This document shows, piece by piece, positions 1-64,000 of a DNA stretch of 64,000 nt. Under the pieces are notes generated by a model that ran no database searches, was not told where the DNA came from, and was given only the letters and a program-made list of their open reading frames with translations. A program made the position numbers and the translations under genes. The DNA is from Isoptericola halotolerans (GTDB lineage Bacteria; Actinomycetota; Actinomycetes; Actinomycetales; Cellulomonadaceae), in NCBI RefSeq assembly GCF_013149785.1, contig NZ_JABEZU010000002.1:496001-560000 (forward strand). The letters run 5' to 3'. Positions within the stretch are counted from its first letter, which is position 1. Each line of letters starts with the position of its first letter.

Positions 1-1030
1 CCGGGCCGATGTGCGGACGTCGTCGCTCGACCGGGCCGGTCTCCTGCGTCGCCACCATCGTCTGGCGCTGCCGCTGCTCTCCACGGCGGTCGACCGCCAG
101 CGGGTCGAGGGCGACGTGCTGCTGGCGAGCTCCACCGGCTGGGCGCACGGCTACCGCGGGGCCCGGCGGACGGTGGTCTACTGCCACGCTCCCGCACGGT
201 GGCTCTACCAGCGCGACCGCTACCTGGGCGTCGGGGGGAGTCTCGTGGAGCGGTCGCGGGCCACCCTGGCACGCGCCACCCTGCGGGTGCTCGACGGTCC
301 GCTGCGCGACTGGGACCGGCGTGCCGCAGAACGAGCCGACACCTACCTCGTGAACTCCTCGGTCACCCGGGACGCCGTCCGCGCGGCCTACGGGATCGAG
401 GCCGAGGTGCTCCCGCCGCCGCCGGCGCTGGCGCCGGGACCGGTCCGCGAGGTGCGCGACGGCGGGGAGCCCCTGGCCCCCGGGTACCTGTTGTGCGTGG
501 CGAGGCTGCTTCCGTACAAGAACGTGGACGTGGTCGTCGAGGCCGCCCTGGCGCTCGGGCGACGCCTCGTCGTCGTGGGCGAGGGGCCGGACCGGGCCCG
601 GCTCGAACAGCTTGCCGCGCGCGGTGAGGCGGGAGCCGTCCGGTTGGTGGGACGCGTGGACGACGCCGAGCTGCGGTGGCTCTACCAGCACGCCTCGGCG
701 CTGGTGGCGGCGTCGCACGAGGACTACGGGCTGACGCCTCTGGAGGCAGGGATGTTCGACGTGCCGGTCGCCGCGCTGCGGGGTGGCGGCTACCTCGACA
801 CCGTGCGCCCCGGCGTCAACGGGGAGTTCTTCGACGAGGTGGCGCCCGATGCCGTCGCGCTCGCGGTCGAGCGGCTGGAGGCCACCCGTTGGGACCTGAA
901 GGCGCTCCGGTCGCACCTGGCCGACTTCGGCGAACGACGCTTCACGGATCGCCTCCGGACGGTGGTGTCCGGGCTGCTCGGTGAATACCAGCAACCCGTC
1001 AGGTCCAGCAACGAGGGAGCGGCGGCGTGA
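1..1030 (+). CDS. Glycosyltransferase family 4 (5' end outside window)
   Basis: This GT-B fold sugar transferase would move a sugar from a nucleotide donor onto a membrane-linked glycan at the cytoplasmic face. The frame is open to the window edge, so the start lies upstream; about 342 residues are visible. The C-terminal donor half shows GYLLCVARLLPYKN, VVVGEGPDRARLEQL and the EX7E-type segment HEDYGLTPLEAGMFDVPVAA followed by GGYLDTV. Its stop overlaps the GTG start of the next gene by four bases (GTGA), which implies translational coupling in the polysaccharide operon. Family membership is secure; donor and acceptor sugars cannot be read from the sequence. Confidence 0.88.
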   Translation, partial: RADVRTSSLDRAGLLRRHHRLALPLLSTAVDRQRVEGDVLLASSTGWAHGYRGARRTVVYCHAPARWLYQRDRYLGVGGSLVERSRATLARATLRVLDGPLRDWDRRAAERADTYLVNSSVTRDAVRAAYGIEAEVLPPPPALAPGPVREVRDGGEPLAPGYLLCVARLLPYKNVDVVVEAALALGRRLVVVGEGPDRARLEQLAARGEAGAVRLVGRVDDAELRWLYQHASALVAASHEDYGLTPLEAGMFDVPVAALRGGGYLDTVRPGVNGEFFDEVAPDAVALAVERLEATRWDLKALRSHLADFGERRFTDRLRTVVSGLLGEYQQPVRSSNEGAAA

Positions 1031-2682
1031 CGATCCGAGAGTTCGGCAGAGTGGTCTGGACGGGGAAGTGGTACGTCCTCGGGGCGGTCATCCTGGTGAT
1101 CGCGGCGACGATGTGGTTCGCCGACCGCCAGGTGACCGAGTACCAGGCGACGACGGTGGTCCAGCTGGAGGAGAGCACGACGGGCAACGGGTCCGTCGTG
1201 GTGGGCGACGACGCCGGTCTCGTCACGTCGCCGGTGGTCGCCACGGCTGCTGACGCCGTGCTCGACCCGCCGACGTCCGCCCTGGAGAGCGTCGACGCGG
1301 TGTACGACGCCGAGACCCAGACGCTCGTCGTGTCCAGCCAGGCGAGCGACCCGCAGCGCGCGGTCGCACTGTCGAACGCGTACGCGCAGGCGCACCTCGA
1401 CCATCTGCCCACCGTCATCGAGGAGCAGGTCACGCTCCTCGACGAGCAGATCGCCGCGGTGAGCGAGCAGGTGCGCGAGGCGCGCGAGACGTTGGAGGAC
1501 GACAAGGACGACCCGGTCGCCTCGGCGCTCGAGCAGACCGGCAACGAGTCGCTGGGCGGCCTGACCTCCACCCTGACGGCGTACCTCGCCCTCGTGCGCC
1601 CCGGCTACGTCGCGGTCGAGGCGGTCTCGGCCACGCCCGTGGGTCTCGACACGACGATGATGCTCGCCGTCGCCGTGCTGGCAGGCATCGTCGCCGGGGT
1701 CGGTGCGGCGTTCCTGCGCTACGCGTTGGACATGCGGGTGCGTTCGTCCCACGAGGTGTCGTCGATCACCGAGGCCCCCGTCCTCGCCGGGCTCGCCGAC
1801 GCCCGCAAGGCGATGCGGTGGGCGAGGTCCGAGGGCACGCTCCCGGTGGCCACCCGTGTCGCCACCCCCTTCACCGAGTCCGTCCGTGAGCTGCGCACCG
1901 CCATCCAGGTGGACCTGGGCGAGCGCCAGCACGGCACCGTCGTGGTCTCCGCGGCGGACCCGCGAGCGCCCCGCGCCTTCGTCGCCGCCAACCTGGCGGC
2001 GTCGTTCGCGCTCTCCGGTCGACGGACCGTGGTGCTGTCCGGGGACCTGCGCCGACCGCAGATCGACGCCCTGCTTCCCCCGCCGGAGGGTTGGGACGGC
2101 TCCCGTGGGCAGATGCGACCCTCGATCGTCCCCAACCTCGACGTCTGCCCCATGCCGGACGTCCCGCTCGACCCGGCCGACTACCTCGCCAGCGAACGGG
2201 CCCGGGACCTGGTCGAGGCCGTGAAACGCCGCGCCGACATCGTCGTGGTGGACGCGCCCCCCGTCCTCGCTGCGGCCGATGCCACCATCCTGGGCTCGTA
2301 CGCCGACGGTGTGGTCCTCGTGGCAGAGGTCCGTCGGACCGACCGTGCGATCCTCGCGGAGGCGGCCCAGCGCCTGCGCACGAACTCGGTGCGGCTCATC
2401 GGTGTGGCGGTGGCCGGCCGGTCGGAGACGCACCGCGCCGCCTACGCGGCGACCTACGGCGACGTCGACGACGCCCGGCCCGGCCCTCGGGACGGCGCGA
2501 GCCCGTCCAGTGTCGCCAGTGCGTCGAGCGCCGAGGCCGGTGTCGGGTCGCCGGGTGGCCGCCCCGGGCCGTGGGCGCGGCTCCCGTTCGTCCCGCGGGA
2601 GGCGTCTGCCGACAGCAGCGCGGAGGACAGCGCGGCCTCCGCCTCCGGGACGGGGACGCAGCGTGCCCGCCAGACAGGGTGA
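1027..2682 (+). CDS. Chain-length determinant / BY-kinase-like protein with degenerate P-loop
   Basis: The 551-residue protein has the architecture of an actinobacterial polysaccharide co-polymerase fused to a bacterial tyrosine-kinase domain. A short cytoplasmic start is followed by a membrane segment at about 15-31, an extracytoplasmic region with a coil at about 125-160, a second membrane segment at about 210-230, and an ATPase-like domain at about 280-465. Walker B survives (IVVVDAPP, 405-412). The Walker A segment, which should read like GEGKST, is DPRAPRAFVA at 311-320 with no Lys, and Walker A' reads VVLSGDLRRP at 335-344 with its first Asp replaced by Ser. The low-complexity tail has no tyrosine cluster. 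It may set chain length without kinase activity. Confidence 0.85.
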   Translation: MTIREFGRVVWTGKWYVLGAVILVIAATMWFADRQVTEYQATTVVQLEESTTGNGSVVVGDDAGLVTSPVVATAADAVLDPPTSALESVDAVYDAETQTLVVSSQASDPQRAVALSNAYAQAHLDHLPTVIEEQVTLLDEQIAAVSEQVREARETLEDDKDDPVASALEQTGNESLGGLTSTLTAYLALVRPGYVAVEAVSATPVGLDTTMMLAVAVLAGIVAGVGAAFLRYALDMRVRSSHEVSSITEAPVLAGLADARKAMRWARSEGTLPVATRVATPFTESVRELRTAIQVDLGERQHGTVVVSAADPRAPRAFVAANLAASFALSGRRTVVLSGDLRRPQIDALLPPPEGWDGSRGQMRPSIVPNLDVCPMPDVPLDPADYLASERARDLVEAVKRRADIVVVDAPPVLAAADATILGSYADGVVLVAEVRRTDRAILAEAAQRLRTNSVRLIGVAVAGRSETHRAAYAATYGDVDDARPGPRDGASPSSVASASSAEAGVGSPGGRPGPWARLPFVPREASADSSAEDSAASASGTGTQRARQTG

Positions 2683-3868
2683 GCGCGAGCTGCCGCTGCG
2701 CGTGACGCTCGTCGGCCACTCGGCGCAGGCCTCGGGCGCCGAGCTCGCGCTGCTCAGGCTTCTCGGTGCGACCGACCCGGAGCAGGTGCAGGTCGAGGTG
2801 GTGCTGATGGAGGACGGCGAGCTGGTGCGACCGCTGGCCGAGGTGGCGCACCGGGTCGACGTGCTGCCCCTGGGCCGCACGGCCGCAGGGGTCGGACGCG
2901 CACGGCTCGGCAGCCTCGAGGCGCTGCGAGCCCTCCCCGCGGCATGCACGACGCTGTGGCGCCTGACCCGCCACCTGGCTCGTCGGAGGCCCGACGTCGT
3001 GGTGACGACGACGATGAAGGCTCACGCCCTCGGGTCGATCGCGGCACGGCTCCTGCGGATGCCGCTCGTCTGGCACGTGCACGACCGGTTCGCTCCCGAG
3101 TACCTGCCGCGGGGTGTCCTCGCGCCCCTGAGGTTCGCTGCGCGTCGGCTGCCCGTCGCGGTGGTGGCCAACTCGCGGGCCACGGCGCGGACGCTGCCGG
3201 GGGCGGCCGTCTCCGTCGCGTACCCGGGCTTTGCGCCGGAGCAGGCGCTCGACGACCCGGGTCGGCACCGCGACCCTGCCGAGCCCGTCGTGCTGCTCCT
3301 CGGCCGGGTCAGCCCGACCAAGGGACAGCTCGAGCTGGTGCGGGCGGCACCCTGGCTGATCGCCCGTCATCCCGGTCTGCGGATCCGCATGGTCGGCGCG
3401 CCGCTCTTCGGTGCCGAGGAGTACGCCCGGGCGGTGCAGCAGGAGATCGACCGGCACGTCCTGGGCGACCACGTCCGCCTGGAGGGAGCGGTCGACGACC
3501 CGAGCGCGCTGATCGACGCGGCCACCGTCCTCGTGCACGCGTCCCCCGTGCCGGAGCCCTTCGGCCAGGTGGTCGTCGAGGCGATGGTCCGCGGGCTGCC
3601 GGTGGTCGCCACCGAGGCCGGCGGTGTGCCGGAGATCCTGGTGCCCGACGGCGGTGCACCGCTCGGGCTGCTCGTCCCTCCCGGCGACGTGGAGGCGCTC
3701 GCCGTTGCTGTCGCGGAGGTCCTCGACGACCCGGCGGGAGCACGGCGGCGTGCTGCGGCGGCGCACGCCTCCGCCGTCGAGCGCTTTGCCGTGGCAGCAG
3801 CCGCGGACGTCGTCACCGAGGTCTGGCGGCGGGCGGGCGCATCAGGCCACCGAGCACCTCGCGCATGA
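2663..3868 (+). CDS. Glycosyltransferase family 4
   Basis: This is a GT-B sugar transferase of about 401 residues. The acceptor half begins LRVTLVGHSAQASGAELALL, with the glycine-containing loop typical of GT4, and contains VWHVHDR. The donor half has VLLLGRVSPTKGQLELV and the E-X7-E motif in EPFGQVVVEAMVRGLPVV (first Glu near residue 298), followed by EAGGVPEI. I chose GTG at 2663, which overlaps the preceding gene by 20 bases; GTG at 2702 is also possible. The 3' end runs 56 bp into the convergent gene on the other strand. It probably adds one sugar of the repeat unit; substrate unknown. Confidence 0.85.
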   Translation: MPARQGERELPLRVTLVGHSAQASGAELALLRLLGATDPEQVQVEVVLMEDGELVRPLAEVAHRVDVLPLGRTAAGVGRARLGSLEALRALPAACTTLWRLTRHLARRRPDVVVTTTMKAHALGSIAARLLRMPLVWHVHDRFAPEYLPRGVLAPLRFAARRLPVAVVANSRATARTLPGAAVSVAYPGFAPEQALDDPGRHRDPAEPVVLLLGRVSPTKGQLELVRAAPWLIARHPGLRIRMVGAPLFGAEEYARAVQQEIDRHVLGDHVRLEGAVDDPSALIDAATVLVHASPVPEPFGQVVVEAMVRGLPVVATEAGGVPEILVPDGGAPLGLLVPPGDVEALAVAVAEVLDDPAGARRRAAAAHASAVERFAVAAAADVVTEVWRRAGASGHRAPRA

Positions 3869-5015
3869 GCGCTGCCTGACTGTCCCAGGTCGGGAGCCCG
3901 GACGGGATCTCCTCGGCCTCCTCCCCGGAGGTGCCGGGTGAGGTGGCGGTGTGCACGACGACGGCGGGGAAGCTCTCGGCCGGGACCGCGCGGACGAGGG
4001 GGTCGCCAGCCTCCCGGAACCCGGCGACCGGGGTCGCCACCACGGGACGGCGTGCCGCGCGGTACTCGTAGAGCTTGATGGGGTCGAGGCTGTCCGTGAA
4101 CCTGTCCACCACGTGCGGCACGACGAGGACGTCCGCGCTGCGTGCGTACGCCGGCACCTGCCCATGGGGTCGCGGACCCATCAGCTCGGCTCCCGCCCTC
4201 ACCAGGCGCGTCCGCTCCTCGGCCTGGAGGGCGTCCGGGCCGAGCAGGACCAACCGTGCTCCGGCACGGACCAGGTCCTGCGCCGTGCGGGCACAGAGGT
4301 CGACGTCGAGGCGGTCGGCGTGCAGGGTCCCGACGTAGAGCGCGACGGGCCCCGTCGCGAGGTCGTGAGGCCTCTCCAGGGGCCCACGGTAGGAGCCGAC
4401 GTCCACGCCGTTCGTGAGCAGCACGATGTCGGGCCGCACGGCGCCCTTGTCCCTGACGAGGGCGGGCGAGCAGGCGGTGACGGCGCGGGACTCGGTGAGC
4501 AACCGGTGCTCGGCGGCGGTCAGCCGCGCGTTCTCCTCGGGTGATCGGCGTGCCGCGAGCCAGTCGTCGGTGAGGTCGTACAGCACCGGGGCGTCGGTCA
4601 GGTCGAGGGCGTGCACCGCGGAGATGTCGTTGACCCACACGGCCGTCACCGGCCCCTGGTGCGCCGCCGTCCGCAGCGCCGCGCGAGCCCGGCGCCGGTC
4701 ACCGTGGGGGTCCAGCCGCCGCGGCCACCACTTGGTCGGCTGGTAGGTCCTGAGCCGCGTGACGTCCCCGTCCTCGAGGTCACCGTTCCCCCCGCGCACC
4801 GGGTGGTCGACGCGACGGCGCCCGCGGCCTGGCCGCGGCAGCCGGCCGTGGAGCGCGGCGTGCAGGGGGTCTGCGGGCGGCTCGACGAAGAGGACCGCCA
4901 GGTCGGCGTCCGCGGCCAGCAGGCGCGAGACCAGGTGCTGGTTGCGGCGCCAGACGTCGTCCCACGGCTCCAGGGAGTACACCACGACGATCCTGCGCTC
5001 CGGCTCCGGCCTCAC
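3813..5015 (-). CDS. Glycosyltransferase family 1/4
   Basis: This 400-residue GT-B protein begins with GTG at 5015 (VRPEPERRIVVVYSLEPWDDV). It has a WRRNQHLVSRLL helix, a VLYDLTDDW segment, LLTNGVD, and in the C-terminal half the donor-site stretch DPIKLYEYRAARRPVVATPV, which is typical of surface-polysaccharide glycosyltransferases. Its start overlaps the stop of the upstream gene by four bases (GTGA), making it the last gene of a five-gene minus-strand operon running 10474 to 3813. Its 3' end overlaps the convergent plus-strand glycosyltransferase by 56 bp. Substrate unknown. Confidence 0.85.
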   Translation of the reverse strand: MRPEPERRIVVVYSLEPWDDVWRRNQHLVSRLLAADADLAVLFVEPPADPLHAALHGRLPRPGRGRRRVDHPVRGGNGDLEDGDVTRLRTYQPTKWWPRRLDPHGDRRRARAALRTAAHQGPVTAVWVNDISAVHALDLTDAPVLYDLTDDWLAARRSPEENARLTAAEHRLLTESRAVTACSPALVRDKGAVRPDIVLLTNGVDVGSYRGPLERPHDLATGPVALYVGTLHADRLDVDLCARTAQDLVRAGARLVLLGPDALQAEERTRLVRAGAELMGPRPHGQVPAYARSADVLVVPHVVDRFTDSLDPIKLYEYRAARRPVVATPVAGFREAGDPLVRAVPAESFPAVVVHTATSPGTSGEEAEEIPSGLPTWDSQAALMREVLGGLMRPPAARPR

Positions 5016-6016
5016 AGCAGCTCCTCGTAGACGTCGGCCGTCCCGGCCACCTGGGCCGCGAGGGTGTAGCGAGCGCGTTGCCGCGCCGCGGCCGCCCGGC
5101 CGTAGGCGGCACGCCCGGCGTCGTCGGCGGCGAGCGCCCGGAGCCGGTCGCCCGCCGTCGCGGCGTCGCCCGGGGGGAAGAGTGCGCGGTCGTCGAGCCC
5201 GGCGAGCAGCTCGGTGTGTCCGCCCGCGTCCGCCGCGACGACGGGCAGGGCGTGCGCCATCGCCTCGAGCACGCTGAGTCCGAGGCCTTCGACCGGGCAC
5301 GGCGCCAGGAGGATGCCGGCGCTTCCGAGCAGCTCGTCCACGTCCGCGCGGTGGCCGAGCAGCTCGGCGCGCAGCCCCAGGCGGTCGGCCAGCGCGGCGA
5401 GCTCGGCGGCCTGCGAGCCGGTGCCGGCCACCTGCAGCCGCCACCCGTGGTGCAGCATCCCCGAGGACGCGACGGCTCGGAGCGCGACGTCGGTCGCCTT
5501 CTCCGGCTCGAGGCGCTGCAGCACCAGCACCACCCGTTCCTGCTCGGCCGTCGAGGGTGCGACGTCCACGCCCGGGTAGACGACGGTCGTCGGGCCGTCG
5601 ACGTGGTCGGCGACGTAGCGCGACACGGCGATCTGCGCCTGGACCGCATGCCGGGCGAGACGTGCCACGAACGGCCCGGTGCGACCGCTGCCGCGCGGCG
5701 CCGCGAAGTGGCGGGTGGCCACCACGGCCGGCCGGTGCCGTGCCCAGGGCACGAGACCGGCGGCGATCTCGGCAGCGGTCATGTGCACGTGCACGACGTC
5801 GGCGCCCCGACCGTGACCGGCCAGCCGCCGGGCCACCTCCGGGACGGTCCGGGCCTCCAGGTGCCGCACCCCGTCCAGCTCGCGACGCATGTCGTCGGCC
5901 GCCCCGCCGACGACCGTGACGTCGTCGCCGTGGTGGGCCTGTGCCCGCGCCAGTCGTGCGACGTGCCGCTCGACGCCCGCGAACCCGTCCGACCTGACGG
6001 CGTGCACGATCCTCAT
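5012..6016 (-). CDS. Glycosyltransferase family 4
   Basis: This is a compact GT4 enzyme of 334 residues. It starts at ATG 6016 (MRIVHAVRSDGFAGVERHVARLA), a start fixed by the ATGA overlap with the upstream stop. The N-terminal FAGVERHV loop is the usual GT4 glycine-rich acceptor and nucleotide loop. The C-terminal half has VVLVLQRLEPEKATDVAL and the E-X7-E segment PVEGLGLSVLEAMAHALPVVAADAGG. It is the fourth gene of the minus-strand operon and is coupled to its neighbours at both ends. Sugar specificity cannot be inferred. Confidence 0.87.
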   Translation of the reverse strand: MRIVHAVRSDGFAGVERHVARLARAQAHHGDDVTVVGGAADDMRRELDGVRHLEARTVPEVARRLAGHGRGADVVHVHMTAAEIAAGLVPWARHRPAVVATRHFAAPRGSGRTGPFVARLARHAVQAQIAVSRYVADHVDGPTTVVYPGVDVAPSTAEQERVVLVLQRLEPEKATDVALRAVASSGMLHHGWRLQVAGTGSQAAELAALADRLGLRAELLGHRADVDELLGSAGILLAPCPVEGLGLSVLEAMAHALPVVAADAGGHTELLAGLDDRALFPPGDAATAGDRLRALAADDAGRAAYGRAAAARQRARYTLAAQVAGTADVYEELL

Positions 6017-7140
6017 CGCGACCCGCCGCCGTCCGCGGTGCTCAGCCCGCGCAGGACCGTCAGGTACCGGGCCGCGACCTCGTCCCAGGACCATCGTTCG
6101 GCCGCCTCGCGGGCCGCAGTGCGGAACGAGCCCTGCCCGTGCCGGAGCACGGACTCCAGCGCCGAGGCGACCGCGAGCGCGTCGGCGGGCACGATCCGGC
6201 CGGTGGCGTCGGTGACGACGTCCGGGACGACGCCGACCGGCGTGGACACCACCGGGAGCCCCGTGGCGAGCGCCTCGAGGTAGACGAGGCCGAACGACTC
6301 GTAGGCGCTCGGCAGGCAGAAGACGTCCGCGGCGTGCAGCGCCTCGCGGACGTCGGGCACCGGGCCGGTGAAGGTGCATCGGTCGGCGACCCCGGCCCGG
6401 GTGGCACGCTGCCGTGCCGTCGCGACCATCCGGGGATCGCCCCCGACGACCAGGAGCCGTGCCCCGCGGACGTGCGCGAGAGCCTCCAGGACCAGGGGCA
6501 GTCCCTTGCGGTCGTGCTCGTTGCCGACGAAGAGCACCACCCGGTCCTGCGGCGCGTACCCGAGGCGGGCGCGTGCCGCCGAGCGCTCACCGTCCGTGGG
6601 CGGCCGGAAGCGCTCGAGGTCGACCCCGTTGCCCACGACGGTGGTCGCGGTGGCGAGGCGCGGGTACACCTCGCCCAGCAGCCGGTCCTCGGTCGAGCTG
6701 AGGTTCACCACGAGCCGGTGGGTGCGGCTGCGGAAGCGGTGCCGGTCGCGGGCGACGACGAACAGGTGCATGGGGTTGCGGAGCATCCTCCAGCGCGCTC
6801 GGCCGCGGTCACGCATGGCGGCCTGCAGGATGCCGTGGTTGACGTAGACGTCCCCGGCCAGGGCGTCGTTGTGGCACAGGGCCACCGCCCCGGGCACGGA
6901 CCGGCAGTACCGGCGAGCGAGGACGGAGCCGACCGTGGAGAACCAGACGACCCTCGCGAGCAGGGTGAGCCGGCCACGCAGGCTGGTCGACACGGGGGGC
7001 AGCCAGCCGCCGGCCGCGTCCGCCAGGGTGAACCGACGGGTCTCCACCCCGGCCCGGTGCCAGGCGGCCTCCAGGTCGGCGGCGACGCCGCCCACCCCGG
7101 TCCCTGCGCCGATCTCCGGGCAGATCTGGACGACGATCAC
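6013..7140 (-). CDS. Glycosyltransferase family 4
   Basis: This 375-residue GT-B glycosyltransferase starts at GTG 7140 (MIVVQICPEIGAGTGVGGVAADLE), where GTGA overlaps the upstream stop. The GTGVGGVAADLE loop, the segment VVGNGVDLERFRPP, the donor-half start VVLFVGNEHDRKGLPLVLEAL and the E-X7-E motif in YESFGLVYLEALATGLPVV all fit GT4. It lies directly downstream of the polymerase/ligase gene, so it probably assembles or finishes the repeat unit that the membrane protein handles. Specificity unknown. Confidence 0.87.
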   Translation of the reverse strand: MIVVQICPEIGAGTGVGGVAADLEAAWHRAGVETRRFTLADAAGGWLPPVSTSLRGRLTLLARVVWFSTVGSVLARRYCRSVPGAVALCHNDALAGDVYVNHGILQAAMRDRGRARWRMLRNPMHLFVVARDRHRFRSRTHRLVVNLSSTEDRLLGEVYPRLATATTVVGNGVDLERFRPPTDGERSAARARLGYAPQDRVVLFVGNEHDRKGLPLVLEALAHVRGARLLVVGGDPRMVATARQRATRAGVADRCTFTGPVPDVREALHAADVFCLPSAYESFGLVYLEALATGLPVVSTPVGVVPDVVTDATGRIVPADALAVASALESVLRHGQGSFRTAAREAAERWSWDEVAARYLTVLRGLSTADGGGSR

Positions 7141-8477
7141 GGCTGTCCCAGCAGGGCCGGTGGGCGGCCGGCTCGCTCGACGACGGGCGTCGGGACGGCC
7201 TGCTCCACGTCGTCGGCGCGTGCCGCCGCTCCGAGGCAGATGCCGGCGATCAGGTACGGGACCGAGACGCTGACGGCCACCCAGAACAGGTCGAGCTGGC
7301 CCTGCACCAGGCGTGAGGCGAGGACGGCGAACGCGAGGGTCCCGTAGTCGGGGCGGACCCGCCACAGGACGACCAGGCCGCCGATCTGCAGGACGAGGAA
7401 CGCCGCGAGGCCGATCACGCCGGTCGAGCTGAGGACCTCGAGCTCGGCGTTCGGGGGCTGGAAGGAGTAGTGCTCCCCGGTGGTCCACCATCGCAGGCCC
7501 ACCCCGACGAGCGGGTTCTCCCGCCAGACCTCGATCGCCTGGTCGAACCAGGTCAGGCGTTGGAACGTCGAGTTGAACGCGTTGCCCTCCTCCACCTGCT
7601 CGCGGACGAGGGTCAGCACCGCGATGCAGGCGATCACGACCGGCGCGAGGATCCAGGGGGTGTGCCGGACGCCCTGGCCGCGGCGGAAGAGCACGATGAC
7701 GACGGCGACGGCGAGGCTCACGTAGGCCTGCCGCGCCTGGGTGGCGGCGACGGCCGCCGTGAGCACCGTGAACGCCGTGTAGCTCGTCCAGCGTGGCCAG
7801 CGCATCCAGCGGGGGCGCGCGTAGACGACGGTGGCGGCGAAGGCGAGGAGCGTCCCGATGAAGTTCTTGTGCATGCCGTAGGGCCAGTGCAGGTAGACGG
7901 GCCCGGTGTTGCCGACGGCGAGCTGCAGGGCGCCGAAGGCGAGGGTGAGGGCGGCGATGACGAGGCAGGCGCCGACGAGCAGCGTCATGCCGCGCGCCGC
8001 GTAGCCGGAGCGTCCGACAGCCCACCCGACGACGAGCGCGCCGCCCACGAGGAGCCAGGCGTGGAACCACTCGACCGTGTTGGCGAGGTAGGGGTTGACG
8101 ATCACGGTGAACAGGCTGGCCGCCTGGTAGACCGCGCTGAGCCAGAGCATGGTCCGCATCGCCGGGCTGTACGGGCGGTGCCCGAGCAGGAGCGCGAACC
8201 AGAAGGCGCCGAAGATCGCGACGTCGCTCAGCGAGAGGTCCACCCCGCTCGCCCCGACGCGTTCGACGACGACGACGGCGGGGATCGCCAGCAGGGGGAC
8301 GGCGACGGGTTCGTACACGGTCAGGGCGACGAGCAGCAGGGCCAGCGCGCCGACGACGGCGAGCGGGCCGGAGAGCACCGTCAGGGCACCGAGCAGCACC
8401 AGGCAGGTGACGACGGCCGCCGTGGCCAGGGCGGCACGAGCGGCTCGGGAGACGTCGCGGGTGGTCGGCGGCGTCAC
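7137..8477 (-). CDS. O-antigen polymerase/ligase-like membrane protein (Wzy/WaaL type)
   Basis: This 446-residue polytopic membrane protein has roughly ten to twelve hydrophobic segments, starting at about residue 10 with AARAALATAAVVTCLVLLGA. The large extracytoplasmic loop late in the protein carries the Wzy_C-like pattern around FNSTFQRLTWFDQAIEVW followed by NPLVGVGLRWW, with Arg and Trp placed as in O-antigen ligases and polymerases. The start GTG 8477 overlaps the upstream stop (GTGA). In the family such proteins polymerise lipid-linked repeat units or ligate glycans outside the membrane. Sequence alone does not tell polymerase from ligase. Confidence 0.8.
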   Translation of the reverse strand: MTPPTTRDVSRAARAALATAAVVTCLVLLGALTVLSGPLAVVGALALLLVALTVYEPVAVPLLAIPAVVVVERVGASGVDLSLSDVAIFGAFWFALLLGHRPYSPAMRTMLWLSAVYQAASLFTVIVNPYLANTVEWFHAWLLVGGALVVGWAVGRSGYAARGMTLLVGACLVIAALTLAFGALQLAVGNTGPVYLHWPYGMHKNFIGTLLAFAATVVYARPRWMRWPRWTSYTAFTVLTAAVAATQARQAYVSLAVAVVIVLFRRGQGVRHTPWILAPVVIACIAVLTLVREQVEEGNAFNSTFQRLTWFDQAIEVWRENPLVGVGLRWWTTGEHYSFQPPNAELEVLSSTGVIGLAAFLVLQIGGLVVLWRVRPDYGTLAFAVLASRLVQGQLDLFWVAVSVSVPYLIAGICLGAAARADDVEQAVPTPVVERAGRPPALLGQP

Positions 8478-10474
8478 GCCGCTGCTCCGTGGACCAGGAG
8501 CCGCAGGCGACGGCGGGCGACGTCGCGGCGCGGCCCCAGGACGGTCCGGGCCGCCGCGCCGACGACGCCGCCGGCACGCGCCGTCGCCCATCCCGCGGTC
8601 CCGTAGTGCTTGCGCCAGTAGCGCTCCTGGGACGCTCGGACCCAGGCGTCGCGTCGCGCCGGGTCGTCGCTCGTGGCCGCCCCGAGATGGACGGCGAGGA
8701 CCTCCGGCACGAGTCGGTGGTGCCAGCCCCTGCGGTGCGCCCGGAAGGCCCAGTCGGTCTCTTCCGCATAGAGGAAGAAGCCTTCGTCGAGGGGACCGAC
8801 GTCGTCCAGCGCCTCCGCCCGCAGCAGCAGGACGGAGCCGATGACGTAGGTGTTCCCGGGCCGGCGTCGCCCGGTCCGACCCAGCAGCCGGCGCGCGGCG
8901 TCCACGCCCAGGGCCTCGGACCACGCGGCCCACGGACGGGGGAACGGCCACTCGACCTGTGCCGGTTCGCCGTCACCGTCGACCTGGCGCGGCCCGACGC
9001 TGGCGGTGCGCTCGTGGGCGCGCAGCGCGCGGTGGAGGGTGTGGATGCCGGTCTCGTCGACGACGGCGTCCGGGTTGAGCAGCAGCACGTCCCGTCCGGG
9101 GTGCTGGCGGTGGGCGATCCCGTGGTTGACGCCGGCGGCGAACCCCCCGTTGCGGCCGGGGTCCAGGTAGCGGCCGTGCGCCGACGCCGTGATCTCGCGC
9201 ACCCGCTCGTCGCGGGAGTTGTCCACCACGGTGATCGGCAGGCGCCCCGCGATCGGTGCCAGTGCTCGGCGGAGCAGCTCCGGGGAGCCGTAGGCCACGA
9301 CGAGCACCTCGGGCGGTTCGGCCGGTACCGCAACGGAGGGAGCTTCCACGGTGGCGGGTCCGGTCGACGCCACGTCGCGGTACAGCTCGTGCAGCCGCGT
9401 GGCCACTGCGGGCCAGGAGCACTGCGCGGCCCGCTCGGCGCCGCGACGGCTGAGCCGTGCCGCGAGGCCGTCGTCGTCGAGCACCCGCCGCAGGGCGCCG
9501 GCGAGCGCCGTGGCGTCGTCGGGCGGGACGAGCAGGCCCGCACCCTCGACGAGGTCGGGCAGGGCGCCGGACCGGCTGGCCACCACCGGGGTGCCGCAGG
9601 CCATCGCCTCCACCACGACGCGGCCGAACTGCTCCACCCACCCCGGGGTGTCGCGTGACGGGACGGCCAGCACGTCGACGGAACGGTAGAGCTCGACGAG
9701 GTCGTCGCCGTCGAGCGGCCCGTGGAAGGTGACGCGGCCGGGGGCGACCACCTCCGCGCGTCGGCGCAGCGCCTCCTCCTCGGGGCCGGCGCCGGCGACC
9801 ACCAGGTCCGTGCCGGGGCACTGCGCCAGGGCGTCGAGCAGCACGTCGACACCCTTGTGCGCCGCGAGCCGGCCGGCGTAGCCCACGGTCGGTCGAGCGC
9901 CGGGGGAGCGGCGGGCGGGCGAGAAGGCTGCGAGGTCGACGCCCAGCGGGATGGTCTCGATCCGTCCGCGGGCCCCTTTCGCTCGCAGGATCCGGCCGGC
10001 CTCGTCGTTGCACACCTGCACCGCCGCCGCGCGGCGCAGCACGGCTCGTTCGACCCACCGGAACGGGACGGGGTAGCGCTTGGTGAGGTTCTGGGCGCTG
10101 TACACCACGAAGGGCCGGGCCGGGCTCGGGCGTCCACGGAGCCGGTCGACGACGCGGCGCAGCCGGGCCAGGACGAGCACCTCCGCGGTGGCGAGCGCGA
10201 ACGGCTCCTCGTGGATGTCGAGCACCTCGTGGTCGGTGCGCAGCGCCCGCCACAGGGGTCGTGGGTCGTAGACGAACAGCGCGGGGTGCGTGCCCCAGGT
10301 GCGTGCTCCGGTGACGTCCTCGCCGGGACGGGCGACGAGGGGGACGTCGCGCCCCCCCTCGTCCCACACCGCCGCGCACAGCAGCGCGACGTCCAGACCC
10401 TGTCGGCGCAGCTCGCGCTCGCGCTCGCGCCAGGCGTCGACGACCGCGCTGTGCGACACCCGCAGGACCCTCAT
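8474..10474 (-). CDS. Two-domain glycosyltransferase: GT4 fused to GT2
   Basis: The 666-residue protein joins two complete glycosyltransferase domains. The N-terminal half (to about 380) is GT4: [42 protein letters not shown] and the E-X7-E pattern in [20 protein letters not shown]. The C-terminal half (about 395-620) is GT2 of the rhamnosyltransferase-like kind: [26 protein letters not shown], and NPDA in the DXD position, followed by [22 protein letters not shown] 10474 has a GGTGAG ribosome site and opens the five-gene minus-strand operon. The fusion suggests that two consecutive sugars are added by one polypeptide. Confidence 0.88.
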
Positions 10475-10526
10475 GCTCACCGATCCTGGCTCATGGGCCC
10501 CGGCGCGGGAACGCGGTGCCCGGACA

Positions 10527-10594
10527 ATCACCCGCTGCCCGGGCAGATTCACCCCCTGGCGACCTGACCGAGCCTGTCGCGCCGTGGGTACCGT
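10527..10594 (+). promoter_or_regulatory. Promoter with paired CACCC elements before the epimerase operon
   Basis: Two copies of the element, ATCACCC (10527-10533) and GATTCACCC (10546-10554), lie exactly 21 bp apart and flank a perfect 12-bp palindrome CTGCCCGGGCAG (10535-10546). Downstream are a -35-like CTGACC (10564-10569) and a -10 TACCGT (10589-10594). The gap from the element to the -10 is 34 bp. The same layout precedes four other units of this locus. A shared activator is inference. Confidence 0.6.
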
Positions 10595-10658
10595 CGAGAC
10601 GGCTTGCGCGTCCACCTCGGTCGCCGCGCGACGCCGCCACCACGACAGGGGAGGAACG

Positions 10659-11690
10659 ATGCGGGTTCTCGTCGACGGAGACCGTGGTTACGTCGGAGCG
10701 GTCCTGGTGCCGTTCCTGCGCGCCGCGGGCCACGAGGTGGTCGGTCTCGACGCCGGCTGGTACGACGGCTGCGACTTCGGCCCCGCGGTGGGCGGCTACG
10801 AGCAGCGCACCGGTGACGTGCGCGACGTCCGGCCGCAGGACCTGGAGGGGTTCGACGCCGTGGTGCACCTCGCGGCGATCTCGAACGACCCGCTCGGTCA
10901 CCTCAACCCGGACGCCACGTTCTCGGTCAACACCGACGGCGCGGTGCACGCGGCCCGCACGGCCCGTGCGGCGGGTGTCCCGCGGTTCCTCTTCTCCTCC
11001 TCCTGCTCGCTGTACGGGGCGGCCGGCGACGCGCCGGTCGACGAAGAGGCGGACTTCCACCCGGTGACCCCGTACGGCGAGTCCAAGGTGCGTGCCGAGC
11101 GGGGCATCTCCGCGCTCGCCGCCGACGACTTCTCGCCCACGTACCTGCGCAACGCCACGGCGTACGGGTCGTCGCCCCGGCTGCGCGCCGACATCGTCGT
11201 CAACAACCTCACCGGTGCGGCGTTCACCCGCGGGGAGGTGCGGTTGCAGTCGGACGGCAGCCCGTGGCGTCCGCTCGTGCACGTCGAGGACATCGCCCGG
11301 GCCTTTCTCGCAGCGCTCGAGGCACCGCGGGAGACGGTGCACGACCGCGCGTTCAACGTCGGCCGCGACGAGGACGTCGTGCAGATCCGCACGGTGGCCG
11401 AGCAGGTCAGCGCGATCACCGGTGCGCCGGTGACCTTCGCCCCGGGCGCCGGGAGCGACGCCCGCAACTACCGCGTCGACTTCTCCCGGATCACGAGCGA
11501 GCTGCCGGCGGCCGCTCCGCGGTGGACCGTGCCGGACGGCATCCAGGAGATCTGGGACCACGCCCGGCAGCGTGGTCTGACGCGACAGGACTTCGAGGGG
11601 CCGCGGTACGTCCGGCTGCGTCGGGTCCAGGAGCTGGCCGATGCCGGCGCTCTCGACCTCACGACCCTGCGGACGGCGGTGTCGGTATGA
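10659..11690 (+). CDS. NAD-dependent nucleotide-sugar epimerase/dehydratase (extended SDR)
   Basis: This 343-residue extended short-chain dehydrogenase/reductase acts on a nucleotide sugar. The Rossmann motif is VDGDRGYVG near the N-terminus (G-x-x-G-x-x-G), the catalytic segment is FSSSCSLYG, and the Tyr-Lys pair is YGESK. ATG 10659 has a strong GGGGAGG ribosome site. It opens a plus-strand operon: its stop overlaps the methyltransferase start (ATGA). It is likely to oxidise, epimerise or reduce C4 or C3 of the sugar that the next genes methylate. The exact substrate is open. Confidence 0.88.
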
Positions 11691-12979
11691 CCGCGGACCC
11701 CGGGCTCGCCCTGGCGGACGCGGGTGCCGAGGCCGCGAGCGCACCGGCCTGTCGCCTGTGCGGCGAGCCGCTGCGGCGCACCTTCGTCGACCTCGGCATG
11801 TCACCGCTGTGCGAGACGTACCCGACCGCTGCGCAGGTGGACGGACCGGAGACCTTCTACCCGCTGCACGTGCTGGTGTGCGAGAGCTGCCTGCTGGTCC
11901 AGCTGCCGGCCTACGTGGCGGCCGAGGAGATCTTCGACGACTACGCCTACTTCTCGTCCTACTCCGACTCCTGGGTGCAGCACGCGCGACGTTTCGTCGA
12001 CGACGCCGTCGACCGGCTCGGGCTGCAGCCCGAGCGATCCTTGGTGGTGGAGGTGGCCAGCAACGACGGCTACCTCCTGCAGCACGTGCTCGACCGGGGG
12101 ATCCGGTGCCTGGGGATCGAGCCGTCGTCGAACGTCGCCGCCGCCGCGGTCCGGCGCGGTGTCCCCACGCAGGTCGACTTCCTCGGCGCGGACACGGGCC
12201 GGGCGGTCCGTGCCGCCCACGGTCCGGCCGACCTGGTCGTGGCGAACAACGTGTTCGCCCACGTGCCCGACATCGTCGACTTCGCCCACGGCCTGCGCGC
12301 GCTGGTCGCCGACGAGGGCCGGGTGAGCATCGAGATCCCGCACCTGCTCCGCCTCGTCGAGGGCAACGAGTACGACACCATCTACCACGAGCACTACAGC
12401 TACCTCTCGCTGCTCACGACGCAGCGGGTGCTCGCTGCCGCCGGGCTCACCGTGGTCGACGTCGAGGAGCTCGCCAGCCACGGTGGGTCCTTGCGCACGT
12501 GGTCCGCGCCGTCCGAGCGCGCGCCGGACCCGTCGGCGGCGCTCGCCGACGTCCTCGCCGCGGAGGCGGCCGCCGGGCTGCACACCGTGGCGGGCCACGC
12601 CGGGTTCGCCCGGCAGGTGGCCGCGGTCCGCGACGACGTGCTGCGCTTCCTCCTGGACGCGCGCCGGGAGGGTCGGCGCGTGGTCGCCTACGGGGCGCCC
12701 GGCAAGGGCAACACCCTGCTCAACCACTGCGGGGTGCGCGGCGACCTCGTCGAGTTCGCCGTGGACCGCAACCCCTACAAGCACGGCCGGTTCACCCCCG
12801 GCACCCACCTGCCGATCCGGCCACCGGAGGCCCTGGACGCGGCTCGTCCCGACTACGTGGTGATCATGCCGTGGAACCTGCGCCGCGAGATCTCCGCACA
12901 GCTCGCGCACGTGGCGTCGTGGGGCGGGCGGCTCGTGACGTTCCTGCCACGCCTCGACGTCTTCGAACCCGGCACGTGA
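11687..12979 (+). CDS. Nucleotide-sugar C-methyltransferase (zinc-binding, SAM-dependent)
   Basis: This 430-residue protein matches the three-part sugar C-methyltransferase family (TylCIII/NovU-like). An N-terminal zinc module has Cys22, Cys25, Cys65 and Cys68 (CRLCGE, CESC). A SAM-binding domain follows, with the loop EVASNDGYL at about 122-130 and the second-strand motif GIEPSSN. The C-terminal domain contains [12 protein letters not shown] and MPWNLRREI. Members of this family transfer a methyl group to C3 of dTDP- or CDP-4-keto sugars. It is translationally coupled to the epimerase before it and to a diverged paralogue after it (GTGA). Confidence 0.88.
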
Positions 12980-14160
12980 CCGACTCACCGCCCGCGGACG
13001 ACCGCTCGCCCCGGGCGACCTGGAGCTGCCGCTGGTGCGCGGCACGGTCCGGCGAGGTGGTGCTCGACCTCGGCCGTCAGCCGGCCGCGGACCGGTTCCC
13101 GTCGGTCGGGGAGACCGAGCCGGACCCGCTGCACGAGCTGCGCATGGTGCTGTGCGGCCGCTGCGGGCTCGCCCAGCTCGAGGACGACCCGACCGGCGCC
13201 GAGGAGCCGCGGGGCGTCGAGCCGGTCGCGCTCGTGGAGCAGGCGCAGGACGCGGTCGCGGACCTGGTCGCCGCCGGCTGGGTCGCTGCGGGCTCGCGCG
13301 TCACCGAGTACGGCAGCCCGCACGGAGGTTCCTGGCTGGGACCCGTGGCGGCCGCCGTCCCTGCGGTGACGATCGTCGGCGACGGGGTCGCCGACCTGGT
13401 GATCGACTCGCTGGGCCTGATGCACGAGCCCGACGTCCGGGCGGCGTGGGACCGTCGCGTGGGTCGGCTGGCACCGGACGGCGTGCTGGCCCTGCACGTC
13501 CACCCGCTGTCGACCATCCTGCGGGACGGCACGTGGAACGCCCTGCGGCACGGCCACTACGCCTACTTCTCCCTCACCGTCCTGGTCGCGATGGCGCGCT
13601 CGTCAGGGCTCGTGCCGGTCGGGCTGTGGGACTACCCCCTGTACGGCGGTACCCAGGTCCTCACCCTGGCCCGTCACGGTTCCCGGCCGGCCGCTGCGGC
13701 GACCGCGGCGGAGCGGGTCGTCGCCGAGCTCACTCTCGACGTGAGGTCCGGTGTGTGCCGCGCGGAGGCGCTGCGCGACCTCGACCGGCACGTCGGTGCG
13801 TCGACGACGGCGTTGCGTGCGTGGCTCGACGCGCAGCCGGGCCCGGTGGTCGGGTACGGCGCCGCGTCGCGTGCCGTCGCGCTCCTCGCCGCGGCCGGGG
13901 TGACGTCGTCGGACGTGGAGGTCGTGGTGGACGCCTCGCCCGCCAAGCGGGGGCGGGCGATGCCGGGGCGGGCCGACGGCAGGGTGCCGATCGTCGGCCC
14001 GGAGGAGCTCGACCGGCTGCGGCCGGACCGGGTGCTGCTGCTCGTCCCTGATCTCCTGGACGAGGTCAGGCAGGCCTACCCGCAGGTGGAGCAGCACGGC
14101 GGGCGGTGGGTGGTCGCCGAACCCGAGCCTCGGGTCGTGCCGCCGCTCACCGGGAGCTGA
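12976..14160 (+). CDS. Diverged paralogue of the sugar C-methyltransferase, SAM site altered
   Basis: The 394-residue protein keeps the same layout as its upstream neighbour. Zinc ligands Cys18, Cys21, Cys60 and Cys63 are intact, the middle HGHYAYFSLTVL stretch matches [12 protein letters not shown], and the C-terminal domain has GYGAASRAVALL. The SAM loop reads EYGSPHGG instead of EVASNDGY, the GIEPSSN motif is missing, and the middle domain is shorter. I infer an inactive or repurposed partner rather than a standard methyltransferase. It starts at GTG 12976 (GTGA overlap) and its 3' end overlaps the convergent epimerase gene by 14 bp. Confidence 0.75.
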   Translation: MTDSPPADDRSPRATWSCRWCAARSGEVVLDLGRQPAADRFPSVGETEPDPLHELRMVLCGRCGLAQLEDDPTGAEEPRGVEPVALVEQAQDAVADLVAAGWVAAGSRVTEYGSPHGGSWLGPVAAAVPAVTIVGDGVADLVIDSLGLMHEPDVRAAWDRRVGRLAPDGVLALHVHPLSTILRDGTWNALRHGHYAYFSLTVLVAMARSSGLVPVGLWDYPLYGGTQVLTLARHGSRPAAAATAAERVVAELTLDVRSGVCRAEALRDLDRHVGASTTALRAWLDAQPGPVVGYGAASRAVALLAAAGVTSSDVEVVVDASPAKRGRAMPGRADGRVPIVGPEELDRLRPDRVLLLVPDLLDEVRQAYPQVEQHGGRWVVAEPEPRVVPPLTGS

Positions 14161-14698
14161 GCCGGTCGACGAGCCGGGTCCACGAGCCCGCCGCGTCGTC
14201 GCGCGCGCTGACGACGGTCACCGGCTGCGGCCACTCGATCCCCAGGTGGGGGTCGAGGTGGTGGACCGCCACGTCCTCGGTCGGGTCGTGCTCGGCGTCG
14301 ATGCGATAGCACACGTCCGACGTCTCGGTGAGCGTCTGGTGGCCGTGCAGGCAGCCTCGTGGCACGTGCAGCACCCGGAAGTCGACGTCGTCGAGCAGGA
14401 ACGCCTCCCACCGTCCGAAGGTCGGCGAGCCCGGCCGGGCGTCGACCACGACGTCGTGGACGGCGCCGTGGGCCACCCGGACGAGCTTGGCCTCGCCGGA
14501 CCCGGTCCGCCCGTGCAGCCCGCGCACCACGCCCCGGACAGAACGGGACTGGCTGTCCTGCACGAAGGACCGGGGGTCGAGGCCCGCCCGGGACGCGGTC
14601 TCGTCGTCGAACGTGCGGGTGAACAGACCGCGGTCGTCGCGGTGCGGCGTCGGCTCCAGGAGCAGCACCCCGGCCAGGGTCGTGGTCAGTACCTGCAC
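14147..14698 (-). CDS. RmlC-like dTDP-sugar epimerase (cupin), catalytic Tyr replaced
   Basis: This 183-residue cupin belongs to the dTDP-4-dehydrorhamnose 3,5-epimerase family. The active-site His62 lies in RGVVRGLHGR, Lys71 in EAKLVRV, and the GSPTFGRW and HVPRGCLHG stretches are typical. The position that holds the catalytic Tyr in RmlC (AEYNP in the mycobacterial enzyme, from memory) is His137 here (AEHDP). I chose GTG 14698 because MQVLTTTLAGVLLLEP matches the family N-terminus and a TAGCGT -10 box ends 7 nt upstream; GTG 14707 is the alternative. A 3-epimerase or isomerase role is plausible but unproven. Confidence 0.8.
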   Translation of the reverse strand: MQVLTTTLAGVLLLEPTPHRDDRGLFTRTFDDETASRAGLDPRSFVQDSQSRSVRGVVRGLHGRTGSGEAKLVRVAHGAVHDVVVDARPGSPTFGRWEAFLLDDVDFRVLHVPRGCLHGHQTLTETSDVCYRIDAEHDPTEDVAVHHLDPHLGIEWPQPVTVVSARDDAAGSWTRLVDRLSSR

Positions 14699-14705
14699 GA
14701 GCCTC

Positions 14706-14763
14706 ACGCTAGGCGAGCGCCGGGACGCCAGGGGGGTGAAATGCCCCGACGGACGGATGAAAA
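14706..14763 (-). promoter_or_regulatory. CACCC-element promoter before the RmlC-like gene
   Basis: Read on the minus strand, TTTCACCC (14741-14734) and a weaker TTTTCATCC (14763-14755) lie 21 bp apart. A -10 box TAGCGT (14711-14706) follows after 22 bp, and the GTG start is 7 nt further on, so the transcript is probably leaderless. The same element may also serve the divergent aminotransferase operon starting at 14858. Confidence 0.5.
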
Positions 14764-14857
14764 GCCGCCGCACGCCTTCAGCGAGGGGGCGTCGCGTCGG
14801 AGACTGGCCACGGGCGACCGGGTCGTGTCGCCCGTGGCCGTGCGGGAGGAGGGGACG

Positions 14858-16279
14858 ATGTCCCAGCAGGTGCGCTTCGACGCCGGCGCAGCCGACGGCC
14901 CGCCCGACCAGCGGCTCGAGCGCTCGGTCGCCGCCCAGGCGCGCCTGCACGAGCTCGTCCCCGGGGGGGCCCACACGTACGCCCGTGCCTCCGACCAGTA
15001 CCCGGAGGGTCTGGCGCCGGTCCTCGCGCGGGGCGCCGGCGCGCACGTCTGGGACGTGGACGGCAACGAGTACGTCGAGTACGGGATGGGTCTGCGCAGC
15101 GTCACCCTGGGCCACGGCTACCGCCCGGTGGTCGACGCGGTGACCACCGCGATCGCCGACGGCGTGAGCTTCTCGCGACCGAGCCGGTGGGAGCTCGACG
15201 CGGCCGAGGCCTTCTGCGCGCAGGTCCCCGGCGCGGAGATGGTCAAGTTCGCCAAGAACGGCTCGGACGCCACCACCGCCGCCGTGCGTCTCGCCCGGGC
15301 GGCGACCGGGCGGGACCTGGTGGCCGTGTGCACCGACCACCCGTTCTTCTCCACCGACGACTGGTTCATCGGCACCACCGCGATGGACGCCGGGATCCCG
15401 CGAGGGATCACCGACCTCACCGTCGGTTTCCGGTACGGCGACCTCGCGGGCACCGCCGAGCTCCTCGCCGCTCACCGCGGGGAGGTCGCCGCGCTCGTGC
15501 TGGAGGCCGCCACCGCCCACCAGGAGCCGCCGCCGGGCTACCTGGAAGGGCTGCGGGCGCTCTGCGACCGCGAGGGCGTGGTGCTGGTGTTCGACGAGAT
15601 CATCACGGGGATGCGGTGGTCGTCGGGCGGGGCGCAGGCGGTCTACGGGGTCACCCCGGACCTGTCCACGTGGGGCAAGGCGATGGGCAACGGCTTCGCC
15701 GTCTCGGCGCTGGCGGGCCGGCGCGAGCTGATGGAGCTCGGCGGGCTCGCCACGGACGAGCGGAGGGTGTTCCTGCTGTCGACCACCCACGGGGCGGAGA
15801 CCGCCGGCCTGGCGGCCTGGCTCGCGGTGCACCGTGAGTACGGCGCCCTCGACGTGCCGGCGGTGCTCGCCGAGCGCGGGCGTCGGCTGCGTGCCGGAGT
15901 CGAGCAGGTCGTGGGTGCCGCCGGACTGGCCGACCACGTGACGGTCTCCGGCCACCCGGCATGCCTCGTCTTCGGTACCCGGGACGGCTCGGGCGCGCCC
16001 TCTCAGCCGTTCCGCACGCTGTTCCTCGCCGAGCTGCTGCGCCGTGGCGTGCTGGCGCAGTCCTTCGTCGTCTCCGCCGCGCACACCGACACCGACCTCG
16101 ACCGGACGGTGGACGCCGTCGCGGGCGCCCTGCCGACGTACGCGGCCGCCCTCGACGCCGGCAGCACCGACAAGTTCCTGGTCGGCCCCCCGGTGGCCCC
16201 CGCGCTGCGCGAGCGCGCCGCGCCCCGCCGGCTGCGGCACCGGCCCGAGCCCGTCCGACACCACGGAGGTGCGCGATGA
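14858..16279 (+). CDS. Class III PLP-dependent aminotransferase (glutamate-1-semialdehyde aminomutase-like)
   Basis: This 473-residue fold-type I PLP enzyme resembles HemL. HELVPGGAHTYAR and WDVDGNEYVEYGMGLRS form the start of the family signature, LVFDEIITGMRW holds the PLP-ring Asp, and Lys274 in STWGKAMGNG is the Schiff-base lysine. It is longer than HemL at the C-terminus by a basic tail (ERAAPRRLRHRPEPVR). ATG 14858 has a GGGAGGAGGGG ribosome site. Its place next to a sugar nucleotidyltransferase and a PIG-L deacetylase argues for amination of a keto sugar or sugar-like precursor rather than heme synthesis; that role is inference. Confidence 0.85.
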   Translation: MSQQVRFDAGAADGPPDQRLERSVAAQARLHELVPGGAHTYARASDQYPEGLAPVLARGAGAHVWDVDGNEYVEYGMGLRSVTLGHGYRPVVDAVTTAIADGVSFSRPSRWELDAAEAFCAQVPGAEMVKFAKNGSDATTAAVRLARAATGRDLVAVCTDHPFFSTDDWFIGTTAMDAGIPRGITDLTVGFRYGDLAGTAELLAAHRGEVAALVLEAATAHQEPPPGYLEGLRALCDREGVVLVFDEIITGMRWSSGGAQAVYGVTPDLSTWGKAMGNGFAVSALAGRRELMELGGLATDERRVFLLSTTHGAETAGLAAWLAVHREYGALDVPAVLAERGRRLRAGVEQVVGAAGLADHVTVSGHPACLVFGTRDGSGAPSQPFRTLFLAELLRRGVLAQSFVVSAAHTDTDLDRTVDAVAGALPTYAAALDAGSTDKFLVGPPVAPALRERAAPRRLRHRPEPVRHHGGAR

Positions 16280-17124
16280 AGGTCGTCCTGTTCTGCGGTG
16301 GCCTCGGCATGCGGATGCGGTCGGGCTCCGACTCGCTGCCCAAGCCGATGATGCCCATCGGCACCCGCCCGGTCCTGTGGCACATCATGAAGTACTACGC
16401 CCACTTCGGTCACACCGAGTTCATCCTGTGCCTGGGGCACGGCGCGAACGCGGTCAAGGACTACTTCCTCAACTACTCCGAGACACACTCGAACGACTTC
16501 GTGCTCACCAAGGGCGGCGAGCACGTCGAGCTGCTGTCGAGCGACATCAGCGAGTGGCGCATCACGTTCGTCGACACGGGCATGGACACGGCGATCGGTG
16601 AGCGGCTGCGCCGCGTGCGCCGCTACCTCGAGGACGACGACGTGTTCCTCGCCAACTACGGCGACGTGCTGACGGACGCCCCGATGAACCAGATCATCGA
16701 CGACTTCGTCACGACCGACGCCGTGGGCACCCTGCTCGCGGTGCCTCCGCAGGACTCGTTCCACGTCGTGCGGTTCGACCCCGACGGCCGGATGCTGGAC
16801 CTCGAACCCGTGGCCCGGATGAGCATGTGCATCAACGGCGGCTACTTCGTGCTGCGCCAGGGGATCTTCGACTACCTCGACGAGGGTGAGGACCTGGTGA
16901 TGGACGCGTGCACCCGCGCCGCCCGCGACGGGAGGTTCAGGGTCCACCCGCACGCCGGGTTCTGGGCCCCGATGGACACGCTCAAGGAGCGCTCGGCGCT
17001 CGAGGAGATGAACCGGGTCGGTGACCGTCCGTGGGCGGTGTGGGACCGGGGTGCCCAGCACCGCGCGCGTCGCGTGCCGGAGGTCGCGGTGCCCGAGGTC
17101 GTGGGGCAGGTCCGTGGCGCCTGA
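16276..17124 (+). CDS. Sugar-1-phosphate nucleotidyltransferase (glucose-1-phosphate cytidylyltransferase-like)
   Basis: This 282-residue nucleotidyltransferase activates a sugar-1-phosphate. The N-terminal loop is a variant of the family signature: FCGGLGMRMRSGSDSLPKPM, with Lys in PKPM. YGDVLTD carries the metal-binding Asp and CINGGYFVLRQGIFDYL is typical of the RfbF cytidylyltransferase branch. The start overlaps the aminotransferase stop (ATGA). Together with the flanking genes it should supply an NDP-sugar, perhaps CDP-linked, for the branched or amino sugar made here. The nucleotide cannot be settled without structure or assay. Confidence 0.85.
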   Translation: MKVVLFCGGLGMRMRSGSDSLPKPMMPIGTRPVLWHIMKYYAHFGHTEFILCLGHGANAVKDYFLNYSETHSNDFVLTKGGEHVELLSSDISEWRITFVDTGMDTAIGERLRRVRRYLEDDDVFLANYGDVLTDAPMNQIIDDFVTTDAVGTLLAVPPQDSFHVVRFDPDGRMLDLEPVARMSMCINGGYFVLRQGIFDYLDEGEDLVMDACTRAARDGRFRVHPHAGFWAPMDTLKERSALEEMNRVGDRPWAVWDRGAQHRARRVPEVAVPEVVGQVRGA

Positions 17125-18307
17125 CGCCCCCGCGCCCCTGCGCCCGAGGGTGGCGCTCCTGGGCCAGTTCGGCATCGGCAACCTGGGCAACGAGGCGTCG
17201 CTCGACGCGATGCTCGACGTGCTCGGCGACGCCGACCTGGTCGTCCTCACCGAGGAGCCCGGCGCGGTCCTCGAGGCGCGGGGGCTGCCGGCCGTGGCGT
17301 TCACCGACCCCGGCGCCCGCCGCGGCGGCTGGCGAGGTGTGCTGGGCAAGGTCCGCGACCTGCGCTGGGCGTGGCGACGCGTCGGGGAGGTCGACGCGAT
17401 CGTCGTCCCGGGGACCGGTCTGCTCGAGGGGTCGGCCGTCCGGGCGACCGCGGTGCCGCTGACGCTGGGCTGGTACGCCCTCGCCGCACGCTGCCGACGG
17501 CGTCCGCTGCACCTGCTGTCGGTCGGGGTGGACGACGGGGGGCACCGGCTGACGCGTGCGCTGTTCGGGTTCGTGCTGCGCGCGGCGACGACGGTCACCG
17601 TGCGCGACGACGGCTCGGCGGCGTGCGCCGAGCGACTCGGCCGCAGCCGCCCCCCGGTGGTCCCGGACCTGGTGCTCGCCGGGCAGGTGCAGGGGAGCGC
17701 CCGGTCCCACGGACCCTGGACGGTGGCGCTCGGGGTCATCGACACGCACGGCACCGGCACGATCGAGGCGGACTGGGACCGCGCCCGGTACCTCGCTGCG
17801 GTGGCCGAGCTGGTGCGACGGCTCGTCGTGGCCGGCGCACGGGTGCGCGTGGTGGGTGGCGCCGTGCTCGACGACCTGATCGCCGACGAGGTGGTGGCAC
17901 GCGCCGGGCACGACGCCGTCGTCCGGGCACCTGCGGCCGACCTGGCCGAGCTCGACACCTGGTTCGCCGGCTGCCAGGTCGTCGTCGCGGCGCGGTACCA
18001 CAACCTGGTGACGGCGGTCCGGGCAGGGGTCCCGCCCGTCTCGCTCGGGTACGCCCGCAAGCAGGACTGGTTGCTGGGCGACGTCGGCGCCCCTGCCCGG
18101 GCCCACGACGTCGCGGGCTTCGACCCGGCGCTCGTGGCGGACCAGGTGCTGCACCTGCTGTCCGACGGGGAGGCGTGGCAGGCGGCTCACGCCGACGCGA
18201 CGGCCTGGGTGGACCAGGCCCGCCGGCTGCTCGCGGGACAGGCGTCGCGGCTGCGGGTCTCGCTGGGGCTGGTACCGGACGACGTGCCCCTGGAGGTGCG
18301 ACCATGA
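17114..18307 (+). CDS. Polysaccharide pyruvyltransferase-family protein
   Basis: This protein of about 397 residues has the GT-B-like layout of the CsaB/WcaK family: VALLGQFGIGNLGNEASLDAML at the N-terminus, VPGTGLL in the first half, and CQVVVAARYHNLVTAVRAGVPPVSLGYARKQDWLL near the C-terminus, where the R-x-H segment and the YxxKQ pattern are characteristic. Family members add ketal pyruvate from PEP to sugar residues of envelope polysaccharides. GTG 17114 follows GGGGCAGG and overlaps the preceding gene by 11 bases. The next gene starts inside its stop. Confidence 0.82.
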   Translation: MAPDAPAPLRPRVALLGQFGIGNLGNEASLDAMLDVLGDADLVVLTEEPGAVLEARGLPAVAFTDPGARRGGWRGVLGKVRDLRWAWRRVGEVDAIVVPGTGLLEGSAVRATAVPLTLGWYALAARCRRRPLHLLSVGVDDGGHRLTRALFGFVLRAATTVTVRDDGSAACAERLGRSRPPVVPDLVLAGQVQGSARSHGPWTVALGVIDTHGTGTIEADWDRARYLAAVAELVRRLVVAGARVRVVGGAVLDDLIADEVVARAGHDAVVRAPAADLAELDTWFAGCQVVVAARYHNLVTAVRAGVPPVSLGYARKQDWLLGDVGAPARAHDVAGFDPALVADQVLHLLSDGEAWQAAHADATAWVDQARRLLAGQASRLRVSLGLVPDDVPLEVRP

Positions 18308-18939
18308 TGTCGTTGCTGCCCGCCACGGGCCCGCTGCACGTGGTCGCGCTGGCCGCGCACCCGGACGACCTCGAGATCGGGTGCGGCGGGACGCTGCTCC
18401 GGCTGGCCGCCCGCGTCGGGACGACGGCGTCGTTCCTCACCGTCACGGGGACTCCCGCGCGGTGCGAGGAGGCCCGTCGGGCCGCGGCCGAGGTGTGGCC
18501 CGGGTCGACGTCCACGTTCGTCGGGCTGCCGGACGGTCGCCTCCCGGAGCACTGGGGTGCGGTCAAGGCCGCCCTGCACACGCTGGCTGAGGTGACGGCC
18601 CCTCCCGACGTCGTCCTCGTCCCGCGGCGGGACGACGCCCATCAGGACCACCGTCTCCTCGGCGAGCTGGCTCCGACGGTCTGGCGGGACGCCCTGGTGC
18701 TGCACTACGAGATCCCGAAGTGGGACGGGGACCTGGGACGCCCCAGCCTCTACGTGCCGCTGCCCGAAGAGGTCGCCCACCGCAAGCTCGAGATCCTCGA
18801 GGAGTGCTACGGGTCCCAGAGCGGGCACGACTGGTGGGACCGGGAGACCTTCGGTGGTCTGATGCGGCTGCGGGGCATCGAGTGCCGGGCGCGGTACGCC
18901 GAGGCCTTCTTCGTGACGAAGGCGGTGCTCGCCCTGTGA
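18304..18939 (+). CDS. PIG-L family N-deacetylase
   Basis: This 211-residue zinc-dependent deacetylase of the PIG-L/LmbE family has the metal-binding AHPDDLEIGCGGTL motif near residue 19 and the second His-bearing motif RDDAHQDHRL in the middle. The family removes acetyl groups from N-acetyl amino sugars or from sugar-like lipid precursors. Its position after the aminotransferase, nucleotidyltransferase and pyruvyltransferase genes suggests that it exposes an amine on the same sugar. ATG 18304 overlaps the upstream stop (ATGA); its own stop overlaps the next start (GTGA). Confidence 0.88.
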   Translation: MMSLLPATGPLHVVALAAHPDDLEIGCGGTLLRLAARVGTTASFLTVTGTPARCEEARRAAAEVWPGSTSTFVGLPDGRLPEHWGAVKAALHTLAEVTAPPDVVLVPRRDDAHQDHRLLGELAPTVWRDALVLHYEIPKWDGDLGRPSLYVPLPEEVAHRKLEILEECYGSQSGHDWWDRETFGGLMRLRGIECRARYAEAFFVTKAVLAL

Positions 18940-19844
18940 GGCGACCGGTGGTGACCGTCGGCGTGCCGGTCTGGAACGGTGAGCGCTACCTCGCCGAGGC
19001 GCTCACGGCCCTGCGGGACCAGGACCTCGCAGACGTCCAGGTCGTCGTCTCCGACAACGGCTCGACCGACGACACGCTGGAGATCGCCCGGTCGTTCGCC
19101 GCCACGGACGACCGGTTCACCGTCCTGCACAGCGACACCAACAGGGGGGTCACGTGGAACTTCAACCGCGTGCTGGCGGCCGCGCAGGCTCCGCTGTTCA
19201 TGTGGAACGCCGCGGACGACGTGGTCCGGCCGGGGCACCTCGCGCAGTGCCGTGCCGCCCTGGACCGGCATCCCGAGGCGACCATCGCCTTCTCCCGGGT
19301 GGTGCTGATCGGGGCCGACGGCGAACGCCTCGGTGAGCGGGACGACGTCGACCTGGACTTCCTCGGGGTGGGACCGCCGGAGCGTCTGCACCGGTTCTTC
19401 GTGCGTCAGGCGTACCAGGTGATCGGCTACGGCGGCGTCATCAGGACCGAGGTGCTGCGGTCGATGGGCGGCCACCCGGACTTCTACGGCGGGGACATGG
19501 CGCTCGCGGTGCGGATGGCGTTGCGCGCGCCGTGGGTGCAGGTGCCCGAGCAGCTGTACTGGGCGCGCAACCACGAGGAGCAGACCAACAAGCTGCAGGC
19601 GGCCGACCCGGTGCGCCAGACCCGCGCCTACCGCTCGCACCGGCGCGAGATCGCGTTCCCGCAGTGGTACCTCAACCACCGCCTGCTGACCGAGGCGGCG
19701 ACCGCGCCGCTCGGCGTCCGCGACCGGGCGCGCGCGGTGCGCGTCGTGCTGCGGGACTGGACGGTCGAGAACTGGCGGTTCTTCCCCTACGACGTCAAGC
19801 GGAACGTGCAGCGGGTCGCGCGCGGGGCCGGGCGACGCGCCTGA
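18936..19844 (+). CDS. Glycosyltransferase family 2
   Basis: This 302-residue GT-A glycosyltransferase starts at GTG 18936 (VRRPVVTVGVPVWNGERYLAEAL). The nucleotide-binding stretch is VVVSDNGSTDDTLEIA, and FMWNAADDVV carries the DXD-equivalent Asp pair. GGDMALAVRMAL lies where the catalytic ED-type acid is found in relatives. It closes the sugar-modification operon, so it probably transfers the special sugar made by genes 10659-18939. The 3' end overlaps the convergent GT2 gene by 50 bp. Confidence 0.87.
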   Translation: MRRPVVTVGVPVWNGERYLAEALTALRDQDLADVQVVVSDNGSTDDTLEIARSFAATDDRFTVLHSDTNRGVTWNFNRVLAAAQAPLFMWNAADDVVRPGHLAQCRAALDRHPEATIAFSRVVLIGADGERLGERDDVDLDFLGVGPPERLHRFFVRQAYQVIGYGGVIRTEVLRSMGGHPDFYGGDMALAVRMALRAPWVQVPEQLYWARNHEEQTNKLQAADPVRQTRAYRSHRREIAFPQWYLNHRLLTEAATAPLGVRDRARAVRVVLRDWTVENWRFFPYDVKRNVQRVARGAGRRA

Positions 19845-20727
19845 TCACCGCCTGCAGGGGAGCGCGGGGGGCGAAACGGAGCGCCCAGAAGATCTCGGCC
19901 CCTGTCGCACGGAGGTCACCGTCCCTGAGCGCGGCGCGTGCGGCGCGCCCGGCGGACCAGGCGGCGTAGCGGTCGTTCGCCGCCTGGGCCTCGACGAGCG
20001 CGTCGTGCAGCTCAGGTCGCGTCGTCGCGCCGCCGGACCGCAACCGCCGTGCGAGGACGTCCCGGATCGCCGCGGCGAGCTCGCGGTGTCGTCGGGTCGC
20101 GTTGTCCGGGTGCCGCCGGTACGCGACCAGCGAGCGGTCGCCGACCATGGCGACCCGGCCGTGGTCGGCCAGCCGGAGCACCAGGTCCAGGTCCTCGGCC
20201 AGCCGGAGCGACCCGTCGAAGCCGCCGACGGCCCGGAAGGCCTCGGCACGGACGACGGTGTTGGGCAGCAGGATGCCGGTCCGACGCCGGTAGACGTCGG
20301 CGGTCGTGGCGACCGGGACCTGGTCCGCGGGGTTGATGACGCGACCGCAGGCGTCGACGGAGTCCATGGGGCAGTAGGTGAGGGAGAGCGTCGGGTCGGC
20401 CTGCATCGCCCGGGCGTGCCGCTCCAGCCGGTCCGGGTCCCACGTGTCGTCGTCGTCCAGGAACGCCAGCAAGGTCCCCCGGGCCTGTGCGGCACCGATG
20501 TTGCGGGCCTCGGCCGGTCCACGGCCTGCGGTCCGGACCACTCGTGCGGCGAGCGGGGCCACCGGCAGGTCGCGCGCCTCGAAGGGGAGCGGACCGCCGT
20601 CGTCGACCACCACCAGCTCGATGTCCCGCAAGGTCTGCGCGCACACGGAGGCGAGCGCTTCGGCCAGGTACGGGTTGTCCGGCCCGCGGTTGGTCGCGAC
20701 CACCACCGACACGGCCGGGACGGTCAC
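19795..20727 (-). CDS. Glycosyltransferase family 2
   Basis: This 310-residue GT-A enzyme has the N-terminus MTVPAVSVVVATNRGPDNPYLAEALASV, the Asp-bearing LVVVDDGG, the GPAEARNIGAAQARGTLLAFLDDDDTW segment with the metal-binding DXD, and RLAEDLDLVLRLADHG with the catalytic ED motif. It is the last of three coupled minus-strand glycosyltransferase genes (23035 to 19795); its GTG start overlaps the upstream stop. The 3' end runs 50 bp into the oppositely oriented GT2 gene. Confidence 0.88.
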   Translation of the reverse strand: MTVPAVSVVVATNRGPDNPYLAEALASVCAQTLRDIELVVVDDGGPLPFEARDLPVAPLAARVVRTAGRGPAEARNIGAAQARGTLLAFLDDDDTWDPDRLERHARAMQADPTLSLTYCPMDSVDACGRVINPADQVPVATTADVYRRRTGILLPNTVVRAEAFRAVGGFDGSLRLAEDLDLVLRLADHGRVAMVGDRSLVAYRRHPDNATRRHRELAAAIRDVLARRLRSGGATTRPELHDALVEAQAANDRYAAWSAGRAARAALRDGDLRATGAEIFWALRFAPRAPLQAVIRRVARPRARPAARSA

Positions 20728-21863
20728 GGCGTCCTCCGGGCGGGTTCGAGCACCGCGGCCAGCTCGGACGCGACCACGGACCAGTCCCGTGCCTCGGCGT
20801 GCGAGCGAGCCTTCCGCCGGGCCGTGGCGAGTGCCACGGGGTCGTCCGCGAGGTGTCCGAGGGCTGAGGCCAGGGCGGCCGTGTCACCCGGCGCCACGAG
20901 GGTGCCGGCGTCGGCCACGGTCTCGGGGATACCGCCCACGTCCGAGGCGACGAGGGCCGCGCCGGCGGCCATCCCCTCCAGCACGGTGAGGGGGCACGGG
21001 TCGGGCCAGACGGACGGGACGACGACGACGTCGGCCGACGCCAGCAGCCCGGGGACCTCGGTGCGCGGCACGAAGGGGCGGACGGTCGCCCGTCCTCCGA
21101 GGCGACCCGCGGTCGCGCGGAGCCGGCGCTCGTACGGGGTCAGCGGGTCGGTCGCGGAGAAGCCGGCGCTGCCCACGACGGTCACGTGGACGTCGTCGCG
21201 GTCGAGGGTCTCGACCGCGTCGAGCAGGACGGCGGGGCCCTTGTCCGGGATGGTCCGGCCGACGAAGACGATGCGCAGCTCCTGCACCCTGTCGGGGAAG
21301 CCGGGCCCCGGCCTGAACAGGTCGGTGTCGACGCCGTTGCGCACCACGTGGACACGTTCGCGCAGCGAGTGGGGGAGGCGGGCGGTGGTGCGCTCGGCGA
21401 GGTGGTCGCTCACGCACACGATCGCGGACACCTCGCCGAGCGCCCGCCCGGCCTCGCGCCGCGTGTAGGTGCGCAGCAGGTCGTTGTGCGCGTAGAGCAC
21501 GGGCTGGTGCTGCGCGTGGACGAGGGCCACCGCCTGGGGTGCGTTGTGGAGCACCACGGTCGCGGGTTCCCAACTGTCCTGACCGGCGAGGGCTGCGGCC
21601 CAGGTGCGGCGTGCGGCCCGCGGCAGCCCGAGGGGTGCCCGGACCGCGTCGAGGCGGCGTTCCCAGCGTCCTGGGCCGGGCGCCGGCGTGTACTCGATCG
21701 CCTCGGCGTCGTCGTACCGGTCGGCGTAGGTCCCCCGGGCGACGACGACGGCCGGAGGGCTCGCGGTGGCGGCGTTGAGGCCGTGCACGACGGTCGGGAC
21801 GGCGCTGCCCGTGCGCGGTGAGTAGTGGTCGCCGGGCGTCAGGACGTGCACATACCGGCTCAC
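20724..21863 (-). CDS. Glycosyltransferase family 4
   Basis: This 379-residue GT-B protein reads MSRYVHVLTPGDHYSPRTGSA at the start, the pattern of GT4 enzymes that bind donor through a loop with Thr, Gly and Ser. VYAHNDLLRTY, VVRNGVDTDLFRPG, IVFVGRTIPDKGPAVLLDAV and the donor-site segment CPLTVLEGMAAGAALVASDVGGIPE follow in order. It is the middle gene of the minus-strand trio and has GTGA overlaps at both ends. Specificity is unknown. Confidence 0.87.
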   Translation of the reverse strand: MSRYVHVLTPGDHYSPRTGSAVPTVVHGLNAATASPPAVVVARGTYADRYDDAEAIEYTPAPGPGRWERRLDAVRAPLGLPRAARRTWAAALAGQDSWEPATVVLHNAPQAVALVHAQHQPVLYAHNDLLRTYTRREAGRALGEVSAIVCVSDHLAERTTARLPHSLRERVHVVRNGVDTDLFRPGPGFPDRVQELRIVFVGRTIPDKGPAVLLDAVETLDRDDVHVTVVGSAGFSATDPLTPYERRLRATAGRLGGRATVRPFVPRTEVPGLLASADVVVVPSVWPDPCPLTVLEGMAAGAALVASDVGGIPETVADAGTLVAPGDTAALASALGHLADDPVALATARRKARSHAEARDWSVVASELAAVLEPARRTP

Positions 21864-23035
21864 GTCGCGGCCTCGTGCGTCTCGACGGTGGTCAGGACGT
21901 CGCGGTACACCTGCTCGACCCGGTCCGTGACGGCCGTCCAGGTGTGCGCGACCGCTGTCCGGTGGCCGGCCGCCGCGAGACGCTGCCGCGAGCCCGGCTC
22001 CGTGACGTCGCCGAGGGCCGTGGCGAACCGGTCGGTGTCCTCCGGGTCGACGAGCAGCCCGTTGACCCCGTCCTGCACCAGCTCCGGTACCCCACCGCGG
22101 CGGGTCGCCAGCACCGGCACCCCGGCCCGCATCGCCTCGAGCACCACGATGCCGAACGCCTCGGCGCGGCTCGGCACGACCAGTGCCTCGGCCCGGTCCA
22201 TGACGGCGACGACGGCGCCGCGGTCCAGCGACCCCGTCCAGTGCGTCCGGGACGCCACCCCCAGGTGGTGCGCCAGCTCCTGGACGGCGGCACGCTCGGG
22301 ACCGTCGCCGCCGCAGACGAGGTGCAGGTCGTCGGCGAGGTCGCCGGCACCGGCTGCGCGGGCGTAGGCGCGCACGAGCAGGTCGAAGCCCTTGACGCGG
22401 TCGACGCGCCCGAGCGCGAGGAGGTAGCGCTGCGGGAGCCCCGGGGGCGGCGGGCCCGAGGGCTCGTCGAGCTCGACGCCGTTGCCCACCACGACGACGC
22501 GCCGCGGGTCGTGGCCGAACCGGGCGAGGTCCGCGGCGGCGTGACGGGAGCAGGCCGTGACCGCCGCTGCCCGGGCCAGAGAGGTACGCAGCGCGCGTCG
22601 CTGCAGCGCCGAGGTGTCGAACACGGCGTCGGCGTCACCCTGGGTCTCCCCGTGGACACCGACCACGAGCGGCCGACGGCGGGCCGCCGCGAGGGCCGTC
22701 GCCCAGGGTCCGTTCGGCCCGTAGCACTGGACGTGGAGCAGGTCCGGCGCGTCGTCGCGGGCTGCTCGGGCCCAGGCACGCCAGGCAGCGGGGAGGGCCG
22801 TGGCGAACCGGCCGACGCCGCCGAGCGACCGCGTGGGCAGCGGTGCCGGCAGGTAGCGCACACGGACATCGGGGACGGCGCTCTCGACCCCGGAGGTGTC
22901 GTCGCCCCGGTCGACCGACCAGACGGCGACGCGATGACCCCGCCGGCTCAGCTCGACGGCCAGTCGCCGGACGTGCTCCTCGACCCCGCCGGGACGGGGC
23001 CAGAACGAGCTCGTGACGAGGGCGATGGAGGCCAC
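21860..23035 (-). CDS. Glycosyltransferase family 4
   Basis: This 391-residue GT4 enzyme begins MASIALVTSSFWPRPGGVEEHVRRL, with the classic PGGVEEHV glycine loop. It has VVVVGNGVELDEP, LLALGRVDRVKGFDLLVRAY and the E-X7-E motif EAFGIVVLEAMRAGVPVLATRRGGVPEL. It starts at GTG 23035 and is the first gene of the minus-strand trio, divergent from the glycosyltransferase at 23148. The 112-bp gap between them holds a 21-bp-spaced direct repeat that could control both directions. Confidence 0.88.
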   Translation of the reverse strand: MASIALVTSSFWPRPGGVEEHVRRLAVELSRRGHRVAVWSVDRGDDTSGVESAVPDVRVRYLPAPLPTRSLGGVGRFATALPAAWRAWARAARDDAPDLLHVQCYGPNGPWATALAAARRRPLVVGVHGETQGDADAVFDTSALQRRALRTSLARAAAVTACSRHAAADLARFGHDPRRVVVVGNGVELDEPSGPPPPGLPQRYLLALGRVDRVKGFDLLVRAYARAAGAGDLADDLHLVCGGDGPERAAVQELAHHLGVASRTHWTGSLDRGAVVAVMDRAEALVVPSRAEAFGIVVLEAMRAGVPVLATRRGGVPELVQDGVNGLLVDPEDTDRFATALGDVTEPGSRQRLAAAGHRTAVAHTWTAVTDRVEQVYRDVLTTVETHEAAT

Positions 23036-23079
23036 CTCGTGATCGTAGGGACACAGCCTGCCCCGCGACCGGACGGGGC

Positions 23080-23141
23080 GCGGATCTCACCCGCTCCACG
23101 GCGGATCTCACCCGCCCGTCCCTGCCTGGGCGGACCACAAT
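23080..23141 (+). promoter_or_regulatory. Tandem 15-bp direct repeat and -10 box in the divergent GT promoter
   Basis: GCGGATCTCACCCGC occurs twice, at 23080-23094 and 23101-23115, with a 21-bp period (two DNA turns). A -10-like CACAAT (23136-23141) follows 22 bp after the second CACCC, and GTG 23148 is 6 nt beyond it, so a leaderless transcript is likely. The repeat is the clearest copy of the CACCC element of this locus. Confidence 0.6.
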
Positions 23142-23147
23142 GTGCCT

Positions 23148-24212
23148 GTGGAGCCCGTCCTGACCCTGGCCTCGTTCGCCTCCGCGCTGCCCATGGGACC
23201 GCAGGCGTACGAGGAGAACGTCGCTCGCCGTGCCCAGGCAGCCGTGGGCGACGCCGTGCGCGTGCGCCGCGCGCTCGTGCGGACCCTGCGCTCCGACCTG
23301 CCCGGTACGGCGCGTCTGCCCGGCGCGGTGCTCCGTGGGACGGTGCCGGGCTCACGCCGGGCCGCCGGGCGCTGGCTGTACCGCGGCGCCGCCGTCGTGC
23401 ACCGGATGGGGCTGTCGATGCCGCCCGCCCCGGTGCCGGAGGTGGTCACGGTGCACGACACCGTGGCCTGGCGGTACCCCGACGAGGCCGCCCCGGAGCC
23501 CTACGCCGCCGAGGAGACCCGTCGGGCCGAGGCGGTCATCGCCGTCTCGCAGTTCTCCGCGGACGACATCGCCGAACGGTTCGGGCTCGACCGGGTGCAC
23601 GTGGTGCACAACGGTGTCGACGCGCAGTACTTCGACGTCGCGCCGGCGGCGCCGGCCGACCTCGCGGCAGCAGGTGTCCGCGGCAGGTACGTGCTGCACG
23701 CCGGCGGCGCGACGGCACGCAAGAACCTCGAGGGTCTGGCCGACGCCTGGCCGAGCGTCCGGGCTGCCGTCCCGGACGTCCGGCTGGTCATGTGCGGACC
23801 GCCGGCGGCCCGCAGGGACCGCCTCTTCGGCGCGCTCGACGGCGTCGTGCGGCTGGGTCGCGTCCCCGACGGCGTCCTGCCCGGTCTCATGGCGGCGGCG
23901 GATGCCGTCGTGGTGCCGTCGCTGCACGAGGGGTTCGGCCTGCCCGCGCTGGAGGCGATGGCGTGCGGCGTCCCGGTCGTCGCGGCCGACCGCGCCGCGC
24001 TGCCGGAGGTGTGCGGAGGGGCCGCCTGGCTGGTGGAGCCGGACGGACCCGGCCTGGCCGACGGGCTGGTGCACGTGCTGGAGGGCGGCGCAGGGGTCGC
24101 CGACCGGGTGGCCGCGGGCCGGGACCGGGCGGCGACGTTCACCTGGGAGGCCAGCGCGGCAGGGCACGCCCGCGTCTGGCGGTCGCTCCTCGGCCATGCC
24201 GTGCCCGGGTGA
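23148..24212 (+). CDS. Glycosyltransferase family 4
   Basis: This 354-residue GT4 protein has VVTVHDTVAWRYPDEAAP in the acceptor half, VVHNGVDAQYFDV, YVLHAGGATARKNLEGLADAW and the donor-site stretch LHEGFGLPALEAMACGVPVVAADRAALPEV. This resembles the mannosyltransferase-like branch, though that is only a family resemblance. GTG 23148 is favoured because a -10-like box lies 6 nt upstream; GTG 23142 would add two residues. Only about 60 bp separate its stop from the ABC exporter gene, and that gap carries its own promoter. Confidence 0.86.
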   Translation: MEPVLTLASFASALPMGPQAYEENVARRAQAAVGDAVRVRRALVRTLRSDLPGTARLPGAVLRGTVPGSRRAAGRWLYRGAAVVHRMGLSMPPAPVPEVVTVHDTVAWRYPDEAAPEPYAAEETRRAEAVIAVSQFSADDIAERFGLDRVHVVHNGVDAQYFDVAPAAPADLAAAGVRGRYVLHAGGATARKNLEGLADAWPSVRAAVPDVRLVMCGPPAARRDRLFGALDGVVRLGRVPDGVLPGLMAAADAVVVPSLHEGFGLPALEAMACGVPVVAADRAALPEVCGGAAWLVEPDGPGLADGLVHVLEGGAGVADRVAAGRDRAATFTWEASAAGHARVWRSLLGHAVPG

Positions 24213-24267
24213 AACCCGCACTTCACCCGGGCGAGACATGGGCTCGCACCAGCGCGCGCAATACGCT
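24204..24267 (+). promoter_or_regulatory. Perfect palindrome and leaderless promoter before the ABC exporter
   Basis: CCCGGGTGAA (24204-24213) and TTCACCCGGG (24222-24231) form a perfect 10-bp inverted repeat with an 8-bp spacer, starting inside the end of the upstream gene. A -10 box TACGCT (24262-24267) follows 33 bp after CACCC, and GTG 24274 lies 6 nt later. The palindrome could also act as a terminator stem for the upstream gene, since it overlaps its stop. Confidence 0.55.
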
Positions 24268-24273
24268 CCAAAC

Positions 24274-25488
24274 GTGTCCGCCTCCCGCTCTGCCGTCTCC
24301 GTCCGCGGACTCGGCAAGACGTACCGCATCGGCCGTTCCGGCCACCGTCCGACGACGGTGGTCGAGGCCGTCGCCGCGCGCCTGCGGAGCCCGTGGGCCA
24401 AGTCCCGCTTCACCGAGTTCGACGCGCTCACCGGCGTCGACCTCGACGTGCCGTGGGGGGAGGCGCTCGGCATCGTCGGGCGCAACGGGGCCGGCAAGTC
24501 GACGCTGCTGAAGCTGCTCACCCGGGTCACCGCACCGACCCGGGGTCGTATCGAGCTCGCGGGTCGGATGGGCAGCCTGCTGGAGGTCGGGACAGGGTTC
24601 TCCGGCGAGCTGACCGGCCGGGAGAACATCTATCTGAACGGTGCCATCCTCGGCATGAGCCGCCGGGAGATCCGCTCGTCGTTCGACGAGATCGTGGCCT
24701 TCTCCGGGGTCGAGAAGTTCCTCGACACCCCGGTGAAGCGCTACTCCTCGGGGATGTACGTGCGACTGGCCTTCTCCGTCGCGGCGCACCTGCGCACCGA
24801 GATCCTGGCCATCGACGAGGTGCTGGCGGTGGGTGACGCGGAGTTCCAGCGCAAGTCGCTCGCCAAGATGCGCGACGTCGCCAAGGACGGCCGCACCGTC
24901 CTGTACGTCAGTCACCTGGTGCCGACGGTGACGGCGCTGTGCACGAGCGCCGTCTACCTCGACAAGGGGCGGCTCACGTACTCCGGGTCGGTGGACGGGG
25001 CTCTGGACGTGTACCGCCGCAGCTTCGCGCAGTTCGCCGCCGACCAGCAGGACCCCGACAGGCGGCCTGGTACGGGGCAGCTGCGGGCCGGGTCGGTCGT
25101 GCCCGAGTCCGACGTCTTCGACCCTGCCGAGACGAAGCGGTTCGTGCTCGGGGTCGGCTCGAGCCCCGACCTCGTCGGCTCGTACTTCGTCTCGGTGCAC
25201 GTGAACGACGCCTCCGGTGCCGTCGTCGCCCAGTGCGACTCGCGCGCCGTGGGCGGGTGGTACGAGCCCAGCAAGGAGCAGGAGATCCAGCTCACGCTGC
25301 GTGCGCCGTGGCTCAAGCCCGGCCGCTACACCGTCGACGCCTTCGTCTGCCAGGCCGGCGTGCTCGACGCCTGGGAGGGCGCGGCCACCTTCGAGGTGCT
25401 GCCCGCCACTCCCTATCCGGAGATGACGCTCGACGAGGCGACGGCTCAGGCCGTCGTCCTCGCGGACTACGACTTCCAGGGACGCTGA
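24274..25488 (+). CDS. Polysaccharide ABC exporter ATP-binding protein (Wzt-like)
   Basis: This 404-residue ATPase drives export of a finished lipid-linked glycan. Walker A is GRNGAGKST at 69-77, the signature YSSGMYVRLAF at about 157 is the form typical of Wzt and TagH, Walker B ILAIDE ends at 182, and the H-loop His is 214. A C-terminal domain (about 270-395) of beta-rich sequence corresponds to the Wzt carbohydrate-binding extension that recognises a chain terminus in O9a-type systems. GTG 24274 is favoured by a leaderless promoter; ATG 24238 would add 12 residues. It is followed at once by the permease. Confidence 0.9.
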   Translation: MSASRSAVSVRGLGKTYRIGRSGHRPTTVVEAVAARLRSPWAKSRFTEFDALTGVDLDVPWGEALGIVGRNGAGKSTLLKLLTRVTAPTRGRIELAGRMGSLLEVGTGFSGELTGRENIYLNGAILGMSRREIRSSFDEIVAFSGVEKFLDTPVKRYSSGMYVRLAFSVAAHLRTEILAIDEVLAVGDAEFQRKSLAKMRDVAKDGRTVLYVSHLVPTVTALCTSAVYLDKGRLTYSGSVDGALDVYRRSFAQFAADQQDPDRRPGTGQLRAGSVVPESDVFDPAETKRFVLGVGSSPDLVGSYFVSVHVNDASGAVVAQCDSRAVGGWYEPSKEQEIQLTLRAPWLKPGRYTVDAFVCQAGVLDAWEGAATFEVLPATPYPEMTLDEATAQAVVLADYDFQGR

Positions 25489-25489
25489 G

Positions 25490-26317
25490 ATGGCCACCGT
25501 CGTGATCACCCCGCCCGGACGGCTCGGCCTTCCCCGCTGGCGCGAGCTGTGGGCGGCGCGCGAGGTGATGTACCGCTTCGGCCTGCGCGACGTGCTGCTG
25601 AGGTACCGGCAGACCGCCGTCGGCGTGGCGTGGGTCGTGATCCAGCCTCTCCTCGGAGCGGGGATCTTCGCCCTGGTCTTCGGCGCCGTCGCCGGGCTGC
25701 CGACCAACGGGGTCCCGTACTTCCTGTTCAGCTTCATGGGGATGCTCGCCTGGAACCTCTTCAGCCAGACCATCGCGCGGTCCTCGGCGTCGCTCGTGGC
25801 GAACCAGGCACTGGTGGCCAAGGTGTTCTTCCCCCGGCTGCTGGTGCCGTTGTCCAGCTCGCTCGGGGTCCTGCTCGACTACGCGGTCGCCCTGGCCCTC
25901 GGTGCGCTGCTGCTCGTGGTGTACGGCGTGAACCCGGGCTGGGCGGTCCTGCTGCTGCCGGTGTGGACGCTCCTGCTGCTGCTCTTCGCGCTCGGCATCG
26001 GCATCGCCGCGTCGGCCGTGCAGGTGAAGTACCGCGACGTCGGCTACGTGATGCCGTGGCTGCTGCAGATGGGTCTCTACGCGACACCGGTGGCCTACTC
26101 GGTCGAGGCGACCCAGGACCTGCCGCCCGCCGCCCAGTGGCTCTTCCAGGCCAACCCGTTGACCTGGTTCCTGGAGGCCTACCGCTGGTCGCTCCTCGGT
26201 CAGCAGGTGCCACCCACGTGGCAGATCGTCGGCATGGTGGTCTCGAGCCTGCTCGTGCTGCTGGGCGGGATCCTCGTCTTCCAGCGGTACGAACGACAGT
26301 TCGCGGACGTGATCTGA
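25490..26317 (+). CDS. Polysaccharide ABC exporter permease (Wzm/TagG-like)
   Basis: This 275-residue membrane protein is of the ABC-2 type. The amphipathic N-terminal region REVMYRFGLRDVLLRYRQTAVGVAWVVIQPL contains the RYRQ/GVAWVVIQP pattern typical of Wzm. About six membrane helices follow, among them GAGIFALVFGAVAGL, LLDYAVALALGALLLVVYG and WQIVGMVVSSLLVLLGGIL. MPWLLQMGLYATPVAYSV is a further family hallmark. It lies one base after the ATPase stop and should form the export channel with it. Confidence 0.9.
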   Translation: MATVVITPPGRLGLPRWRELWAAREVMYRFGLRDVLLRYRQTAVGVAWVVIQPLLGAGIFALVFGAVAGLPTNGVPYFLFSFMGMLAWNLFSQTIARSSASLVANQALVAKVFFPRLLVPLSSSLGVLLDYAVALALGALLLVVYGVNPGWAVLLLPVWTLLLLLFALGIGIAASAVQVKYRDVGYVMPWLLQMGLYATPVAYSVEATQDLPPAAQWLFQANPLTWFLEAYRWSLLGQQVPPTWQIVGMVVSSLLVLLGGILVFQRYERQFADVI

Positions 26318-27174
26318 TGAGGATCCACGCCTACGTGCTGGCCGCGGACCCGCACTTCCTGGCCGCGAGCCTGCGCTCGTACTACGACCGTGTCGACCGG
26401 GTGGTCGTGTCCTACGACCGCAGCTCCACCTCGTGGACCGGCACCTCGCTGCCCGTCGACGAGTGCCTGCGGATCATCAAGGCGGTCGACGTCGACGGCA
26501 AGTGCGTCCTGGCCCCGGGTGACTTCTGGAACCCGGACGCCGAGCCGATCGCCAACGACACCGCGCAGCGCCAGACGGCTCTCGACCAGGCCGGCGACGG
26601 CGCCGACTGGGTGCTCCAGCTCGACACCGACGAGATCATGCCTGCCCCGGGCACCTTCCTCGCCATGGTGGACGAGGCGGAGGACGTCGGAGCCGACGCG
26701 CTGGAGTACCCGGCCCGCTGGCTGTACTCGCGGGTGGGTGACGCGCCCGGCGGTGGCCGGTACCTCGAGGCCTCCACCCGGTTCTGGCGGCCCGCTGCCA
26801 GCTTTCCCGGTCCCCTCGCGGTGCGTCCCGGGGTCACGCTCGACTGCGCCCGGCAGTCGTCGGCCGCGGTGCACTTCCGCGTGGACCTGCGGCCCTGGCA
26901 CACCGACCGCGTCCAGGCGTACGAGCGACCGGTGCATGCCGTGATCCCGGTGAGCGACGCCGTCGTGCACTACTCGTGGGTGCGCCCGGACGAGCAGATG
27001 CGCCGCAAGTTCGGATGGTCGGGCCACGCCGCCGCGTACTCGCAGCCTGCCGTCTACGCGAAGTGGGTGGCACGGACCCGGCGCCCCTGGCGTGCCGTCC
27101 TGGCGACGCCGGTGCGCCGGCACCCGGCCTGGTTGCGGCTGTCCGTCATCGCCCCGGAGGCCGAGGATGTCTGA
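26317..27174 (+). CDS. Putative GT-A glycosyltransferase
   Basis: This 285-residue protein starts MRIHAYVLAADPHFLAASLRSYYDRVDRVVVSYDRSS, like GT2/GT92-type proteins that open with a search for the acceptor's conversation partner strand. DWVLQLDTDEIMPAPGTF has a DTDE motif fit for metal and donor binding, and VVHYSWVRPDEQMRRKFGWSGHA resembles the C-terminal region of such enzymes. The start overlaps the permease stop by one base. Being coupled to the exporter, it may cap or prime the exported chain, but no substrate can be assigned. Confidence 0.72.
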   Translation: MRIHAYVLAADPHFLAASLRSYYDRVDRVVVSYDRSSTSWTGTSLPVDECLRIIKAVDVDGKCVLAPGDFWNPDAEPIANDTAQRQTALDQAGDGADWVLQLDTDEIMPAPGTFLAMVDEAEDVGADALEYPARWLYSRVGDAPGGGRYLEASTRFWRPAASFPGPLAVRPGVTLDCARQSSAAVHFRVDLRPWHTDRVQAYERPVHAVIPVSDAVVHYSWVRPDEQMRRKFGWSGHAAAYSQPAVYAKWVARTRRPWRAVLATPVRRHPAWLRLSVIAPEAEDV

Positions 27175-28150
27175 GCCGGGAGCCGGTGGGCTGTCCGTGA
27201 GCGTGGTGGTGCCGACGTACCGCCGGCCCGACTACGTCCGCGAGTGTCTGCGACACCTGGAGCTCCTGCGGACGTCGCCGCGCGAGGTGCTGGTCGTGGA
27301 CGCCTCGCCGGACGAGCTGACGCGCGACGTCGTCGCGGAGTTCGCCGGAGCCTCCTACCTGCGCAACGACCTCGGGCCGAGCACCACACCCGAGTCACGT
27401 GACATCGGCCTGCGTGCGGCCACGGGAGACGTCGTGGCCTTCGTCGACGACGACGCCTACGTCGACGCGGACTGGCTCGACGAGCTGGTCGCCTGCTACG
27501 CCGACGCGCGCGTCGCCGGTGTCGGGGGCCGCATCGTCAACGGTCAGCCCGGCGAGGACCGGGACGGGCTGGACCGGATCGGTCGGCTGCTTCCCGACGG
27601 GCGTCTGCTGGGCCACTTCACGGCAGACCCTGGCCGCACCATCGGCGTCGACCACCTGCTCGGGGCCAACATGTCGTTCCGACGCAGCGCGCTGCTGGAG
27701 GTCGGTGGCGTCCACGGGCAGTACCCCGGTCCGTGCGTGTGCGAGGAGACCGACATCTCCTTGCGCCAGCGTGCGCGGGGCCGACGACTCGTCTTCAACC
27801 CTCGTGCGGTGGTCCGCCACGTGTCCGCGCCGTACGCGATCAAGGGTGACCGCTTCGACCGGCGCTGGCACTTCTACGCCCGCCGCAACCAGCAGGCGAT
27901 GTACCTGCGGGTGTTCGGCCCACGGTCCGTCTACCCGGGCAGGTTGGCGGGCACGCTCCTGCGCGAGCTGAGGATGCGGTGCGCCTGGACGGTGCGGGCG
28001 GTCGGTGGCCGGGTGCCGGGCCTCGACCGCCGGGCGCGGTTGCGGGCGCCGGCCGTGATCCTGCGTTCGGCGATCGAGCTGACCGGCCTGGCCGTGGGGA
28101 CGGGTGCCGGGCTGTGGGAGCGGCGAGCCGAGCGGAGGTCCGCCCGATGA
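27167..28150 (+). CDS. Glycosyltransferase family 2
   Basis: This 327-residue GT-A enzyme has VSVVVPTYRRPDYVRECLRHL, EVLVVDASPD, VVAFVDDDAYVDADWLDEL with the DXD motif, LLGANMSFRRSALLEVGG and CVCEETDISLRQRARGRRL with the catalytic ED pair. A hydrophobic stretch near the C-terminus (AVILRSAIELTGLAVGTGAGL) could associate with the membrane. It overlaps the preceding gene by 8 bases and is the last gene of the export operon. Substrate unknown. Confidence 0.87.
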   Translation: MSEPGAGGLSVSVVVPTYRRPDYVRECLRHLELLRTSPREVLVVDASPDELTRDVVAEFAGASYLRNDLGPSTTPESRDIGLRAATGDVVAFVDDDAYVDADWLDELVACYADARVAGVGGRIVNGQPGEDRDGLDRIGRLLPDGRLLGHFTADPGRTIGVDHLLGANMSFRRSALLEVGGVHGQYPGPCVCEETDISLRQRARGRRLVFNPRAVVRHVSAPYAIKGDRFDRRWHFYARRNQQAMYLRVFGPRSVYPGRLAGTLLRELRMRCAWTVRAVGGRVPGLDRRARLRAPAVILRSAIELTGLAVGTGAGLWERRAERRSAR

Positions 28151-28165
28151 CGTCGGCCGGACCGC

Positions 28166-28213
28166 GATTCACCCGGTGGCGCTCTGTCCAGCGTCTCGCC
28201 GGGCTCCTACCGT
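28166..28213 (+). promoter_or_regulatory. CACCC-element promoter before the secreted-protein operon
   Basis: GATTCACCC (28166-28174), a GGCG block, a -35-like CTGTCC (28184-28189) and the -10 TACCGT (28208-28213) sit at almost the same spacing as in the promoter at 10546-10594, and share the same GATTCACCC and TACCGT. The gap from the element to the -10 is 33 bp. Confidence 0.6.
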
Positions 28214-28262
28214 TGCGAGAAGGGGGCGCGGTTCGACGCTGCCCCGACCCGGGGAGGGTGTC

Positions 28263-29708
28263 ATGAGACTTCAGAACCCACGGCTGGCGCGAAGGCTGGG
28301 CGCGCTCCTGTTGTCCGTGACCGTCGCCCTCGGCATCGGTGCGACGGCGTCTGTGCCGGCTGCCGCGACGTCGACGACCTGGTCGGGGAGCTCCAGCACG
28401 CTGTCGTTGACCTGTACCGGCTCCCCGTGCCCCTGGGGCGCCTCGCTCTCCGGGCAGGCCGTCGCCTGGCCGAGCGAGCTCGGCGGGAGCACCGCCAGGC
28501 TCGGCTACACCGCGAGCGCGCCGGCCTACCTGCCGGCCGCGGTGGCGAACGGGTTGACCGTGAAGGCCGTCACCGGTCAGCTGCAGCTCACCGCCGGTGC
28601 ACCCGACGCGACCACGCACCGTTCGTACAGCCTGGGGGCCGGCCAGTCCGTCCAGGTGACCGGCCTGGCAGCCGGAGAGGTGCTCGCGGTCCAGAGCTCG
28701 GTGGCCTTCACCTGGGAGGTGACGGGAACGGTGGCAGGCACGCCGAGCCCGTCGCCGTCGCCGAGCCCGTCGCCGTCGCCGAGCCCGTCGCCGTCGCCGA
28801 GCCCGAGCCCGTCGCCGTCGCCGAGCCCGTCGCCGAGCCCGAGCCCTGCGCCCGGTGGGTGGGAAGGACCGGCCACGGCGGCGTCTCTCGTCTGTGACAC
28901 CTCGCAGTGCGCGTGGGGGCCGTCGCTCGCCGGCTACGGGCTGGTCTGGCCCGAGAGCCTGGGCGCCGGACCGGCCGGCCAGAGCGGTTACACGGCCACG
29001 CACCCCGTCTATCTGGACGGGGCGGTCGCCGAGGGCCTGTCGGTCACCGTGACCAGCGGCAGCGCGTCGATCTACGCCGGTCCGCCGGGTGGCGCCCACA
29101 CCGTGCGCGCCACGTTGTCGGCCGGCACCACCCGGCTCATCACGGGGGTGCAGAGCGGTGACGTGGTCAGCGTGCAGAGCCTGACCGCGTTCGCGTACGT
29201 GCTGGCGTCGGGTGCCGAGGTGCCCGGAGACCCGATCGACCCGGGCGACCCCGGTCCGGGCGATCCCACGCCGACCGAGCCGTGCACGGACGTCAGCACC
29301 TGCGACGTCGTCACCGCGACCGCGTCGTCCTGGGAGTGCAACGTCTCCGACTGCTCGGGCGACCCCTGGTCGGGCTCCGCGATCTCCTGGCCGCAGGGCA
29401 CCGCCTACCCCGACAACGGCCGGGCGGGCAACGCCTCGCGGACCGCCTTCGGTCCCGACGGGCAACCGATCTACCCGTACATGGGCGACTGGGCCGACGG
29501 CTGCCAGCTCGAGGTCGTCTGGGGGGCGGTGCTCGTGGTGGAGTGGCAGCGCGGGACCAACGTCTGGCGTGAGACGTTGCTGGCGCCGGGCGACACGCAC
29601 ACCATCGCGCTGGTCGGCGACGAGGACGGCGCGCTCGTCGAGGGTCACCCGAGCGGGTTCGGCGTCAGGCTGGGCGACTGCGCGCCGCAACCCCTGCCGT
29701 CGTCATGA
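28263..29708 (+). CDS. Secreted protein with three related Cys-pair domains and a Pro-Ser linker
   Basis: I do not recognise a named family. The protein of about 481 residues has a Sec signal peptide (RLARRLGALLLSVTVALGIGATASVPAAA). Domain 1 (about 40-153) has CTGSPCPWGASLSG, then VAWPS, GYTA and VQSSVAFTW. After a Pro-Ser repeat linker (about 160-198), domain 2 (about 201-316) repeats the same landmarks: CDTSQCAWGPSLAG, LVWPES, GYTA, VQSLTAFAY. Domain 3 (about 355-475) is more distant: CNVSDCSGDPWSG, ISWPQ, and two further Cys. The short Cys-x4-Cys loop, the aromatic residues and the location argue for a surface glycan-binding or wall-associated role; this is inference. The RBS is GGGGAGGG. 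Confidence 0.75.
   Translation: MRLQNPRLARRLGALLLSVTVALGIGATASVPAAATSTTWSGSSSTLSLTCTGSPCPWGASLSGQAVAWPSELGGSTARLGYTASAPAYLPAAVANGLTVKAVTGQLQLTAGAPDATTHRSYSLGAGQSVQVTGLAAGEVLAVQSSVAFTWEVTGTVAGTPSPSPSPSPSPSPSPSPSPSPSPSPSPSPSPSPSPAPGGWEGPATAASLVCDTSQCAWGPSLAGYGLVWPESLGAGPAGQSGYTATHPVYLDGAVAEGLSVTVTSGSASIYAGPPGGAHTVRATLSAGTTRLITGVQSGDVVSVQSLTAFAYVLASGAEVPGDPIDPGDPGPGDPTPTEPCTDVSTCDVVTATASSWECNVSDCSGDPWSGSAISWPQGTAYPDNGRAGNASRTAFGPDGQPIYPYMGDWADGCQLEVVWGAVLVVEWQRGTNVWRETLLAPGDTHTIALVGDEDGALVEGHPSGFGVRLGDCAPQPLPSS
28743..28853 (+). repeat. 18-bp tandem repeat encoding the Pro-Ser linker
   Basis: An 18-bp unit, CCGAGCCCGTCGCCGTCG, is repeated about three times in perfect form and then in shortened 12- and 6-bp derivatives, all in frame. 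It encodes a Pro-Ser-Pro-Ser linker between domains 1 and 2 of the secreted protein. Such arrays change length easily by slippage. Confidence 0.85.
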
Positions 29709-31150
29709 GCCGGGCGGCCCGGGAGGAGGCGTGGGCACGATCCTCCGTCCCGCGCCCCCTGCCTGCGGCGTTGAGCCGGCGCGACTTCCTCGGTCTCGCC
29801 GGCGCGGCCTCCGGCCTGCTCCTGCTCTCGGCCTGCAGCGGCGGTGCCGAGCCGATGCTGCCGGAGGCGGCGGTCGACCGGTGGACGCAGAAGCCGGGTG
29901 CGCTCGTGGCGGGAGTCTCTGCGGACGGCCGCGCACTGGTGGACGACGACGGCGATCCCGTCCTGGTCCTGGCGGACACCGTGTGGAGCATGACCGGGGT
30001 CTACACCAGCGCGGAGGTGGCCACCTACTTCGCGACCCGGCGGGAGCAGGGCTTCAACGGGGTGCAGATCTCCTCGTTGCCGTTCCACATCGACGGCGAG
30101 AACCGGGTCGAAGGGTGCGTCGACGGACAGCAGGCGTTCGTCGACGGGGACGTCACGCGCTTCGACGAGGGCTACTGGCGGCGGTTGGACGAGGTCCTGG
30201 AGACCGCGGCGGCGCACGGGACCACGGTGCTGCTCGGTGCGATGGGTCCGTTGGTCGCCTACGGCATCGGAGACCTCGACCAGTGCCACGAGTTCGGGCG
30301 GCTGCTCGGCGAACGGTACGGGGGCCGCCCGGGCATCATCTGGTTGTTCGGCGTCGACTACGGCAGCGACCTGTGGGACGACCTCGACCCGCACCTCCTC
30401 GCGTGCCTGGACGGGATCCGCGCAGCAGGTGACGAGCACCCCGCCACGATCCAGTACCACAACAACTCCTCGCTCTCCTCGGACAACCCCCGGTGGGTGG
30501 GCCGCACGGACGTCGAGGCCGCGTACAGCTACGCGCCGACCTACGCCGTCGTGCGCAAGGGCTACGAGCTCGCCGCAGGCCCGGTCGTCCTCGTCGAGTC
30601 GAACTACGAGGACGAGAACAACACGCAGGGTCCCGACACCACCGACGAGTCGATCCGCCGTCAGGCGTTGTGGACCTACACCAGCGGGGGTGTCTACGTC
30701 GCCTACGGCCGGCGCGACGTGTGGAGCTCCCAGGGCGACTACCTGGACGCCCTGACGTCGACGGCCGTGACACAGCTCGGCATGATCCGTGCCCGGCTGG
30801 AGACGCTCGACTGGCCGGCGCTGGTCCCCGACCTCGACGGCTCCGTGCTCGTGGAGGGCGCGGGCGAGGACGTGCAGCACGGTTCCCAGCTCGACGGCAC
30901 GGCCGACGTCCTGGAGTCCGACCTGGCGACGTGCGCGGCCGCCCCGGACGGATCGCTCACCGTCGTCTACGTGCCGTCGGCCCGGCCGGTCCGGCTGGCC
31001 CCGGGGTTCGCCACCGGCGCGGCGCAGTGGTGGGACCCGACGACGGGGGAGTCGCACGAGGCGCGGCTCGACGGCTCCGGGATGTACGTCCCTCCGGACG
31101 ACCGGCACGCGGACCGGGCGACGGACTGGTTGCTCGTCGTCGAGGCCTGA
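29705..31150 (+). CDS. Tat-exported lipoprotein, DUF4038-type glycoside hydrolase
   Basis: This 481-residue protein starts inside the stop of the secreted protein (ATGA). A twin-arginine motif SRRDFLGLAG is followed by a hydrophobic stretch and a lipobox LLLSACSGG, so it should be anchored on the outer face of the membrane. The catalytic part reads like DUF4038/GH140-type (beta/alpha)8 hydrolases: LVLADTVWSM, GFNGVQISSLPF, IIWLFGVDYGSDL, and VVLVESNYEDENN with a candidate nucleophile Glu. The C-terminal beta domain resembles the Collagen_bind_2 partner usually fused to DUF4038. It may trim or remodel the polysaccharide made by this locus. Confidence 0.8.
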   Translation: MSRAAREEAWARSSVPRPLPAALSRRDFLGLAGAASGLLLLSACSGGAEPMLPEAAVDRWTQKPGALVAGVSADGRALVDDDGDPVLVLADTVWSMTGVYTSAEVATYFATRREQGFNGVQISSLPFHIDGENRVEGCVDGQQAFVDGDVTRFDEGYWRRLDEVLETAAAHGTTVLLGAMGPLVAYGIGDLDQCHEFGRLLGERYGGRPGIIWLFGVDYGSDLWDDLDPHLLACLDGIRAAGDEHPATIQYHNNSSLSSDNPRWVGRTDVEAAYSYAPTYAVVRKGYELAAGPVVLVESNYEDENNTQGPDTTDESIRRQALWTYTSGGVYVAYGRRDVWSSQGDYLDALTSTAVTQLGMIRARLETLDWPALVPDLDGSVLVEGAGEDVQHGSQLDGTADVLESDLATCAAAPDGSLTVVYVPSARPVRLAPGFATGAAQWWDPTTGESHEARLDGSGMYVPPDDRHADRATDWLLVVEA

Positions 31151-31166
31151 CGGCCGGGGCGTCCGC

Positions 31167-31778
31167 TCAGGGCCGCACCGAGGGCACGAGGGCGGTGGCG
31201 AGGAGCGAGCCCACGGCAGCCACCAGCAGGACGGAGCCGAGGACGTCGCTGGGCAGGTGCGCGTGCGTGGCGACGCTCGCCGCCGCGGCCACCACCACCA
31301 GCGCCGCAGCCACCCACCGCGTCTCGCGCCGCGGCCACCCCGCGGGTCTCAGCCACAGGCCGGCGACGCACAGGCACGCGACGATCGTCACGTGGGTGCT
31401 GGGATAGGTGCCGGTGCTGCCGGGCGGTGCCGCCAGCACCAGGTCGCGCAGCACGAGACTGAGCGTGGCGCTCCCGGCGACGAGGAGCACGGAGGCCACG
31501 AGCGCGCGCCAGGCCCCTCTCCGGATCGCCAGGACGCCGAGCACGAGGACCGTCGAGGCCAGGACGAGGGGGAGCCCGGCGCGTACCCACCCCGCGACGG
31601 TCGCCGGGACGTCGGCGCCGGGCATGCCGGCGAGGTTGCCCACCAGTGCGAGCACTCTTGTGTCGGTGGTGCGTCCCGCCGAGGTGTGGACGGCCAGGGC
31701 GTGCACACCCGCGACGCACGCCGCGGCCACGACCGCGACCACGGCGTGCTGCGTCCGAGTGCGGGCGTCCGGGTGCAC
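31167..31778 (-). CDS. PAP2-superfamily membrane phosphatase-like protein
   Basis: This protein of about 203 residues has around five membrane segments. It shows the second and third PAP2 motifs: YPSTHVTIVACLCVAGLWL (PSGH-like, catalytic His) and ATHAHLPSDVLGSVLL (H-x3-D with the nucleophile His and its Asp partner). The first motif (KX6RP) is not clear. Family members remove phosphate from lipid phosphates such as undecaprenyl-PP or phosphatidic acid outside the membrane. GTG 31778 is chosen because GGAAGGA lies at good distance. It is divergent from mfd and convergent with the hydrolase gene. Confidence 0.75.
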   Translation of the reverse strand: MHPDARTRTQHAVVAVVAAACVAGVHALAVHTSAGRTTDTRVLALVGNLAGMPGADVPATVAGWVRAGLPLVLASTVLVLGVLAIRRGAWRALVASVLLVAGSATLSLVLRDLVLAAPPGSTGTYPSTHVTIVACLCVAGLWLRPAGWPRRETRWVAAALVVVAAAASVATHAHLPSDVLGSVLLVAAVGSLLATALVPSVRP

Positions 31779-31935
31779 CCCTCGATCCTTCCCGGCGCCG
31801 TCCGCACGGTCGAGGATGAAGTGTGACGGGCAGCGCAGGACCGCCGTCACCGCCCCGGCGTACCCTGGATCCGTCAGCCCGCCGCCTCCGTCCCGGGGCG
31901 AGATGGGCCCGTCGTCGTGCGCCCGAAGGACCCTC

Positions 31936-34900
31936 ATGAACCTCACCGGCATCGTCCCCGCCCTGCTCGCCGACCCTGGTGCGGCCGCCGCCCTGGAGGC
32001 CGTGCCGGCCGGCGGGGAGGTCGACGTCGTCGGCCCGAAGGGTGTGCGTGCACCGCTCCTCGCCGCCGCGGCGCGCAAGCGTCCCCTGGTGGTCGTCACG
32101 GCGACGGGTCGTGACGCGGACGAGCTCGCCGCGGCGGTGCGGGCCTATCTGCCGGACGACCGTGCGGACGACGTCGCGGTGCTGCCGGCGTGGGAGACGC
32201 TGCCGCACGAGCGGTTGAGCCCCCGGGCCGACACGGTGGCCAAGCGCCTGGCGGTGTTCCGCCGGCTGGCCCACCCCGACGTCGACCCGGGCAACGCGCA
32301 GGCGGGTCCCGTCCGGGTCCTGGTCATGCCGGTGCGCGCCCTGCTGCAGCCGGTGGTCGAGGGTCTCGGCGAGCTGGTCCCCGTCGAGCTGCACACAGGG
32401 CAGACGGCGGACCTCACCGCGGTCGGGGACGCGCTCGTCGCGGCGGCGTACTCCCGGGTGGACATGGTGGAGCGGCGCGGTGAGTTCGCGGTGCGCGGCG
32501 GGATCCTCGACGTCTTCCCGCCCACGGAGGACCACCCGCTGCGCATCGAGTTCTGGGGCGACGAGGTCTCGGAGATCCGCTGGTTCTCCGTCGCGGACCA
32601 GCGCTCGCTGGAGATCGCCGACCGCGGGGTGTGGGCCCCGCCGTGCCGCGAGATCCTGCTGACGGACGCGGTCCGGCGTCGGGCGGCGGAGCTGACCGAG
32701 CAGCTGCCCGGCGCGATCGACATGCTGGACAGGCTGGCCGCGGGGATCGCCGTGGAGGGCATGGAGTCCCTCGCGCCGGTGCTGGTGGACCGGATGGTGC
32801 CGGTGCTGGACCTGGTGGGAGGCGACTCCCTGCTGGTGCTGGACGAGCCGGAGAGGGTGCGCCGTCGTGCCCACGACCTGGTCGCCACGACGGACGAGTT
32901 CCTCGCCGCGGCGTGGACGGGTGCCGTCGCGGGCGGGGAGGCGCCGCTCGACCTGTCGGCCGCCTCCTTCGCGACCTTCGCCGAGACGCGTGACGTGGCC
33001 GCGCGCCGGGGCCTCGGCTGGTGGACGCTGTCGGCCTTCTCCCTGGACGCCGCCGGCACCCCCGACGCGGACGACGACGGCACCCCGGCAGGTTCCGCGG
33101 CGGTCGACGCGGCCGGCGGCGGCACCACGTTCACGGTCGCGGCGCGCGACGTCGAGTCGTACCGCGGTGACGTCGCCCGGGCCCTGGACGACGTGCAGGG
33201 CCTGCAGAAGGCCGGGTGGCGCCTGGTGCTCACCACCGAGGGGCACGGCCCCGCCCAGCGCATGACCGAGCAGCTGCGGGCCGCGGACACGGCGGCCCGC
33301 CTGGTCACGGAGCTCACGGAGGTGCCGGAGGGCGGCGTGGTGCACGTCGCCCCGGCGCTCGTGGGCAAGGGCTTCGTGGTGCCGGAGCTGCGGCTGGCGG
33401 TGTTCAGCGAGTCGGACCTCACCGGTCGCCAGGGCTCGTCGACCCGGGACATGCGCAAGATGCCCTCGCGTCGCCGCAACGTCGTCGACCCCCTGCAGCT
33501 CAAGGCGGGGGACTTCGTGGTGCACGAGCAGCACGGCGTCGGGCGGTTCATCGAGATGGTGCAGCGCACGCTCGGTGCGGGTGCCAACGCGGCGACGCGC
33601 GAGTACCTGGTCATCGAGTACGCCTCCTCCAAGCGTGGGCAGCCGGGGGACCGGCTGTTCGTGCCCACCGACCAGCTCGACCAGGTCACCAAGTACACCG
33701 GCGGGGAGTCGCCCAGCCTGTCCAAGATGGGTGGCGCCGACTGGAAGAACACCAAGGCGCGCGCCCGCAAGCACGTCAAGGAGATCGCGAGCGAGCTGAT
33801 CCGCCTGTACTCGGCGCGGATGGCGACGCAGGGGCACGCCTTCGCCCCGGACACGCCGTGGCAGCGCGAGCTCGAGGACGCGTTCGCCTACGTCGAGACG
33901 CCGGACCAGCTCTCCACGATCGACGAGGTCAAGGCCGACATGGAGAAGACCGTGCCGATGGACCGCCTGGTGTGCGGCGACGTCGGCTACGGCAAGACGG
34001 AGATCGCGCTGCGGGCAGCGTTCAAGGCGGTGCAGGACGGCAAGCAGGTCGCGATCCTGGTGCCCACGACCCTGCTGGTGCAGCAGCACTTCGACACGTT
34101 CTCCGAGCGGTACGCCGGGTTCCCCGTCACGGTGCGGGCGCTGTCCCGGTTCGAGAGCGCCAAGGAGTCCGAGGAGACTCTCGCCGGGCTCAAGGACGGC
34201 TCCGTCGACGTGGTCATCGGCACCCACCGCATCATCACCGGGTCGGTGCACTTCAAGGACCTCGGCCTGGTGATCATCGACGAGGAGCAGCGGTTCGGCG
34301 TCGAGCACAAGGAGACGCTCAAGCAGCTGCGCACCAACGTGGACGTGCTGGCGATGTCGGCGACGCCCATCCCGCGCACGCTGGAGATGGCGGTGACGGG
34401 CATCCGCGAGATGTCGACGCTGGCGACCCCGCCGGAGGAGCGGCACCCGGTGCTGACCTACGTCGGCGGCTACGACGAGAAGCAGATCACGGCGGCGGTG
34501 CGGCGCGAGCTGCTGCGCGAGGGCCAGGTCTTCTACGTCCACAACAAGGTGGAGTCGATCCAGCGGGCGGCGTCGCGCCTGGCGGAGCTCGTCCCGGAGG
34601 CCCGGATCGGCGTCGCGCACGGCAAGATGAGCGAGCACCAGCTGGACCAGGTGATCCGCGCCTTCTGGGAGAAGGAGCTGGACGTCCTGGTGTGCACCAC
34701 CATCATCGAGACGGGCATGGACATCTCGAACGCGAACACGCTCATCCTGGAGCGGTCGGACACCCTCGGGCTGTCGCAGCTGCACCAGCTGCGGGGCCGG
34801 GTGGGACGTGGCCGGGAGCGGGCCTACGCCTACTTCCTCTACCCGCCGGAGAAGCCGCTGACGGAGACGGCGCACGACCGGCTGGCCACCATGGCGGCGA

Positions 34901-35571
34901 ACACGGACCTCGGTGCGGGCATGCAGATCGCCATGAAGGACCTGGAGATCCGTGGAGCGGGCAACCTGCTGGGCGGCGAGCAGTCCGGGCACATCGCCGG
35001 CGTGGGCTTCGACCTGTACGTGCGGATGGTGGGGGAGGCCGTGGCGGCTTTCCGCGGCGACCGCGAACAGGAGCAGCCCGAGGTCACCATCGAGCTGCCG
35101 GTGGACGCCCACCTGCCCGAGTCGTACATCGCGACCGAGCGGCTGCGGCTCGAGGCGTACAAGAAGATCGCCGCCGCCCAGGACGCCGCGGCGCTCGGGG
35201 AGGTGCGGGCCGAGCTGGTGGACCGCTACGGCGCCCTGCCGGAGCCGACGGAGGCACTGTTCGAGGTCGCCGAGTTCCGCAACCACGCGCGGCGGGCCGG
35301 TCTGACGGACATCACGGCGCAGGGCAAGCACATCCGGTTCGCGCCGGTCGACCTGCCGGAGTCGGCGCAGCTGCGGTTGAAGCGGCTCTACCCGGGCACG
35401 ATCCTCAAGCCGGGCATCCGGGCGATCCTGGTGCCGTTCCCGACGACGGCGCGCATCGGCGGCAAGCCGCTGCGGGGCACGGCGCTGCTCACCTGGGCCA
35501 AGCAGCTCATCGACGCGGTGGTCCTCGGCGAGGTGGGTGCCGCAGCGACGGTGGGCGCAGCGACCCGTTGA
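31936..35571 (+). CDS. mfd: Transcription-repair coupling factor Mfd
   Basis: This 1211-residue Mfd displaces stalled RNA polymerase and recruits UvrA to damaged template strands. The UvrB-like N-terminal region reads VAVLPAWETLPHERLSPRADTVAKRL and RRGEFAVRGGILDVFPP. The RNA-polymerase interaction domain starts at GDFVVHEQHGVGRF. The RecG-like motor has Walker A GDVGYGKTEIA (Lys687), DEEQRFGV at 782, SATPIPRTLEM and QLRGRVGRGRERAYAYF. ATG 31936 has a GAAGGA ribosome site, and a -10-like TACCCT lies at 31861-31866. The length is normal for the family. Confidence 0.97.
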   Translation: MNLTGIVPALLADPGAAAALEAVPAGGEVDVVGPKGVRAPLLAAAARKRPLVVVTATGRDADELAAAVRAYLPDDRADDVAVLPAWETLPHERLSPRADTVAKRLAVFRRLAHPDVDPGNAQAGPVRVLVMPVRALLQPVVEGLGELVPVELHTGQTADLTAVGDALVAAAYSRVDMVERRGEFAVRGGILDVFPPTEDHPLRIEFWGDEVSEIRWFSVADQRSLEIADRGVWAPPCREILLTDAVRRRAAELTEQLPGAIDMLDRLAAGIAVEGMESLAPVLVDRMVPVLDLVGGDSLLVLDEPERVRRRAHDLVATTDEFLAAAWTGAVAGGEAPLDLSAASFATFAETRDVAARRGLGWWTLSAFSLDAAGTPDADDDGTPAGSAAVDAAGGGTTFTVAARDVESYRGDVARALDDVQGLQKAGWRLVLTTEGHGPAQRMTEQLRAADTAARLVTELTEVPEGGVVHVAPALVGKGFVVPELRLAVFSESDLTGRQGSSTRDMRKMPSRRRNVVDPLQLKAGDFVVHEQHGVGRFIEMVQRTLGAGANAATREYLVIEYASSKRGQPGDRLFVPTDQLDQVTKYTGGESPSLSKMGGADWKNTKARARKHVKEIASELIRLYSARMATQGHAFAPDTPWQRELEDAFAYVETPDQLSTIDEVKADMEKTVPMDRLVCGDVGYGKTEIALRAAFKAVQDGKQVAILVPTTLLVQQHFDTFSERYAGFPVTVRALSRFESAKESEETLAGLKDGSVDVVIGTHRIITGSVHFKDLGLVIIDEEQRFGVEHKETLKQLRTNVDVLAMSATPIPRTLEMAVTGIREMSTLATPPEERHPVLTYVGGYDEKQITAAVRRELLREGQVFYVHNKVESIQRAASRLAELVPEARIGVAHGKMSEHQLDQVIRAFWEKELDVLVCTTIIETGMDISNANTLILERSDTLGLSQLHQLRGRVGRGRERAYAYFLYPPEKPLTETAHDRLATMAANTDLGAGMQIAMKDLEIRGAGNLLGGEQSGHIAGVGFDLYVRMVGEAVAAFRGDREQEQPEVTIELPVDAHLPESYIATERLRLEAYKKIAAAQDAAALGEVRAELVDRYGALPEPTEALFEVAEFRNHARRAGLTDITAQGKHIRFAPVDLPESAQLRLKRLYPGTILKPGIRAILVPFPTTARIGGKPLRGTALLTWAKQLIDAVVLGEVGAAATVGAATR

Positions 35572-35610
35572 GCGGCGCGGCCTCGGGGCTGCCCGCGCGG
35601 TGACGGCACC

Positions 35611-36039
35611 TCAGGCGAACGAGGTGGCCGTGGCGCGGTCCACGGTGACCAGGAAGACGACGCGCTCCTCGTCGCGCGGATAGTCCGACCCCGTGTAGGA
35701 CCGGGAGATCCGGTCCACGACCTCCCACCCGGCGGCGCCGTCGACGACGTCGACGACCCGTCCTCGCAGCATCGCCATCTGCCACGGGCGCTCGCTGTGC
35801 GCGACCGAGACGGTGACCCGGGGGTCGCGCCGGACGTTGCGTGCCTTGCGGGACGTCGGTCCGGTGAGGAACGCGAGGTGATCGTCCTCCCAGGCGGTCC
35901 ACAGCGGGACGACGTGCGGGGCGCCGTCGGGCAGCAGGGTCGCGAGGTGGGCGAGGTGCGGGTCGGCGACGAGCGAGCGGGCGAGCTCGGGGAGGTGGTC
36001 GGGTCCGGGTAGCGGCGTCTGCGGTGCGGTGGTCGTCAT
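35611..36039 (-). CDS. PPOX-fold (pyridoxamine-phosphate-oxidase-like) F420 or flavin oxidoreductase
   Basis: This 142-residue split-barrel protein begins MTTTAPQTPLPGPDHLPELARSLVADPHLAHLATLLPDGAPHVVPLWTAWE. DDHLAFLTGPTSRKARNVRRDPRVTVSVAHSERPW contains the Ser/Arg/Lys pattern that binds the flavin or F420 phosphate in FDOR-B proteins. It is the genuine part of a far longer spurious minus-strand frame. It converges with mfd across 39 bp and diverges from the xylanase gene. F420 rather than FMN is the likelier cofactor in this phylum; that is inference. Confidence 0.8.
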   Translation of the reverse strand: MTTTAPQTPLPGPDHLPELARSLVADPHLAHLATLLPDGAPHVVPLWTAWEDDHLAFLTGPTSRKARNVRRDPRVTVSVAHSERPWQMAMLRGRVVDVVDGAAGWEVVDRISRSYTGSDYPRDEERVVFLVTVDRATATSFA

Positions 36040-36131
36040 GCAGGGGTGACTGGTGGTGCGGCGGCGACTCATCGCCCGTCGGGCCGGCAGGTCGGGGGGC
36101 GGTCCCGACGCGGTCGGCAGGATCGGCGTGG

Positions 36132-36167
36132 AACGATGTTGACATCGTTTTCGAAGCCCGCCATGCT
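36132..36167 (+). promoter_or_regulatory. Xylanase promoter with a perfect palindrome over the -35 box
   Basis: AACGATGT and ACATCGTT form a perfect inverted repeat with a 2-bp centre (36132-36149). It covers a consensus -35 TTGACA (36139-36144), followed after 17 bp by CATGCT (36162-36167). The layout is that of a LacI-type repressor operator, so the gene is probably repressed without xylan-derived sugar. No regulator is encoded next to it. Confidence 0.65.
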
Positions 36168-36240
36168 CGTCCCAGGAGGGCGTTGCGGCGCCCTGCCCGG
36201 GGCAGCGCTGCACCGGGCCCACCATCGCGAAGGAGCGACG

Positions 36241-39200
36241 ATGAGGCAGAGGTACAGCAGGGCGGTCGCGGGACTCACCGCGGGCGCGCTGGTGGCGGGG
36301 GGCGCGCTGGGCGCCGTCGTCATGGGCACGCAGGCAGCGGCGGCGGACGACTCCGTCGTGCTGGAAAACGATTTCGAGGAGACGTTCGAGCCGTGGGGCC
36401 CTCGAGGCCCGGTCACGCTCGAGCTGGTCGACGACGCGCGCACCGGCGACGGCGCGCTGAGCGTCACCGACCGCACCGGCGACTGGAACGGGCCGTCGAC
36501 CCAGGTCGGTTCGTTGTTCAGCGCCGGCGCCACGTACGACGTCGAGGCCTGGGTCAAGCTGCCCGCCGACGCCCCGGACGCGACGGACCTGCACTTCACC
36601 GTGCAGGAGTCCTCGGCCGAGGGCGACGACTACGTCTGGGTGGGCGGGGCCGTCACGGCCACCGCCGACGAGTGGGTGCAGGTCGGGGGGGCCTACACCC
36701 TGCCGGCCGGGCTCACCGCCGCCGAGCTGTACCTCGAGGCCGCACCCGTGGACGGTGAGCACCCCCCGTTCCTGGTCGACGACCTGGTCGTCACCGCCGT
36801 CGAGTCCGGCCCGCCGGTCGACCAGCCCGAGCCGGGCGTGGTCCTGAGCACCGACTTCGAGGACGGCCTGGACGGCTGGGGGCCGCGCACCGGTGACGGC
36901 ACCGCACCGACCGTCGAGGTGACCACCGCCGACGCCGCCTCCGGCGCGGCGAGCGCGATCGTCACCGACCGTGACGACCAGGGCGACGGCATCGGCCGCG
37001 ACGTCTCCGGCGTGCTGTCCGGTGGTGTCCAGTACGAGATCAGCGCGCAGGTGCGGTTCGCCGAGGGTCAGGAGACCGACTCGGTGTGGCTGTCGCTGGC
37101 CTCCACCGCGGGTGGCAGCACCTCGTACGCCACGCTGGCCCAGTGGACCGGCGTGACCGACAGCGGGTGGACCGAGGTCACCGCCACCTTCCAGGCACCG
37201 ACCGCGGACGAGCAGCTGCTCTACCTGGAGACGAGCTACAACGGCACGAACACCTCGGACCTCCTCGTCGACGACATCGTCCTCACCGTCCCCGACCCCG
37301 CCGAGATCGAGGACCTGGCCGGCATCCACACCACCCTGCCGTTCCCGGCCGGAGTCGCGATCGACTCCCGCGAGACGTCCGGCAAGGCCGCGGAGCTGCT
37401 GACGCGCCACTTCGACCAGATCACGGCCGAGAACCACATGAAGCCGGACGCCTGGTACGACGATGCCCGCACCTTCCGTCCGCACCCGCAGGCCGTCGAG
37501 CTCATGGACTTCGCCGCCGAGAACGGCCTCGACGTGTACGGCCACGTGCTCGTGTGGCACTCGCAGACGCCGGACTGGTTCTTCGAGGACGCCGACGGCG
37601 CCCCGCTGACGGACTCCGCCGCGGACCAGGAGATCCTGCGCGAGCGCATGCGCACGCACATCTTCGACATCGCGGAGTGGATGGCCGCCGACTACGGCGA
37701 GTTCGGTGCCGACAACCCCGTCACCGCGTGGGACGTCGTCAACGAGGTCGTCTCGGACGGCGGCACGGACGACGGCCTGCGACGCAGCGAGTGGTACCGG
37801 ATCCTCGGCGAGGAGTTCATCGACCTGTCGTTCCGGTACGCCGACGAGGCCTTCAACGAGACCTACGCCGCCGAGGGTGCCGACCGTCCGGTGACCCTGT
37901 TCATCAACGACTACAACACCGAGCAGGGCGGCAAGCAGGACCGCTACCTCGCCCTCGTCGAGCGGCTCGTCGAGCGCGAGGTGCCGATCGACGGCGTCGG
38001 TCACCAGTTCCACGTGTCGCTGGCCATGCCCGTCGCGGCGCTGGAGGCCGCCATCGTGCGCTTCGAGCACCTGCCTCTCGTCCAGGCCGTCACCGAGCTC
38101 GACGTCACCGTCGGCACCCCGGTGACGCAGGCGAACCTCATCGAGCAGGGCTACTACTTCCGGGACGCCTTCCGGGTGTTCCGCGAGCACGCGGACGCGC
38201 TGTTCTGCGCCACCGTCTGGGGCCTGACGGACGGGCGCTCGTGGCGGGCCGACAACGGCGCGCCGCTCGTCTTCGACGACGCGTACCAGGCCAAGCCGGC
38301 GTACCACGGCATCGTGGACGGCGACCTGCCGGCGCAGCAGCGGTCCGCGCACGTCTTCGCCGGCAGCGTCGAGCTCGAGGGCTCCGCGGCGGCCTCGCCC
38401 CAGTGGGACCGGCTGCCGCTGCACCCGATCACCGCGTCCGGGCAGGAGGTCGCCGGCTTCCAGCTCCGCTGGGCCGCCGACCACCTCACCGCGTACGTCT
38501 CGGTCACCGACGCCTCGGACGAGGGGAGCGACGCCGTGACGTTCGACCTCGACGGCGGCACCGCCGTCGTCGGTCGCGACGGCACGGTCACGGGGGAGGG
38601 CTCCGCGGAGGTCGTCGAGACCGACGCCGGGTACGACGTCGTCGCGCACCTGCCGCTCGACGGCGCCGCGCAGGGCGGCACGCTCGGCTTCGACGTGCAG
38701 GTGTCCGACGGCGGCACCGTCGCCGGGTGGAACACGCCCGGCACGCTCGGGTCGCTGACGCTGATCGAGGAGCTCAGCTTCGTCGAGGTGGCCGAGGCGT
38801 CCACCGCGCCGGTGGTCGACGGCGACGTCGACGAGGTCTGGGCCGACGCGGACGTGGTGACCACCGAGCGACAGGTCGAGGGCGCCTCGGGCGCCGTCGC
38901 GACGGTCCGCACCCTGTGGGCCGAGGACACGTTGTACGTGCTCGCCGAGGTGACCGACCCCGTGGTGGACGTCAGCGCGTCCGACCCGTGGGTGCAGGAC
39001 TCGGTGGAGATCTTCCTCGACACCGGGAACACCAAGAACGGGTCGTACGAGGCCGACGACACCCAGATCCGCATCAGCGCCGAGAACGCGGTGTCGTTCG
39101 GCACCGGGGACGCGGCCGAGCAGGAGGCCCGGCTGGACTCCGCGGCCACCCTGACCGACGACGGCTACGTCATCGAGGCGGCGATCGACCTGCTCGGCCA

Positions 39201-39648
39201 GGGCGGCGAAGGCTCCTTCCACGGCCTGGACTTCCAGGTCAACGACGCCACCGCCGGGACGCGGACCTCGGTGACCACCTGGGCCGACCCGACCGGCACC
39301 GGATACCAGTACACGAACCGCTGGGGCGTGGGCGAGCTGGTCGCCACCGAGGCGCCGGCGGCTCCCGGGTGGGTGACCGGCCAGGTGTACACGGCCGGTG
39401 ACGAGGTCAGCCACGACGGGGCGCTCTACCGCGCCACGTGGTGGACCACCGAGACGCCGGGCGCCTCGCCGTGGGGCTCCTGGCAGGAGATCGCCACGGC
39501 ACCGGACGGCACCGCCGTGTGGACCGCCTCGCGGATCTTCACCGCCGGCGACGTCGTCGTCCACGACGGTGACCGCTACGAGGCGAAGTGGTGGACCCGC
39601 AACCAGGCGCCGGGCGACCGGCACGGACCCTGGAAGCCGGTGTCCTGA
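36241..39648 (+). CDS. Secreted multimodular GH10 endo-1,4-beta-xylanase
   Basis: This 1135-residue extracellular enzyme hydrolyses xylan. In order: a signal peptide ending near QAAAA (about 36); two CBM22-like modules (about 38-190 and 200-355; NDFEETFEPWGPRG, STDFEDGLDGWGPR); a GH10 barrel (about 358-700) with acid/base Glu502 in AWDVVNEV and nucleophile Glu619 in AVTELDV; a degenerate and a good CBM9 module (about 715-860 and 865-1030; APVVDGDVDEVWADA, DSVEIFLDTGN); and two CBM5/12 modules at the C-terminus (YTAGDEVSHDGALYRATWWT and FTAGDVVVHDGDRYEAKWWT). The ribosome site is AAGGAG. A strong hairpin follows the stop. Confidence 0.95.
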   Translation: MRQRYSRAVAGLTAGALVAGGALGAVVMGTQAAAADDSVVLENDFEETFEPWGPRGPVTLELVDDARTGDGALSVTDRTGDWNGPSTQVGSLFSAGATYDVEAWVKLPADAPDATDLHFTVQESSAEGDDYVWVGGAVTATADEWVQVGGAYTLPAGLTAAELYLEAAPVDGEHPPFLVDDLVVTAVESGPPVDQPEPGVVLSTDFEDGLDGWGPRTGDGTAPTVEVTTADAASGAASAIVTDRDDQGDGIGRDVSGVLSGGVQYEISAQVRFAEGQETDSVWLSLASTAGGSTSYATLAQWTGVTDSGWTEVTATFQAPTADEQLLYLETSYNGTNTSDLLVDDIVLTVPDPAEIEDLAGIHTTLPFPAGVAIDSRETSGKAAELLTRHFDQITAENHMKPDAWYDDARTFRPHPQAVELMDFAAENGLDVYGHVLVWHSQTPDWFFEDADGAPLTDSAADQEILRERMRTHIFDIAEWMAADYGEFGADNPVTAWDVVNEVVSDGGTDDGLRRSEWYRILGEEFIDLSFRYADEAFNETYAAEGADRPVTLFINDYNTEQGGKQDRYLALVERLVEREVPIDGVGHQFHVSLAMPVAALEAAIVRFEHLPLVQAVTELDVTVGTPVTQANLIEQGYYFRDAFRVFREHADALFCATVWGLTDGRSWRADNGAPLVFDDAYQAKPAYHGIVDGDLPAQQRSAHVFAGSVELEGSAAASPQWDRLPLHPITASGQEVAGFQLRWAADHLTAYVSVTDASDEGSDAVTFDLDGGTAVVGRDGTVTGEGSAEVVETDAGYDVVAHLPLDGAAQGGTLGFDVQVSDGGTVAGWNTPGTLGSLTLIEELSFVEVAEASTAPVVDGDVDEVWADADVVTTERQVEGASGAVATVRTLWAEDTLYVLAEVTDPVVDVSASDPWVQDSVEIFLDTGNTKNGSYEADDTQIRISAENAVSFGTGDAAEQEARLDSAATLTDDGYVIEAAIDLLGQGGEGSFHGLDFQVNDATAGTRTSVTTWADPTGTGYQYTNRWGVGELVATEAPAAPGWVTGQVYTAGDEVSHDGALYRATWWTTETPGASPWGSWQEIATAPDGTAVWTASRIFTAGDVVVHDGDRYEAKWWTRNQAPGDRHGPWKPVS

Positions 39649-39653
39649 CCCTC

Positions 39654-39693
39654 CGGCGAGCCGGCGCACCACTCGAGGTGTGCCGGCTCGCCG
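39654..39693 (+). terminator. Hairpin terminator after the xylanase gene
   Basis: Arms 39654-39669 and 39678-39693 pair over 16 bp with one G-U pair and an 8-nt loop, beginning 5 bases after the xylanase stop. There is no U tract, as is common for actinobacterial intrinsic terminators. Confidence 0.75.
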
Positions 39694-39736
39694 CTCGTGG
39701 CAGCTCTCCGGCGGCCGGACTTCGTAGGGTGGTCGC

Positions 39737-40417
39737 ATGGACCTCACCGCGGAGTCGCTCCTGGCAGAGCTGCATGCCGTCGCCGACCCTGTCGCGCACC
39801 CGAACCGCCACTACCCGGGCACCGGAGGCGTCCTGGGCGTGCGGATGGGCACCCTGTTCGACGTCGCGAAGCGGTACACGGACCTGCCGATCACCGAGGT
39901 CGAGACCCTCCTGGAGGAGCCCGCCTACGAGCCCCGGATAGCTGCCTTCTGCGTGCTCGACTTCGCGGTCCGGGGTCCTCGCACCACCGAGGCCGACCGG
40001 GAAGCCTGCTACCGCACCTATCTCGCCCGGCACGACCGGATCGACGCGTGGGACATGGTCGACCGCGCGGCGCCACGCGTCGTCGGCGGGTACCTCCGCC
40101 ACCGCTCCCGTGCGCCGTTGTTCGAGCTGGCCGGGTCGGACGACCCGCTGCGACGGCGGACCGCGATCACCGCCCCGCTCGCCTACACCCGCCCCGCCGA
40201 CCCGGAGGGCATCGCCGACCTGATCCGACTGGCCGAGGTCCTGGCCGCAGATCCGGACCCGGTCGTGTCGAAGCCGGTCGGGACCGCCCTCAAGCACGCC
40301 GGAGCGGCAGACCCGGCGGCGGTGACGGCGTTCCTGGCGAGGATGGGCGACCGCCTGCCCGCACCGGTCCGGCGCGCGGCACGCTCCAAGCTGCCGGGAG
40401 ACCCGGCGCCGCGCTGA
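39737..40417 (+). CDS. AlkD-like HEAT-repeat protein (DNA alkylation repair family)
   Basis: This 226-residue all-helical protein resembles the AlkC/AlkD DNA glycosylase family: MDLTAESLLAELHAVADPVAHPNRHYPG at the start, MGTLFDVAKRYTDLPITEVETLLEEPAYEPRIAAFCVLDFAVR as the first HEAT pairs, RIDAWDMVDRAAPRVVGGYL and TALKHAGAADPAAVTAFLARMGDRLPAPVRRAA at the end. The WDMVD stretch is typical of AlkD, where Trp and Asp help excise alkylated bases. A TAGGGT box 6 nt before ATG 39737 suggests a leaderless transcript. Confidence 0.75.
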   Translation: MDLTAESLLAELHAVADPVAHPNRHYPGTGGVLGVRMGTLFDVAKRYTDLPITEVETLLEEPAYEPRIAAFCVLDFAVRGPRTTEADREACYRTYLARHDRIDAWDMVDRAAPRVVGGYLRHRSRAPLFELAGSDDPLRRRTAITAPLAYTRPADPEGIADLIRLAEVLAADPDPVVSKPVGTALKHAGAADPAAVTAFLARMGDRLPAPVRRAARSKLPGDPAPR

Positions 40418-40423
40418 GCCCGA

Positions 40424-41146
40424 TCAGTCCGTCGTGGGCTCGCCCCTGCGAGAGGCCGGGCCCAGCTCGCCCGCGATGCGCTGCTCGATGGCCTCGGTGG
40501 CGGCGTCGGGCAGCACGAGGATGCCCTCGAGCTCCTTCGTCGCCCGCCGGTAGGCCGCCTGCCGCTCGGCGTGCGACGCCCCGGCGTCGTCGGCGAGCGC
40601 GAGGAGCTTCTTCGCGCGGTCCAGCGCGTGTCGCTCCTCGGGGGTGAAGTCGGAGGCGAGCCGGCGCTTCGCCTCCCGTTCGGCGATGTCGAAGGTGAGC
40701 TGGTACTCGCGGACCGCCGCGCGGTACCGGTCCAGGCGACGGCGGTCGCGCAGCTCGTCCAGGTCGTCCGGTCGCAGGCCCTCCGCCTCGCGGCGGGCCC
40801 GGTGGAAGTCGACGGTGACCTGCTCGCGCATGTCCGTGATGACCGGGTACTCCAGCGTCTTGACGGCGTCGAGCTCATAGTCGAGCCACCGCCGGTCCGT
40901 GCGGTCGTGCTCGGCGACCGTCCGCTCGATCTCGCTGCTGAGCGCCTCCTCGGCCTCGGCCGTGGCGAGCCGGCCGGCGTGCTTGAGCCGGTACAGCTCG
41001 ATCTTGTCGCGGCGTCGGCGCTCGTCCCACTTCTGCGCCCCCTTGACCCACCCGCCGACGATGCCGCTGAGCGGGAACACCAGCCACCAGTACGAGCCGA
41101 GGAAGTCCCAGAAGCCGTCCACCGGTCCCACGATAGTGCTGCTCAT
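40424..41146 (-). CDS. Hypothetical membrane-anchored coiled-coil protein
   Basis: I do not recognise a named family. The 240-residue product has one membrane segment near the N-terminus (WDFLGSYWWLVFPLSGIVGGWV) followed by a long, charged helical region with alternating Arg, Lys and Glu (QKWDERRRRDKIELYRLKHA onwards), probably coiled coil, and an acidic to neutral tail. ATG 41146 is chosen for its position just before the membrane segment; a start at 41206 would add a Pro/Arg-rich leader. It converges with the HEAT-repeat gene and lies upstream of eno on the other strand. Confidence 0.65.
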   Translation of the reverse strand: MSSTIVGPVDGFWDFLGSYWWLVFPLSGIVGGWVKGAQKWDERRRRDKIELYRLKHAGRLATAEAEEALSSEIERTVAEHDRTDRRWLDYELDAVKTLEYPVITDMREQVTVDFHRARREAEGLRPDDLDELRDRRRLDRYRAAVREYQLTFDIAEREAKRRLASDFTPEERHALDRAKKLLALADDAGASHAERQAAYRRATKELEGILVLPDAATEAIEQRIAGELGPASRRGEPTTD

Positions 41147-41288
41147 CGTGCCGGGCGGCGACGGGCGGTACCGGTGCGGTTGCCCGCCACGCGGGCGTGG
41201 GCGCACCGGGCGCGGGACCGGGCTACGCTGGGGGCGTCAACCCACCATCGTCGCGGGCGTCGGCGGCCCCGGGCGCATCCGCGCCTGA

Positions 41289-42611
<1,323 letters not shown>

Positions 42612-42642
42612 CGCCGGGTCTCACCCGGTAGCCCTCAGGGCC

Positions 42643-42689
42643 CGACGACGGCCGGTCGCCTCCTTCCGGGAGGTGACCGGCCGTCGTCG
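42643..42689 (+). terminator. Strong hairpin terminator after eno
   Basis: Perfect 15-bp arms (42643-42657 and 42675-42689) enclose a second small stem CCTCC/GGAGG, giving a stem of about 20 bp. It starts about 30 bases after the eno stop and has no U tract. Confidence 0.8.
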
Positions 42690-42783
42690 TCCCCGGACCT
42701 GGGGCCCAGCCTCCCTCCCCCCGGGACGGGGCGCGCCGACGAGGGTGCGGCTCTCGTGGCGTCCGATTCGGCACAATCGAGAC

Positions 42784-43458
42784 GTGCCGTCCCGCCGACC
42801 GACCACGCCTCGTCGCCCCGCCGCCCGTCCGGGCCCGCGCTCGCCGCGTCCGACGTCGACGGCGCGCTCGCGGGCGACCGGGTCGAGCAAGGCGTCGGGC
42901 TCCCAGCGGGGCACCGCACGTCGCCCGGCCGGACCGTCCCGTGACGACCGGCGCCGCAGCCGCCTGGGACTCGTGCTGCCCGAGGTCCTCACGGTCAGGT
43001 TGCTGGTGCTGTCCGTGGTGGTCCTGCTGGCCTTCGTGCTGCTGCTGCCCACGGTCCGCGGCGCGGTGCAGCAGCGGGCCGAGATCGACCGGCTGCAGGC
43101 CGAGCTCAGCGCGTACGAGGCGGAGCGTGCGGGCCTGGAGAACGAGCTCGGGCGGTGGGAGGACCGGTCCTACGTCGTCGAGCAGGCGCGTACCCGGCTG
43201 AACTACGTCATGCCGGGGGACACCGCGTGGCGGGTCATCGACGCGGACGAGGTGGCCGGCGGCGACGGCCCGGACGAGGACGAGGGCGCGGTGACGCCGG
43301 GTTCGGCGGCCGGGCCGACCGGTGCTCCCTGGTACCAGGCGATGTGGGAGTCGATGCGGGTCGTCGACGACCAGGGGACGCTCGACGGCGACCCGACCGA
43401 GGGTGACGAGGACGACGGCCCCGGCGTGGATCCGGACGGTGCCGACGGGGGAGAATGA
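42784..43458 (+). CDS. FtsB/DivIC-family septum formation initiator protein
   Basis: This 224-residue bitopic membrane protein of the divisome has a long Arg/Pro/Ser-rich cytoplasmic start (about 1-60), one membrane helix (LLVLSVVVLLAFVLLLPTVRGAV), a leucine-zipper-like coil (QQRAEIDRLQAELSAYEAERAGLENELGRW) and the family's RTRLNYVMPGDTAWRVID segment; an acidic tail follows. It should bridge FtsL and FtsQ at the septum. A CACAAT box 6 nt before GTG 42784 suggests a leaderless transcript. The order after eno and before DUF501 and ppx is common in actinobacteria. Confidence 0.87.
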   Translation: MPSRRPTTPRRPAARPGPRSPRPTSTARSRATGSSKASGSQRGTARRPAGPSRDDRRRSRLGLVLPEVLTVRLLVLSVVVLLAFVLLLPTVRGAVQQRAEIDRLQAELSAYEAERAGLENELGRWEDRSYVVEQARTRLNYVMPGDTAWRVIDADEVAGGDGPDEDEGAVTPGSAAGPTGAPWYQAMWESMRVVDDQGTLDGDPTEGDEDDGPGVDPDGADGGE

Positions 43459-43462
43459 CCCC

Positions 43463-43984
43463 GTGACCTCTCAGCGCCCGGCCCCTGCCGACGACCCGAC
43501 GGCCGTGACCGACGACGACCTCGAGGTGCTCGCCGAGCAGCTCGGCCGCGCGCCCCGCGGCGTCGTGGGCATCGCGGCACGCTGCGTGTGCGGCCGCCCC
43601 CTGGTGGTGCGCACCGCGCCGCGGCTGCCCGACGGCACCCCGTTCCCCACCACGTACTACCTGACGCACCCGGGCGCGGTCGCGGCGGCGTCGCGGCTCG
43701 AGGCCGACGGGGTCATGCGGGAGATGTCGCAGCGCCTCACCGAGGACGACGAGCTGGCTGCCGCCTACCGGCGTGCCCACGAGCACTACCTCGCGCGCCG
43801 TGCTGAGCTGGGGAGCGTCGAGGAGATCGACGGGATCTCGGCCGGTGGGATGCCCACCCGGGTCAAGTGCCTGCACGTGCTGATGGGGCACGCGCTGGCG
43901 GCAGGCCCGGGCGTCAACCCGCTGGGCGACGAGGCGTTGGAGCGGGTGCGCGACCAGTGGCGTCCGGACCGGTGCTCGTGCTGA
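43463..43984 (+). CDS. DUF501 family protein
   Basis: This 173-residue conserved actinobacterial protein has no settled function. It has VLAEQLGRAPRGVVGIAARCVCGRPLVVRTAPRL, TPFPTTYYLTHPGAVAAASRLEADGVM and a C-terminal VKCLHVLMGHALAAGPGVNPLGDEAL, with conserved His and Cys residues that could bind metal (CVCG, KCLH, RCSC at the end). GTG 43463 lies 4 bases after the previous stop. It is probably co-transcribed with the ftsB-like gene. Confidence 0.85.
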   Translation: MTSQRPAPADDPTAVTDDDLEVLAEQLGRAPRGVVGIAARCVCGRPLVVRTAPRLPDGTPFPTTYYLTHPGAVAAASRLEADGVMREMSQRLTEDDELAAAYRRAHEHYLARRAELGSVEEIDGISAGGMPTRVKCLHVLMGHALAAGPGVNPLGDEALERVRDQWRPDRCSC

Positions 43985-44033
43985 CGGGTCCGGGCGCGCG
44001 CCTGTCGGCCCCGGATGAGAAGGTGCGTCCGTG

Positions 44034-44984
44034 ATGAGCAGCACCCGTGTCGCCGCCGTGGACTGCGGCACCAACTCGATCCGACTCCTCGTGGCCGACG
44101 TCGCCACCGACGGCACCCTCACCGAGCTCGACCGGCGCATGGAGATCGTGCGCCTCGGGCAGGGGGTCGACCGGACCGGTGAGCTGGCGCCGGAGGCGCT
44201 GGAGCGCACCCTGGCCGCCACGCGGGACTATGCCAAGGCGGCCGCGGAGCTCGGCGCCACCCGCGTCCGGTTCGTGGCGACGTCGGCCACGCGGGACGCC
44301 CGCAACCGCGGCGACTTCGTCGAGGGGGTGCGCGCGGCGCTCGGCGTCGACCCGGAGGTCGTCTCCGGCGAGGAGGAGGCGCGGCTGTCGTTCCTCGGCG
44401 CCACGAGCGGGTCGGCGGCGGACCACCCGGGGCCGTACCTGGTGGTGGACCTGGGCGGCGGCTCGACCGAGCTCGTGCTGGGCACGACGACGCCGGAGGC
44501 CGCGGTGTCGATGGACGTGGGCTCGGTGCGCCTCACCGAGCGTCACCTGCACTCCGACCCGCCGGGCGTGGACGAGGTCGACCGGGCTGCCGCGGACGTG
44601 GACGCCGCGCTGGACACGGCCTGCGCCGTCGTCCCGCTGGGGCGCACCGCGACCCTGGTCGGTCTGGCCGGCTCGGTGACGTCGGTGACGGCGCACTCGC
44701 TGGGACTGACGAGCTACCGGCGCGAGGCCGTCAACGGTGCCGTGCTGAGCGTGGGCGACGTGCTCGCGTCCTGCGACGACCTGCTGGGCCGGACCCGCGA
44801 GGAGCGTCTGGCGCTCGGCTTCATGCACCCGGGGAGGGCCGACGTCATCGGCGCCGGGGCGCTGGTGTGGTCGCGCGTGGTGCGCCGCGTGCGCGACGAG
44901 GTCGCGGCGTCGGGCGGCGAGCTGACGCAGGTGGTCACCTCCGAGAGCGACATCCTCGACGGGATCGCCCTCTCCCTCGCCTGA
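44034..44984 (+). CDS. ppx: Exopolyphosphatase / pppGpp phosphohydrolase (Ppx/GppA family)
   Basis: This protein of about 316 residues belongs to the ASKHA-fold Ppx/GppA family, which hydrolyses polyphosphate or pppGpp. Phosphate-1 loop: RVAAVDCGTNSIRLLV; adenosine or base side: RFVATSATRDARNR; VSGEEEARLSFLGA; phosphate-2 loop: YLVVDLGGGSTELVLG; LVGLAGSVTSVTA. It is the short actinobacterial form without the C-terminal HD domain. ATG 44034 is 8 nt from AGGTG; GTG 44031 is the alternative. A long hairpin begins 8 bases after the stop. Confidence 0.93.
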   Translation: MSSTRVAAVDCGTNSIRLLVADVATDGTLTELDRRMEIVRLGQGVDRTGELAPEALERTLAATRDYAKAAAELGATRVRFVATSATRDARNRGDFVEGVRAALGVDPEVVSGEEEARLSFLGATSGSAADHPGPYLVVDLGGGSTELVLGTTTPEAAVSMDVGSVRLTERHLHSDPPGVDEVDRAAADVDAALDTACAVVPLGRTATLVGLAGSVTSVTAHSLGLTSYRREAVNGAVLSVGDVLASCDDLLGRTREERLALGFMHPGRADVIGAGALVWSRVVRRVRDEVAASGGELTQVVTSESDILDGIALSLA

Positions 44985-44992
44985 CCCCCGGG

Positions 44993-45066
44993 TGTTGTGG
45001 GCGCGATTCCTGGCCCGATATGGCGGTTCTGCACCGCTCGGCGCACCAGAGATCGCGCCCACAACA
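44993..45066 (+). terminator. Long stem-loop after ppx with a structured loop
   Basis: Perfect 15-bp arms (44993-45007 and 45052-45066; left arm TGTTGTGGGCGCGAT) enclose a 44-nt loop that itself contains GCGGT/ACCGC. No U tract. It could be a terminator, an RNA-stabilising element or a palindromic intergenic repeat. Confidence 0.6.
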
Positions 45067-45211
45067 TCCTCGCGGCCGACGGCGGTGCGCCCGGCGGACC
45101 GGACGCCCTCCAGCGGTTCGACCAGCGTGCTGGACGCGAGCTCGCAGCGGTGACGGACGGGACAGCGGACGGACGCGCGAGCGGTCCGTGGACGGTCGTA
45201 GACTGGGAACC

Positions 45212-46663
45212 ATGCCTCAGAACGTTCTGTCGACGGACACCCCTGCCCAGGACGCAGCCGCGCCCTCCCCGCGTCCGCGCAAGGTGCCGCGCATCGTCGT
45301 GCTCGGCGGTGGATCCGTCGGGCTGTACGTGGCGCGACGGCTGCGCAAGAAGCTCGGCAAGCGGGAGGCGGCGATCGTCGTCGTCGACCCGCGGCCGTAC
45401 ATGACGTACGCCCCGTTCCTTCCCGAGGCCGGTGCCGGCTCGATCGACGCCCGCGACGTCGTCGCGCCGCACCGCATCGCGCTCAAGGGCGTCGACGTGC
45501 TGCAGGGCAAGGTCTCGGCGATCGCCCACGGCGACAAGAAGATCACGATCCACCCGGAGTCGGGCCCGGACTACGAAGTCTCCTACGACCAGCTCGTGGT
45601 GGGCCTCGGCTCGGTCTCGCGCACGCTGCCGATCCCGGGGCTCGCCGAGAACGCCATCGGCTTCAAGAACGTGGAGGAGGCCATCGCCGTCCGCAACCAC
45701 GTGCTCAACCGGATGGATGTCGCCTCGTCCACGTGGGACGCCGACCGGCGCCGCAAGATGCTGACGTTCACGTTCGTGGGCGGTGGCTTCGCGGGCATCG
45801 AGGCACTGGCCGAGATCGAGGACATGGCGCGCTACGCGACGCGCAACTACCCGACGATCGAGTCCGAGGACCTGCGCTTCGTCATGATCGAGGGTGCCGG
45901 ACGCATCCTGCCGGAGGTCTCCGAGCCCATGGGCGAGTGGGCCCTGGAGGAGATGAAGAAGCGCGGCATCGAGTTCCACCTCAACACGTTCCTGTCCTCC
46001 TGCGAGGACGGCCACGTGGTGACCTCCACCGGCGTCGAGTTCGACACCGAGACGATCGTGTGGACCGCCGGCGTCAAGGCGAACCCGGTCCTCAAGGAGA
46101 GCTCGGACCTGCCGGTCGACAAGATGGGCCGGGTCACCGTCAAGGCGACGCTGCAGGTCGAGGACGAGAACGGCGAGATCGTCCCCGACGCCTGGGCCGC
46201 CGGCGACTGTGCCGCCGTGCCCGACCTGCTCAACCCGGGCAGCTTCTGCCCGCCCAACGCCCAGCACGCCATCCGTGAGGCGACGCAGCTCGCCGACAAC
46301 ATGATCGCGGCGCTCAAGGGCCAGCAGCCCGAGGAGTACAAGCACAAGAGCGTGGGTGTGGTGGCCTCGCTCGGCATGTACAAGGGTGTGGCTGAGCTGT
46401 TCGGCTTCCTCAAGCTCAAGGGCCCGCTGGCGTGGCTCGCCCACCGTGGTTACCACGTCATGGCGATGCCCACCGGGAACCGCAAGCTGCGCATCCTGGT
46501 CGGCTGGATCGGTCAGTTCCTCATGGGTCGCGAGATCGTCTCCCTCGGCTCCCTGCACGACCCGCGCGACGAGTTCCGCAAGGCGTCGGTGCCGCCGAAG
46601 CCGAAGAACGAGAAGGTCGACCAGCGGGCCGAGTCCTCGGCGTCGAGGGCCGAGAAGGGCTGA
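45212..46663 (+). CDS. ndh: Type II NADH dehydrogenase (NDH-2)
   Basis: This 483-residue single-subunit flavoprotein would oxidise NADH and reduce menaquinone at the membrane without pumping protons. The FAD dinucleotide motif VVLGGGSVGLYVARRL is near residue 30, the NADH-binding TFTFVGGGFAGIEALAE is in the middle, and WAAGDCAAVPDL contacts FAD. LAHRGYHVMAMPTGNRKLRILVGWIGQFL near the C-terminus is the amphipathic membrane-binding region of NDH-2. A TAGACT box 7 nt before ATG 45212 suggests a leaderless mRNA. Confidence 0.92.
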   Translation: MPQNVLSTDTPAQDAAAPSPRPRKVPRIVVLGGGSVGLYVARRLRKKLGKREAAIVVVDPRPYMTYAPFLPEAGAGSIDARDVVAPHRIALKGVDVLQGKVSAIAHGDKKITIHPESGPDYEVSYDQLVVGLGSVSRTLPIPGLAENAIGFKNVEEAIAVRNHVLNRMDVASSTWDADRRRKMLTFTFVGGGFAGIEALAEIEDMARYATRNYPTIESEDLRFVMIEGAGRILPEVSEPMGEWALEEMKKRGIEFHLNTFLSSCEDGHVVTSTGVEFDTETIVWTAGVKANPVLKESSDLPVDKMGRVTVKATLQVEDENGEIVPDAWAAGDCAAVPDLLNPGSFCPPNAQHAIREATQLADNMIAALKGQQPEEYKHKSVGVVASLGMYKGVAELFGFLKLKGPLAWLAHRGYHVMAMPTGNRKLRILVGWIGQFLMGREIVSLGSLHDPRDEFRKASVPPKPKNEKVDQRAESSASRAEKG

Positions 46664-46682
46664 CCTCTCAGCGACGTGCGAC

Positions 46683-46766
46683 CGGGCGGTTCTGCTCGGT
46701 ACCTTCCGCTCCGTTCGGTATCTTGAGCTGCCGATCGCGACGGGAGATACCGAACGGAGCCGCCCG
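46683..46766 (+). other. Large nested inverted repeat between ndh and the tRNA
   Basis: An outer 7-bp stem (46683-46689 / 46760-46766) and an inner perfect 15-bp stem (46709-46723 / 46745-46759; CTCCGTTCGGTATCT) lie 17 bp upstream of the tRNA. The left bulge contains CTCGGTACCT, which could pair instead with most of the right arm. It may terminate ndh or insulate the tRNA. Confidence 0.6.
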
Positions 46767-46783
46767 TTCGTCTGTCGGTGACC

Positions 46784-46857
46784 GCCCCCGTAGCCCAACT
46801 GGCAGAGGCAGCCGGCTTAAACCCGGCCAAGTCCCGGTTCGAACCCGGGCGGGGGCA
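46784..46857 (+). tRNA. tRNA with UAA anticodon, short variable arm (nominal tRNA-Leu)
   Basis: The 74-nt sequence folds into a full cloverleaf: acceptor GCCCCCG with CGGGGGC, D arm GCC/GGC, anticodon stem GCCGG/CCGGC with loop CTTAAAC (anticodon UAA at 46818-46820), a 5-nt variable region, T arm CCCGG-TTCGAAC-CCGGG and discriminator A. CCA is not encoded. UAA would read the Leu codon UUA, but leucine tRNAs normally have a long variable arm, which is absent here. The tRNA call is firm; its amino acid identity is not. Confidence 0.85.
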
Positions 46858-46877
46858 CGCGGCGCACCGCGCCCGGG

Positions 46878-47750
46878 TCACTCCGGGGCGAGTGCCGCGC
46901 CGAGGAAGTCCCGGATCACGGCGGTGACCTCGTCGAGGTGGGACTCGAGGAGGAAGTGCCCGCCGGGCAGCAGCTCGATCCGCGCGTCGGGCAGATCGGC
47001 GGAGAAGGCCCTGGCGCCGTCGGGCCCGAAGATCTCGTCGTTCTCACCCCATACCGCCAGGAGCGGCACCTGCGAGGCGCGGAAGTACTCGTGCAGCGCC
47101 GGGTAGAGCGGTGGGTTGGTCGCGTAGTCGCGGAAGAGCTGGAGCTGGACCAGGTCGTTGCCCGGACGGGACACGAGCGCGACGTCGTGCTCCCAGGTCT
47201 CCGGGTCGACGAGGGTCGGGTCGGGGACGCCGTGCAGGTACTGCCACCGGATCGCCTCCCGGCCGAGCGCAGGGCGGATGGCGGCCTCTGTCCGCTCGTC
47301 CTGTGTCTCGGCCCAGGCCCACACGTCCGCCCAGAAGCCTTCGACGAACCCGGCGTCGTACGCGTTGCCGTTCTGGCTGATGATCGCCGTGACGGCGGAG
47401 GGGTTCTCGAGCGCGAGCCGCCAGCCGATCGGCGCGCCGTAGTCCTGCACGTAGATCGCGTACCGCGTGACCCCGAGCGACGCCAGCAGGCCCGAGGTGA
47501 TCCGGGCGAGGGCGTCGAAGCTGTAGTCGAACTCGTCGATGCCGGGGGCCGCGGACAGGCCGAAGCCCAGGTGGTCCGGCGCGATCACGTGGTAGTCCTC
47601 GGCGAGCAGGGGGATGAGCCGGCGGAACATGTGGGAGCTCGTCGGGTACCCGTGCAGCAGCACGATCGTCGGTGCGTCGTGGGGGCCGGCCTCGCGATAG
47701 AAGACGGAGTGCCCGTCGACCTCGGTGAACCTGTGGTGGATGGCGACCAT
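46878..47750 (-). CDS. Alpha/beta hydrolase, epoxide hydrolase / dehalogenase-like
   Basis: This 290-residue alpha/beta-fold enzyme has the oxyanion HGYP motif (LLHGYPTSSHMFRRL), the nucleophile elbow YVQDYGAPIGWRLAL with Asp as nucleophile as in epoxide hydrolases and haloalkane dehalogenases, WGENDEIFGPDGA for the acid, and LPGGHFLLESH with the catalytic His. The N-terminus MVAIHHRFTEVDGHSVFYREAG fits ATG 47750, which follows GGAGGGG. It diverges from a CGNR regulator across an 83-bp gap and is probably controlled by it. Substrate unknown. Confidence 0.85.
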   Translation of the reverse strand: MVAIHHRFTEVDGHSVFYREAGPHDAPTIVLLHGYPTSSHMFRRLIPLLAEDYHVIAPDHLGFGLSAAPGIDEFDYSFDALARITSGLLASLGVTRYAIYVQDYGAPIGWRLALENPSAVTAIISQNGNAYDAGFVEGFWADVWAWAETQDERTEAAIRPALGREAIRWQYLHGVPDPTLVDPETWEHDVALVSRPGNDLVQLQLFRDYATNPPLYPALHEYFRASQVPLLAVWGENDEIFGPDGARAFSADLPDARIELLPGGHFLLESHLDEVTAVIRDFLGAALAPE

Positions 47751-47833
47751 TTTTCTAACCCCTCCAGGTAGTTGGATGTAGTTATGAGACCACGGGGGTG
47801 GTAACCTGTCAACCCTAGGCGAGGGGGTTAGTG
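47751..47833 (+). promoter_or_regulatory. Divergent promoter region, hydrolase / CGNR regulator
   Basis: This gap is richer in A and T than its surroundings. It holds ACCAC-N4-GTGGT (47789-47802), a minus-strand TTGACA (47812-47807), a plus-strand TAACCT (47802-47807), and symmetric CTAACCCC / GGGGTTAG ends that double as the two ribosome sites. The palindrome is the best candidate for the regulator's operator. Confidence 0.45.
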
Positions 47834-48346
47834 ATGGACGTGGTGGCACGTGCGGACGAAGACCTGTTGATCGACCTGCTCAACACGACGTCCGTCGTCG
47901 ACGGCCGGCGGACGGACGAGCTGACCGACGACGCCGGCCAGGCCTGGGCGAGGGCCCACGGCGGTGCCGGGCTCACCGAGGAGGTGGCGACGCTGCGGCG
48001 CGTCCGGGACGCGGTCCAGGAGGTGATCCACGGCGCGGCCGACCCTCAGGACGTGGCGGCCGACGTCGAGAAGGTCGCGGTGCACCCGGTCTGGCGCGAA
48101 GGTTCCCTCGGATGGGAGGTGCAGGCACCTGCCGAGCAGGTGCTCGCGTCACGAGCGCTGCTCGCCTGGGCGGTCGTCCACGAGCGCTCTCCCGGCCGCC
48201 TGCGGCCGTGCGCGAACCCGGAGTGCTGTCGCTTCCTGCTGGACCGCAGCAACGCGAACACGGCGCGGTGGTGCTCGATGGCGCTCTGCGGCAACCGGGT
48301 CAAGGCCCGGCGCCACTACCGGCGGACCAGGGCCGACGAGCAGTAG
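47834..48346 (+). CDS. CGNR zinc-finger / ABATE-domain transcriptional regulator
   Basis: This 170-residue protein has an N-terminal ABATE-like helical domain (DEDLLIDLLNTTSVVDGRRTDEL) and a C-terminal CGNR zinc finger (PCANPECCRFLLDRSNANTARWCSMALCGNRVKARRHYRR), the usual build of small actinobacterial regulators next to hydrolase or dehydrogenase genes. ATG 47834 follows GAGGGGG; GTG 47831 is possible. Divergent pairing suggests that it senses a substrate of the neighbouring hydrolase; that is inference. Confidence 0.87.
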   Translation: MDVVARADEDLLIDLLNTTSVVDGRRTDELTDDAGQAWARAHGGAGLTEEVATLRRVRDAVQEVIHGAADPQDVAADVEKVAVHPVWREGSLGWEVQAPAEQVLASRALLAWAVVHERSPGRLRPCANPECCRFLLDRSNANTARWCSMALCGNRVKARRHYRRTRADEQ

Positions 48347-48367
48347 GCCGGCCGGCGGCCCCTGCCC

Positions 48368-48384
48368 TTCTGCCGTCGGCAGAA
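48368..48384 (+). promoter_or_regulatory. PopR-type palindrome before the XRE regulator gene
   Basis: TTCTGCCGTCGGCAGAA is a perfect 7-bp inverted repeat with a 3-bp centre, about 70 bp upstream of the putative leaderless start at 48446. The site matches, from memory, the TTCTGCC-N3-GGCAGAA palindrome described for PopR of Streptomyces. A related palindrome lies before the clpP operon. Confidence 0.65.
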
Positions 48385-48445
48385 CCGGGCGCCCGACCTG
48401 CCGGACAGGCCCTGTGGCGGGCCCGTCCGGAGTAGCGTCGGTTCC

Positions 48446-48805
48446 ATGACGAGGAGCGACGGGACGCACGAGCCGCTGCTGCGACACCTGGTGGGTGCCC
48501 TCCTGCGGCGTGCTCGACGACGTCAGGGGCGCACCCTGCAGGAGGTCGCCGAGGTGGCCCGCATGTCGACGGCCTACCTGTCCGAGGTCGAGCGCGGGCG
48601 CAAGGAGCCGTCGTCGGAGGTGCTCGCCGCGGTGTGCCGGGCGCTGGACCTGCGGCTCGTCGACCTGGTCGCCGACGCCCACGCCTCCCTCGTCGCGGCG
48701 ACCGAGCCGCGGGTACGGGTCCTGACGTCCACGGGCCCGACGTCGGTCCAGCACCTGCGGTCGGCGCCGTCCACCACGTCCGACGTCGTCGCGCTCGCCG
48801 CGTGA
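48446..48805 (+). CDS. popR: XRE-family activator of clpP genes (PopR/ClgR-like)
   Basis: This 119-residue helix-turn-helix regulator has LLRRARRRQGRTLQEVAEVARMSTAYLSEVERGRKEPSSEVLAAVCRALDL, the DNA-binding region of ClgR and PopR. It ends in VVALAA, an SsrA-like C-terminus; in Streptomyces, PopR is itself degraded by Clp protease through its terminal alanines, which closes a feedback loop. A TAGCGT box 7 nt before ATG 48446 suggests a leaderless transcript. The gene converges with the two clpP genes, and matching palindromes precede both units. Confidence 0.82.
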   Translation: MTRSDGTHEPLLRHLVGALLRRARRRQGRTLQEVAEVARMSTAYLSEVERGRKEPSSEVLAAVCRALDLRLVDLVADAHASLVAATEPRVRVLTSTGPTSVQHLRSAPSTTSDVVALAA

Positions 48806-48815
48806 GCAGCCCGGG

Positions 48816-49439
48816 TCACGCGGCCGGATGCTTGCGCGAGGTGACGACGGCGTCGGCCACGCCGTAGGCGACGGCGTCGGCGGCCGAGAGGATGAGGTCG
48901 CGGTCGGTGTCCGCACGCAGCCGCTCGAGGGTCTGGCCGGTGTGGCGGGCGAGCAGCTCCTCGGTCTCGGCGCGAAGGCGCAGCACCTCGCGGGCCTGGA
49001 TCGCCAGGTCTGACACGGTGCCCTGGGCCCGGGAGGAGGGCTGGTGCAGCAGCACGCGCGAGTGCTCCAGCACGGTGCGGCGCCCCGGTGTGCCCGCAGC
49101 CAGGAGCACGGCCGCGGCGGAGGCGGCCTGACCCATGCAGGTGGTGGCGACGTCGCAGCGGACGAACTGCATGGTGTCGTAGACGGCGGCCATCGCGGTG
49201 GCGGAGCCACCGGGGGAGTTGATGTACAGGCCGATCTCGAGCTCGGGGGCCTCGGACTCCAGGTGCAGCAGCTGCGCCATCACGACGTTCGCGACGCCGT
49301 CGTCGATCTCGGTGCCGAGGAAGATGATGCGGTCGCGCAGCAGGCGGCTGAAGACGTCGGAGGCGCGCTCGCCGAGCGGGGTCCTCTCGACGACGTGCGG
49401 GATCGTGTAGCTCGCGGTGCTCGTCATCCCCGTGCTCAT
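48816..49439 (-). CDS. clpP: ATP-dependent Clp protease proteolytic subunit (second of pair)
   Basis: This 207-residue ClpP keeps the full catalytic triad: Ser107 in [13 protein letters not shown], His132 in [10 protein letters not shown] and Asp181 in ADTDRDLIL, with the usual spacing of 25 and 74 residues from the serine. The loop after the serine (AAAV) is less like the common MGAF. ATG 49439 overlaps the stop of the first clpP gene (ATGA), so both subunits are made from one transcript and probably form a mixed two-ring protease with each other and an AAA+ partner. Confidence 0.93.
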
Positions 49440-50059
49440 AGCCCCGCCTTCCGGCCGGCGGCCGCGGGGCGTACGTCGTCGACGGACTCCACGATCCGGT
49501 CCACGAGCCCGTACTCCAGGGCCTCGGCGGCGGTGAACCACCGGTCGCGGTCGGCGTCCGCCGTGACCTGCTCGACGGTCCGCCCGGAGTGCTGGGCGGT
49601 GAGCTCGTGCATCAGCCGCTTGGTGTGCTCGAGGTTCTCGGCCTGGATGGCGATGTCGACGGCGGTGCCGCCGATCCCCGCCGACGGCTGGTGCATCATC
49701 ACGCGCGTGTGGGGCAGGGCGTACCGCTTGCCGGCCGTGCCGGCGGTGAGCAGGAACTGGCCCATGCTGGCGGCGAACCCGAAGCCGACGGTGACGACGT
49801 CGTTCGGCAGCAGCCGCATCGTGTCGTAGACGGCGAGGCCGGCGCTGACCGAGCCGCCGGGGGAGTTGACGTAGAGGGCGACGTCGGAGGCGGGATCCTC
49901 GGCGGACAGCAGCAGGAGCTGGGCGCAGACACGGTTCGCGACGGCGTCGTCGACCTCGGTGCCGATGACGACGATGCGCTGGTGCAGCAGCCGGGTGGCG
50001 AGCTGGTCGTCGAACGGTGTGGTGGGTGGGGGAGTCTCTGAGCGGAGCGTCGGTTCCAT
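49436..50059 (-). CDS. clpP: ATP-dependent Clp protease proteolytic subunit (first of pair)
   Basis: This 207-residue ClpP has Ser98 ([12 protein letters not shown]), His123 ([11 protein letters not shown]) and Asp172 (DADRDRWF) in place. It lacks a long propeptide if translated from ATG 50059; a start at 50116 would add 19 residues. The pair's arrangement next to a PopR-like gene resembles the inducible clpP3-clpP4 operon of Streptomyces more than the housekeeping clpP1-clpP2 pair, which would be elsewhere in the genome. Confidence 0.93.
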
Positions 50060-50099
50060 GGCTTCACGATGCGCCGCCGCTGCCGGTGGCGGGGCGTCG

Positions 50100-50130
50100 A
50101 TCTGCCCGCAGCGCATCTGCTCGTGGCAGA
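50100..50130 (-). promoter_or_regulatory. Paired PopR-type sites upstream of the clpP operon
   Basis: TCTGC-N5-GCAGA (50116-50130) repeats the core of the popR-upstream palindrome, and a half site ATCTGCC (50100-50106) lies 15 bp nearer the gene. The palindrome centre is about 64 bp upstream of the clpP start, a distance suited to activation. Confidence 0.6.
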
Positions 50131-50134
50131 CGGG

Positions 50135-51049
50135 TCACGCGAGGGCGTGGTGTCGTCGCGCCGTCTCCTGCGCCGCCCGCACGACGGCGTCGAGCACCTG
50201 GCGCACGGCCCGCCGTCGGGCGCGGTCCGGCCGCATCACCGCCGAGACGTGCCGCGTGGCGGGGACGCCGGTCAGGGGGCGCAGCGTCAGCCGGTCGTCC
50301 GTCGGCGTGGTGAAGCGGGGCAGGACCGCGAGGCGGTCCCCGGCGGCGACGAGCGCCTCGATGAGCCGGTTGTCGCGCAGTCTCTGCCGGACGTCGAGCT
50401 GGGCGCCGGTGGCCTGCTCGATGCTCTGCAGGACGGTGTCGAACGGGTACCCGGCGGGGACGCCGATCCAGGCAGCGCCGACGACGTCGTGGGCGTCGAC
50501 GGTCTCCTGCGCGGCGAGCGGGTGGTGCGTGGACATCGCGACGTCGAGGGGTTCGCCGACCACGGGGACCACGGTGAGTCCGTGGGTCCCGGCGGGGCGC
50601 ACGCTCGTCAGGCTGTGGGCGATGACGATGTCGTGGTCGGCAGTCAGCGCGCCGTAGGCGGCCTCGGCCAGGTCGACGTCGGTGCAGGTCAGCCGGATCC
50701 CGCTGCCGGCGAGGGCGACGTCGACGGTGGGCAGCAGGAAGGTCGCGGCGCTCGGCAGCGCGGCGACCGTGACGGTGCCGGCCGGTGCGTCCTGGAAGGC
50801 GTCCCAGCGTGCCTGGACCCCGGCGAGGGCGGTGGCGACCTCCACGGCACCGTCGGCGAGGAGGCGTCCCGCGTCGGTGAGCCGGACGCCCCGGCCGTGC
50901 GGTTCGACGAGCGGCGCCCCGAGGTCCCGCTGGGCCGTGCGCAGCTGCTGCGAGACGGCGGACGGCGTGCGGTGCGTGGCGGCGGCGACGGCGGAGACGC
51001 TGCCACGGTCGGCGAGCTCGCGCAGGAGCTCGAGGTGCCGGGGATCCAT
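50135..51049 (-). CDS. LysR-family transcriptional regulator
   Basis: This 304-residue LysR protein has the N-terminal winged helix (MDPRHLELLRELADRGSVSAVAAATHRTPSAVSQQLRTAQRDLGAPLVEPHGRGVRLTDAG) and an effector domain starting at about residue 90 (GTVTVAALPSAATFLLPTV). A TAGGCT box 6 nt before ATG 51049 suggests leaderless translation. It diverges from an EamA transporter across 71 bp, the classic arrangement in which a LysR protein controls its neighbour. Confidence 0.9.
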   Translation of the reverse strand: MDPRHLELLRELADRGSVSAVAAATHRTPSAVSQQLRTAQRDLGAPLVEPHGRGVRLTDAGRLLADGAVEVATALAGVQARWDAFQDAPAGTVTVAALPSAATFLLPTVDVALAGSGIRLTCTDVDLAEAAYGALTADHDIVIAHSLTSVRPAGTHGLTVVPVVGEPLDVAMSTHHPLAAQETVDAHDVVGAAWIGVPAGYPFDTVLQSIEQATGAQLDVRQRLRDNRLIEALVAAGDRLAVLPRFTTPTDDRLTLRPLTGVPATRHVSAVMRPDRARRRAVRQVLDAVVRAAQETARRHHALA

Positions 51050-51120
51050 GAAGGCAGCCTACAGAGAGAGTGCAGAAAGTTTCGCTTGTCCTTCATCAAT
51101 CTCCGACCGACGATGTCGGC

Positions 51121-52047
51121 ATGCCGTTCCGTCACCGTCTCCTCGCCGCGTCCGTGGCCGTCATGTGGGGGCTGAACTTCCTGGCGATCGACGCCTCGCT
51201 CGGACACTTCCCACCGTTCTTCCTCGTCGCCCTCCGCTTCGCGATCATCGCCGTGCCCACGCTGCTGCTCGTGCCGCGCCCACGGGTGCCGGTGCGCTGG
51301 TTGGTCGGCTACGGCGTCGGGTTCGGCATCCTGCAGTTCACGTTCCTCTACTGGGGGATGGCGGTGGGGATGCCCGCGGGCCTGGCGTCCCTGGTGCTGC
51401 AGGCGTCCGGGCCCTTCACCGTGGTGCTGGGCGCGACGTTCCTGCGCGAGCGGGTGGGCGCGCGCCAGGTGGCGGGCGTCCTCGTGGCCGTCGCGGGCCT
51501 GACGGTGGTGGGGTGGCAGCAGGCGCAGACGGCGGCGCTGCTGCCGTTCCTGCTGACCCTCGCCGGTGCGCTGGGCTGGGCCATCGGCAACATCGCGAAC
51601 CGCCAGGCGAGACCGGAGAACCCGCTGCACCTGACGCTGTGGATGTCGGTGGTGCCGCCGGTGCCCATGCTGGCCGTGGCGCTGGTGGTGGAGGGGCCGG
51701 CCCGGATCGTCGGGTCGTTGACCTCCTTCGACGAGCCGGGAGCGGTGGGCGCGCTGGTCGGCCTCGCCTACACCGTGGTGGTGGGCACCGTCCTGGGGTC
51801 CGGAGCGTGGACCTGGCTGATGGCCCGGCACCCGGCGGGCGTCGTCGCGCCGTACTCGATGCTGGTGCCGGTGGTGGGGATGACCGCGGCGTGGGTGGTG
51901 CTCGGTGAGCAGGTGAGCCTGCTCGCGCTCGCGGGCGGGGTGCTCGTGGTGGCCGGTGTGCTCTGGGGCGGGGCACGCCGCCGTGCGGCACCCCCGGCGC
52001 AACCGGCGACGACGCCGGCCTCAGCCCCGGTCGTCATCCGGGGCTGA
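51121..52047 (+). CDS. EamA/DMT-superfamily transporter
   Basis: This 308-residue membrane protein has ten predicted helices in two EamA repeats. The first repeat starts VAVMWGLNFLAIDASLGHFPPFFLVALRFAI and ends near LAGVLVAVAGLTVVGW; the second begins at LLPFLLTLAGALGWAIGNIANRQA and ends LLALAGGVLVVAGVLWGG. Such proteins often export amino acids or metabolites. ATG 51121 is chosen because it precedes the first helix directly. The 3' end overlaps the convergent ArsR-like gene by 27 bp. Confidence 0.87.
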   Translation: MPFRHRLLAASVAVMWGLNFLAIDASLGHFPPFFLVALRFAIIAVPTLLLVPRPRVPVRWLVGYGVGFGILQFTFLYWGMAVGMPAGLASLVLQASGPFTVVLGATFLRERVGARQVAGVLVAVAGLTVVGWQQAQTAALLPFLLTLAGALGWAIGNIANRQARPENPLHLTLWMSVVPPVPMLAVALVVEGPARIVGSLTSFDEPGAVGALVGLAYTVVVGTVLGSGAWTWLMARHPAGVVAPYSMLVPVVGMTAAWVVLGEQVSLLALAGGVLVVAGVLWGGARRRAAPPAQPATTPASAPVVIRG

Positions 52048-52683
52048 CGTCCCGGCGCGGGCCCCCGAGGCGCCCACCACGGGGAACGCGTTGAAGTGGA
52101 TCTGCACGGGGACGGCGCCCGGCACGCCCTCCTGGTCCTTGAGCGGCGCGAGCTGTTCCTCGAGCGCGGCGGAGACGGCCTCGACGAGGCGGGCCAGCTG
52201 GTCGGGGGTGGCGAACAGGTTGCTGGTGGTGAGCGTGACCGCGTCCTTCCAGCGGGCGAGGGCGGAGTCGTCGATCGCGCTGTCGCCCATCATGTCGAGC
52301 AGCCGCCAGATCTTCTCCTGGCGGCTGCGCTCGAACTCGGCGTTCACCAGGGACTTCGTGGTGCGTGTGCCGACGTCGTCCTCCTGCTCGGGGCCGATGG
52401 AGAACCCGCCGGGCGCCGCTTCCCACCACCGCTCGCGTGCCGTGCCCCTGCCCTCGACCTCCTGGACGAACTGGTGCTTGGCGAGCTGGCGCAGGTGGTA
52501 GCTCGTCGAGCCGCTGGACTCGCCGACGAGCTCGGCGAGCCCGCTGGCGGTGAGCGCACCGTGGACCTGCAGCAGGTCGAGGATCCGCACGCGCAACGGG
52601 TGCGACAGTCCGCGCAGCCGGGTGGCGCTGAGCCTGTCGGGTCGTCGGCCGCGGCCGGTCGGCTCCTCGTGCGTCTCGCTCAT
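52021..52683 (-). CDS. ArsR-like winged-helix regulator
   Basis: This 220-residue protein has an N-terminal HTH_20/ArsR-type wing: LSATRLRGLSHPLRVRILDLLQVHGALTASGLAELVGESSGSTSYHLRQLAKHQFVQEVE. A longer C-terminal helical domain (SLVNAEFERSRQEKIWRLLDMMGD onwards) probably dimerises or binds a ligand. TACGGT 6 nt before ATG 52683 suggests a leaderless start of its own; it may also be read through from the small gene 23 bp upstream. The operator at 53046-53067 between that gene and the RND pump is a likely target. Confidence 0.85.
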   Translation of the reverse strand: MSETHEEPTGRGRRPDRLSATRLRGLSHPLRVRILDLLQVHGALTASGLAELVGESSGSTSYHLRQLAKHQFVQEVEGRGTARERWWEAAPGGFSIGPEQEDDVGTRTTKSLVNAEFERSRQEKIWRLLDMMGDSAIDDSALARWKDAVTLTTSNLFATPDQLARLVEAVSAALEEQLAPLKDQEGVPGAVPVQIHFNAFPVVGASGARAGTSAPDDDRG

Positions 52684-52706
52684 GTCCTGACCGTACAGCG
52701 GTCCGG

Positions 52707-53003
52707 TCAGCGCAGTCCGAGGGGGTGGATCTGCGCGGCGTTGTCCCGGCGGTGAGCGTCCGCCGCGCGGCGCGCTGCCGCAGCGCCGCCAGCAGGGGAC
52801 CGGCGGACCGGGGTGGCCCTGGCCGCGCTGACGAGGGTCCTCAGGGCGCGCCCGAGACGTGTCACGACGCGGTGCGCGAGGACGCGGACCGCGGTGCTTC
52901 GGGTCGCGGTGCCCTGGGCCGCCGGGCGGCGGGGTGACCGGGGGGCCGTGCGGAGGGTCGTCCGAGAGGTGGTCGAGAACGTGGGGGCGGTGGTGAGCAG
53001 CAT
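52707..53003 (-). CDS. Small basic protein of unknown function
   Basis: I do not recognise this 98-residue product. It is rich in Arg, Ala and Thr, with one amphipathic stretch (STAVRVLAHRVVTRLGRALRTLVSAA). Support for a real gene: ATG 53003 follows GGGAGA at good distance, GC at third codon positions is high, and TTGCAA-N17-TATGTT forms a good promoter overlapped by a perfect palindrome. It lies 23 bp upstream of the ArsR-like gene on the same strand. It could be a DNA-binding or membrane-surface peptide, or a spurious frame. Confidence 0.5.
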   Translation of the reverse strand: MLLTTAPTFSTTSRTTLRTAPRSPRRPAAQGTATRSTAVRVLAHRVVTRLGRALRTLVSAARATPVRRSPAGGAAAARRAADAHRRDNAAQIHPLGLR

Positions 53004-53037
53004 GACGATCTCCCGTGGTGTGGTGTCCAGTGCTCCC

Positions 53038-53067
53038 AACATAGCGTTGCAAAGAAGGCTTTGCAAC
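53038..53067 (-). promoter_or_regulatory. Promoter and palindromic operator between small gene / arsR and the RND pump
   Basis: GTTGCAAAG-N4-CTTTGCAAC (53046-53067) is a perfect 9-bp inverted repeat. On the minus strand it contains the -35 TTGCAA, followed after 17 bp by TATGTT (53043-53038). A repressor bound here would block the small gene and the regulator, and probably the divergent efflux gene as well. Confidence 0.7.
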
Positions 53068-53199
53068 AGTGTCTTTGGAAGAGTTCTGTCCGGAGCGGGC
53101 AGAGGTGACCCCGCTCCGGGAACTCGACCGGCGTAGGCTCCGTTGTGCAGCCGTACGATGCCGCCGTCGTGCACCTCCCCTCGCCGCCCTGGAGTGTGT

Positions 53200-56100
53200 G
53201 TGTTCCGCCTTGCCCGCTTGTCCCTGGCCAATCGCGCCGTCGTCGCGCTCGCCACGATCGCGATCTTCGCGTTCGGCACCCTGAGCCTGACGACGCTGAA
53301 GCAGGAGCTCATCCCGTCCCTCGAGCTCCCCGCCGGTGCCGTCGTCGCCGTCTACCCGGGCGCGTCCCCGGAGGTCGTCGAGCAGAACGTCACCGCACCC
53401 CTCGAGGCCGCCGCGCAGACGGTGGACGGCATCGAGTCGCTCAGCTCCACGGCGTCCACCGGGATGTCGATGACCCTGGTCGAGTTCGAGTACGGCACCG
53501 ACATGGACGCGGCCACCCAGCGCCTCACCACGGCGGTCACGCGGACACAGTCGCAGCTCCCGCAGGACGTCGAGCCGCAGGTGATCACCGGCTCCCTCGA
53601 CGACCTGCCGGTCGTCCAGCTCGCCGCAGCCGGGTCCGACGACGTCGCCGCCCTCGCCGACGAGATCGACACCGTCCTGGTGCCGGAGCTCGAACGCCTC
53701 GACGACGTGCGCTCCGTGGCCGTCACCGGTGGGCAGACCGAGCAGGTCCTCATCGAGGTCGACCCCGCCGACCTCGCCGCCGACGGCCTCGACCTCGCCC
53801 ACGTGACCGACGTCCTGGCCGACTACGGCGTGGTGATCCCGGCCGGGACCGTCACCGAGGACGGCGCCACGTACTCCCTGCAGGCCGGCACCCGGGTCGA
53901 GAGCCTCGAGGAACTGGAGGAGATCCCGCTGGTGCCGTCGGTACCGGAGGCGGGCGCCGGTGCCGGGCCCGCTGGAGCGGCCGAGGGCGACGCCGGTGCG
54001 GCCGGCGACGACGGCGCCACCACGCCCGACGGCGCGACGGACGTGCCGCCGTCGGACACCGGAGCCGAGCCCGGGACCGACGACGAGGCGATCGTCCCCG
54101 GCGACGACGCGCTGCTGCCGGACGCCAACGCGCCGCCGGAGCTGCCGGAGCCCGTGCTGCTCGGCGACGTCGCCGAGATCACCGTCGCCGCCACCGAGGC
54201 GACCTCCTTCTCCCGTCTGGACGGCGAGCCCTCGCTCGGCATCGCCATCACCAAGACGCCCCAGGGCAACACCGTGGACGTCTCGCACGCCGTGCAGGAG
54301 GTCCTCGACGACAACGCCGCCGAGCTCGACGCCGCCGGCATCAGCACCGCCGTCGTCTTCGACCAGGCGCCCTTCATCGAGGAGTCCATCGAGGGGCTGG
54401 CTACCGAGGGTGGCCTGGGTCTGATCTTCGCGATCCTCATCATCCTGGTGTTCCTGCTCTCGGTGCGCTCCACCCTGGTCTCGGCCGTGTCGATCCCGCT
54501 GTCCCTGGCCACCGCGTTCCTGGTCATGGACATCACCGGCTACACCCTGAACATCCTCACGCTCGCCGCGCTGACCATCTCGATCGGGCGCGTGGTCGAC
54601 GACGCGATCGTCGTCATCGAGAACATCAAGAGACACCTGTCCTACGGCGAGGACAAGAAGCAGGCGATCCTCACCGCCGTCGGCGAGGTGGCCGGGGCGA
54701 TCTCCTCGTCCACCATCTGTACGGTGGCGGTCTTCCTGCCGCTGGGGCTCGTCTCCGGCATGACCGGCGAGCTGTTCCGGCCGTTCGCGTTCACCGTCGC
54801 CATCGCGATGCTCGCCTCCCTGCTCGTGGCGCTCACCATCGTGCCGGTGCTGGCGTACTGGTTCGTCAAGGCCCCGCGCGGGACCGAGGGCGCCACCGAC
54901 GGCGGCCAGGCCATCCGCGAGGCCGCCGAGGCCAAGGAGCGCCGCGGGCTCTGGCAGCGCGCCTACGTGCCCAGCCTGGCCGCCTCGCTGCGCCACCCGT
55001 GGATCTCGCTGGCGATCGCCGTCGGCATCCTCGCCGGGACGCTCGCCCTGGTGCCGCGCCTGGAGACGAACTTCATCGGCGACTCCGGCCAGGACACCGT
55101 CACCGTCACCCAGACGTTCACCGACACCGCGTCGCTCGAGGCGCAGGACGACGCCGCCCGCGACATGGAGGCGGCGCTCGACGATGTCGACGGGATCGAG
55201 ACCGTCCAGACCTCCGTGGGCGCCGGTGACGCCGGCGAGGCCGCGTTCTTCGGCGGCGGGGCGACGCCGACGGCGACGTTCTCCGTCACGCTCGACGGTG
55301 AGGTCGACCCGGTCGCCGTGCAGGCCGAGATCCGCGCGGCGGCCGAAGAGTTCGCGGGCGAGGGCCCGACGACGGAGGTCAGCGTGGCCGGCGGCGACGC
55401 CGGCTTCGGCTCCACGACCATCGACCTCGTGGTCCGCGCGCACGACTCCGACGACCTCGCCTCGGCCGCGTCGGCGGCCCAGGACGCCGTCAGCGGGCTG
55501 GACGGCGTCGCGGAGGTCACCAACGACCTCGCCTCGGCGCAGCCGGTCCTGCAGGTGACGGTCGATCGCGAGGCGGCCGCCGAGGCGGGCCTGACCGAGA
55601 CCCAGGTCGCCGGCATCGTCTCGGGAACCATGAACCCGGAGCAGACCGTCGGCGAGGTCGACCTCGGAGGCGGGCCGGTGGACGCCGTCGTCGTCACGGG
55701 CGAGGCGCCGGCGACGGTCGAGGAGGTCGAGGAGATCGAGATCCCGACCGCCACCGGCCTGGTGCCGCTCACCGACGTGGCCGAGGTCGAGGAGGTCGAG
55801 ACGCCGACGTCGATCAGCCGGGTGGACGGGGAGCGGTCGGCCACCGTGTCGATCACCCCGGAGAGCCAGGACCTGGGCACGCTGGGCGCCGACGTGACGG
55901 CCGCCGTCGACGGGCTCGACCTGCCGCCGGGCGCGTCGGTCGAGATCGGCGGGGTCGCCGCCGACCAGGAGGAGGCCTTCGCCGACCTGGGCCTGGCGCT
56001 GCTCGCCGCGATCGCGATCGTCTACCTGATCATGGTCGCGACGTTCAAGTCCCTGGTCCAGCCGCTCATCCTGCTGGTCTCGGTGCCGCTGTCGGCGACC

Positions 56101-56544
56101 GGTGCGCTCGTCGCGCTGCTGGTCACGAACACCCCGCTCGGGGTGCCGGCGATCATCGGTGTGCTGATGCTGGTGGGCATCGTGGTGTCGAACGCCATCG
56201 TGCTCATCGACCTCATCAACCAGTACCGCCTGCGCGGCCGGTCGCTGGACGAGGCGGTGCGCGAGGGCGCCCGCAAGCGTCTGCGGCCGATCGTCATGAC
56301 GGCGCTGGCCACCATCGGTGCGCTGACGCCCATGGCGATCGGCGTGACCGGGGGCGGGGCGTTCATCTCCCAGCCGCTCGCGCTCGTGGTGATCGGCGGT
56401 CTGATCTCGTCGACGTTGCTGACCCTGCTCATCGTCCCCGTGCTCTACGTGATGGTCGAGGGCCGCAAGGACCGCCGGGCGGCACGCCGGGAGCGCCGGG
56501 CCGCGAAGCGGGAGGCCAAGCAGGCCGAGCGGCAGGAGAGCTGA
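53200..56544 (+). CDS. RND-superfamily efflux pump (AcrB/SwrC-like)
   Basis: This 1114-residue pump has the two-fold RND layout: helix 1 (FRLARLSLANRAVVALATIAIFAFGTL), a porter loop, helices 2-6 (LGLIFAILIILVFLLSVRSTLVSAVSIPLSL, then GRVVDDAIVVIENI with the proton-relay acid), a second porter loop, and helices 8-12 (LLAAIAIVYLIMVATFKSLVQPLILLVSVPLS, VGIVVSNAIVLIDLINQ). The first loop contains an Ala/Gly/Asp-rich insert of about 70 residues (around 245-320) not usual in the family. GTG 53200 has GGAG upstream. A 26-bp hairpin follows the stop. Substrates are unknown. Confidence 0.92.
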   Translation: MFRLARLSLANRAVVALATIAIFAFGTLSLTTLKQELIPSLELPAGAVVAVYPGASPEVVEQNVTAPLEAAAQTVDGIESLSSTASTGMSMTLVEFEYGTDMDAATQRLTTAVTRTQSQLPQDVEPQVITGSLDDLPVVQLAAAGSDDVAALADEIDTVLVPELERLDDVRSVAVTGGQTEQVLIEVDPADLAADGLDLAHVTDVLADYGVVIPAGTVTEDGATYSLQAGTRVESLEELEEIPLVPSVPEAGAGAGPAGAAEGDAGAAGDDGATTPDGATDVPPSDTGAEPGTDDEAIVPGDDALLPDANAPPELPEPVLLGDVAEITVAATEATSFSRLDGEPSLGIAITKTPQGNTVDVSHAVQEVLDDNAAELDAAGISTAVVFDQAPFIEESIEGLATEGGLGLIFAILIILVFLLSVRSTLVSAVSIPLSLATAFLVMDITGYTLNILTLAALTISIGRVVDDAIVVIENIKRHLSYGEDKKQAILTAVGEVAGAISSSTICTVAVFLPLGLVSGMTGELFRPFAFTVAIAMLASLLVALTIVPVLAYWFVKAPRGTEGATDGGQAIREAAEAKERRGLWQRAYVPSLAASLRHPWISLAIAVGILAGTLALVPRLETNFIGDSGQDTVTVTQTFTDTASLEAQDDAARDMEAALDDVDGIETVQTSVGAGDAGEAAFFGGGATPTATFSVTLDGEVDPVAVQAEIRAAAEEFAGEGPTTEVSVAGGDAGFGSTTIDLVVRAHDSDDLASAASAAQDAVSGLDGVAEVTNDLASAQPVLQVTVDREAAAEAGLTETQVAGIVSGTMNPEQTVGEVDLGGGPVDAVVVTGEAPATVEEVEEIEIPTATGLVPLTDVAEVEEVETPTSISRVDGERSATVSITPESQDLGTLGADVTAAVDGLDLPPGASVEIGGVAADQEEAFADLGLALLAAIAIVYLIMVATFKSLVQPLILLVSVPLSATGALVALLVTNTPLGVPAIIGVLMLVGIVVSNAIVLIDLINQYRLRGRSLDEAVREGARKRLRPIVMTALATIGALTPMAIGVTGGGAFISQPLALVVIGGLISSTLLTLLIVPVLYVMVEGRKDRRAARRERRAAKREAKQAERQES

Positions 56545-56551
56545 GGGTCGA

Positions 56552-56611
56552 GTCGGCACGTCGCGGCCGGGTCGGCACACATCCCTGCCGACCTGGCCGC
56601 GCCGTGCCGAC
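56552..56611 (+). terminator. 26-bp hairpin after the RND pump gene
   Basis: Left arm 56552-56577 pairs with right arm 56586-56611 (24 Watson-Crick pairs, one G-U, one mismatch) around an 8-nt loop CACATCCC. It begins 7 bases after the stop codon and has no U tract. Confidence 0.75.
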
Positions 56612-56755
56612 CTGATCGGAGAACGTCACAGTTCGGCCGGGAACCTGACGGCCGGGTCGCGCGTTGCCTAGGATGATGGCCACGGCCAGCGACCCGGCCC
56701 TGTCCGCGCGACGACCCGTCGTCGGGCACCCGGCAGCCGCGACCAGGAGGAGCTC

Positions 56756-57583
56756 ATGAGCAACCCCGTCTTCTCGAACAGCGACGTCTTCGGCGAGCCG
56801 CGCCGCGGTGCCAAGGGGGGCACGGCGACAGCCCCGTCCCCGTACACCCAGTACGGCGCCGGTGGCGCACAGGCGGCCGACGCCGCCTCGCTGCAGAACA
56901 TGTACAACGCGCCGTCGGCGTCCCCCGTCGACACCAAGCGCCTGACCTACACCGACGTCATCATGAAGACGGCGGGCCTGTTCTCGCTCCTCGTGGTGGT
57001 CGCGGCGGCGACCTGGGTCGTCGCTCCGGGCCTCTGGGTCATCGGCATGATCGTCGGGCTCGTGCTCGGTCTGGTCAACGCCTTCAAGAAGAACCCGAGC
57101 CCGGTGCTCATCACCCTCTACGCGATCGCGCAGGGTGCGTTCCTCGGCGGCATCTCCAAGATGTACGAGTCCTTCCAGGACGGCATCGTCCTGCAGGCCG
57201 TCCTGGCGACCCTGTCGGTCTTCGCGGTCTCGCTGGCGCTGTTCAGCTCCGGCAAGGTGCGCGTCACCCCGAAGTTCACGCGCTGGGTGCTGATCTCGAT
57301 GGTCGGCTACCTCGTCTTCTCGCTCGTCAACGTGGTTCTCGTGTGGACCGGTGTGCTCGACGGCTGGGGCATGCGCGGCGGCACGCTCGGCATCCTCATC
57401 GGGCTGTTCGCCGTCGGTCTTGCCGCGGCGATGCTCATGATCGACTTCGACTCCATCAAGCGCGGCGTCGAGGGCGGCGTCCCGGCCAAGTTCGCCTGGT
57501 CGGCGGCCTTCGGCCTCATGGTCACGCTCATCTGGATGTACCTGGAGATCCTGCGCCTCCTCGCGATCCTGCGCGGCGACTGA
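56756..57583 (+). CDS. Bax inhibitor-1 / YccA-like membrane protein
   Basis: This 275-residue protein has a disordered Ala/Gly/Pro-rich start of about 60 residues, then seven membrane segments: LFSLLVVVAAATWVVAPGLWVIGMIVGLVLGLV, VLITLYAIAQGAFLGGISKMYE and others, ending MLMIDFDSIKRGVEGGVPAKFAWSAAFGLMVTLIWMYLEILRLLAIL. The MIDFDSIKRGVEGG and LEILRLLAIL segments are hallmarks of the bacterial Bax1-I family, whose members act as pH-sensitive calcium leak channels in the studied cases. ATG 56756 follows AGGAGG; TAGGAT at 56669-56674 is a candidate -10. Confidence 0.9.
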   Translation: MSNPVFSNSDVFGEPRRGAKGGTATAPSPYTQYGAGGAQAADAASLQNMYNAPSASPVDTKRLTYTDVIMKTAGLFSLLVVVAAATWVVAPGLWVIGMIVGLVLGLVNAFKKNPSPVLITLYAIAQGAFLGGISKMYESFQDGIVLQAVLATLSVFAVSLALFSSGKVRVTPKFTRWVLISMVGYLVFSLVNVVLVWTGVLDGWGMRGGTLGILIGLFAVGLAAAMLMIDFDSIKRGVEGGVPAKFAWSAAFGLMVTLIWMYLEILRLLAILRGD

Positions 57584-57599
57584 CCTCAACGAGCGACAG

Positions 57600-57630
57600 C
57601 GGCCGGGCACCTCACCGAGGTGCCCGGCCG
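57600..57630 (+). terminator. Intrinsic terminator after the Bax inhibitor-like gene
   Basis: A perfect 14-bp stem (57600-57613 / 57617-57630) with a 3-nt loop ACC is followed by TTT, 16 bases after the stop. It is the most orthodox terminator of the window. Confidence 0.9.
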
Positions 57631-57679
57631 TTTCGCGTCCGGCGTGGTGGCGCAAGGCTCCGCGGAGGTGGCGTTCTGC

Positions 57680-58351
57680 TCAGCGCTCGGAGGAGAGCCG
57701 GGCCGCCGCCCACCCGAGCAGCAACGTCCCGGCGGCGAGCAGCACCCCGTGCGCGATCCGCAGACCTGGCCCGCCCCAGAACTGCGGCAGCAGGGTGACG
57801 AGCCCGAGGGCCAGCGGGATCCCGACCCACCGGGGCGACGCCCCCGCGCGCCACAGCGCCACGGCGACGAGCACGCCCGCCGCGGCCACCAGCAGCAGGC
57901 CGGCGCCGAAGAGTGCGACGGCGGCCGGCTCCAGCCGCAGCGCCTCGACCTCCGCGAGCAGCCCGAGGTCCCCGTCCCGCAGGGCCGCCTCCGCCACCGT
58001 GCGGACCCCGAACGTCTCGGCCCCGAAGTAGAGCGCCGAGAGTCCCGCGCCGACCCACGCGCTGACGACGGCGGCGGTCGCCGCGCGCTGTCCGGGCCGT
58101 GCGTCGCTTCCGGGCCGCGTGTCGGGGTCGCGCCGGACCAGGAGCGTGCGTACCCCGAGCAGCGCGGGGGCCAGCAGCCCGAGCCCCAGGATCCCGCACA
58201 GGTGCGCCAGCACCCAGCGGTCCGAGGCGAACGCTGCGGCGAGCTCCGCCGTCGCGACCGTCTCGTCGGGCCACGGCCGCAGCACCGGGAACAGCAGGAA
58301 GGCGGCCGCGGCCGCCACGGCGGCGGCGACGGTCCACCGGGTGGTGCTCAC
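57680..58351 (-). CDS. Hypothetical membrane protein (six or more helices)
   Basis: I do not recognise a named family. The 223-residue product starts at GTG 58351 (MSTTRWTVAAAVAAAAAFLLFPVL) and has about six hydrophobic stretches, among them LCGILGLGLLAPALLGV, AVVSAWVGAGLSALYFGAETFGV, FGAGLLLVAAAGVLVAVALW and GVLLAAGTLLLGWAA. It is the third gene of an operon with an alpha/beta hydrolase and a TetR regulator; its start overlaps the regulator's stop (GTGA). Confidence 0.75.
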   Translation of the reverse strand: MSTTRWTVAAAVAAAAAFLLFPVLRPWPDETVATAELAAAFASDRWVLAHLCGILGLGLLAPALLGVRTLLVRRDPDTRPGSDARPGQRAATAAVVSAWVGAGLSALYFGAETFGVRTVAEAALRDGDLGLLAEVEALRLEPAAVALFGAGLLLVAAAGVLVAVALWRAGASPRWVGIPLALGLVTLLPQFWGGPGLRIAHGVLLAAGTLLLGWAAARLSSER

Positions 58352-58953
58352 GGCGTCTCGTGCACGGAGAGCGCCGTGATCCCGGCGACCAGCATGTCCA
58401 GCAGGACGTCGAAGCTGGCGTCCACGCCCTGCGGCAGCCGGAACCCGCCGCCCAGCTCGAGGGCGACGAAGCCGTGCACGGCGGACCGGGCGGCGCGGAC
58501 GGCGTCGACGAGCCGGTCGTCGGGCAGGTCGAAGGCGCGCAGGGCGGCGGCGGCCACCTCGACGCCCTGGGCGGCGACCTGACGGTGCGCGGCCTCGGCC
58601 GGGTCGTCGGGGTCGGGGGCGACCTGCGTCGCGGCGTAGCGTCCAGGGTGCTGGAGCGCGTAGCCGCGCCAGGCGTGGGCGAGGGCGCGCACGGCGTCGG
58701 GCCCGGAGCGTCCGACCGTCGCCCGCGACCCCGCCGCGGTCAGCTCCGTCGTGGCCTGGAGCGAGACCTCGCGGCGCAGCTCGGCCAGCGAGCCGACGTG
58801 CTTGTACAGGCTGGGCGTGGCCACCCCGGCCCTGCCGGCGACCTGCGCGAGCGTCAGACCGGCGAACCCCGCCGCGCCGCCGTCGTCGACCACCTCGAGT
58901 GCGAGGCGCACGACCGCCTCGCGGGACAGCCCGGCCCTAGGCACGTCGCTCAC
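58348..58953 (-). CDS. TetR-family transcriptional regulator
   Basis: This protein of about 201 residues has the TetR DNA-binding domain (LSREAVVRLALEVVDDGGAAGFAGLTLAQVAGRAGVATPSLYKHVGSLAELRREV) and a C-terminal ligand domain of the WHG type (HAWRGYALQHPGRYAATQ ... ARSAVHGFVALELGGGF). GTG 58953 overlaps the hydrolase stop by 17 bases; GTG 58944 would shorten the N-terminus by three residues. It probably represses its own operon. Confidence 0.9.
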   Translation of the reverse strand: MSDVPRAGLSREAVVRLALEVVDDGGAAGFAGLTLAQVAGRAGVATPSLYKHVGSLAELRREVSLQATTELTAAGSRATVGRSGPDAVRALAHAWRGYALQHPGRYAATQVAPDPDDPAEAAHRQVAAQGVEVAAAALRAFDLPDDRLVDAVRAARSAVHGFVALELGGGFRLPQGVDASFDVLLDMLVAGITALSVHETP

Positions 58954-59797
58954 CGCCCGCCGCGGGCAGATGGGCGAGGAAGTCGAGCACGGACGCCGCC
59001 ACGACGTCGGGTGCCTGGTGCTGCGGGTAGTGCCCCACGTCGGGGACCAGCACGGCGTGCTCGGGACGGATGCCGAGCGCCGCCTGGACCCACGCCAGCT
59101 CGGCGCCAGGGTCCGGGAAGTCCGGGTCGAGGGCGCCGACGACGGCGAGCGCGGGTGCCTGCACCGCGTCCAGCCGCCGCTCGACCACCGAGTGGTCCAG
59201 GGCCAGCGCGAGGTCGCGGAACGAGCGGAGGTGTGCGCGGTCGCGCATGGCGGCACGCACGGCGGTGACGTGCTCGGCATGCCGGGGGGAGCGCCGACCC
59301 TTGCTGATCGAGGAGTAGAACGCTCCCCAGGCCGCGGCGCCCCACGGCGGGCGGAACAGCACCCGGTAGAGGGCGTGCAGCAGCCGCTGCTTGCCCGGCG
59401 AGGCGGTCTCCCGCAGGAACGGGCCGAGCAGGACGAGCCCGCGGACGAGGTCGGGACGCTCGGCAGCCGCCCAGGCCGCGGCCGAGGCGCCCATGGAGCT
59501 GCCCATCAGCACCGCCGGGCCGGCGTCGAGGTGCTCGACGAGGGCCAGGAGGTCGGCGCCGGTGACGTCGTCCCCGTGGTGCGTGAAGGTCGTGTCGGAG
59601 TCGCCGTGGCCGCGCAGGTCGACGACCACGACGCGCCACCCGGCCTCGACCAGGGCCGGGGTGACGTCGTCGTAGGTGGAGCGCAGGTCGCCCATGCCCG
59701 GGACCGCGACGAGGAGCGGGTCGCTCGGTGCGCCGGTGTCGGAGTAGGCGAGGCGACCCTCGGGAAGGTGGAGGAAGCGTGCTGGGGTATCAGCCAT
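58937..59797 (-). CDS. Alpha/beta hydrolase
   Basis: This 286-residue serine hydrolase has VAVPGMGDLRSTYDDVTPALVEAGWRVVVVDLRGHGDSDTT at the start, the nucleophile elbow GSSMGASAAAWA (Ser in G-S-S-M-G), the acid-bearing VVGALDPDFPDPG and the catalytic His in VPDVGHYPQHQAPDVV. ATG 59797 is supported by TTGACA-N17-TAGCTT ending 7 nt upstream. It heads the hydrolase-TetR-membrane protein operon. Substrate unknown. Confidence 0.88.
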   Translation of the reverse strand: MADTPARFLHLPEGRLAYSDTGAPSDPLLVAVPGMGDLRSTYDDVTPALVEAGWRVVVVDLRGHGDSDTTFTHHGDDVTGADLLALVEHLDAGPAVLMGSSMGASAAAWAAAERPDLVRGLVLLGPFLRETASPGKQRLLHALYRVLFRPPWGAAAWGAFYSSISKGRRSPRHAEHVTAVRAAMRDRAHLRSFRDLALALDHSVVERRLDAVQAPALAVVGALDPDFPDPGAELAWVQAALGIRPEHAVLVPDVGHYPQHQAPDVVAASVLDFLAHLPAAGGERRA

Positions 59798-59804
59798 AGC
59801 CTGA

Positions 59805-59833
59805 AAGCTACGCCTGTTAGCCAAAAGTGTCAA
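59805..59833 (-). promoter_or_regulatory. Consensus leaderless promoter of the hydrolase-TetR operon
   Basis: On the minus strand, TTGACA (59833-59828), a 17-bp spacer and TAGCTT (59810-59805) lie 7 nt before ATG 59797. The spacer holds GCTA-N7-TAGC, a possible TetR site overlapping the -10. Confidence 0.75.
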
Positions 59834-59863
59834 GAGGCCCTCGGGTGCCCTCCCGCGCGACGC

Positions 59864-61780
59864 TCAGGTGCCGTTCGGCGTCCGGAAGGCCCGGTGGTCG
59901 GAGGGCTCCTCCTCGGCGCGGATCACGTGCATCACCGCGTTGATGAGCGCCAGGTGGGTGAACGCCTGCGGGAAGTTCCCCAGGTGCCGGCCGGTGCGGG
60001 GGTCGATCTCCTCGGCGTAGAGGTTCAGCGACGACGCGAACGACAGCAGGCGCTCGCACAGGGACCGGGCCCGCTCGATCTCGCCGATCTCGCAGAGCGC
60101 GCTCACCAGCCAGAACGAGCAGATCGTGAAGGTGCCCTCCTCGCCGGCCAGCCCGTCGTCGGTCTCCTCGACCCGGTAGCGCAGCACCAGGCCCTCCTCG
60201 GTGAGCTCGTCCGCGATCGCCAGCACGGTGGCCCGCACGCGCTCGTCGTCCGGCGGCAGGAACCGCAGCAGCGGGACCAGCAGCAGCGAGGCGTCCAGCG
60301 CGTCGTCCCCGTAGCGCTGGGTGAACACGCCTCGCTGGTCGATGCCCTTGGCGCAGATGTCGGCGTGGATCTCGTCGGCGAGCTTCTGCCACTGCTCGGC
60401 GAAGTCCGGCTCGTCGTAGAGGCGCGCCAGCCGTGCACCCCGGTCCAGCGCCACCCAGCACATGAGCTTGGACGAGGTGAAGTGCTGTGGTTCGCCGCGC
60501 ACCTCCCAGATGCCCCGGTCGGGCAGGTGCCAGTGCTTGGCCGCCTCCTCGACCTGACGCTTGAGCACCGGCCACAGGGCCTCGGGGAGCTGCTCGCGGT
60601 TGCGCGTGTGCAGGTAGACGGAGTCCAGCACCGCCCCCCACACGTCGTGCTGACGCTGGTTGTAGGCGGCGTTGCCCACGCGGACCGGCCGGGCGCCCTC
60701 GTAGCCGGTCAGATGGTTGAGCTCGGACTCGGTGAGCTTCTCCTCCCCGCCGACGCCGTACATGATCTGGAGCTGCTTGTTGTCGTGGCAGGCGTCCTGG
60801 ATGAACGCGAAGAAGTCGTTGGCCTCCCGGTCCAGCCCGAGGGTGTACAGGCCCCACAGGGCGAACGTCGAGTCCCGGATCCACGCGTAGCGGTAGTCCC
60901 AGTTGCGTTCACCGCCCGGGGTCTCGGGCAACGACGTCGTCGCCGCGGCCAGCAGGGCTCCCGTCGGGGCGTACGTCAGCCCCTTGAGCGTGAGGGCGGA
61001 CCGCTGCAGGAAGATGCGCCACGGGTGGTCGGGGAAGGACCCCTGCGTGATCCAGTCGCGCCAGAACTGCTCGGTGCGCCACATCTTGTCCACGGCCTCG
61101 TCCCAGGTCGCGGGGGCGGGCAGGGGGGACCACGCGAGCGCCACGAAGGCCGTCTCGCCCTCGCTCATCCGGGTGCGCGCCTGGGCGCGCTGGCCCTCGA
61201 GGCCGAACCGCAGGTTGGAGCTGAGCCGCAGGTCCGGGTTCTCGTCGCCCATCCGTGCCACGACGGACGAGTAGCCGTCGTCCAGGTACTCCCACCCCGG
61301 TTCCCCCCGCGCGTAGTCGGGCTTGGGGGAGCAGACCACCTCGAGGTCGACCGTGCCCGAGACGCACTTCACCGTGCGCAGCAGCACGTGCTCGGCGTCG
61401 TGGTCGGTGGGGGTGCGCTTGTGCGTCTGGGAGCGCTCGGCGAGGTTGTGCCAGGGCCCCATGACCATCGCGTCACGCACGACGAGCCAGCCGGTGGAGG
61501 TCTGCCAGGTCGTCTCGAGGATGAGGGTGCCCGGCAGGTAGCGGCGCGCGACCGGGACGCGGGCGCCGTGCGGGCCCACCCGGAACATCCCCGCTCCTCG
61601 GTCGAGGATCGCCGAGAAGACGCTGGGGGAGTCGGGCCGGGGCAGGCACATCCACTCGATGGCGCCGCTCGGGGCCACCAGAGCGTTGGTCTCGCAGTCG
61701 GACAGGAACGCGTACTCCGCGATCGACGGGAAGGTGCTGCGGCCGTCGGACCGTGGGGTGGGCTGGGCATCGAGCGTCAT
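59864..61780 (-). CDS. Glycoside hydrolase family 15 protein (glucoamylase/trehalase-like)
   Basis: This 638-residue cytoplasmic GH15 enzyme has no signal peptide. An N-terminal beta domain (SIAEYAFLSDCETNALVAPSGAIEWMCLPRPDSPSVFSAIL) precedes an (alpha/alpha)6 barrel with GERNWDYRYAWIRDSTFALWGL, QHDVWGAVLDSVYLH, PDRGIWEVRGEPQHFTSSKLMCWVALDRG (general-acid Glu in the WEVRG stretch) and LYAEEIDPRTGRHLGNFPQAFTHLALINA (general-base Glu). This build is shared by actinobacterial GH15 trehalases and glucoamylase-like enzymes; trehalase activity is the better guess in this phylum. Confidence 0.9.
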   Translation of the reverse strand: MTLDAQPTPRSDGRSTFPSIAEYAFLSDCETNALVAPSGAIEWMCLPRPDSPSVFSAILDRGAGMFRVGPHGARVPVARRYLPGTLILETTWQTSTGWLVVRDAMVMGPWHNLAERSQTHKRTPTDHDAEHVLLRTVKCVSGTVDLEVVCSPKPDYARGEPGWEYLDDGYSSVVARMGDENPDLRLSSNLRFGLEGQRAQARTRMSEGETAFVALAWSPLPAPATWDEAVDKMWRTEQFWRDWITQGSFPDHPWRIFLQRSALTLKGLTYAPTGALLAAATTSLPETPGGERNWDYRYAWIRDSTFALWGLYTLGLDREANDFFAFIQDACHDNKQLQIMYGVGGEEKLTESELNHLTGYEGARPVRVGNAAYNQRQHDVWGAVLDSVYLHTRNREQLPEALWPVLKRQVEEAAKHWHLPDRGIWEVRGEPQHFTSSKLMCWVALDRGARLARLYDEPDFAEQWQKLADEIHADICAKGIDQRGVFTQRYGDDALDASLLLVPLLRFLPPDDERVRATVLAIADELTEEGLVLRYRVEETDDGLAGEEGTFTICSFWLVSALCEIGEIERARSLCERLLSFASSLNLYAEEIDPRTGRHLGNFPQAFTHLALINAVMHVIRAEEEPSDHRAFRTPNGT

Positions 61781-61864
61781 GGGTCCAGAGTGCGTCGCGC
61801 GGGGGGCGATGCGCCAGTTCGCGTCCCCGTGGGCGACGAAGTTTCACACAGTTGTGACGTCTCG

Positions 61865-61891
61865 TGTCGATCCACGAGTTTCCTGTTCGAC
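61865..61891 (+). promoter_or_regulatory. ECF42-type promoter before the DGPF/YCII genes
   Basis: TGTCGA (61865-61870), a 17-bp spacer and CGAC (61888-61891) fit what I recall as the ECF42 target promoter (TGTCGA at -35, CGA at -10). The sigma factor gene follows the two downstream YCII genes, which predicts autoregulation. Confidence 0.65.
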
Positions 61892-61943
61892 CTGGGGGTG
61901 AGAAGGTCCCAGACGGGGGCCGTCGACACGGGAGACGAGAACC

Positions 61944-62372
61944 ATGGCGAAGTACATGCTGATCATGCGCAGCACCGACGAGGCCGAGGCGGCGTTCGCC
62001 GAGTCCGGCATCGACTTCGAGGCGATGCTCGCCACGATGGGGCGCTTCAACGAGGAGATGATCGAGGCCGGGGTGCTGCTGGCCGCCGAAGGGCTCGAGG
62101 AGCCGGACAAGGGCGTCGTGGTCGACTACTCCACCGAGGAGCCGACCGTCACCGACGGCCCGTACGGCGAGACCAAGGAGCTGTTCAACGGGTACTGGAT
62201 CCTCGACGTCCCCACCATCGACGACGCCGTCGCGTGGGCCAAGAAGGCTCCGCTGGCCGGGCCGGGCATGAAGTCCGAGATCCGCCGCATCCCGACGATC
62301 GACGAGTTCCCGGCGGACAACGAGTGGATCCGTCGCGAGCGTGCCTGGCGCGAGCGCACGGGCCAGCTCTGA
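61944..62372 (+). CDS. YCII/DGPF-domain protein (first copy)
   Basis: This 142-residue protein has the YCII-related fold: MAKYMLIMRSTDEAEAAF at the start, then VTDGPYGETKELFNGYWILDVPTIDDAVAWAKKAPLAGPG, which is the DGPF-type signature. Its biochemical role is unknown. Proteins of this kind accompany ECF42 sigma factors in many actinobacteria. ATG 61944 follows GGGAGACGAGAACC. The tandem copy 44 bp downstream shares about two thirds of its residues by eye. Confidence 0.9.
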   Translation: MAKYMLIMRSTDEAEAAFAESGIDFEAMLATMGRFNEEMIEAGVLLAAEGLEEPDKGVVVDYSTEEPTVTDGPYGETKELFNGYWILDVPTIDDAVAWAKKAPLAGPGMKSEIRRIPTIDEFPADNEWIRRERAWRERTGQL

Positions 62373-62416
62373 GCCGGACCGTCGACCACCCCACCAGACC
62401 TGAGGACGAGGACATC

Positions 62417-62839
62417 ATGACGAAGTACATGCTGATCATGCGAGGGACCGACGAGGGCAGGGCTGCCTTCGAGGCGACGGACTTCACCGAGGTCATCGCT
62501 GCGATGGGCCGCTACAACGAGCAGATGATGGACGCGGGGGTGCTCGCCGCGGGCGAAGGGCTCGCCGACGCCTCCGAGGGCGCCGTCGTCGACTTCTCCA
62601 CCGACACGCCGGTGGTGACGGACGGCCCCTACGGGGAGACCAAGGAGCTGTTCAACGGCTTCTGGATCCTGGACGTCTCCAGCCGCGACGAGGCGATCGA
62701 GTGGGCCAAGCGGGCGCCGCTCAGCGGCCCGGGGACCCGGCTCGAGGTGCGGCGCATCAACGGCGTCGAGGACTTCCCGCAGGACAACGAGTGGATCCAG
62801 AAGGAGAAGGAGTGGCGCCAGGAGCTCGGGACCGAGTGA
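62417..62839 (+). CDS. YCII/DGPF-domain protein (second copy)
   Basis: This 140-residue paralogue of the preceding gene has MTKYMLIMRGTDEGRAAFEATDFTEVIAAMGRYNEQMMDAG and the signature VTDGPYGETKELFNGFWILDVSSRDEAIEWAKRAPLSGPG. Both copies end in a charged helix with an EWI motif (DNEWIQKEKEWRQEL). ATG 62417 has GAGGACGAGG upstream. Its stop overlaps the start of the sigma factor gene by four bases (GTGA), so expression of the three genes is tied together. Confidence 0.9.
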   Translation: MTKYMLIMRGTDEGRAAFEATDFTEVIAAMGRYNEQMMDAGVLAAGEGLADASEGAVVDFSTDTPVVTDGPYGETKELFNGFWILDVSSRDEAIEWAKRAPLSGPGTRLEVRRINGVEDFPQDNEWIQKEKEWRQELGTE

Positions 62840-64000
62840 GCGGCGCACGGGAGGTGTCCGGCGTCGGGGCCGAGCAGGGTCCCGACGCCGCGCGCCGTGC
62901 GGTCGAGGCGACGTGGCGCATCGAGTCCGCCCGGATCGTCGGCGCGCTGGCCCGCTACACCGGCGAGCTCGCGCTGGCCGAGGACGTCGCCTCCGAGGCC
63001 GTCGCCGAGGCGCTGGTCGGCTGGCCACGGGACGGCGTGCCCCGCGACCCGACGGGATGGTTGCTGGCCACCGGGCGCCGACGGGCCATCGACGCGTTCC
63101 GTCGGCGGTCGGCGCGCGACGTGCGCTACGCGGCCTTCGCCCGGGACCTGGGCGAGGGTGGGGCGCACGGCGGCGCGACGCCGTCGGGCGCCGAGGAGCC
63201 CGACCTGCTGTGGGACCCCGACCGCATCGAGGACGACAAGCTCGCCCTGATCTTCACCTCGTGCCACCCCGTGCTGTCCAAGGAGGCGCGGGTCGCGCTG
63301 ACGCTGCGCGTCGTCGGTGGGCTGACCAGCGAGGAGATCGCCCGCGCCTTCCTGGTGCCGACGGCCACGATCCAGGCCCGCATCACCCGGGCGAAGAAGG
63401 CCCTGGGTGCGGCGCGGGTGCCGTTCGAGGTGCCGCCGGCCGCCGAGCGGGCCGCACGCCTCGGCTCGGTGCTCAACGTCCTGTACGTGATCTTCACCGA
63501 GGGGTCGTCGGCCTCCGGGGGCGACGACTGGATCCGCGCGGACCTGGCCCGGGAGGCGATCCGGCTGTCCAGGGTCCTGACGCGGCTCGTGCCCGACGAG
63601 CCGGAGGCCGCCGGACTGCTCGCGCTGCTCGAGCTGACGGCCGCCCGCTTCCCGGCGCGCACCGGTCCGGACGGCGAGCCGATCCTGCTGGCCGACCAGG
63701 ACCGACGTCGGTGGGACGCCTCGGCGATCCGGCGCGGACGGGCAGCGTTGGCGCGCGCCGAGGCTGCCGGGCGCGGTCTGGGGCCGTACGGGCTCCAGGC
63801 CGCGATCGCCGAGCAGCACGACGTCGCACCCTCGGTGGAGGGCACCGACTGGGCGCGCATCGTCGTGCTGTACGAGGCGCTCGGCCGGGTGGCGCCGTCG
63901 CCGGTGGTGGACCTGAACCGGGCCGTGGCCGTGTCGATGGCCTCCGGGCCCGCCGAGGCGCTCGAGATCGTCGACGGGCTCGTCGCCGGCGGCGCCCTGC
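62836..64000 (+). CDS. ECF sigma factor with C-terminal extension, ECF42-like (3' end outside window)
   Basis: The frame from GTG 62836 is open to the window edge (388 codons visible). Region 2 reads YTGELALAEDVASEAVAEALVGWPRDGVPRDPTGWLLATGRRRAIDAFRRR; the linker holds DDKLALIFTSCHPVL, a hallmark of this group. Region 4 is ALTLRVVGGLTSEEIARAFLVPTATIQARITRAKKAL. A long C-terminal domain follows (RLGSVLNVLYVIFTEGSSASGG ... VVLYEALGRVAPSPVVDLNRAVAVSMASGPAEAL), the TPR-like extension of ECF42 sigma factors. There is no anti-sigma gene in view; in this group the extension is thought to replace it. Translation is coupled to the YCII pair. Confidence 0.9.
   Translation, partial: MSGAREVSGVGAEQGPDAARRAVEATWRIESARIVGALARYTGELALAEDVASEAVAEALVGWPRDGVPRDPTGWLLATGRRRAIDAFRRRSARDVRYAAFARDLGEGGAHGGATPSGAEEPDLLWDPDRIEDDKLALIFTSCHPVLSKEARVALTLRVVGGLTSEEIARAFLVPTATIQARITRAKKALGAARVPFEVPPAAERAARLGSVLNVLYVIFTEGSSASGGDDWIRADLAREAIRLSRVLTRLVPDEPEAAGLLALLELTAARFPARTGPDGEPILLADQDRRRWDASAIRRGRAALARAEAAGRGLGPYGLQAAIAEQHDVAPSVEGTDWARIVVLYEALGRVAPSPVVDLNRAVAVSMASGPAEALEIVDGLVAGGAL

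Follow-up and report, generated by a model that had tools for sequence, protein, structure and literature searches.

Genes and repeated units of the locus

The window, a stretch of 64,000 nucleotides from the soil bacterium Isoptericola halotolerans, contains a surface-polysaccharide gene region with five promoter sites carrying TTCACCC or a close variant. A check of sequence and coordinates finds the element at all five sites listed in the preliminary description. The units, the -10-like boxes and the target genes are as follows, with "forward" and "backward" referring to the direction in which a site faces the promoter.

Site 1
10525-10534, + strand: upstream unit CAATCACCCG; TACCGT follows 55 bp on in the forward direction, CAGGAT 40 bp on in the backward direction
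10546-10555, + strand: downstream unit GATTCACCCC, 21 bp past the first unit and 34 bp before TACCGT
10589-10594, + strand: -10-like box TACCGT of the epimerase gene, forward
10659-11690, + strand: NAD-dependent sugar epimerase/dehydratase gene (Pfam Epimerase), forward target
10483-10488, - strand: -10-like box CAGGAT, backward, for the divergent glycosyltransferase gene that starts at 10474
8474-10474, - strand: glycosyltransferase gene (Glycos_transf_1), divergent target

Site 2
14754-14763, - strand: upstream unit TTTTCATCCG; GAGACT follows 40 bp on in the backward direction
14733-14742, - strand: downstream unit ATTTCACCCC, 22 bp before TAGCGT
14706-14711, - strand: -10-like box TAGCGT of the rmlC-like gene, forward
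14147-14698, - strand: rmlC-like dTDP-sugar 3,5-epimerase gene (dTDP_sugar_isom)
14800-14805, + strand: -10-like box GAGACT of the aminotransferase gene, backward
14858-16279, + strand: class-III aminotransferase gene (Aminotran_3), divergent target

Site 3
23084-23093, + strand: first unit ATCTCACCCG; TACGAT follows 40 bp on in the backward direction
23105-23114, + strand: second unit, also ATCTCACCCG, 21 bp past the first and 22 bp before CACAAT
23136-23141, + strand: CACAAT, a weak -10-like box assigned to the forward glycosyltransferase gene, whose GTG lies at 23148
23148-24212, + strand: glycosyltransferase gene, forward target
23042-23047, - strand: -10-like box TACGAT, backward, for the divergent glycosyltransferase gene
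21860-23035, - strand: glycosyltransferase gene, divergent target

Site 4
24220-24229, + strand: unit ACTTCACCCG, 33 bp before TACGCT
24206-24215, - strand: inverted copy, which shares bases with the upstream gene's stop codon
24262-24267, + strand: -10-like box TACGCT, forward, for the gene of the Wzt-type ABC transporter
24274-25488, + strand: polysaccharide-export ABC transporter ATPase gene (ABC_tran; Wzt_C match below cut-off)

Site 5
28166-28175, + strand: unit GATTCACCCG, 33 bp before TACCGT
28208-28213, + strand: -10-like box TACCGT of the gene starting at 28263, which has no Pfam match

The unit pairs of sites 1, 2 and 3 each lie 21 bp apart, and the distances from CACCC to the -10-like box at sites 1-5 are 34, 22, 22, 33 and 33 bp, both as proposed earlier; the forward box of site 3, CACAAT, departs from TAnnnT. 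Three genes are probably leaderless: the rmlC-like gene, whose GTG (14696-14698) comes 7 bp after TAGCGT, the divergent glycosyltransferase gene of site 3 (GTG at 23035), and the Wzt-type transporter gene (GTG 24274).

Conservation and enrichment of the unit

Alignment of 22 family loci at the site 1 promoter, the window included, reveals that the element is kept, with TAnnnT 32-34 bp after the unit in 20 of the 22 and a second unit 21 bp upstream in 14. The unit is asymmetric, 9-10 bp long, of the form ATTTCA(C/T)CCG, and recurs family-wide at these promoters in fixed positions; judged from sequence, the element appears to mark most promoters of the surface-polysaccharide gene region in I. 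halotolerans and its relatives. The 21-bp pairing that had been described is common but not obligatory: among 59 same-strand unit spacings, 24 equal 21 bp, 30 fall within 20-22 bp, and 11 fall within 11-17 or 24-28 bp. Similarly, the GGCG and CTGNCC blocks are common to sites 1 and 5 but absent from the logo of 168 units. Beyond the preliminary description, the set also includes single units and other spacings, and the half-site resembles both the PHO-box repeat and the BldM half-site. Tandem gaps hold units in both orientations (17 towards, 22 away).

The locus set has 11,336 bases of intergenic DNA, in which the pattern WTTCAYCCG turns up 23 times, and it has two further matches in coding DNA; 400 letter-shuffled patterns average 0.15 occurrences with a maximum of 4, so that none of the 400 reaches 23. 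In 18,981 off-locus intergenic bases, by contrast, it occurs once (shuffled mean 0.24, with 75 of 400 patterns reaching that count). The element is not as frequent in unrelated intergenic DNA, when both counts are set against shuffled patterns. Within the window, a looser rule gives a unit in 4 of the 6 gaps listed between 10 and 31 kb, a tally that omits site 2, masked there by a miscalled gene; one of the six (14161-14245) falls within the rmlC-like gene, and another (12980-13056) is without a unit. Between 35 and 64 kb, a loose match is present in 3 of 15 gaps.

Genome-wide searches were less clear-cut. The proposed search for 21-bp pairs, as WYCAYCC-N14-WYCAYCC, yields 9 places against 3 for the reversed pattern in the window's own genome, an excess within a noisy count. 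A search for TCACCC pairs at any spacing gives 60 places, compared with 7 for the reversed pattern; by eye, many of the places are in coding DNA. Most off-locus WTTCAYCCG places of the same genome are without a phased TAnnnT, and few are in phase. Comparing the number of WTTCAYCCG matches with that of the reversed pattern gives no clean separation of the family from others, probably because codon use biases the control.

Promoter geometry in two directions

After a forward unit, the -10-like box mostly comes at 22-23 or 32-34 bp, and after an inverted unit at 40-41 bp; a second unit often lies another 21 bp upstream, and -35 signals at these promoters are weak. With downstream genes clustered into 18 groups, 13 groups have nAnnnT at a distance of 33 bp, against about 2 at a typical distance. 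TAnnnT occurs 89 times in range of 159 units, 77 times within the classes 22-23, 32-34, 44-46 and 54-55 bp, unit counts that are inflated by orthologous promoters and phase classes that derive from the same data, chiefly from the two gene groups with most members; palindromes account for part of the 44-46 class. Of 21 forward gene groups, 9 are without any TAnnnT, and the modal distance falls in these classes for the remaining 12. If the -10 spans -12 to -7, the forward unit is centred near -38 or -49.

The arrays also face a second, divergent promoter at 40 or 41 bp, which the preliminary description did not foresee. An nAnnnT lies 40 or 41 bp beyond an inverted unit in 18 of 28 gene groups and was not found at these distances in the other 10; the 18 include all three divergent gaps of the window, with sites 1-3 each having a -10-like box at 40 bp. 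Counted by unit, nAnnnT is present backwards at 40 bp for 49 of 162. The divergent glycosyltransferase group of site 1 has it at 40/41 bp in 20 of 22 genes, and the aminotransferase group of site 2 in all 16 genes. A single array faces both promoters in the divergent gaps, and, under the same assumption for the -10, the inverted unit is centred near -54.

Proposed regulation and candidate regulators

We consider it likely, from the sequence patterns, that a single trans-acting activator of transcription, centred on the surface-polysaccharide locus, uses the TTCACCC copies as its binding units. The best reading would be a locus-centred regulon under an asymmetric activator that takes up two positions, each specific to one orientation, much like the MarA rule. 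The bound protein would recruit housekeeping RNA polymerase to promoters that have a -10 but a weak -35, making a class II-like contact in forward orientation and a class I-like contact in inverted orientation, and the scattered operons of the locus would rise and fall together. Because conservation, enrichment and -10 geometry over clustered gene groups support it, the earlier proposal of a shared, helically phased element of activator type stands; activation and tandem binding we infer. A repressor with fixed positions stays conceivable. Searches of open-licence literature on the motif and on these genera likewise gave no regulon described for it. The regulator gene probably sits outside the locus. 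No regulator gene common to the loci was recognised by eye, and a scan of locus proteins for a LuxR signature gave a single match, in L237, outside the locus.

Chance repeats or terminator hairpins in G+C-rich DNA are a very improbable source of the pattern; site 4 is indeed an inverted repeat at a stop codon and may double as a terminator, but the shuffled and off-locus controls, the conservation and the phasing refute such an origin for the whole element. One possible though doubtful binder is a protein of LuxR/NarL (GerE) type, and a 77-residue HTH-only protein is one candidate. The BldM half-site, TCACcCg in excerpts of PMC4125116, resembles the unit, and matches to the HTH-only protein with E 1.3e-18 or better occur in 45 of 47 family genomes, the best match among 29 other genomes of the order being 3.8e-12. 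In genus g5 (G021, G045) the protein was not found. However, the protein is also present in genomes without the epimerase (G001, G002, G012), its gene lies near a gcvH-like gene and outside the locus, and its upstream regions carry the unit in just 3 of 30 cases (the reading frame being wrong in L361 and L368), which rejects autoregulation. The BldM palindrome TCACCC-N4-GGGTGA is likewise rejected: none of 12 convergent half-site pairs has the N4 form, 7 being N0 and 2 N6. The bolder proposal, that this protein is the master activator of two-sided arrays, with divergent promoters, rigid geometries of 33 bp forward and 40 bp inverted and units on one helix face, and that it coordinates the scattered locus together with a lasso-type peptide cluster that adjoins it in some species, we regard as improbable.

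Binding by an AraC-family, MarA-like activator is rather unlikely. In excerpts of PMC12052159, MarA sites are class I in reverse at -56 to -85 and class II forward at -36 to -55; here, forward units near -38 and -49 and the inverted unit near -75 fit these windows, but the nearer inverted position, -54, falls 2 bp outside, and the unit is half the length of a marbox. It is also improbable that the units belong to the PHO regulon, with PhoP or RegX3 altering the surface polymer on phosphate starvation. The PHO repeat, GTTCACC(C) in excerpts of PMC4415409 and PMC7244524, is nearly identical to the unit, GTTCACCCG is found among the units, the genome contains PHO-like boxes, and the GTTCAC-type half-site is present, with 12% of 168 units having G three places before CACCC. 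PHO boxes, however, comprise at least two repeats every 11 bp, whereas 2 of the 59 same-strand spacings here equal 11 bp, the logo has no repeat 11 bp on, and the boxes at pstS-like and Pit-like genes do keep 11 bp. An OmpR-type regulator (G000:C1:148765, L310) has a promoter with ATCTCACCCGCT 55 bp before TACCGT; it is rejected as the regulator, since 2 of its 16 orthologues score for the unit and no genome among the 28 from other genera passes E 1e-60.

The activator reading would provide a rule, drawn from many natural promoters and readable from sequence alone, for the placement that an activator needs if it is to work either way round. With such a position rule, the regulator should be findable by one pull-down, and surface-polysaccharide control could be tested in an actinobacterial family. 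By facing two promoters at different rigid distances, the arrays would be a natural experiment on activator-RNA polymerase contact.

Among known systems, the BldM Group I site of Streptomyces (TCACcCgnncGgGTGA), as excerpted, shares the half-site TCACCCG, but the units here are single and directional, and the N4 palindrome was not found. The PHO box of PhoP and SenX3-RegX3 shares the half-site and direct repeats on one helix face upstream of the -10, but spacing here is mostly 21 or 32 bp, with inverted use at 40/41 bp and at polysaccharide genes. LytTR-type direct repeats agree in geometry (9-bp repeats, a spacer of 12 bp within the 11-13 bp of the LytTR site rule, about 33 bp to the -10 and about 10 bp before the -35), and most aligned site 1 promoters have 21-bp pairs with TAnnnT at 33-34 bp; a LytTR regulator is excluded, PF04397 being absent in five genomes carrying the site (G003, G004, G006, G010 and G024, with loci L104, L095, L102, L097 and L103, respectively). 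The MarA/SoxS/Rob promoters, in the excerpted account, are alike in having an asymmetric site whose position is set by its orientation, class I inverted and class II forward, but differ from the present promoters, where the sequence is unrelated, the unit shorter and the copies in tandem 21 bp apart.

The CACCC unit in the polysaccharide locus

All five CACCC-type sites claimed in the preliminary description were found as described, in sequence and in coordinates. The recurring unit is asymmetric, 9-10 bp long, and precedes genes for an epimerase (site 1), an rmlC-like protein (site 2), a glycosyltransferase (site 3), an ABC exporter (site 4), and the gene at 28263 (site 5). By Pfam gene content (glycosyltransferases, sugar epimerase, C-methyltransferase, rmlC-like epimerase, class-III aminotransferase, nucleotidyltransferase, pyruvyl transferase, Wzy_C protein, and ABC exporter), the locus is of the surface-polysaccharide type; NCBIfam names fell below cut-offs, except for the aminotransferase. 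At sites 2, 3, and 4, a GTG lies 6-7 bp past the predicted -10-like box, and their transcripts are therefore probably leaderless; the same arrangement appears in 13 of the loci's 58 phased promoters. Both the -10 boxes and the gene starts are predictions, with two window starts hand-corrected. The inverted units at 24206-24229 (site 4) lie at a stop codon and may also serve as a terminator hairpin.

The pattern WTTCAYCCG occurs at 23 intergenic and 2 coding places in the loci of 12 relatives and the window's first 31 kb (11,336 intergenic bases, as split by our own codon-based gene caller), and 400 shuffled patterns give a mean of 0.15 and a maximum of 4 in the same intergenic set. A single match turned up in the 18,981 intergenic bases off the locus, a number that 75 of 400 shuffled patterns also reach (their mean is 0.24). 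The whole genome (3,968,934 bases, 6 contigs), of which the window is C2:496001-560000, contains 34 occurrences, versus 2 of the reversed pattern. Of 30 places inspected, 26 lie outside called genes, and one of the four "coding" places, L288, is site 2 under a miscalled gene.

Relatives were collected by searching with the site 1 epimerase, and include Isoptericola, Krasilnikoviella, Cellulosimicrobium, Oerskovia, and Sanguibacter. Alignment of orthologous site 1 promoters, proposed in the preliminary description, reveals a strict -10-like box, TAnnnT, 32-34 bp past the unit in 20 of 22 Cellulomonadaceae loci (window counted), the exceptions being two Sanguibacter loci (L107 and L116), and a second unit exactly 21 bp upstream in 14 of the 22. 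Other locus promoters, and the rmlC side, carry the unit as well. By look, the paired unit was not seen in the printed regions upstream of the epimerase gene in other families (Nocardioides, Janibacter, Geodermatophilus, and others).

Geometry of unit and -10-like box

In a logo built from 168 intergenic units, the unit appears as ATTTCA(C/T)CCG with no fixed partner, the core letters being partly set by the selection rule. Counted from CACCC in 159 distinct units, TAnnnT starts at 22-23 bp (10), 32-34 bp (40), 44-46 bp (10), and 54-55 bp (17); 77 of 89 TAnnnT fall within these four classes, which derive from the same data they are scored on. The 44-46 bp class consists partly of the inverted unit of TCACCCGGGTGA palindromes. 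Same-strand units are spaced by 21 bp in 24 of 59 cases and by 32 bp in 8. Because orthologues are not independent, we clustered promoters by downstream gene. The modal distance lies within the four classes in 12 gene groups, that is, in every group having any TAnnnT (absent in 9 of 21), with 74 single distances inside the classes and 11 outside. The loose box, nAnnnT, occurs at 33 bp in 13 of 18 gene groups, versus about 2 at a typical distance.

In the backward direction, nAnnnT lies past the inverted unit (162 units) at 40 bp (49), 41 bp (15), and 61 bp (21), other distances usually having 0-6 and at most 11. By gene groups (n = 28), 16 have it at 40 bp, 7 at 41 bp, and 18 at either; the next-best distances are 61 bp (9) and 12, 20, and 62 bp (6 each). 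Strict TAnnnT occurs in 7 groups at 40 bp and 3 at 41 bp, and TTGA(G/C) is present at 17 bp, the expected -35 place, for 6 units. All three divergent window gaps have a box at 40 bp (CAGGAT, GAGACT, and TACGAT). In tandem gaps, 17 units point towards the gene and 22 away.

Other putative targets

Among 31 units outside called genes in the genome, five rows, representing four distinct sites, are in phase:

Site 5, in the window
C2:495753, immediately before the window start: glycosyltransferase-like; 45 bp (TACGCT)
C2:235028: LPXTG-like secreted protein; 33 bp
C5:59679: membrane protein; 33 bp

Since most other units read lack a phased TAnnnT, the regulon appears to be centred on the polysaccharide locus.

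Three relatives have unit triplets (spacing 21/21 bp, in L227 20/21) upstream of an asparagine-synthase-like gene that neighbours PqqD-like and ABC-transporter genes in the vicinity of mfd (names by eye):

L221:14652-16909
L223:12431-14679
L227:8792-11999

By these gene names, the arrangement reads like a lasso-type peptide cluster. In another relative, several unit pairs precede secreted-protein genes far from its polysaccharide locus (L234:6200-12900, G014:C13). The predicted leaderless promoter of a two-component system (L310:975-1051, about C1:148689-148765 of the window genome) has a phased unit at 55 bp, and at 54 bp in one close relative; the unit is absent in most orthologues.

Candidate binders and known systems

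The proteins of the loci form 145 clusters, and no common regulator was recognised by eye among the representatives of 60 to <420 residues; the few TetR-, LysR-, XRE-, and ArsR-like proteins occur in one to four loci each. Matches in the window genome number 13 for Trans_reg_C and 31 for GerE, and a unit lies somewhere outside called genes in 7 of the 43 such loci read. One GerE-type protein is a candidate binder, as a phylogenetic lead only:

L343:1474-1692 (C4:304737-304967 of the window genome): 77-residue HTH-only protein, downstream of a gcvH-like gene

Of 47 family genomes, 45 have a match to it with E no higher than 1.3e-18; in 29 other genomes, the best match reaches 3.8e-12.

Among known systems, AraC recognises directly repeated sites at a 21-bp spacing. 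LytTR (site rule in PMC6193735) is ruled out as the regulator, no LytTR protein being found in the five site-bearing genomes searched. For the PHO box (PMC4415409 and PMC7244524), PHO-like boxes in the window genome retain 11-bp direct repeats:

L039 near 1501 (C1:217757): upstream of a pstS-like gene
L050/L051 (C4:172054-172101): at a Pit-like transporter gene

BldM (PMC4125116) shares a half-site with the unit, but its N4 palindrome was not found among 12 convergent half-site pairs here, and the orientation rule of the unit would be similar to that of MarA (PMC12052159).
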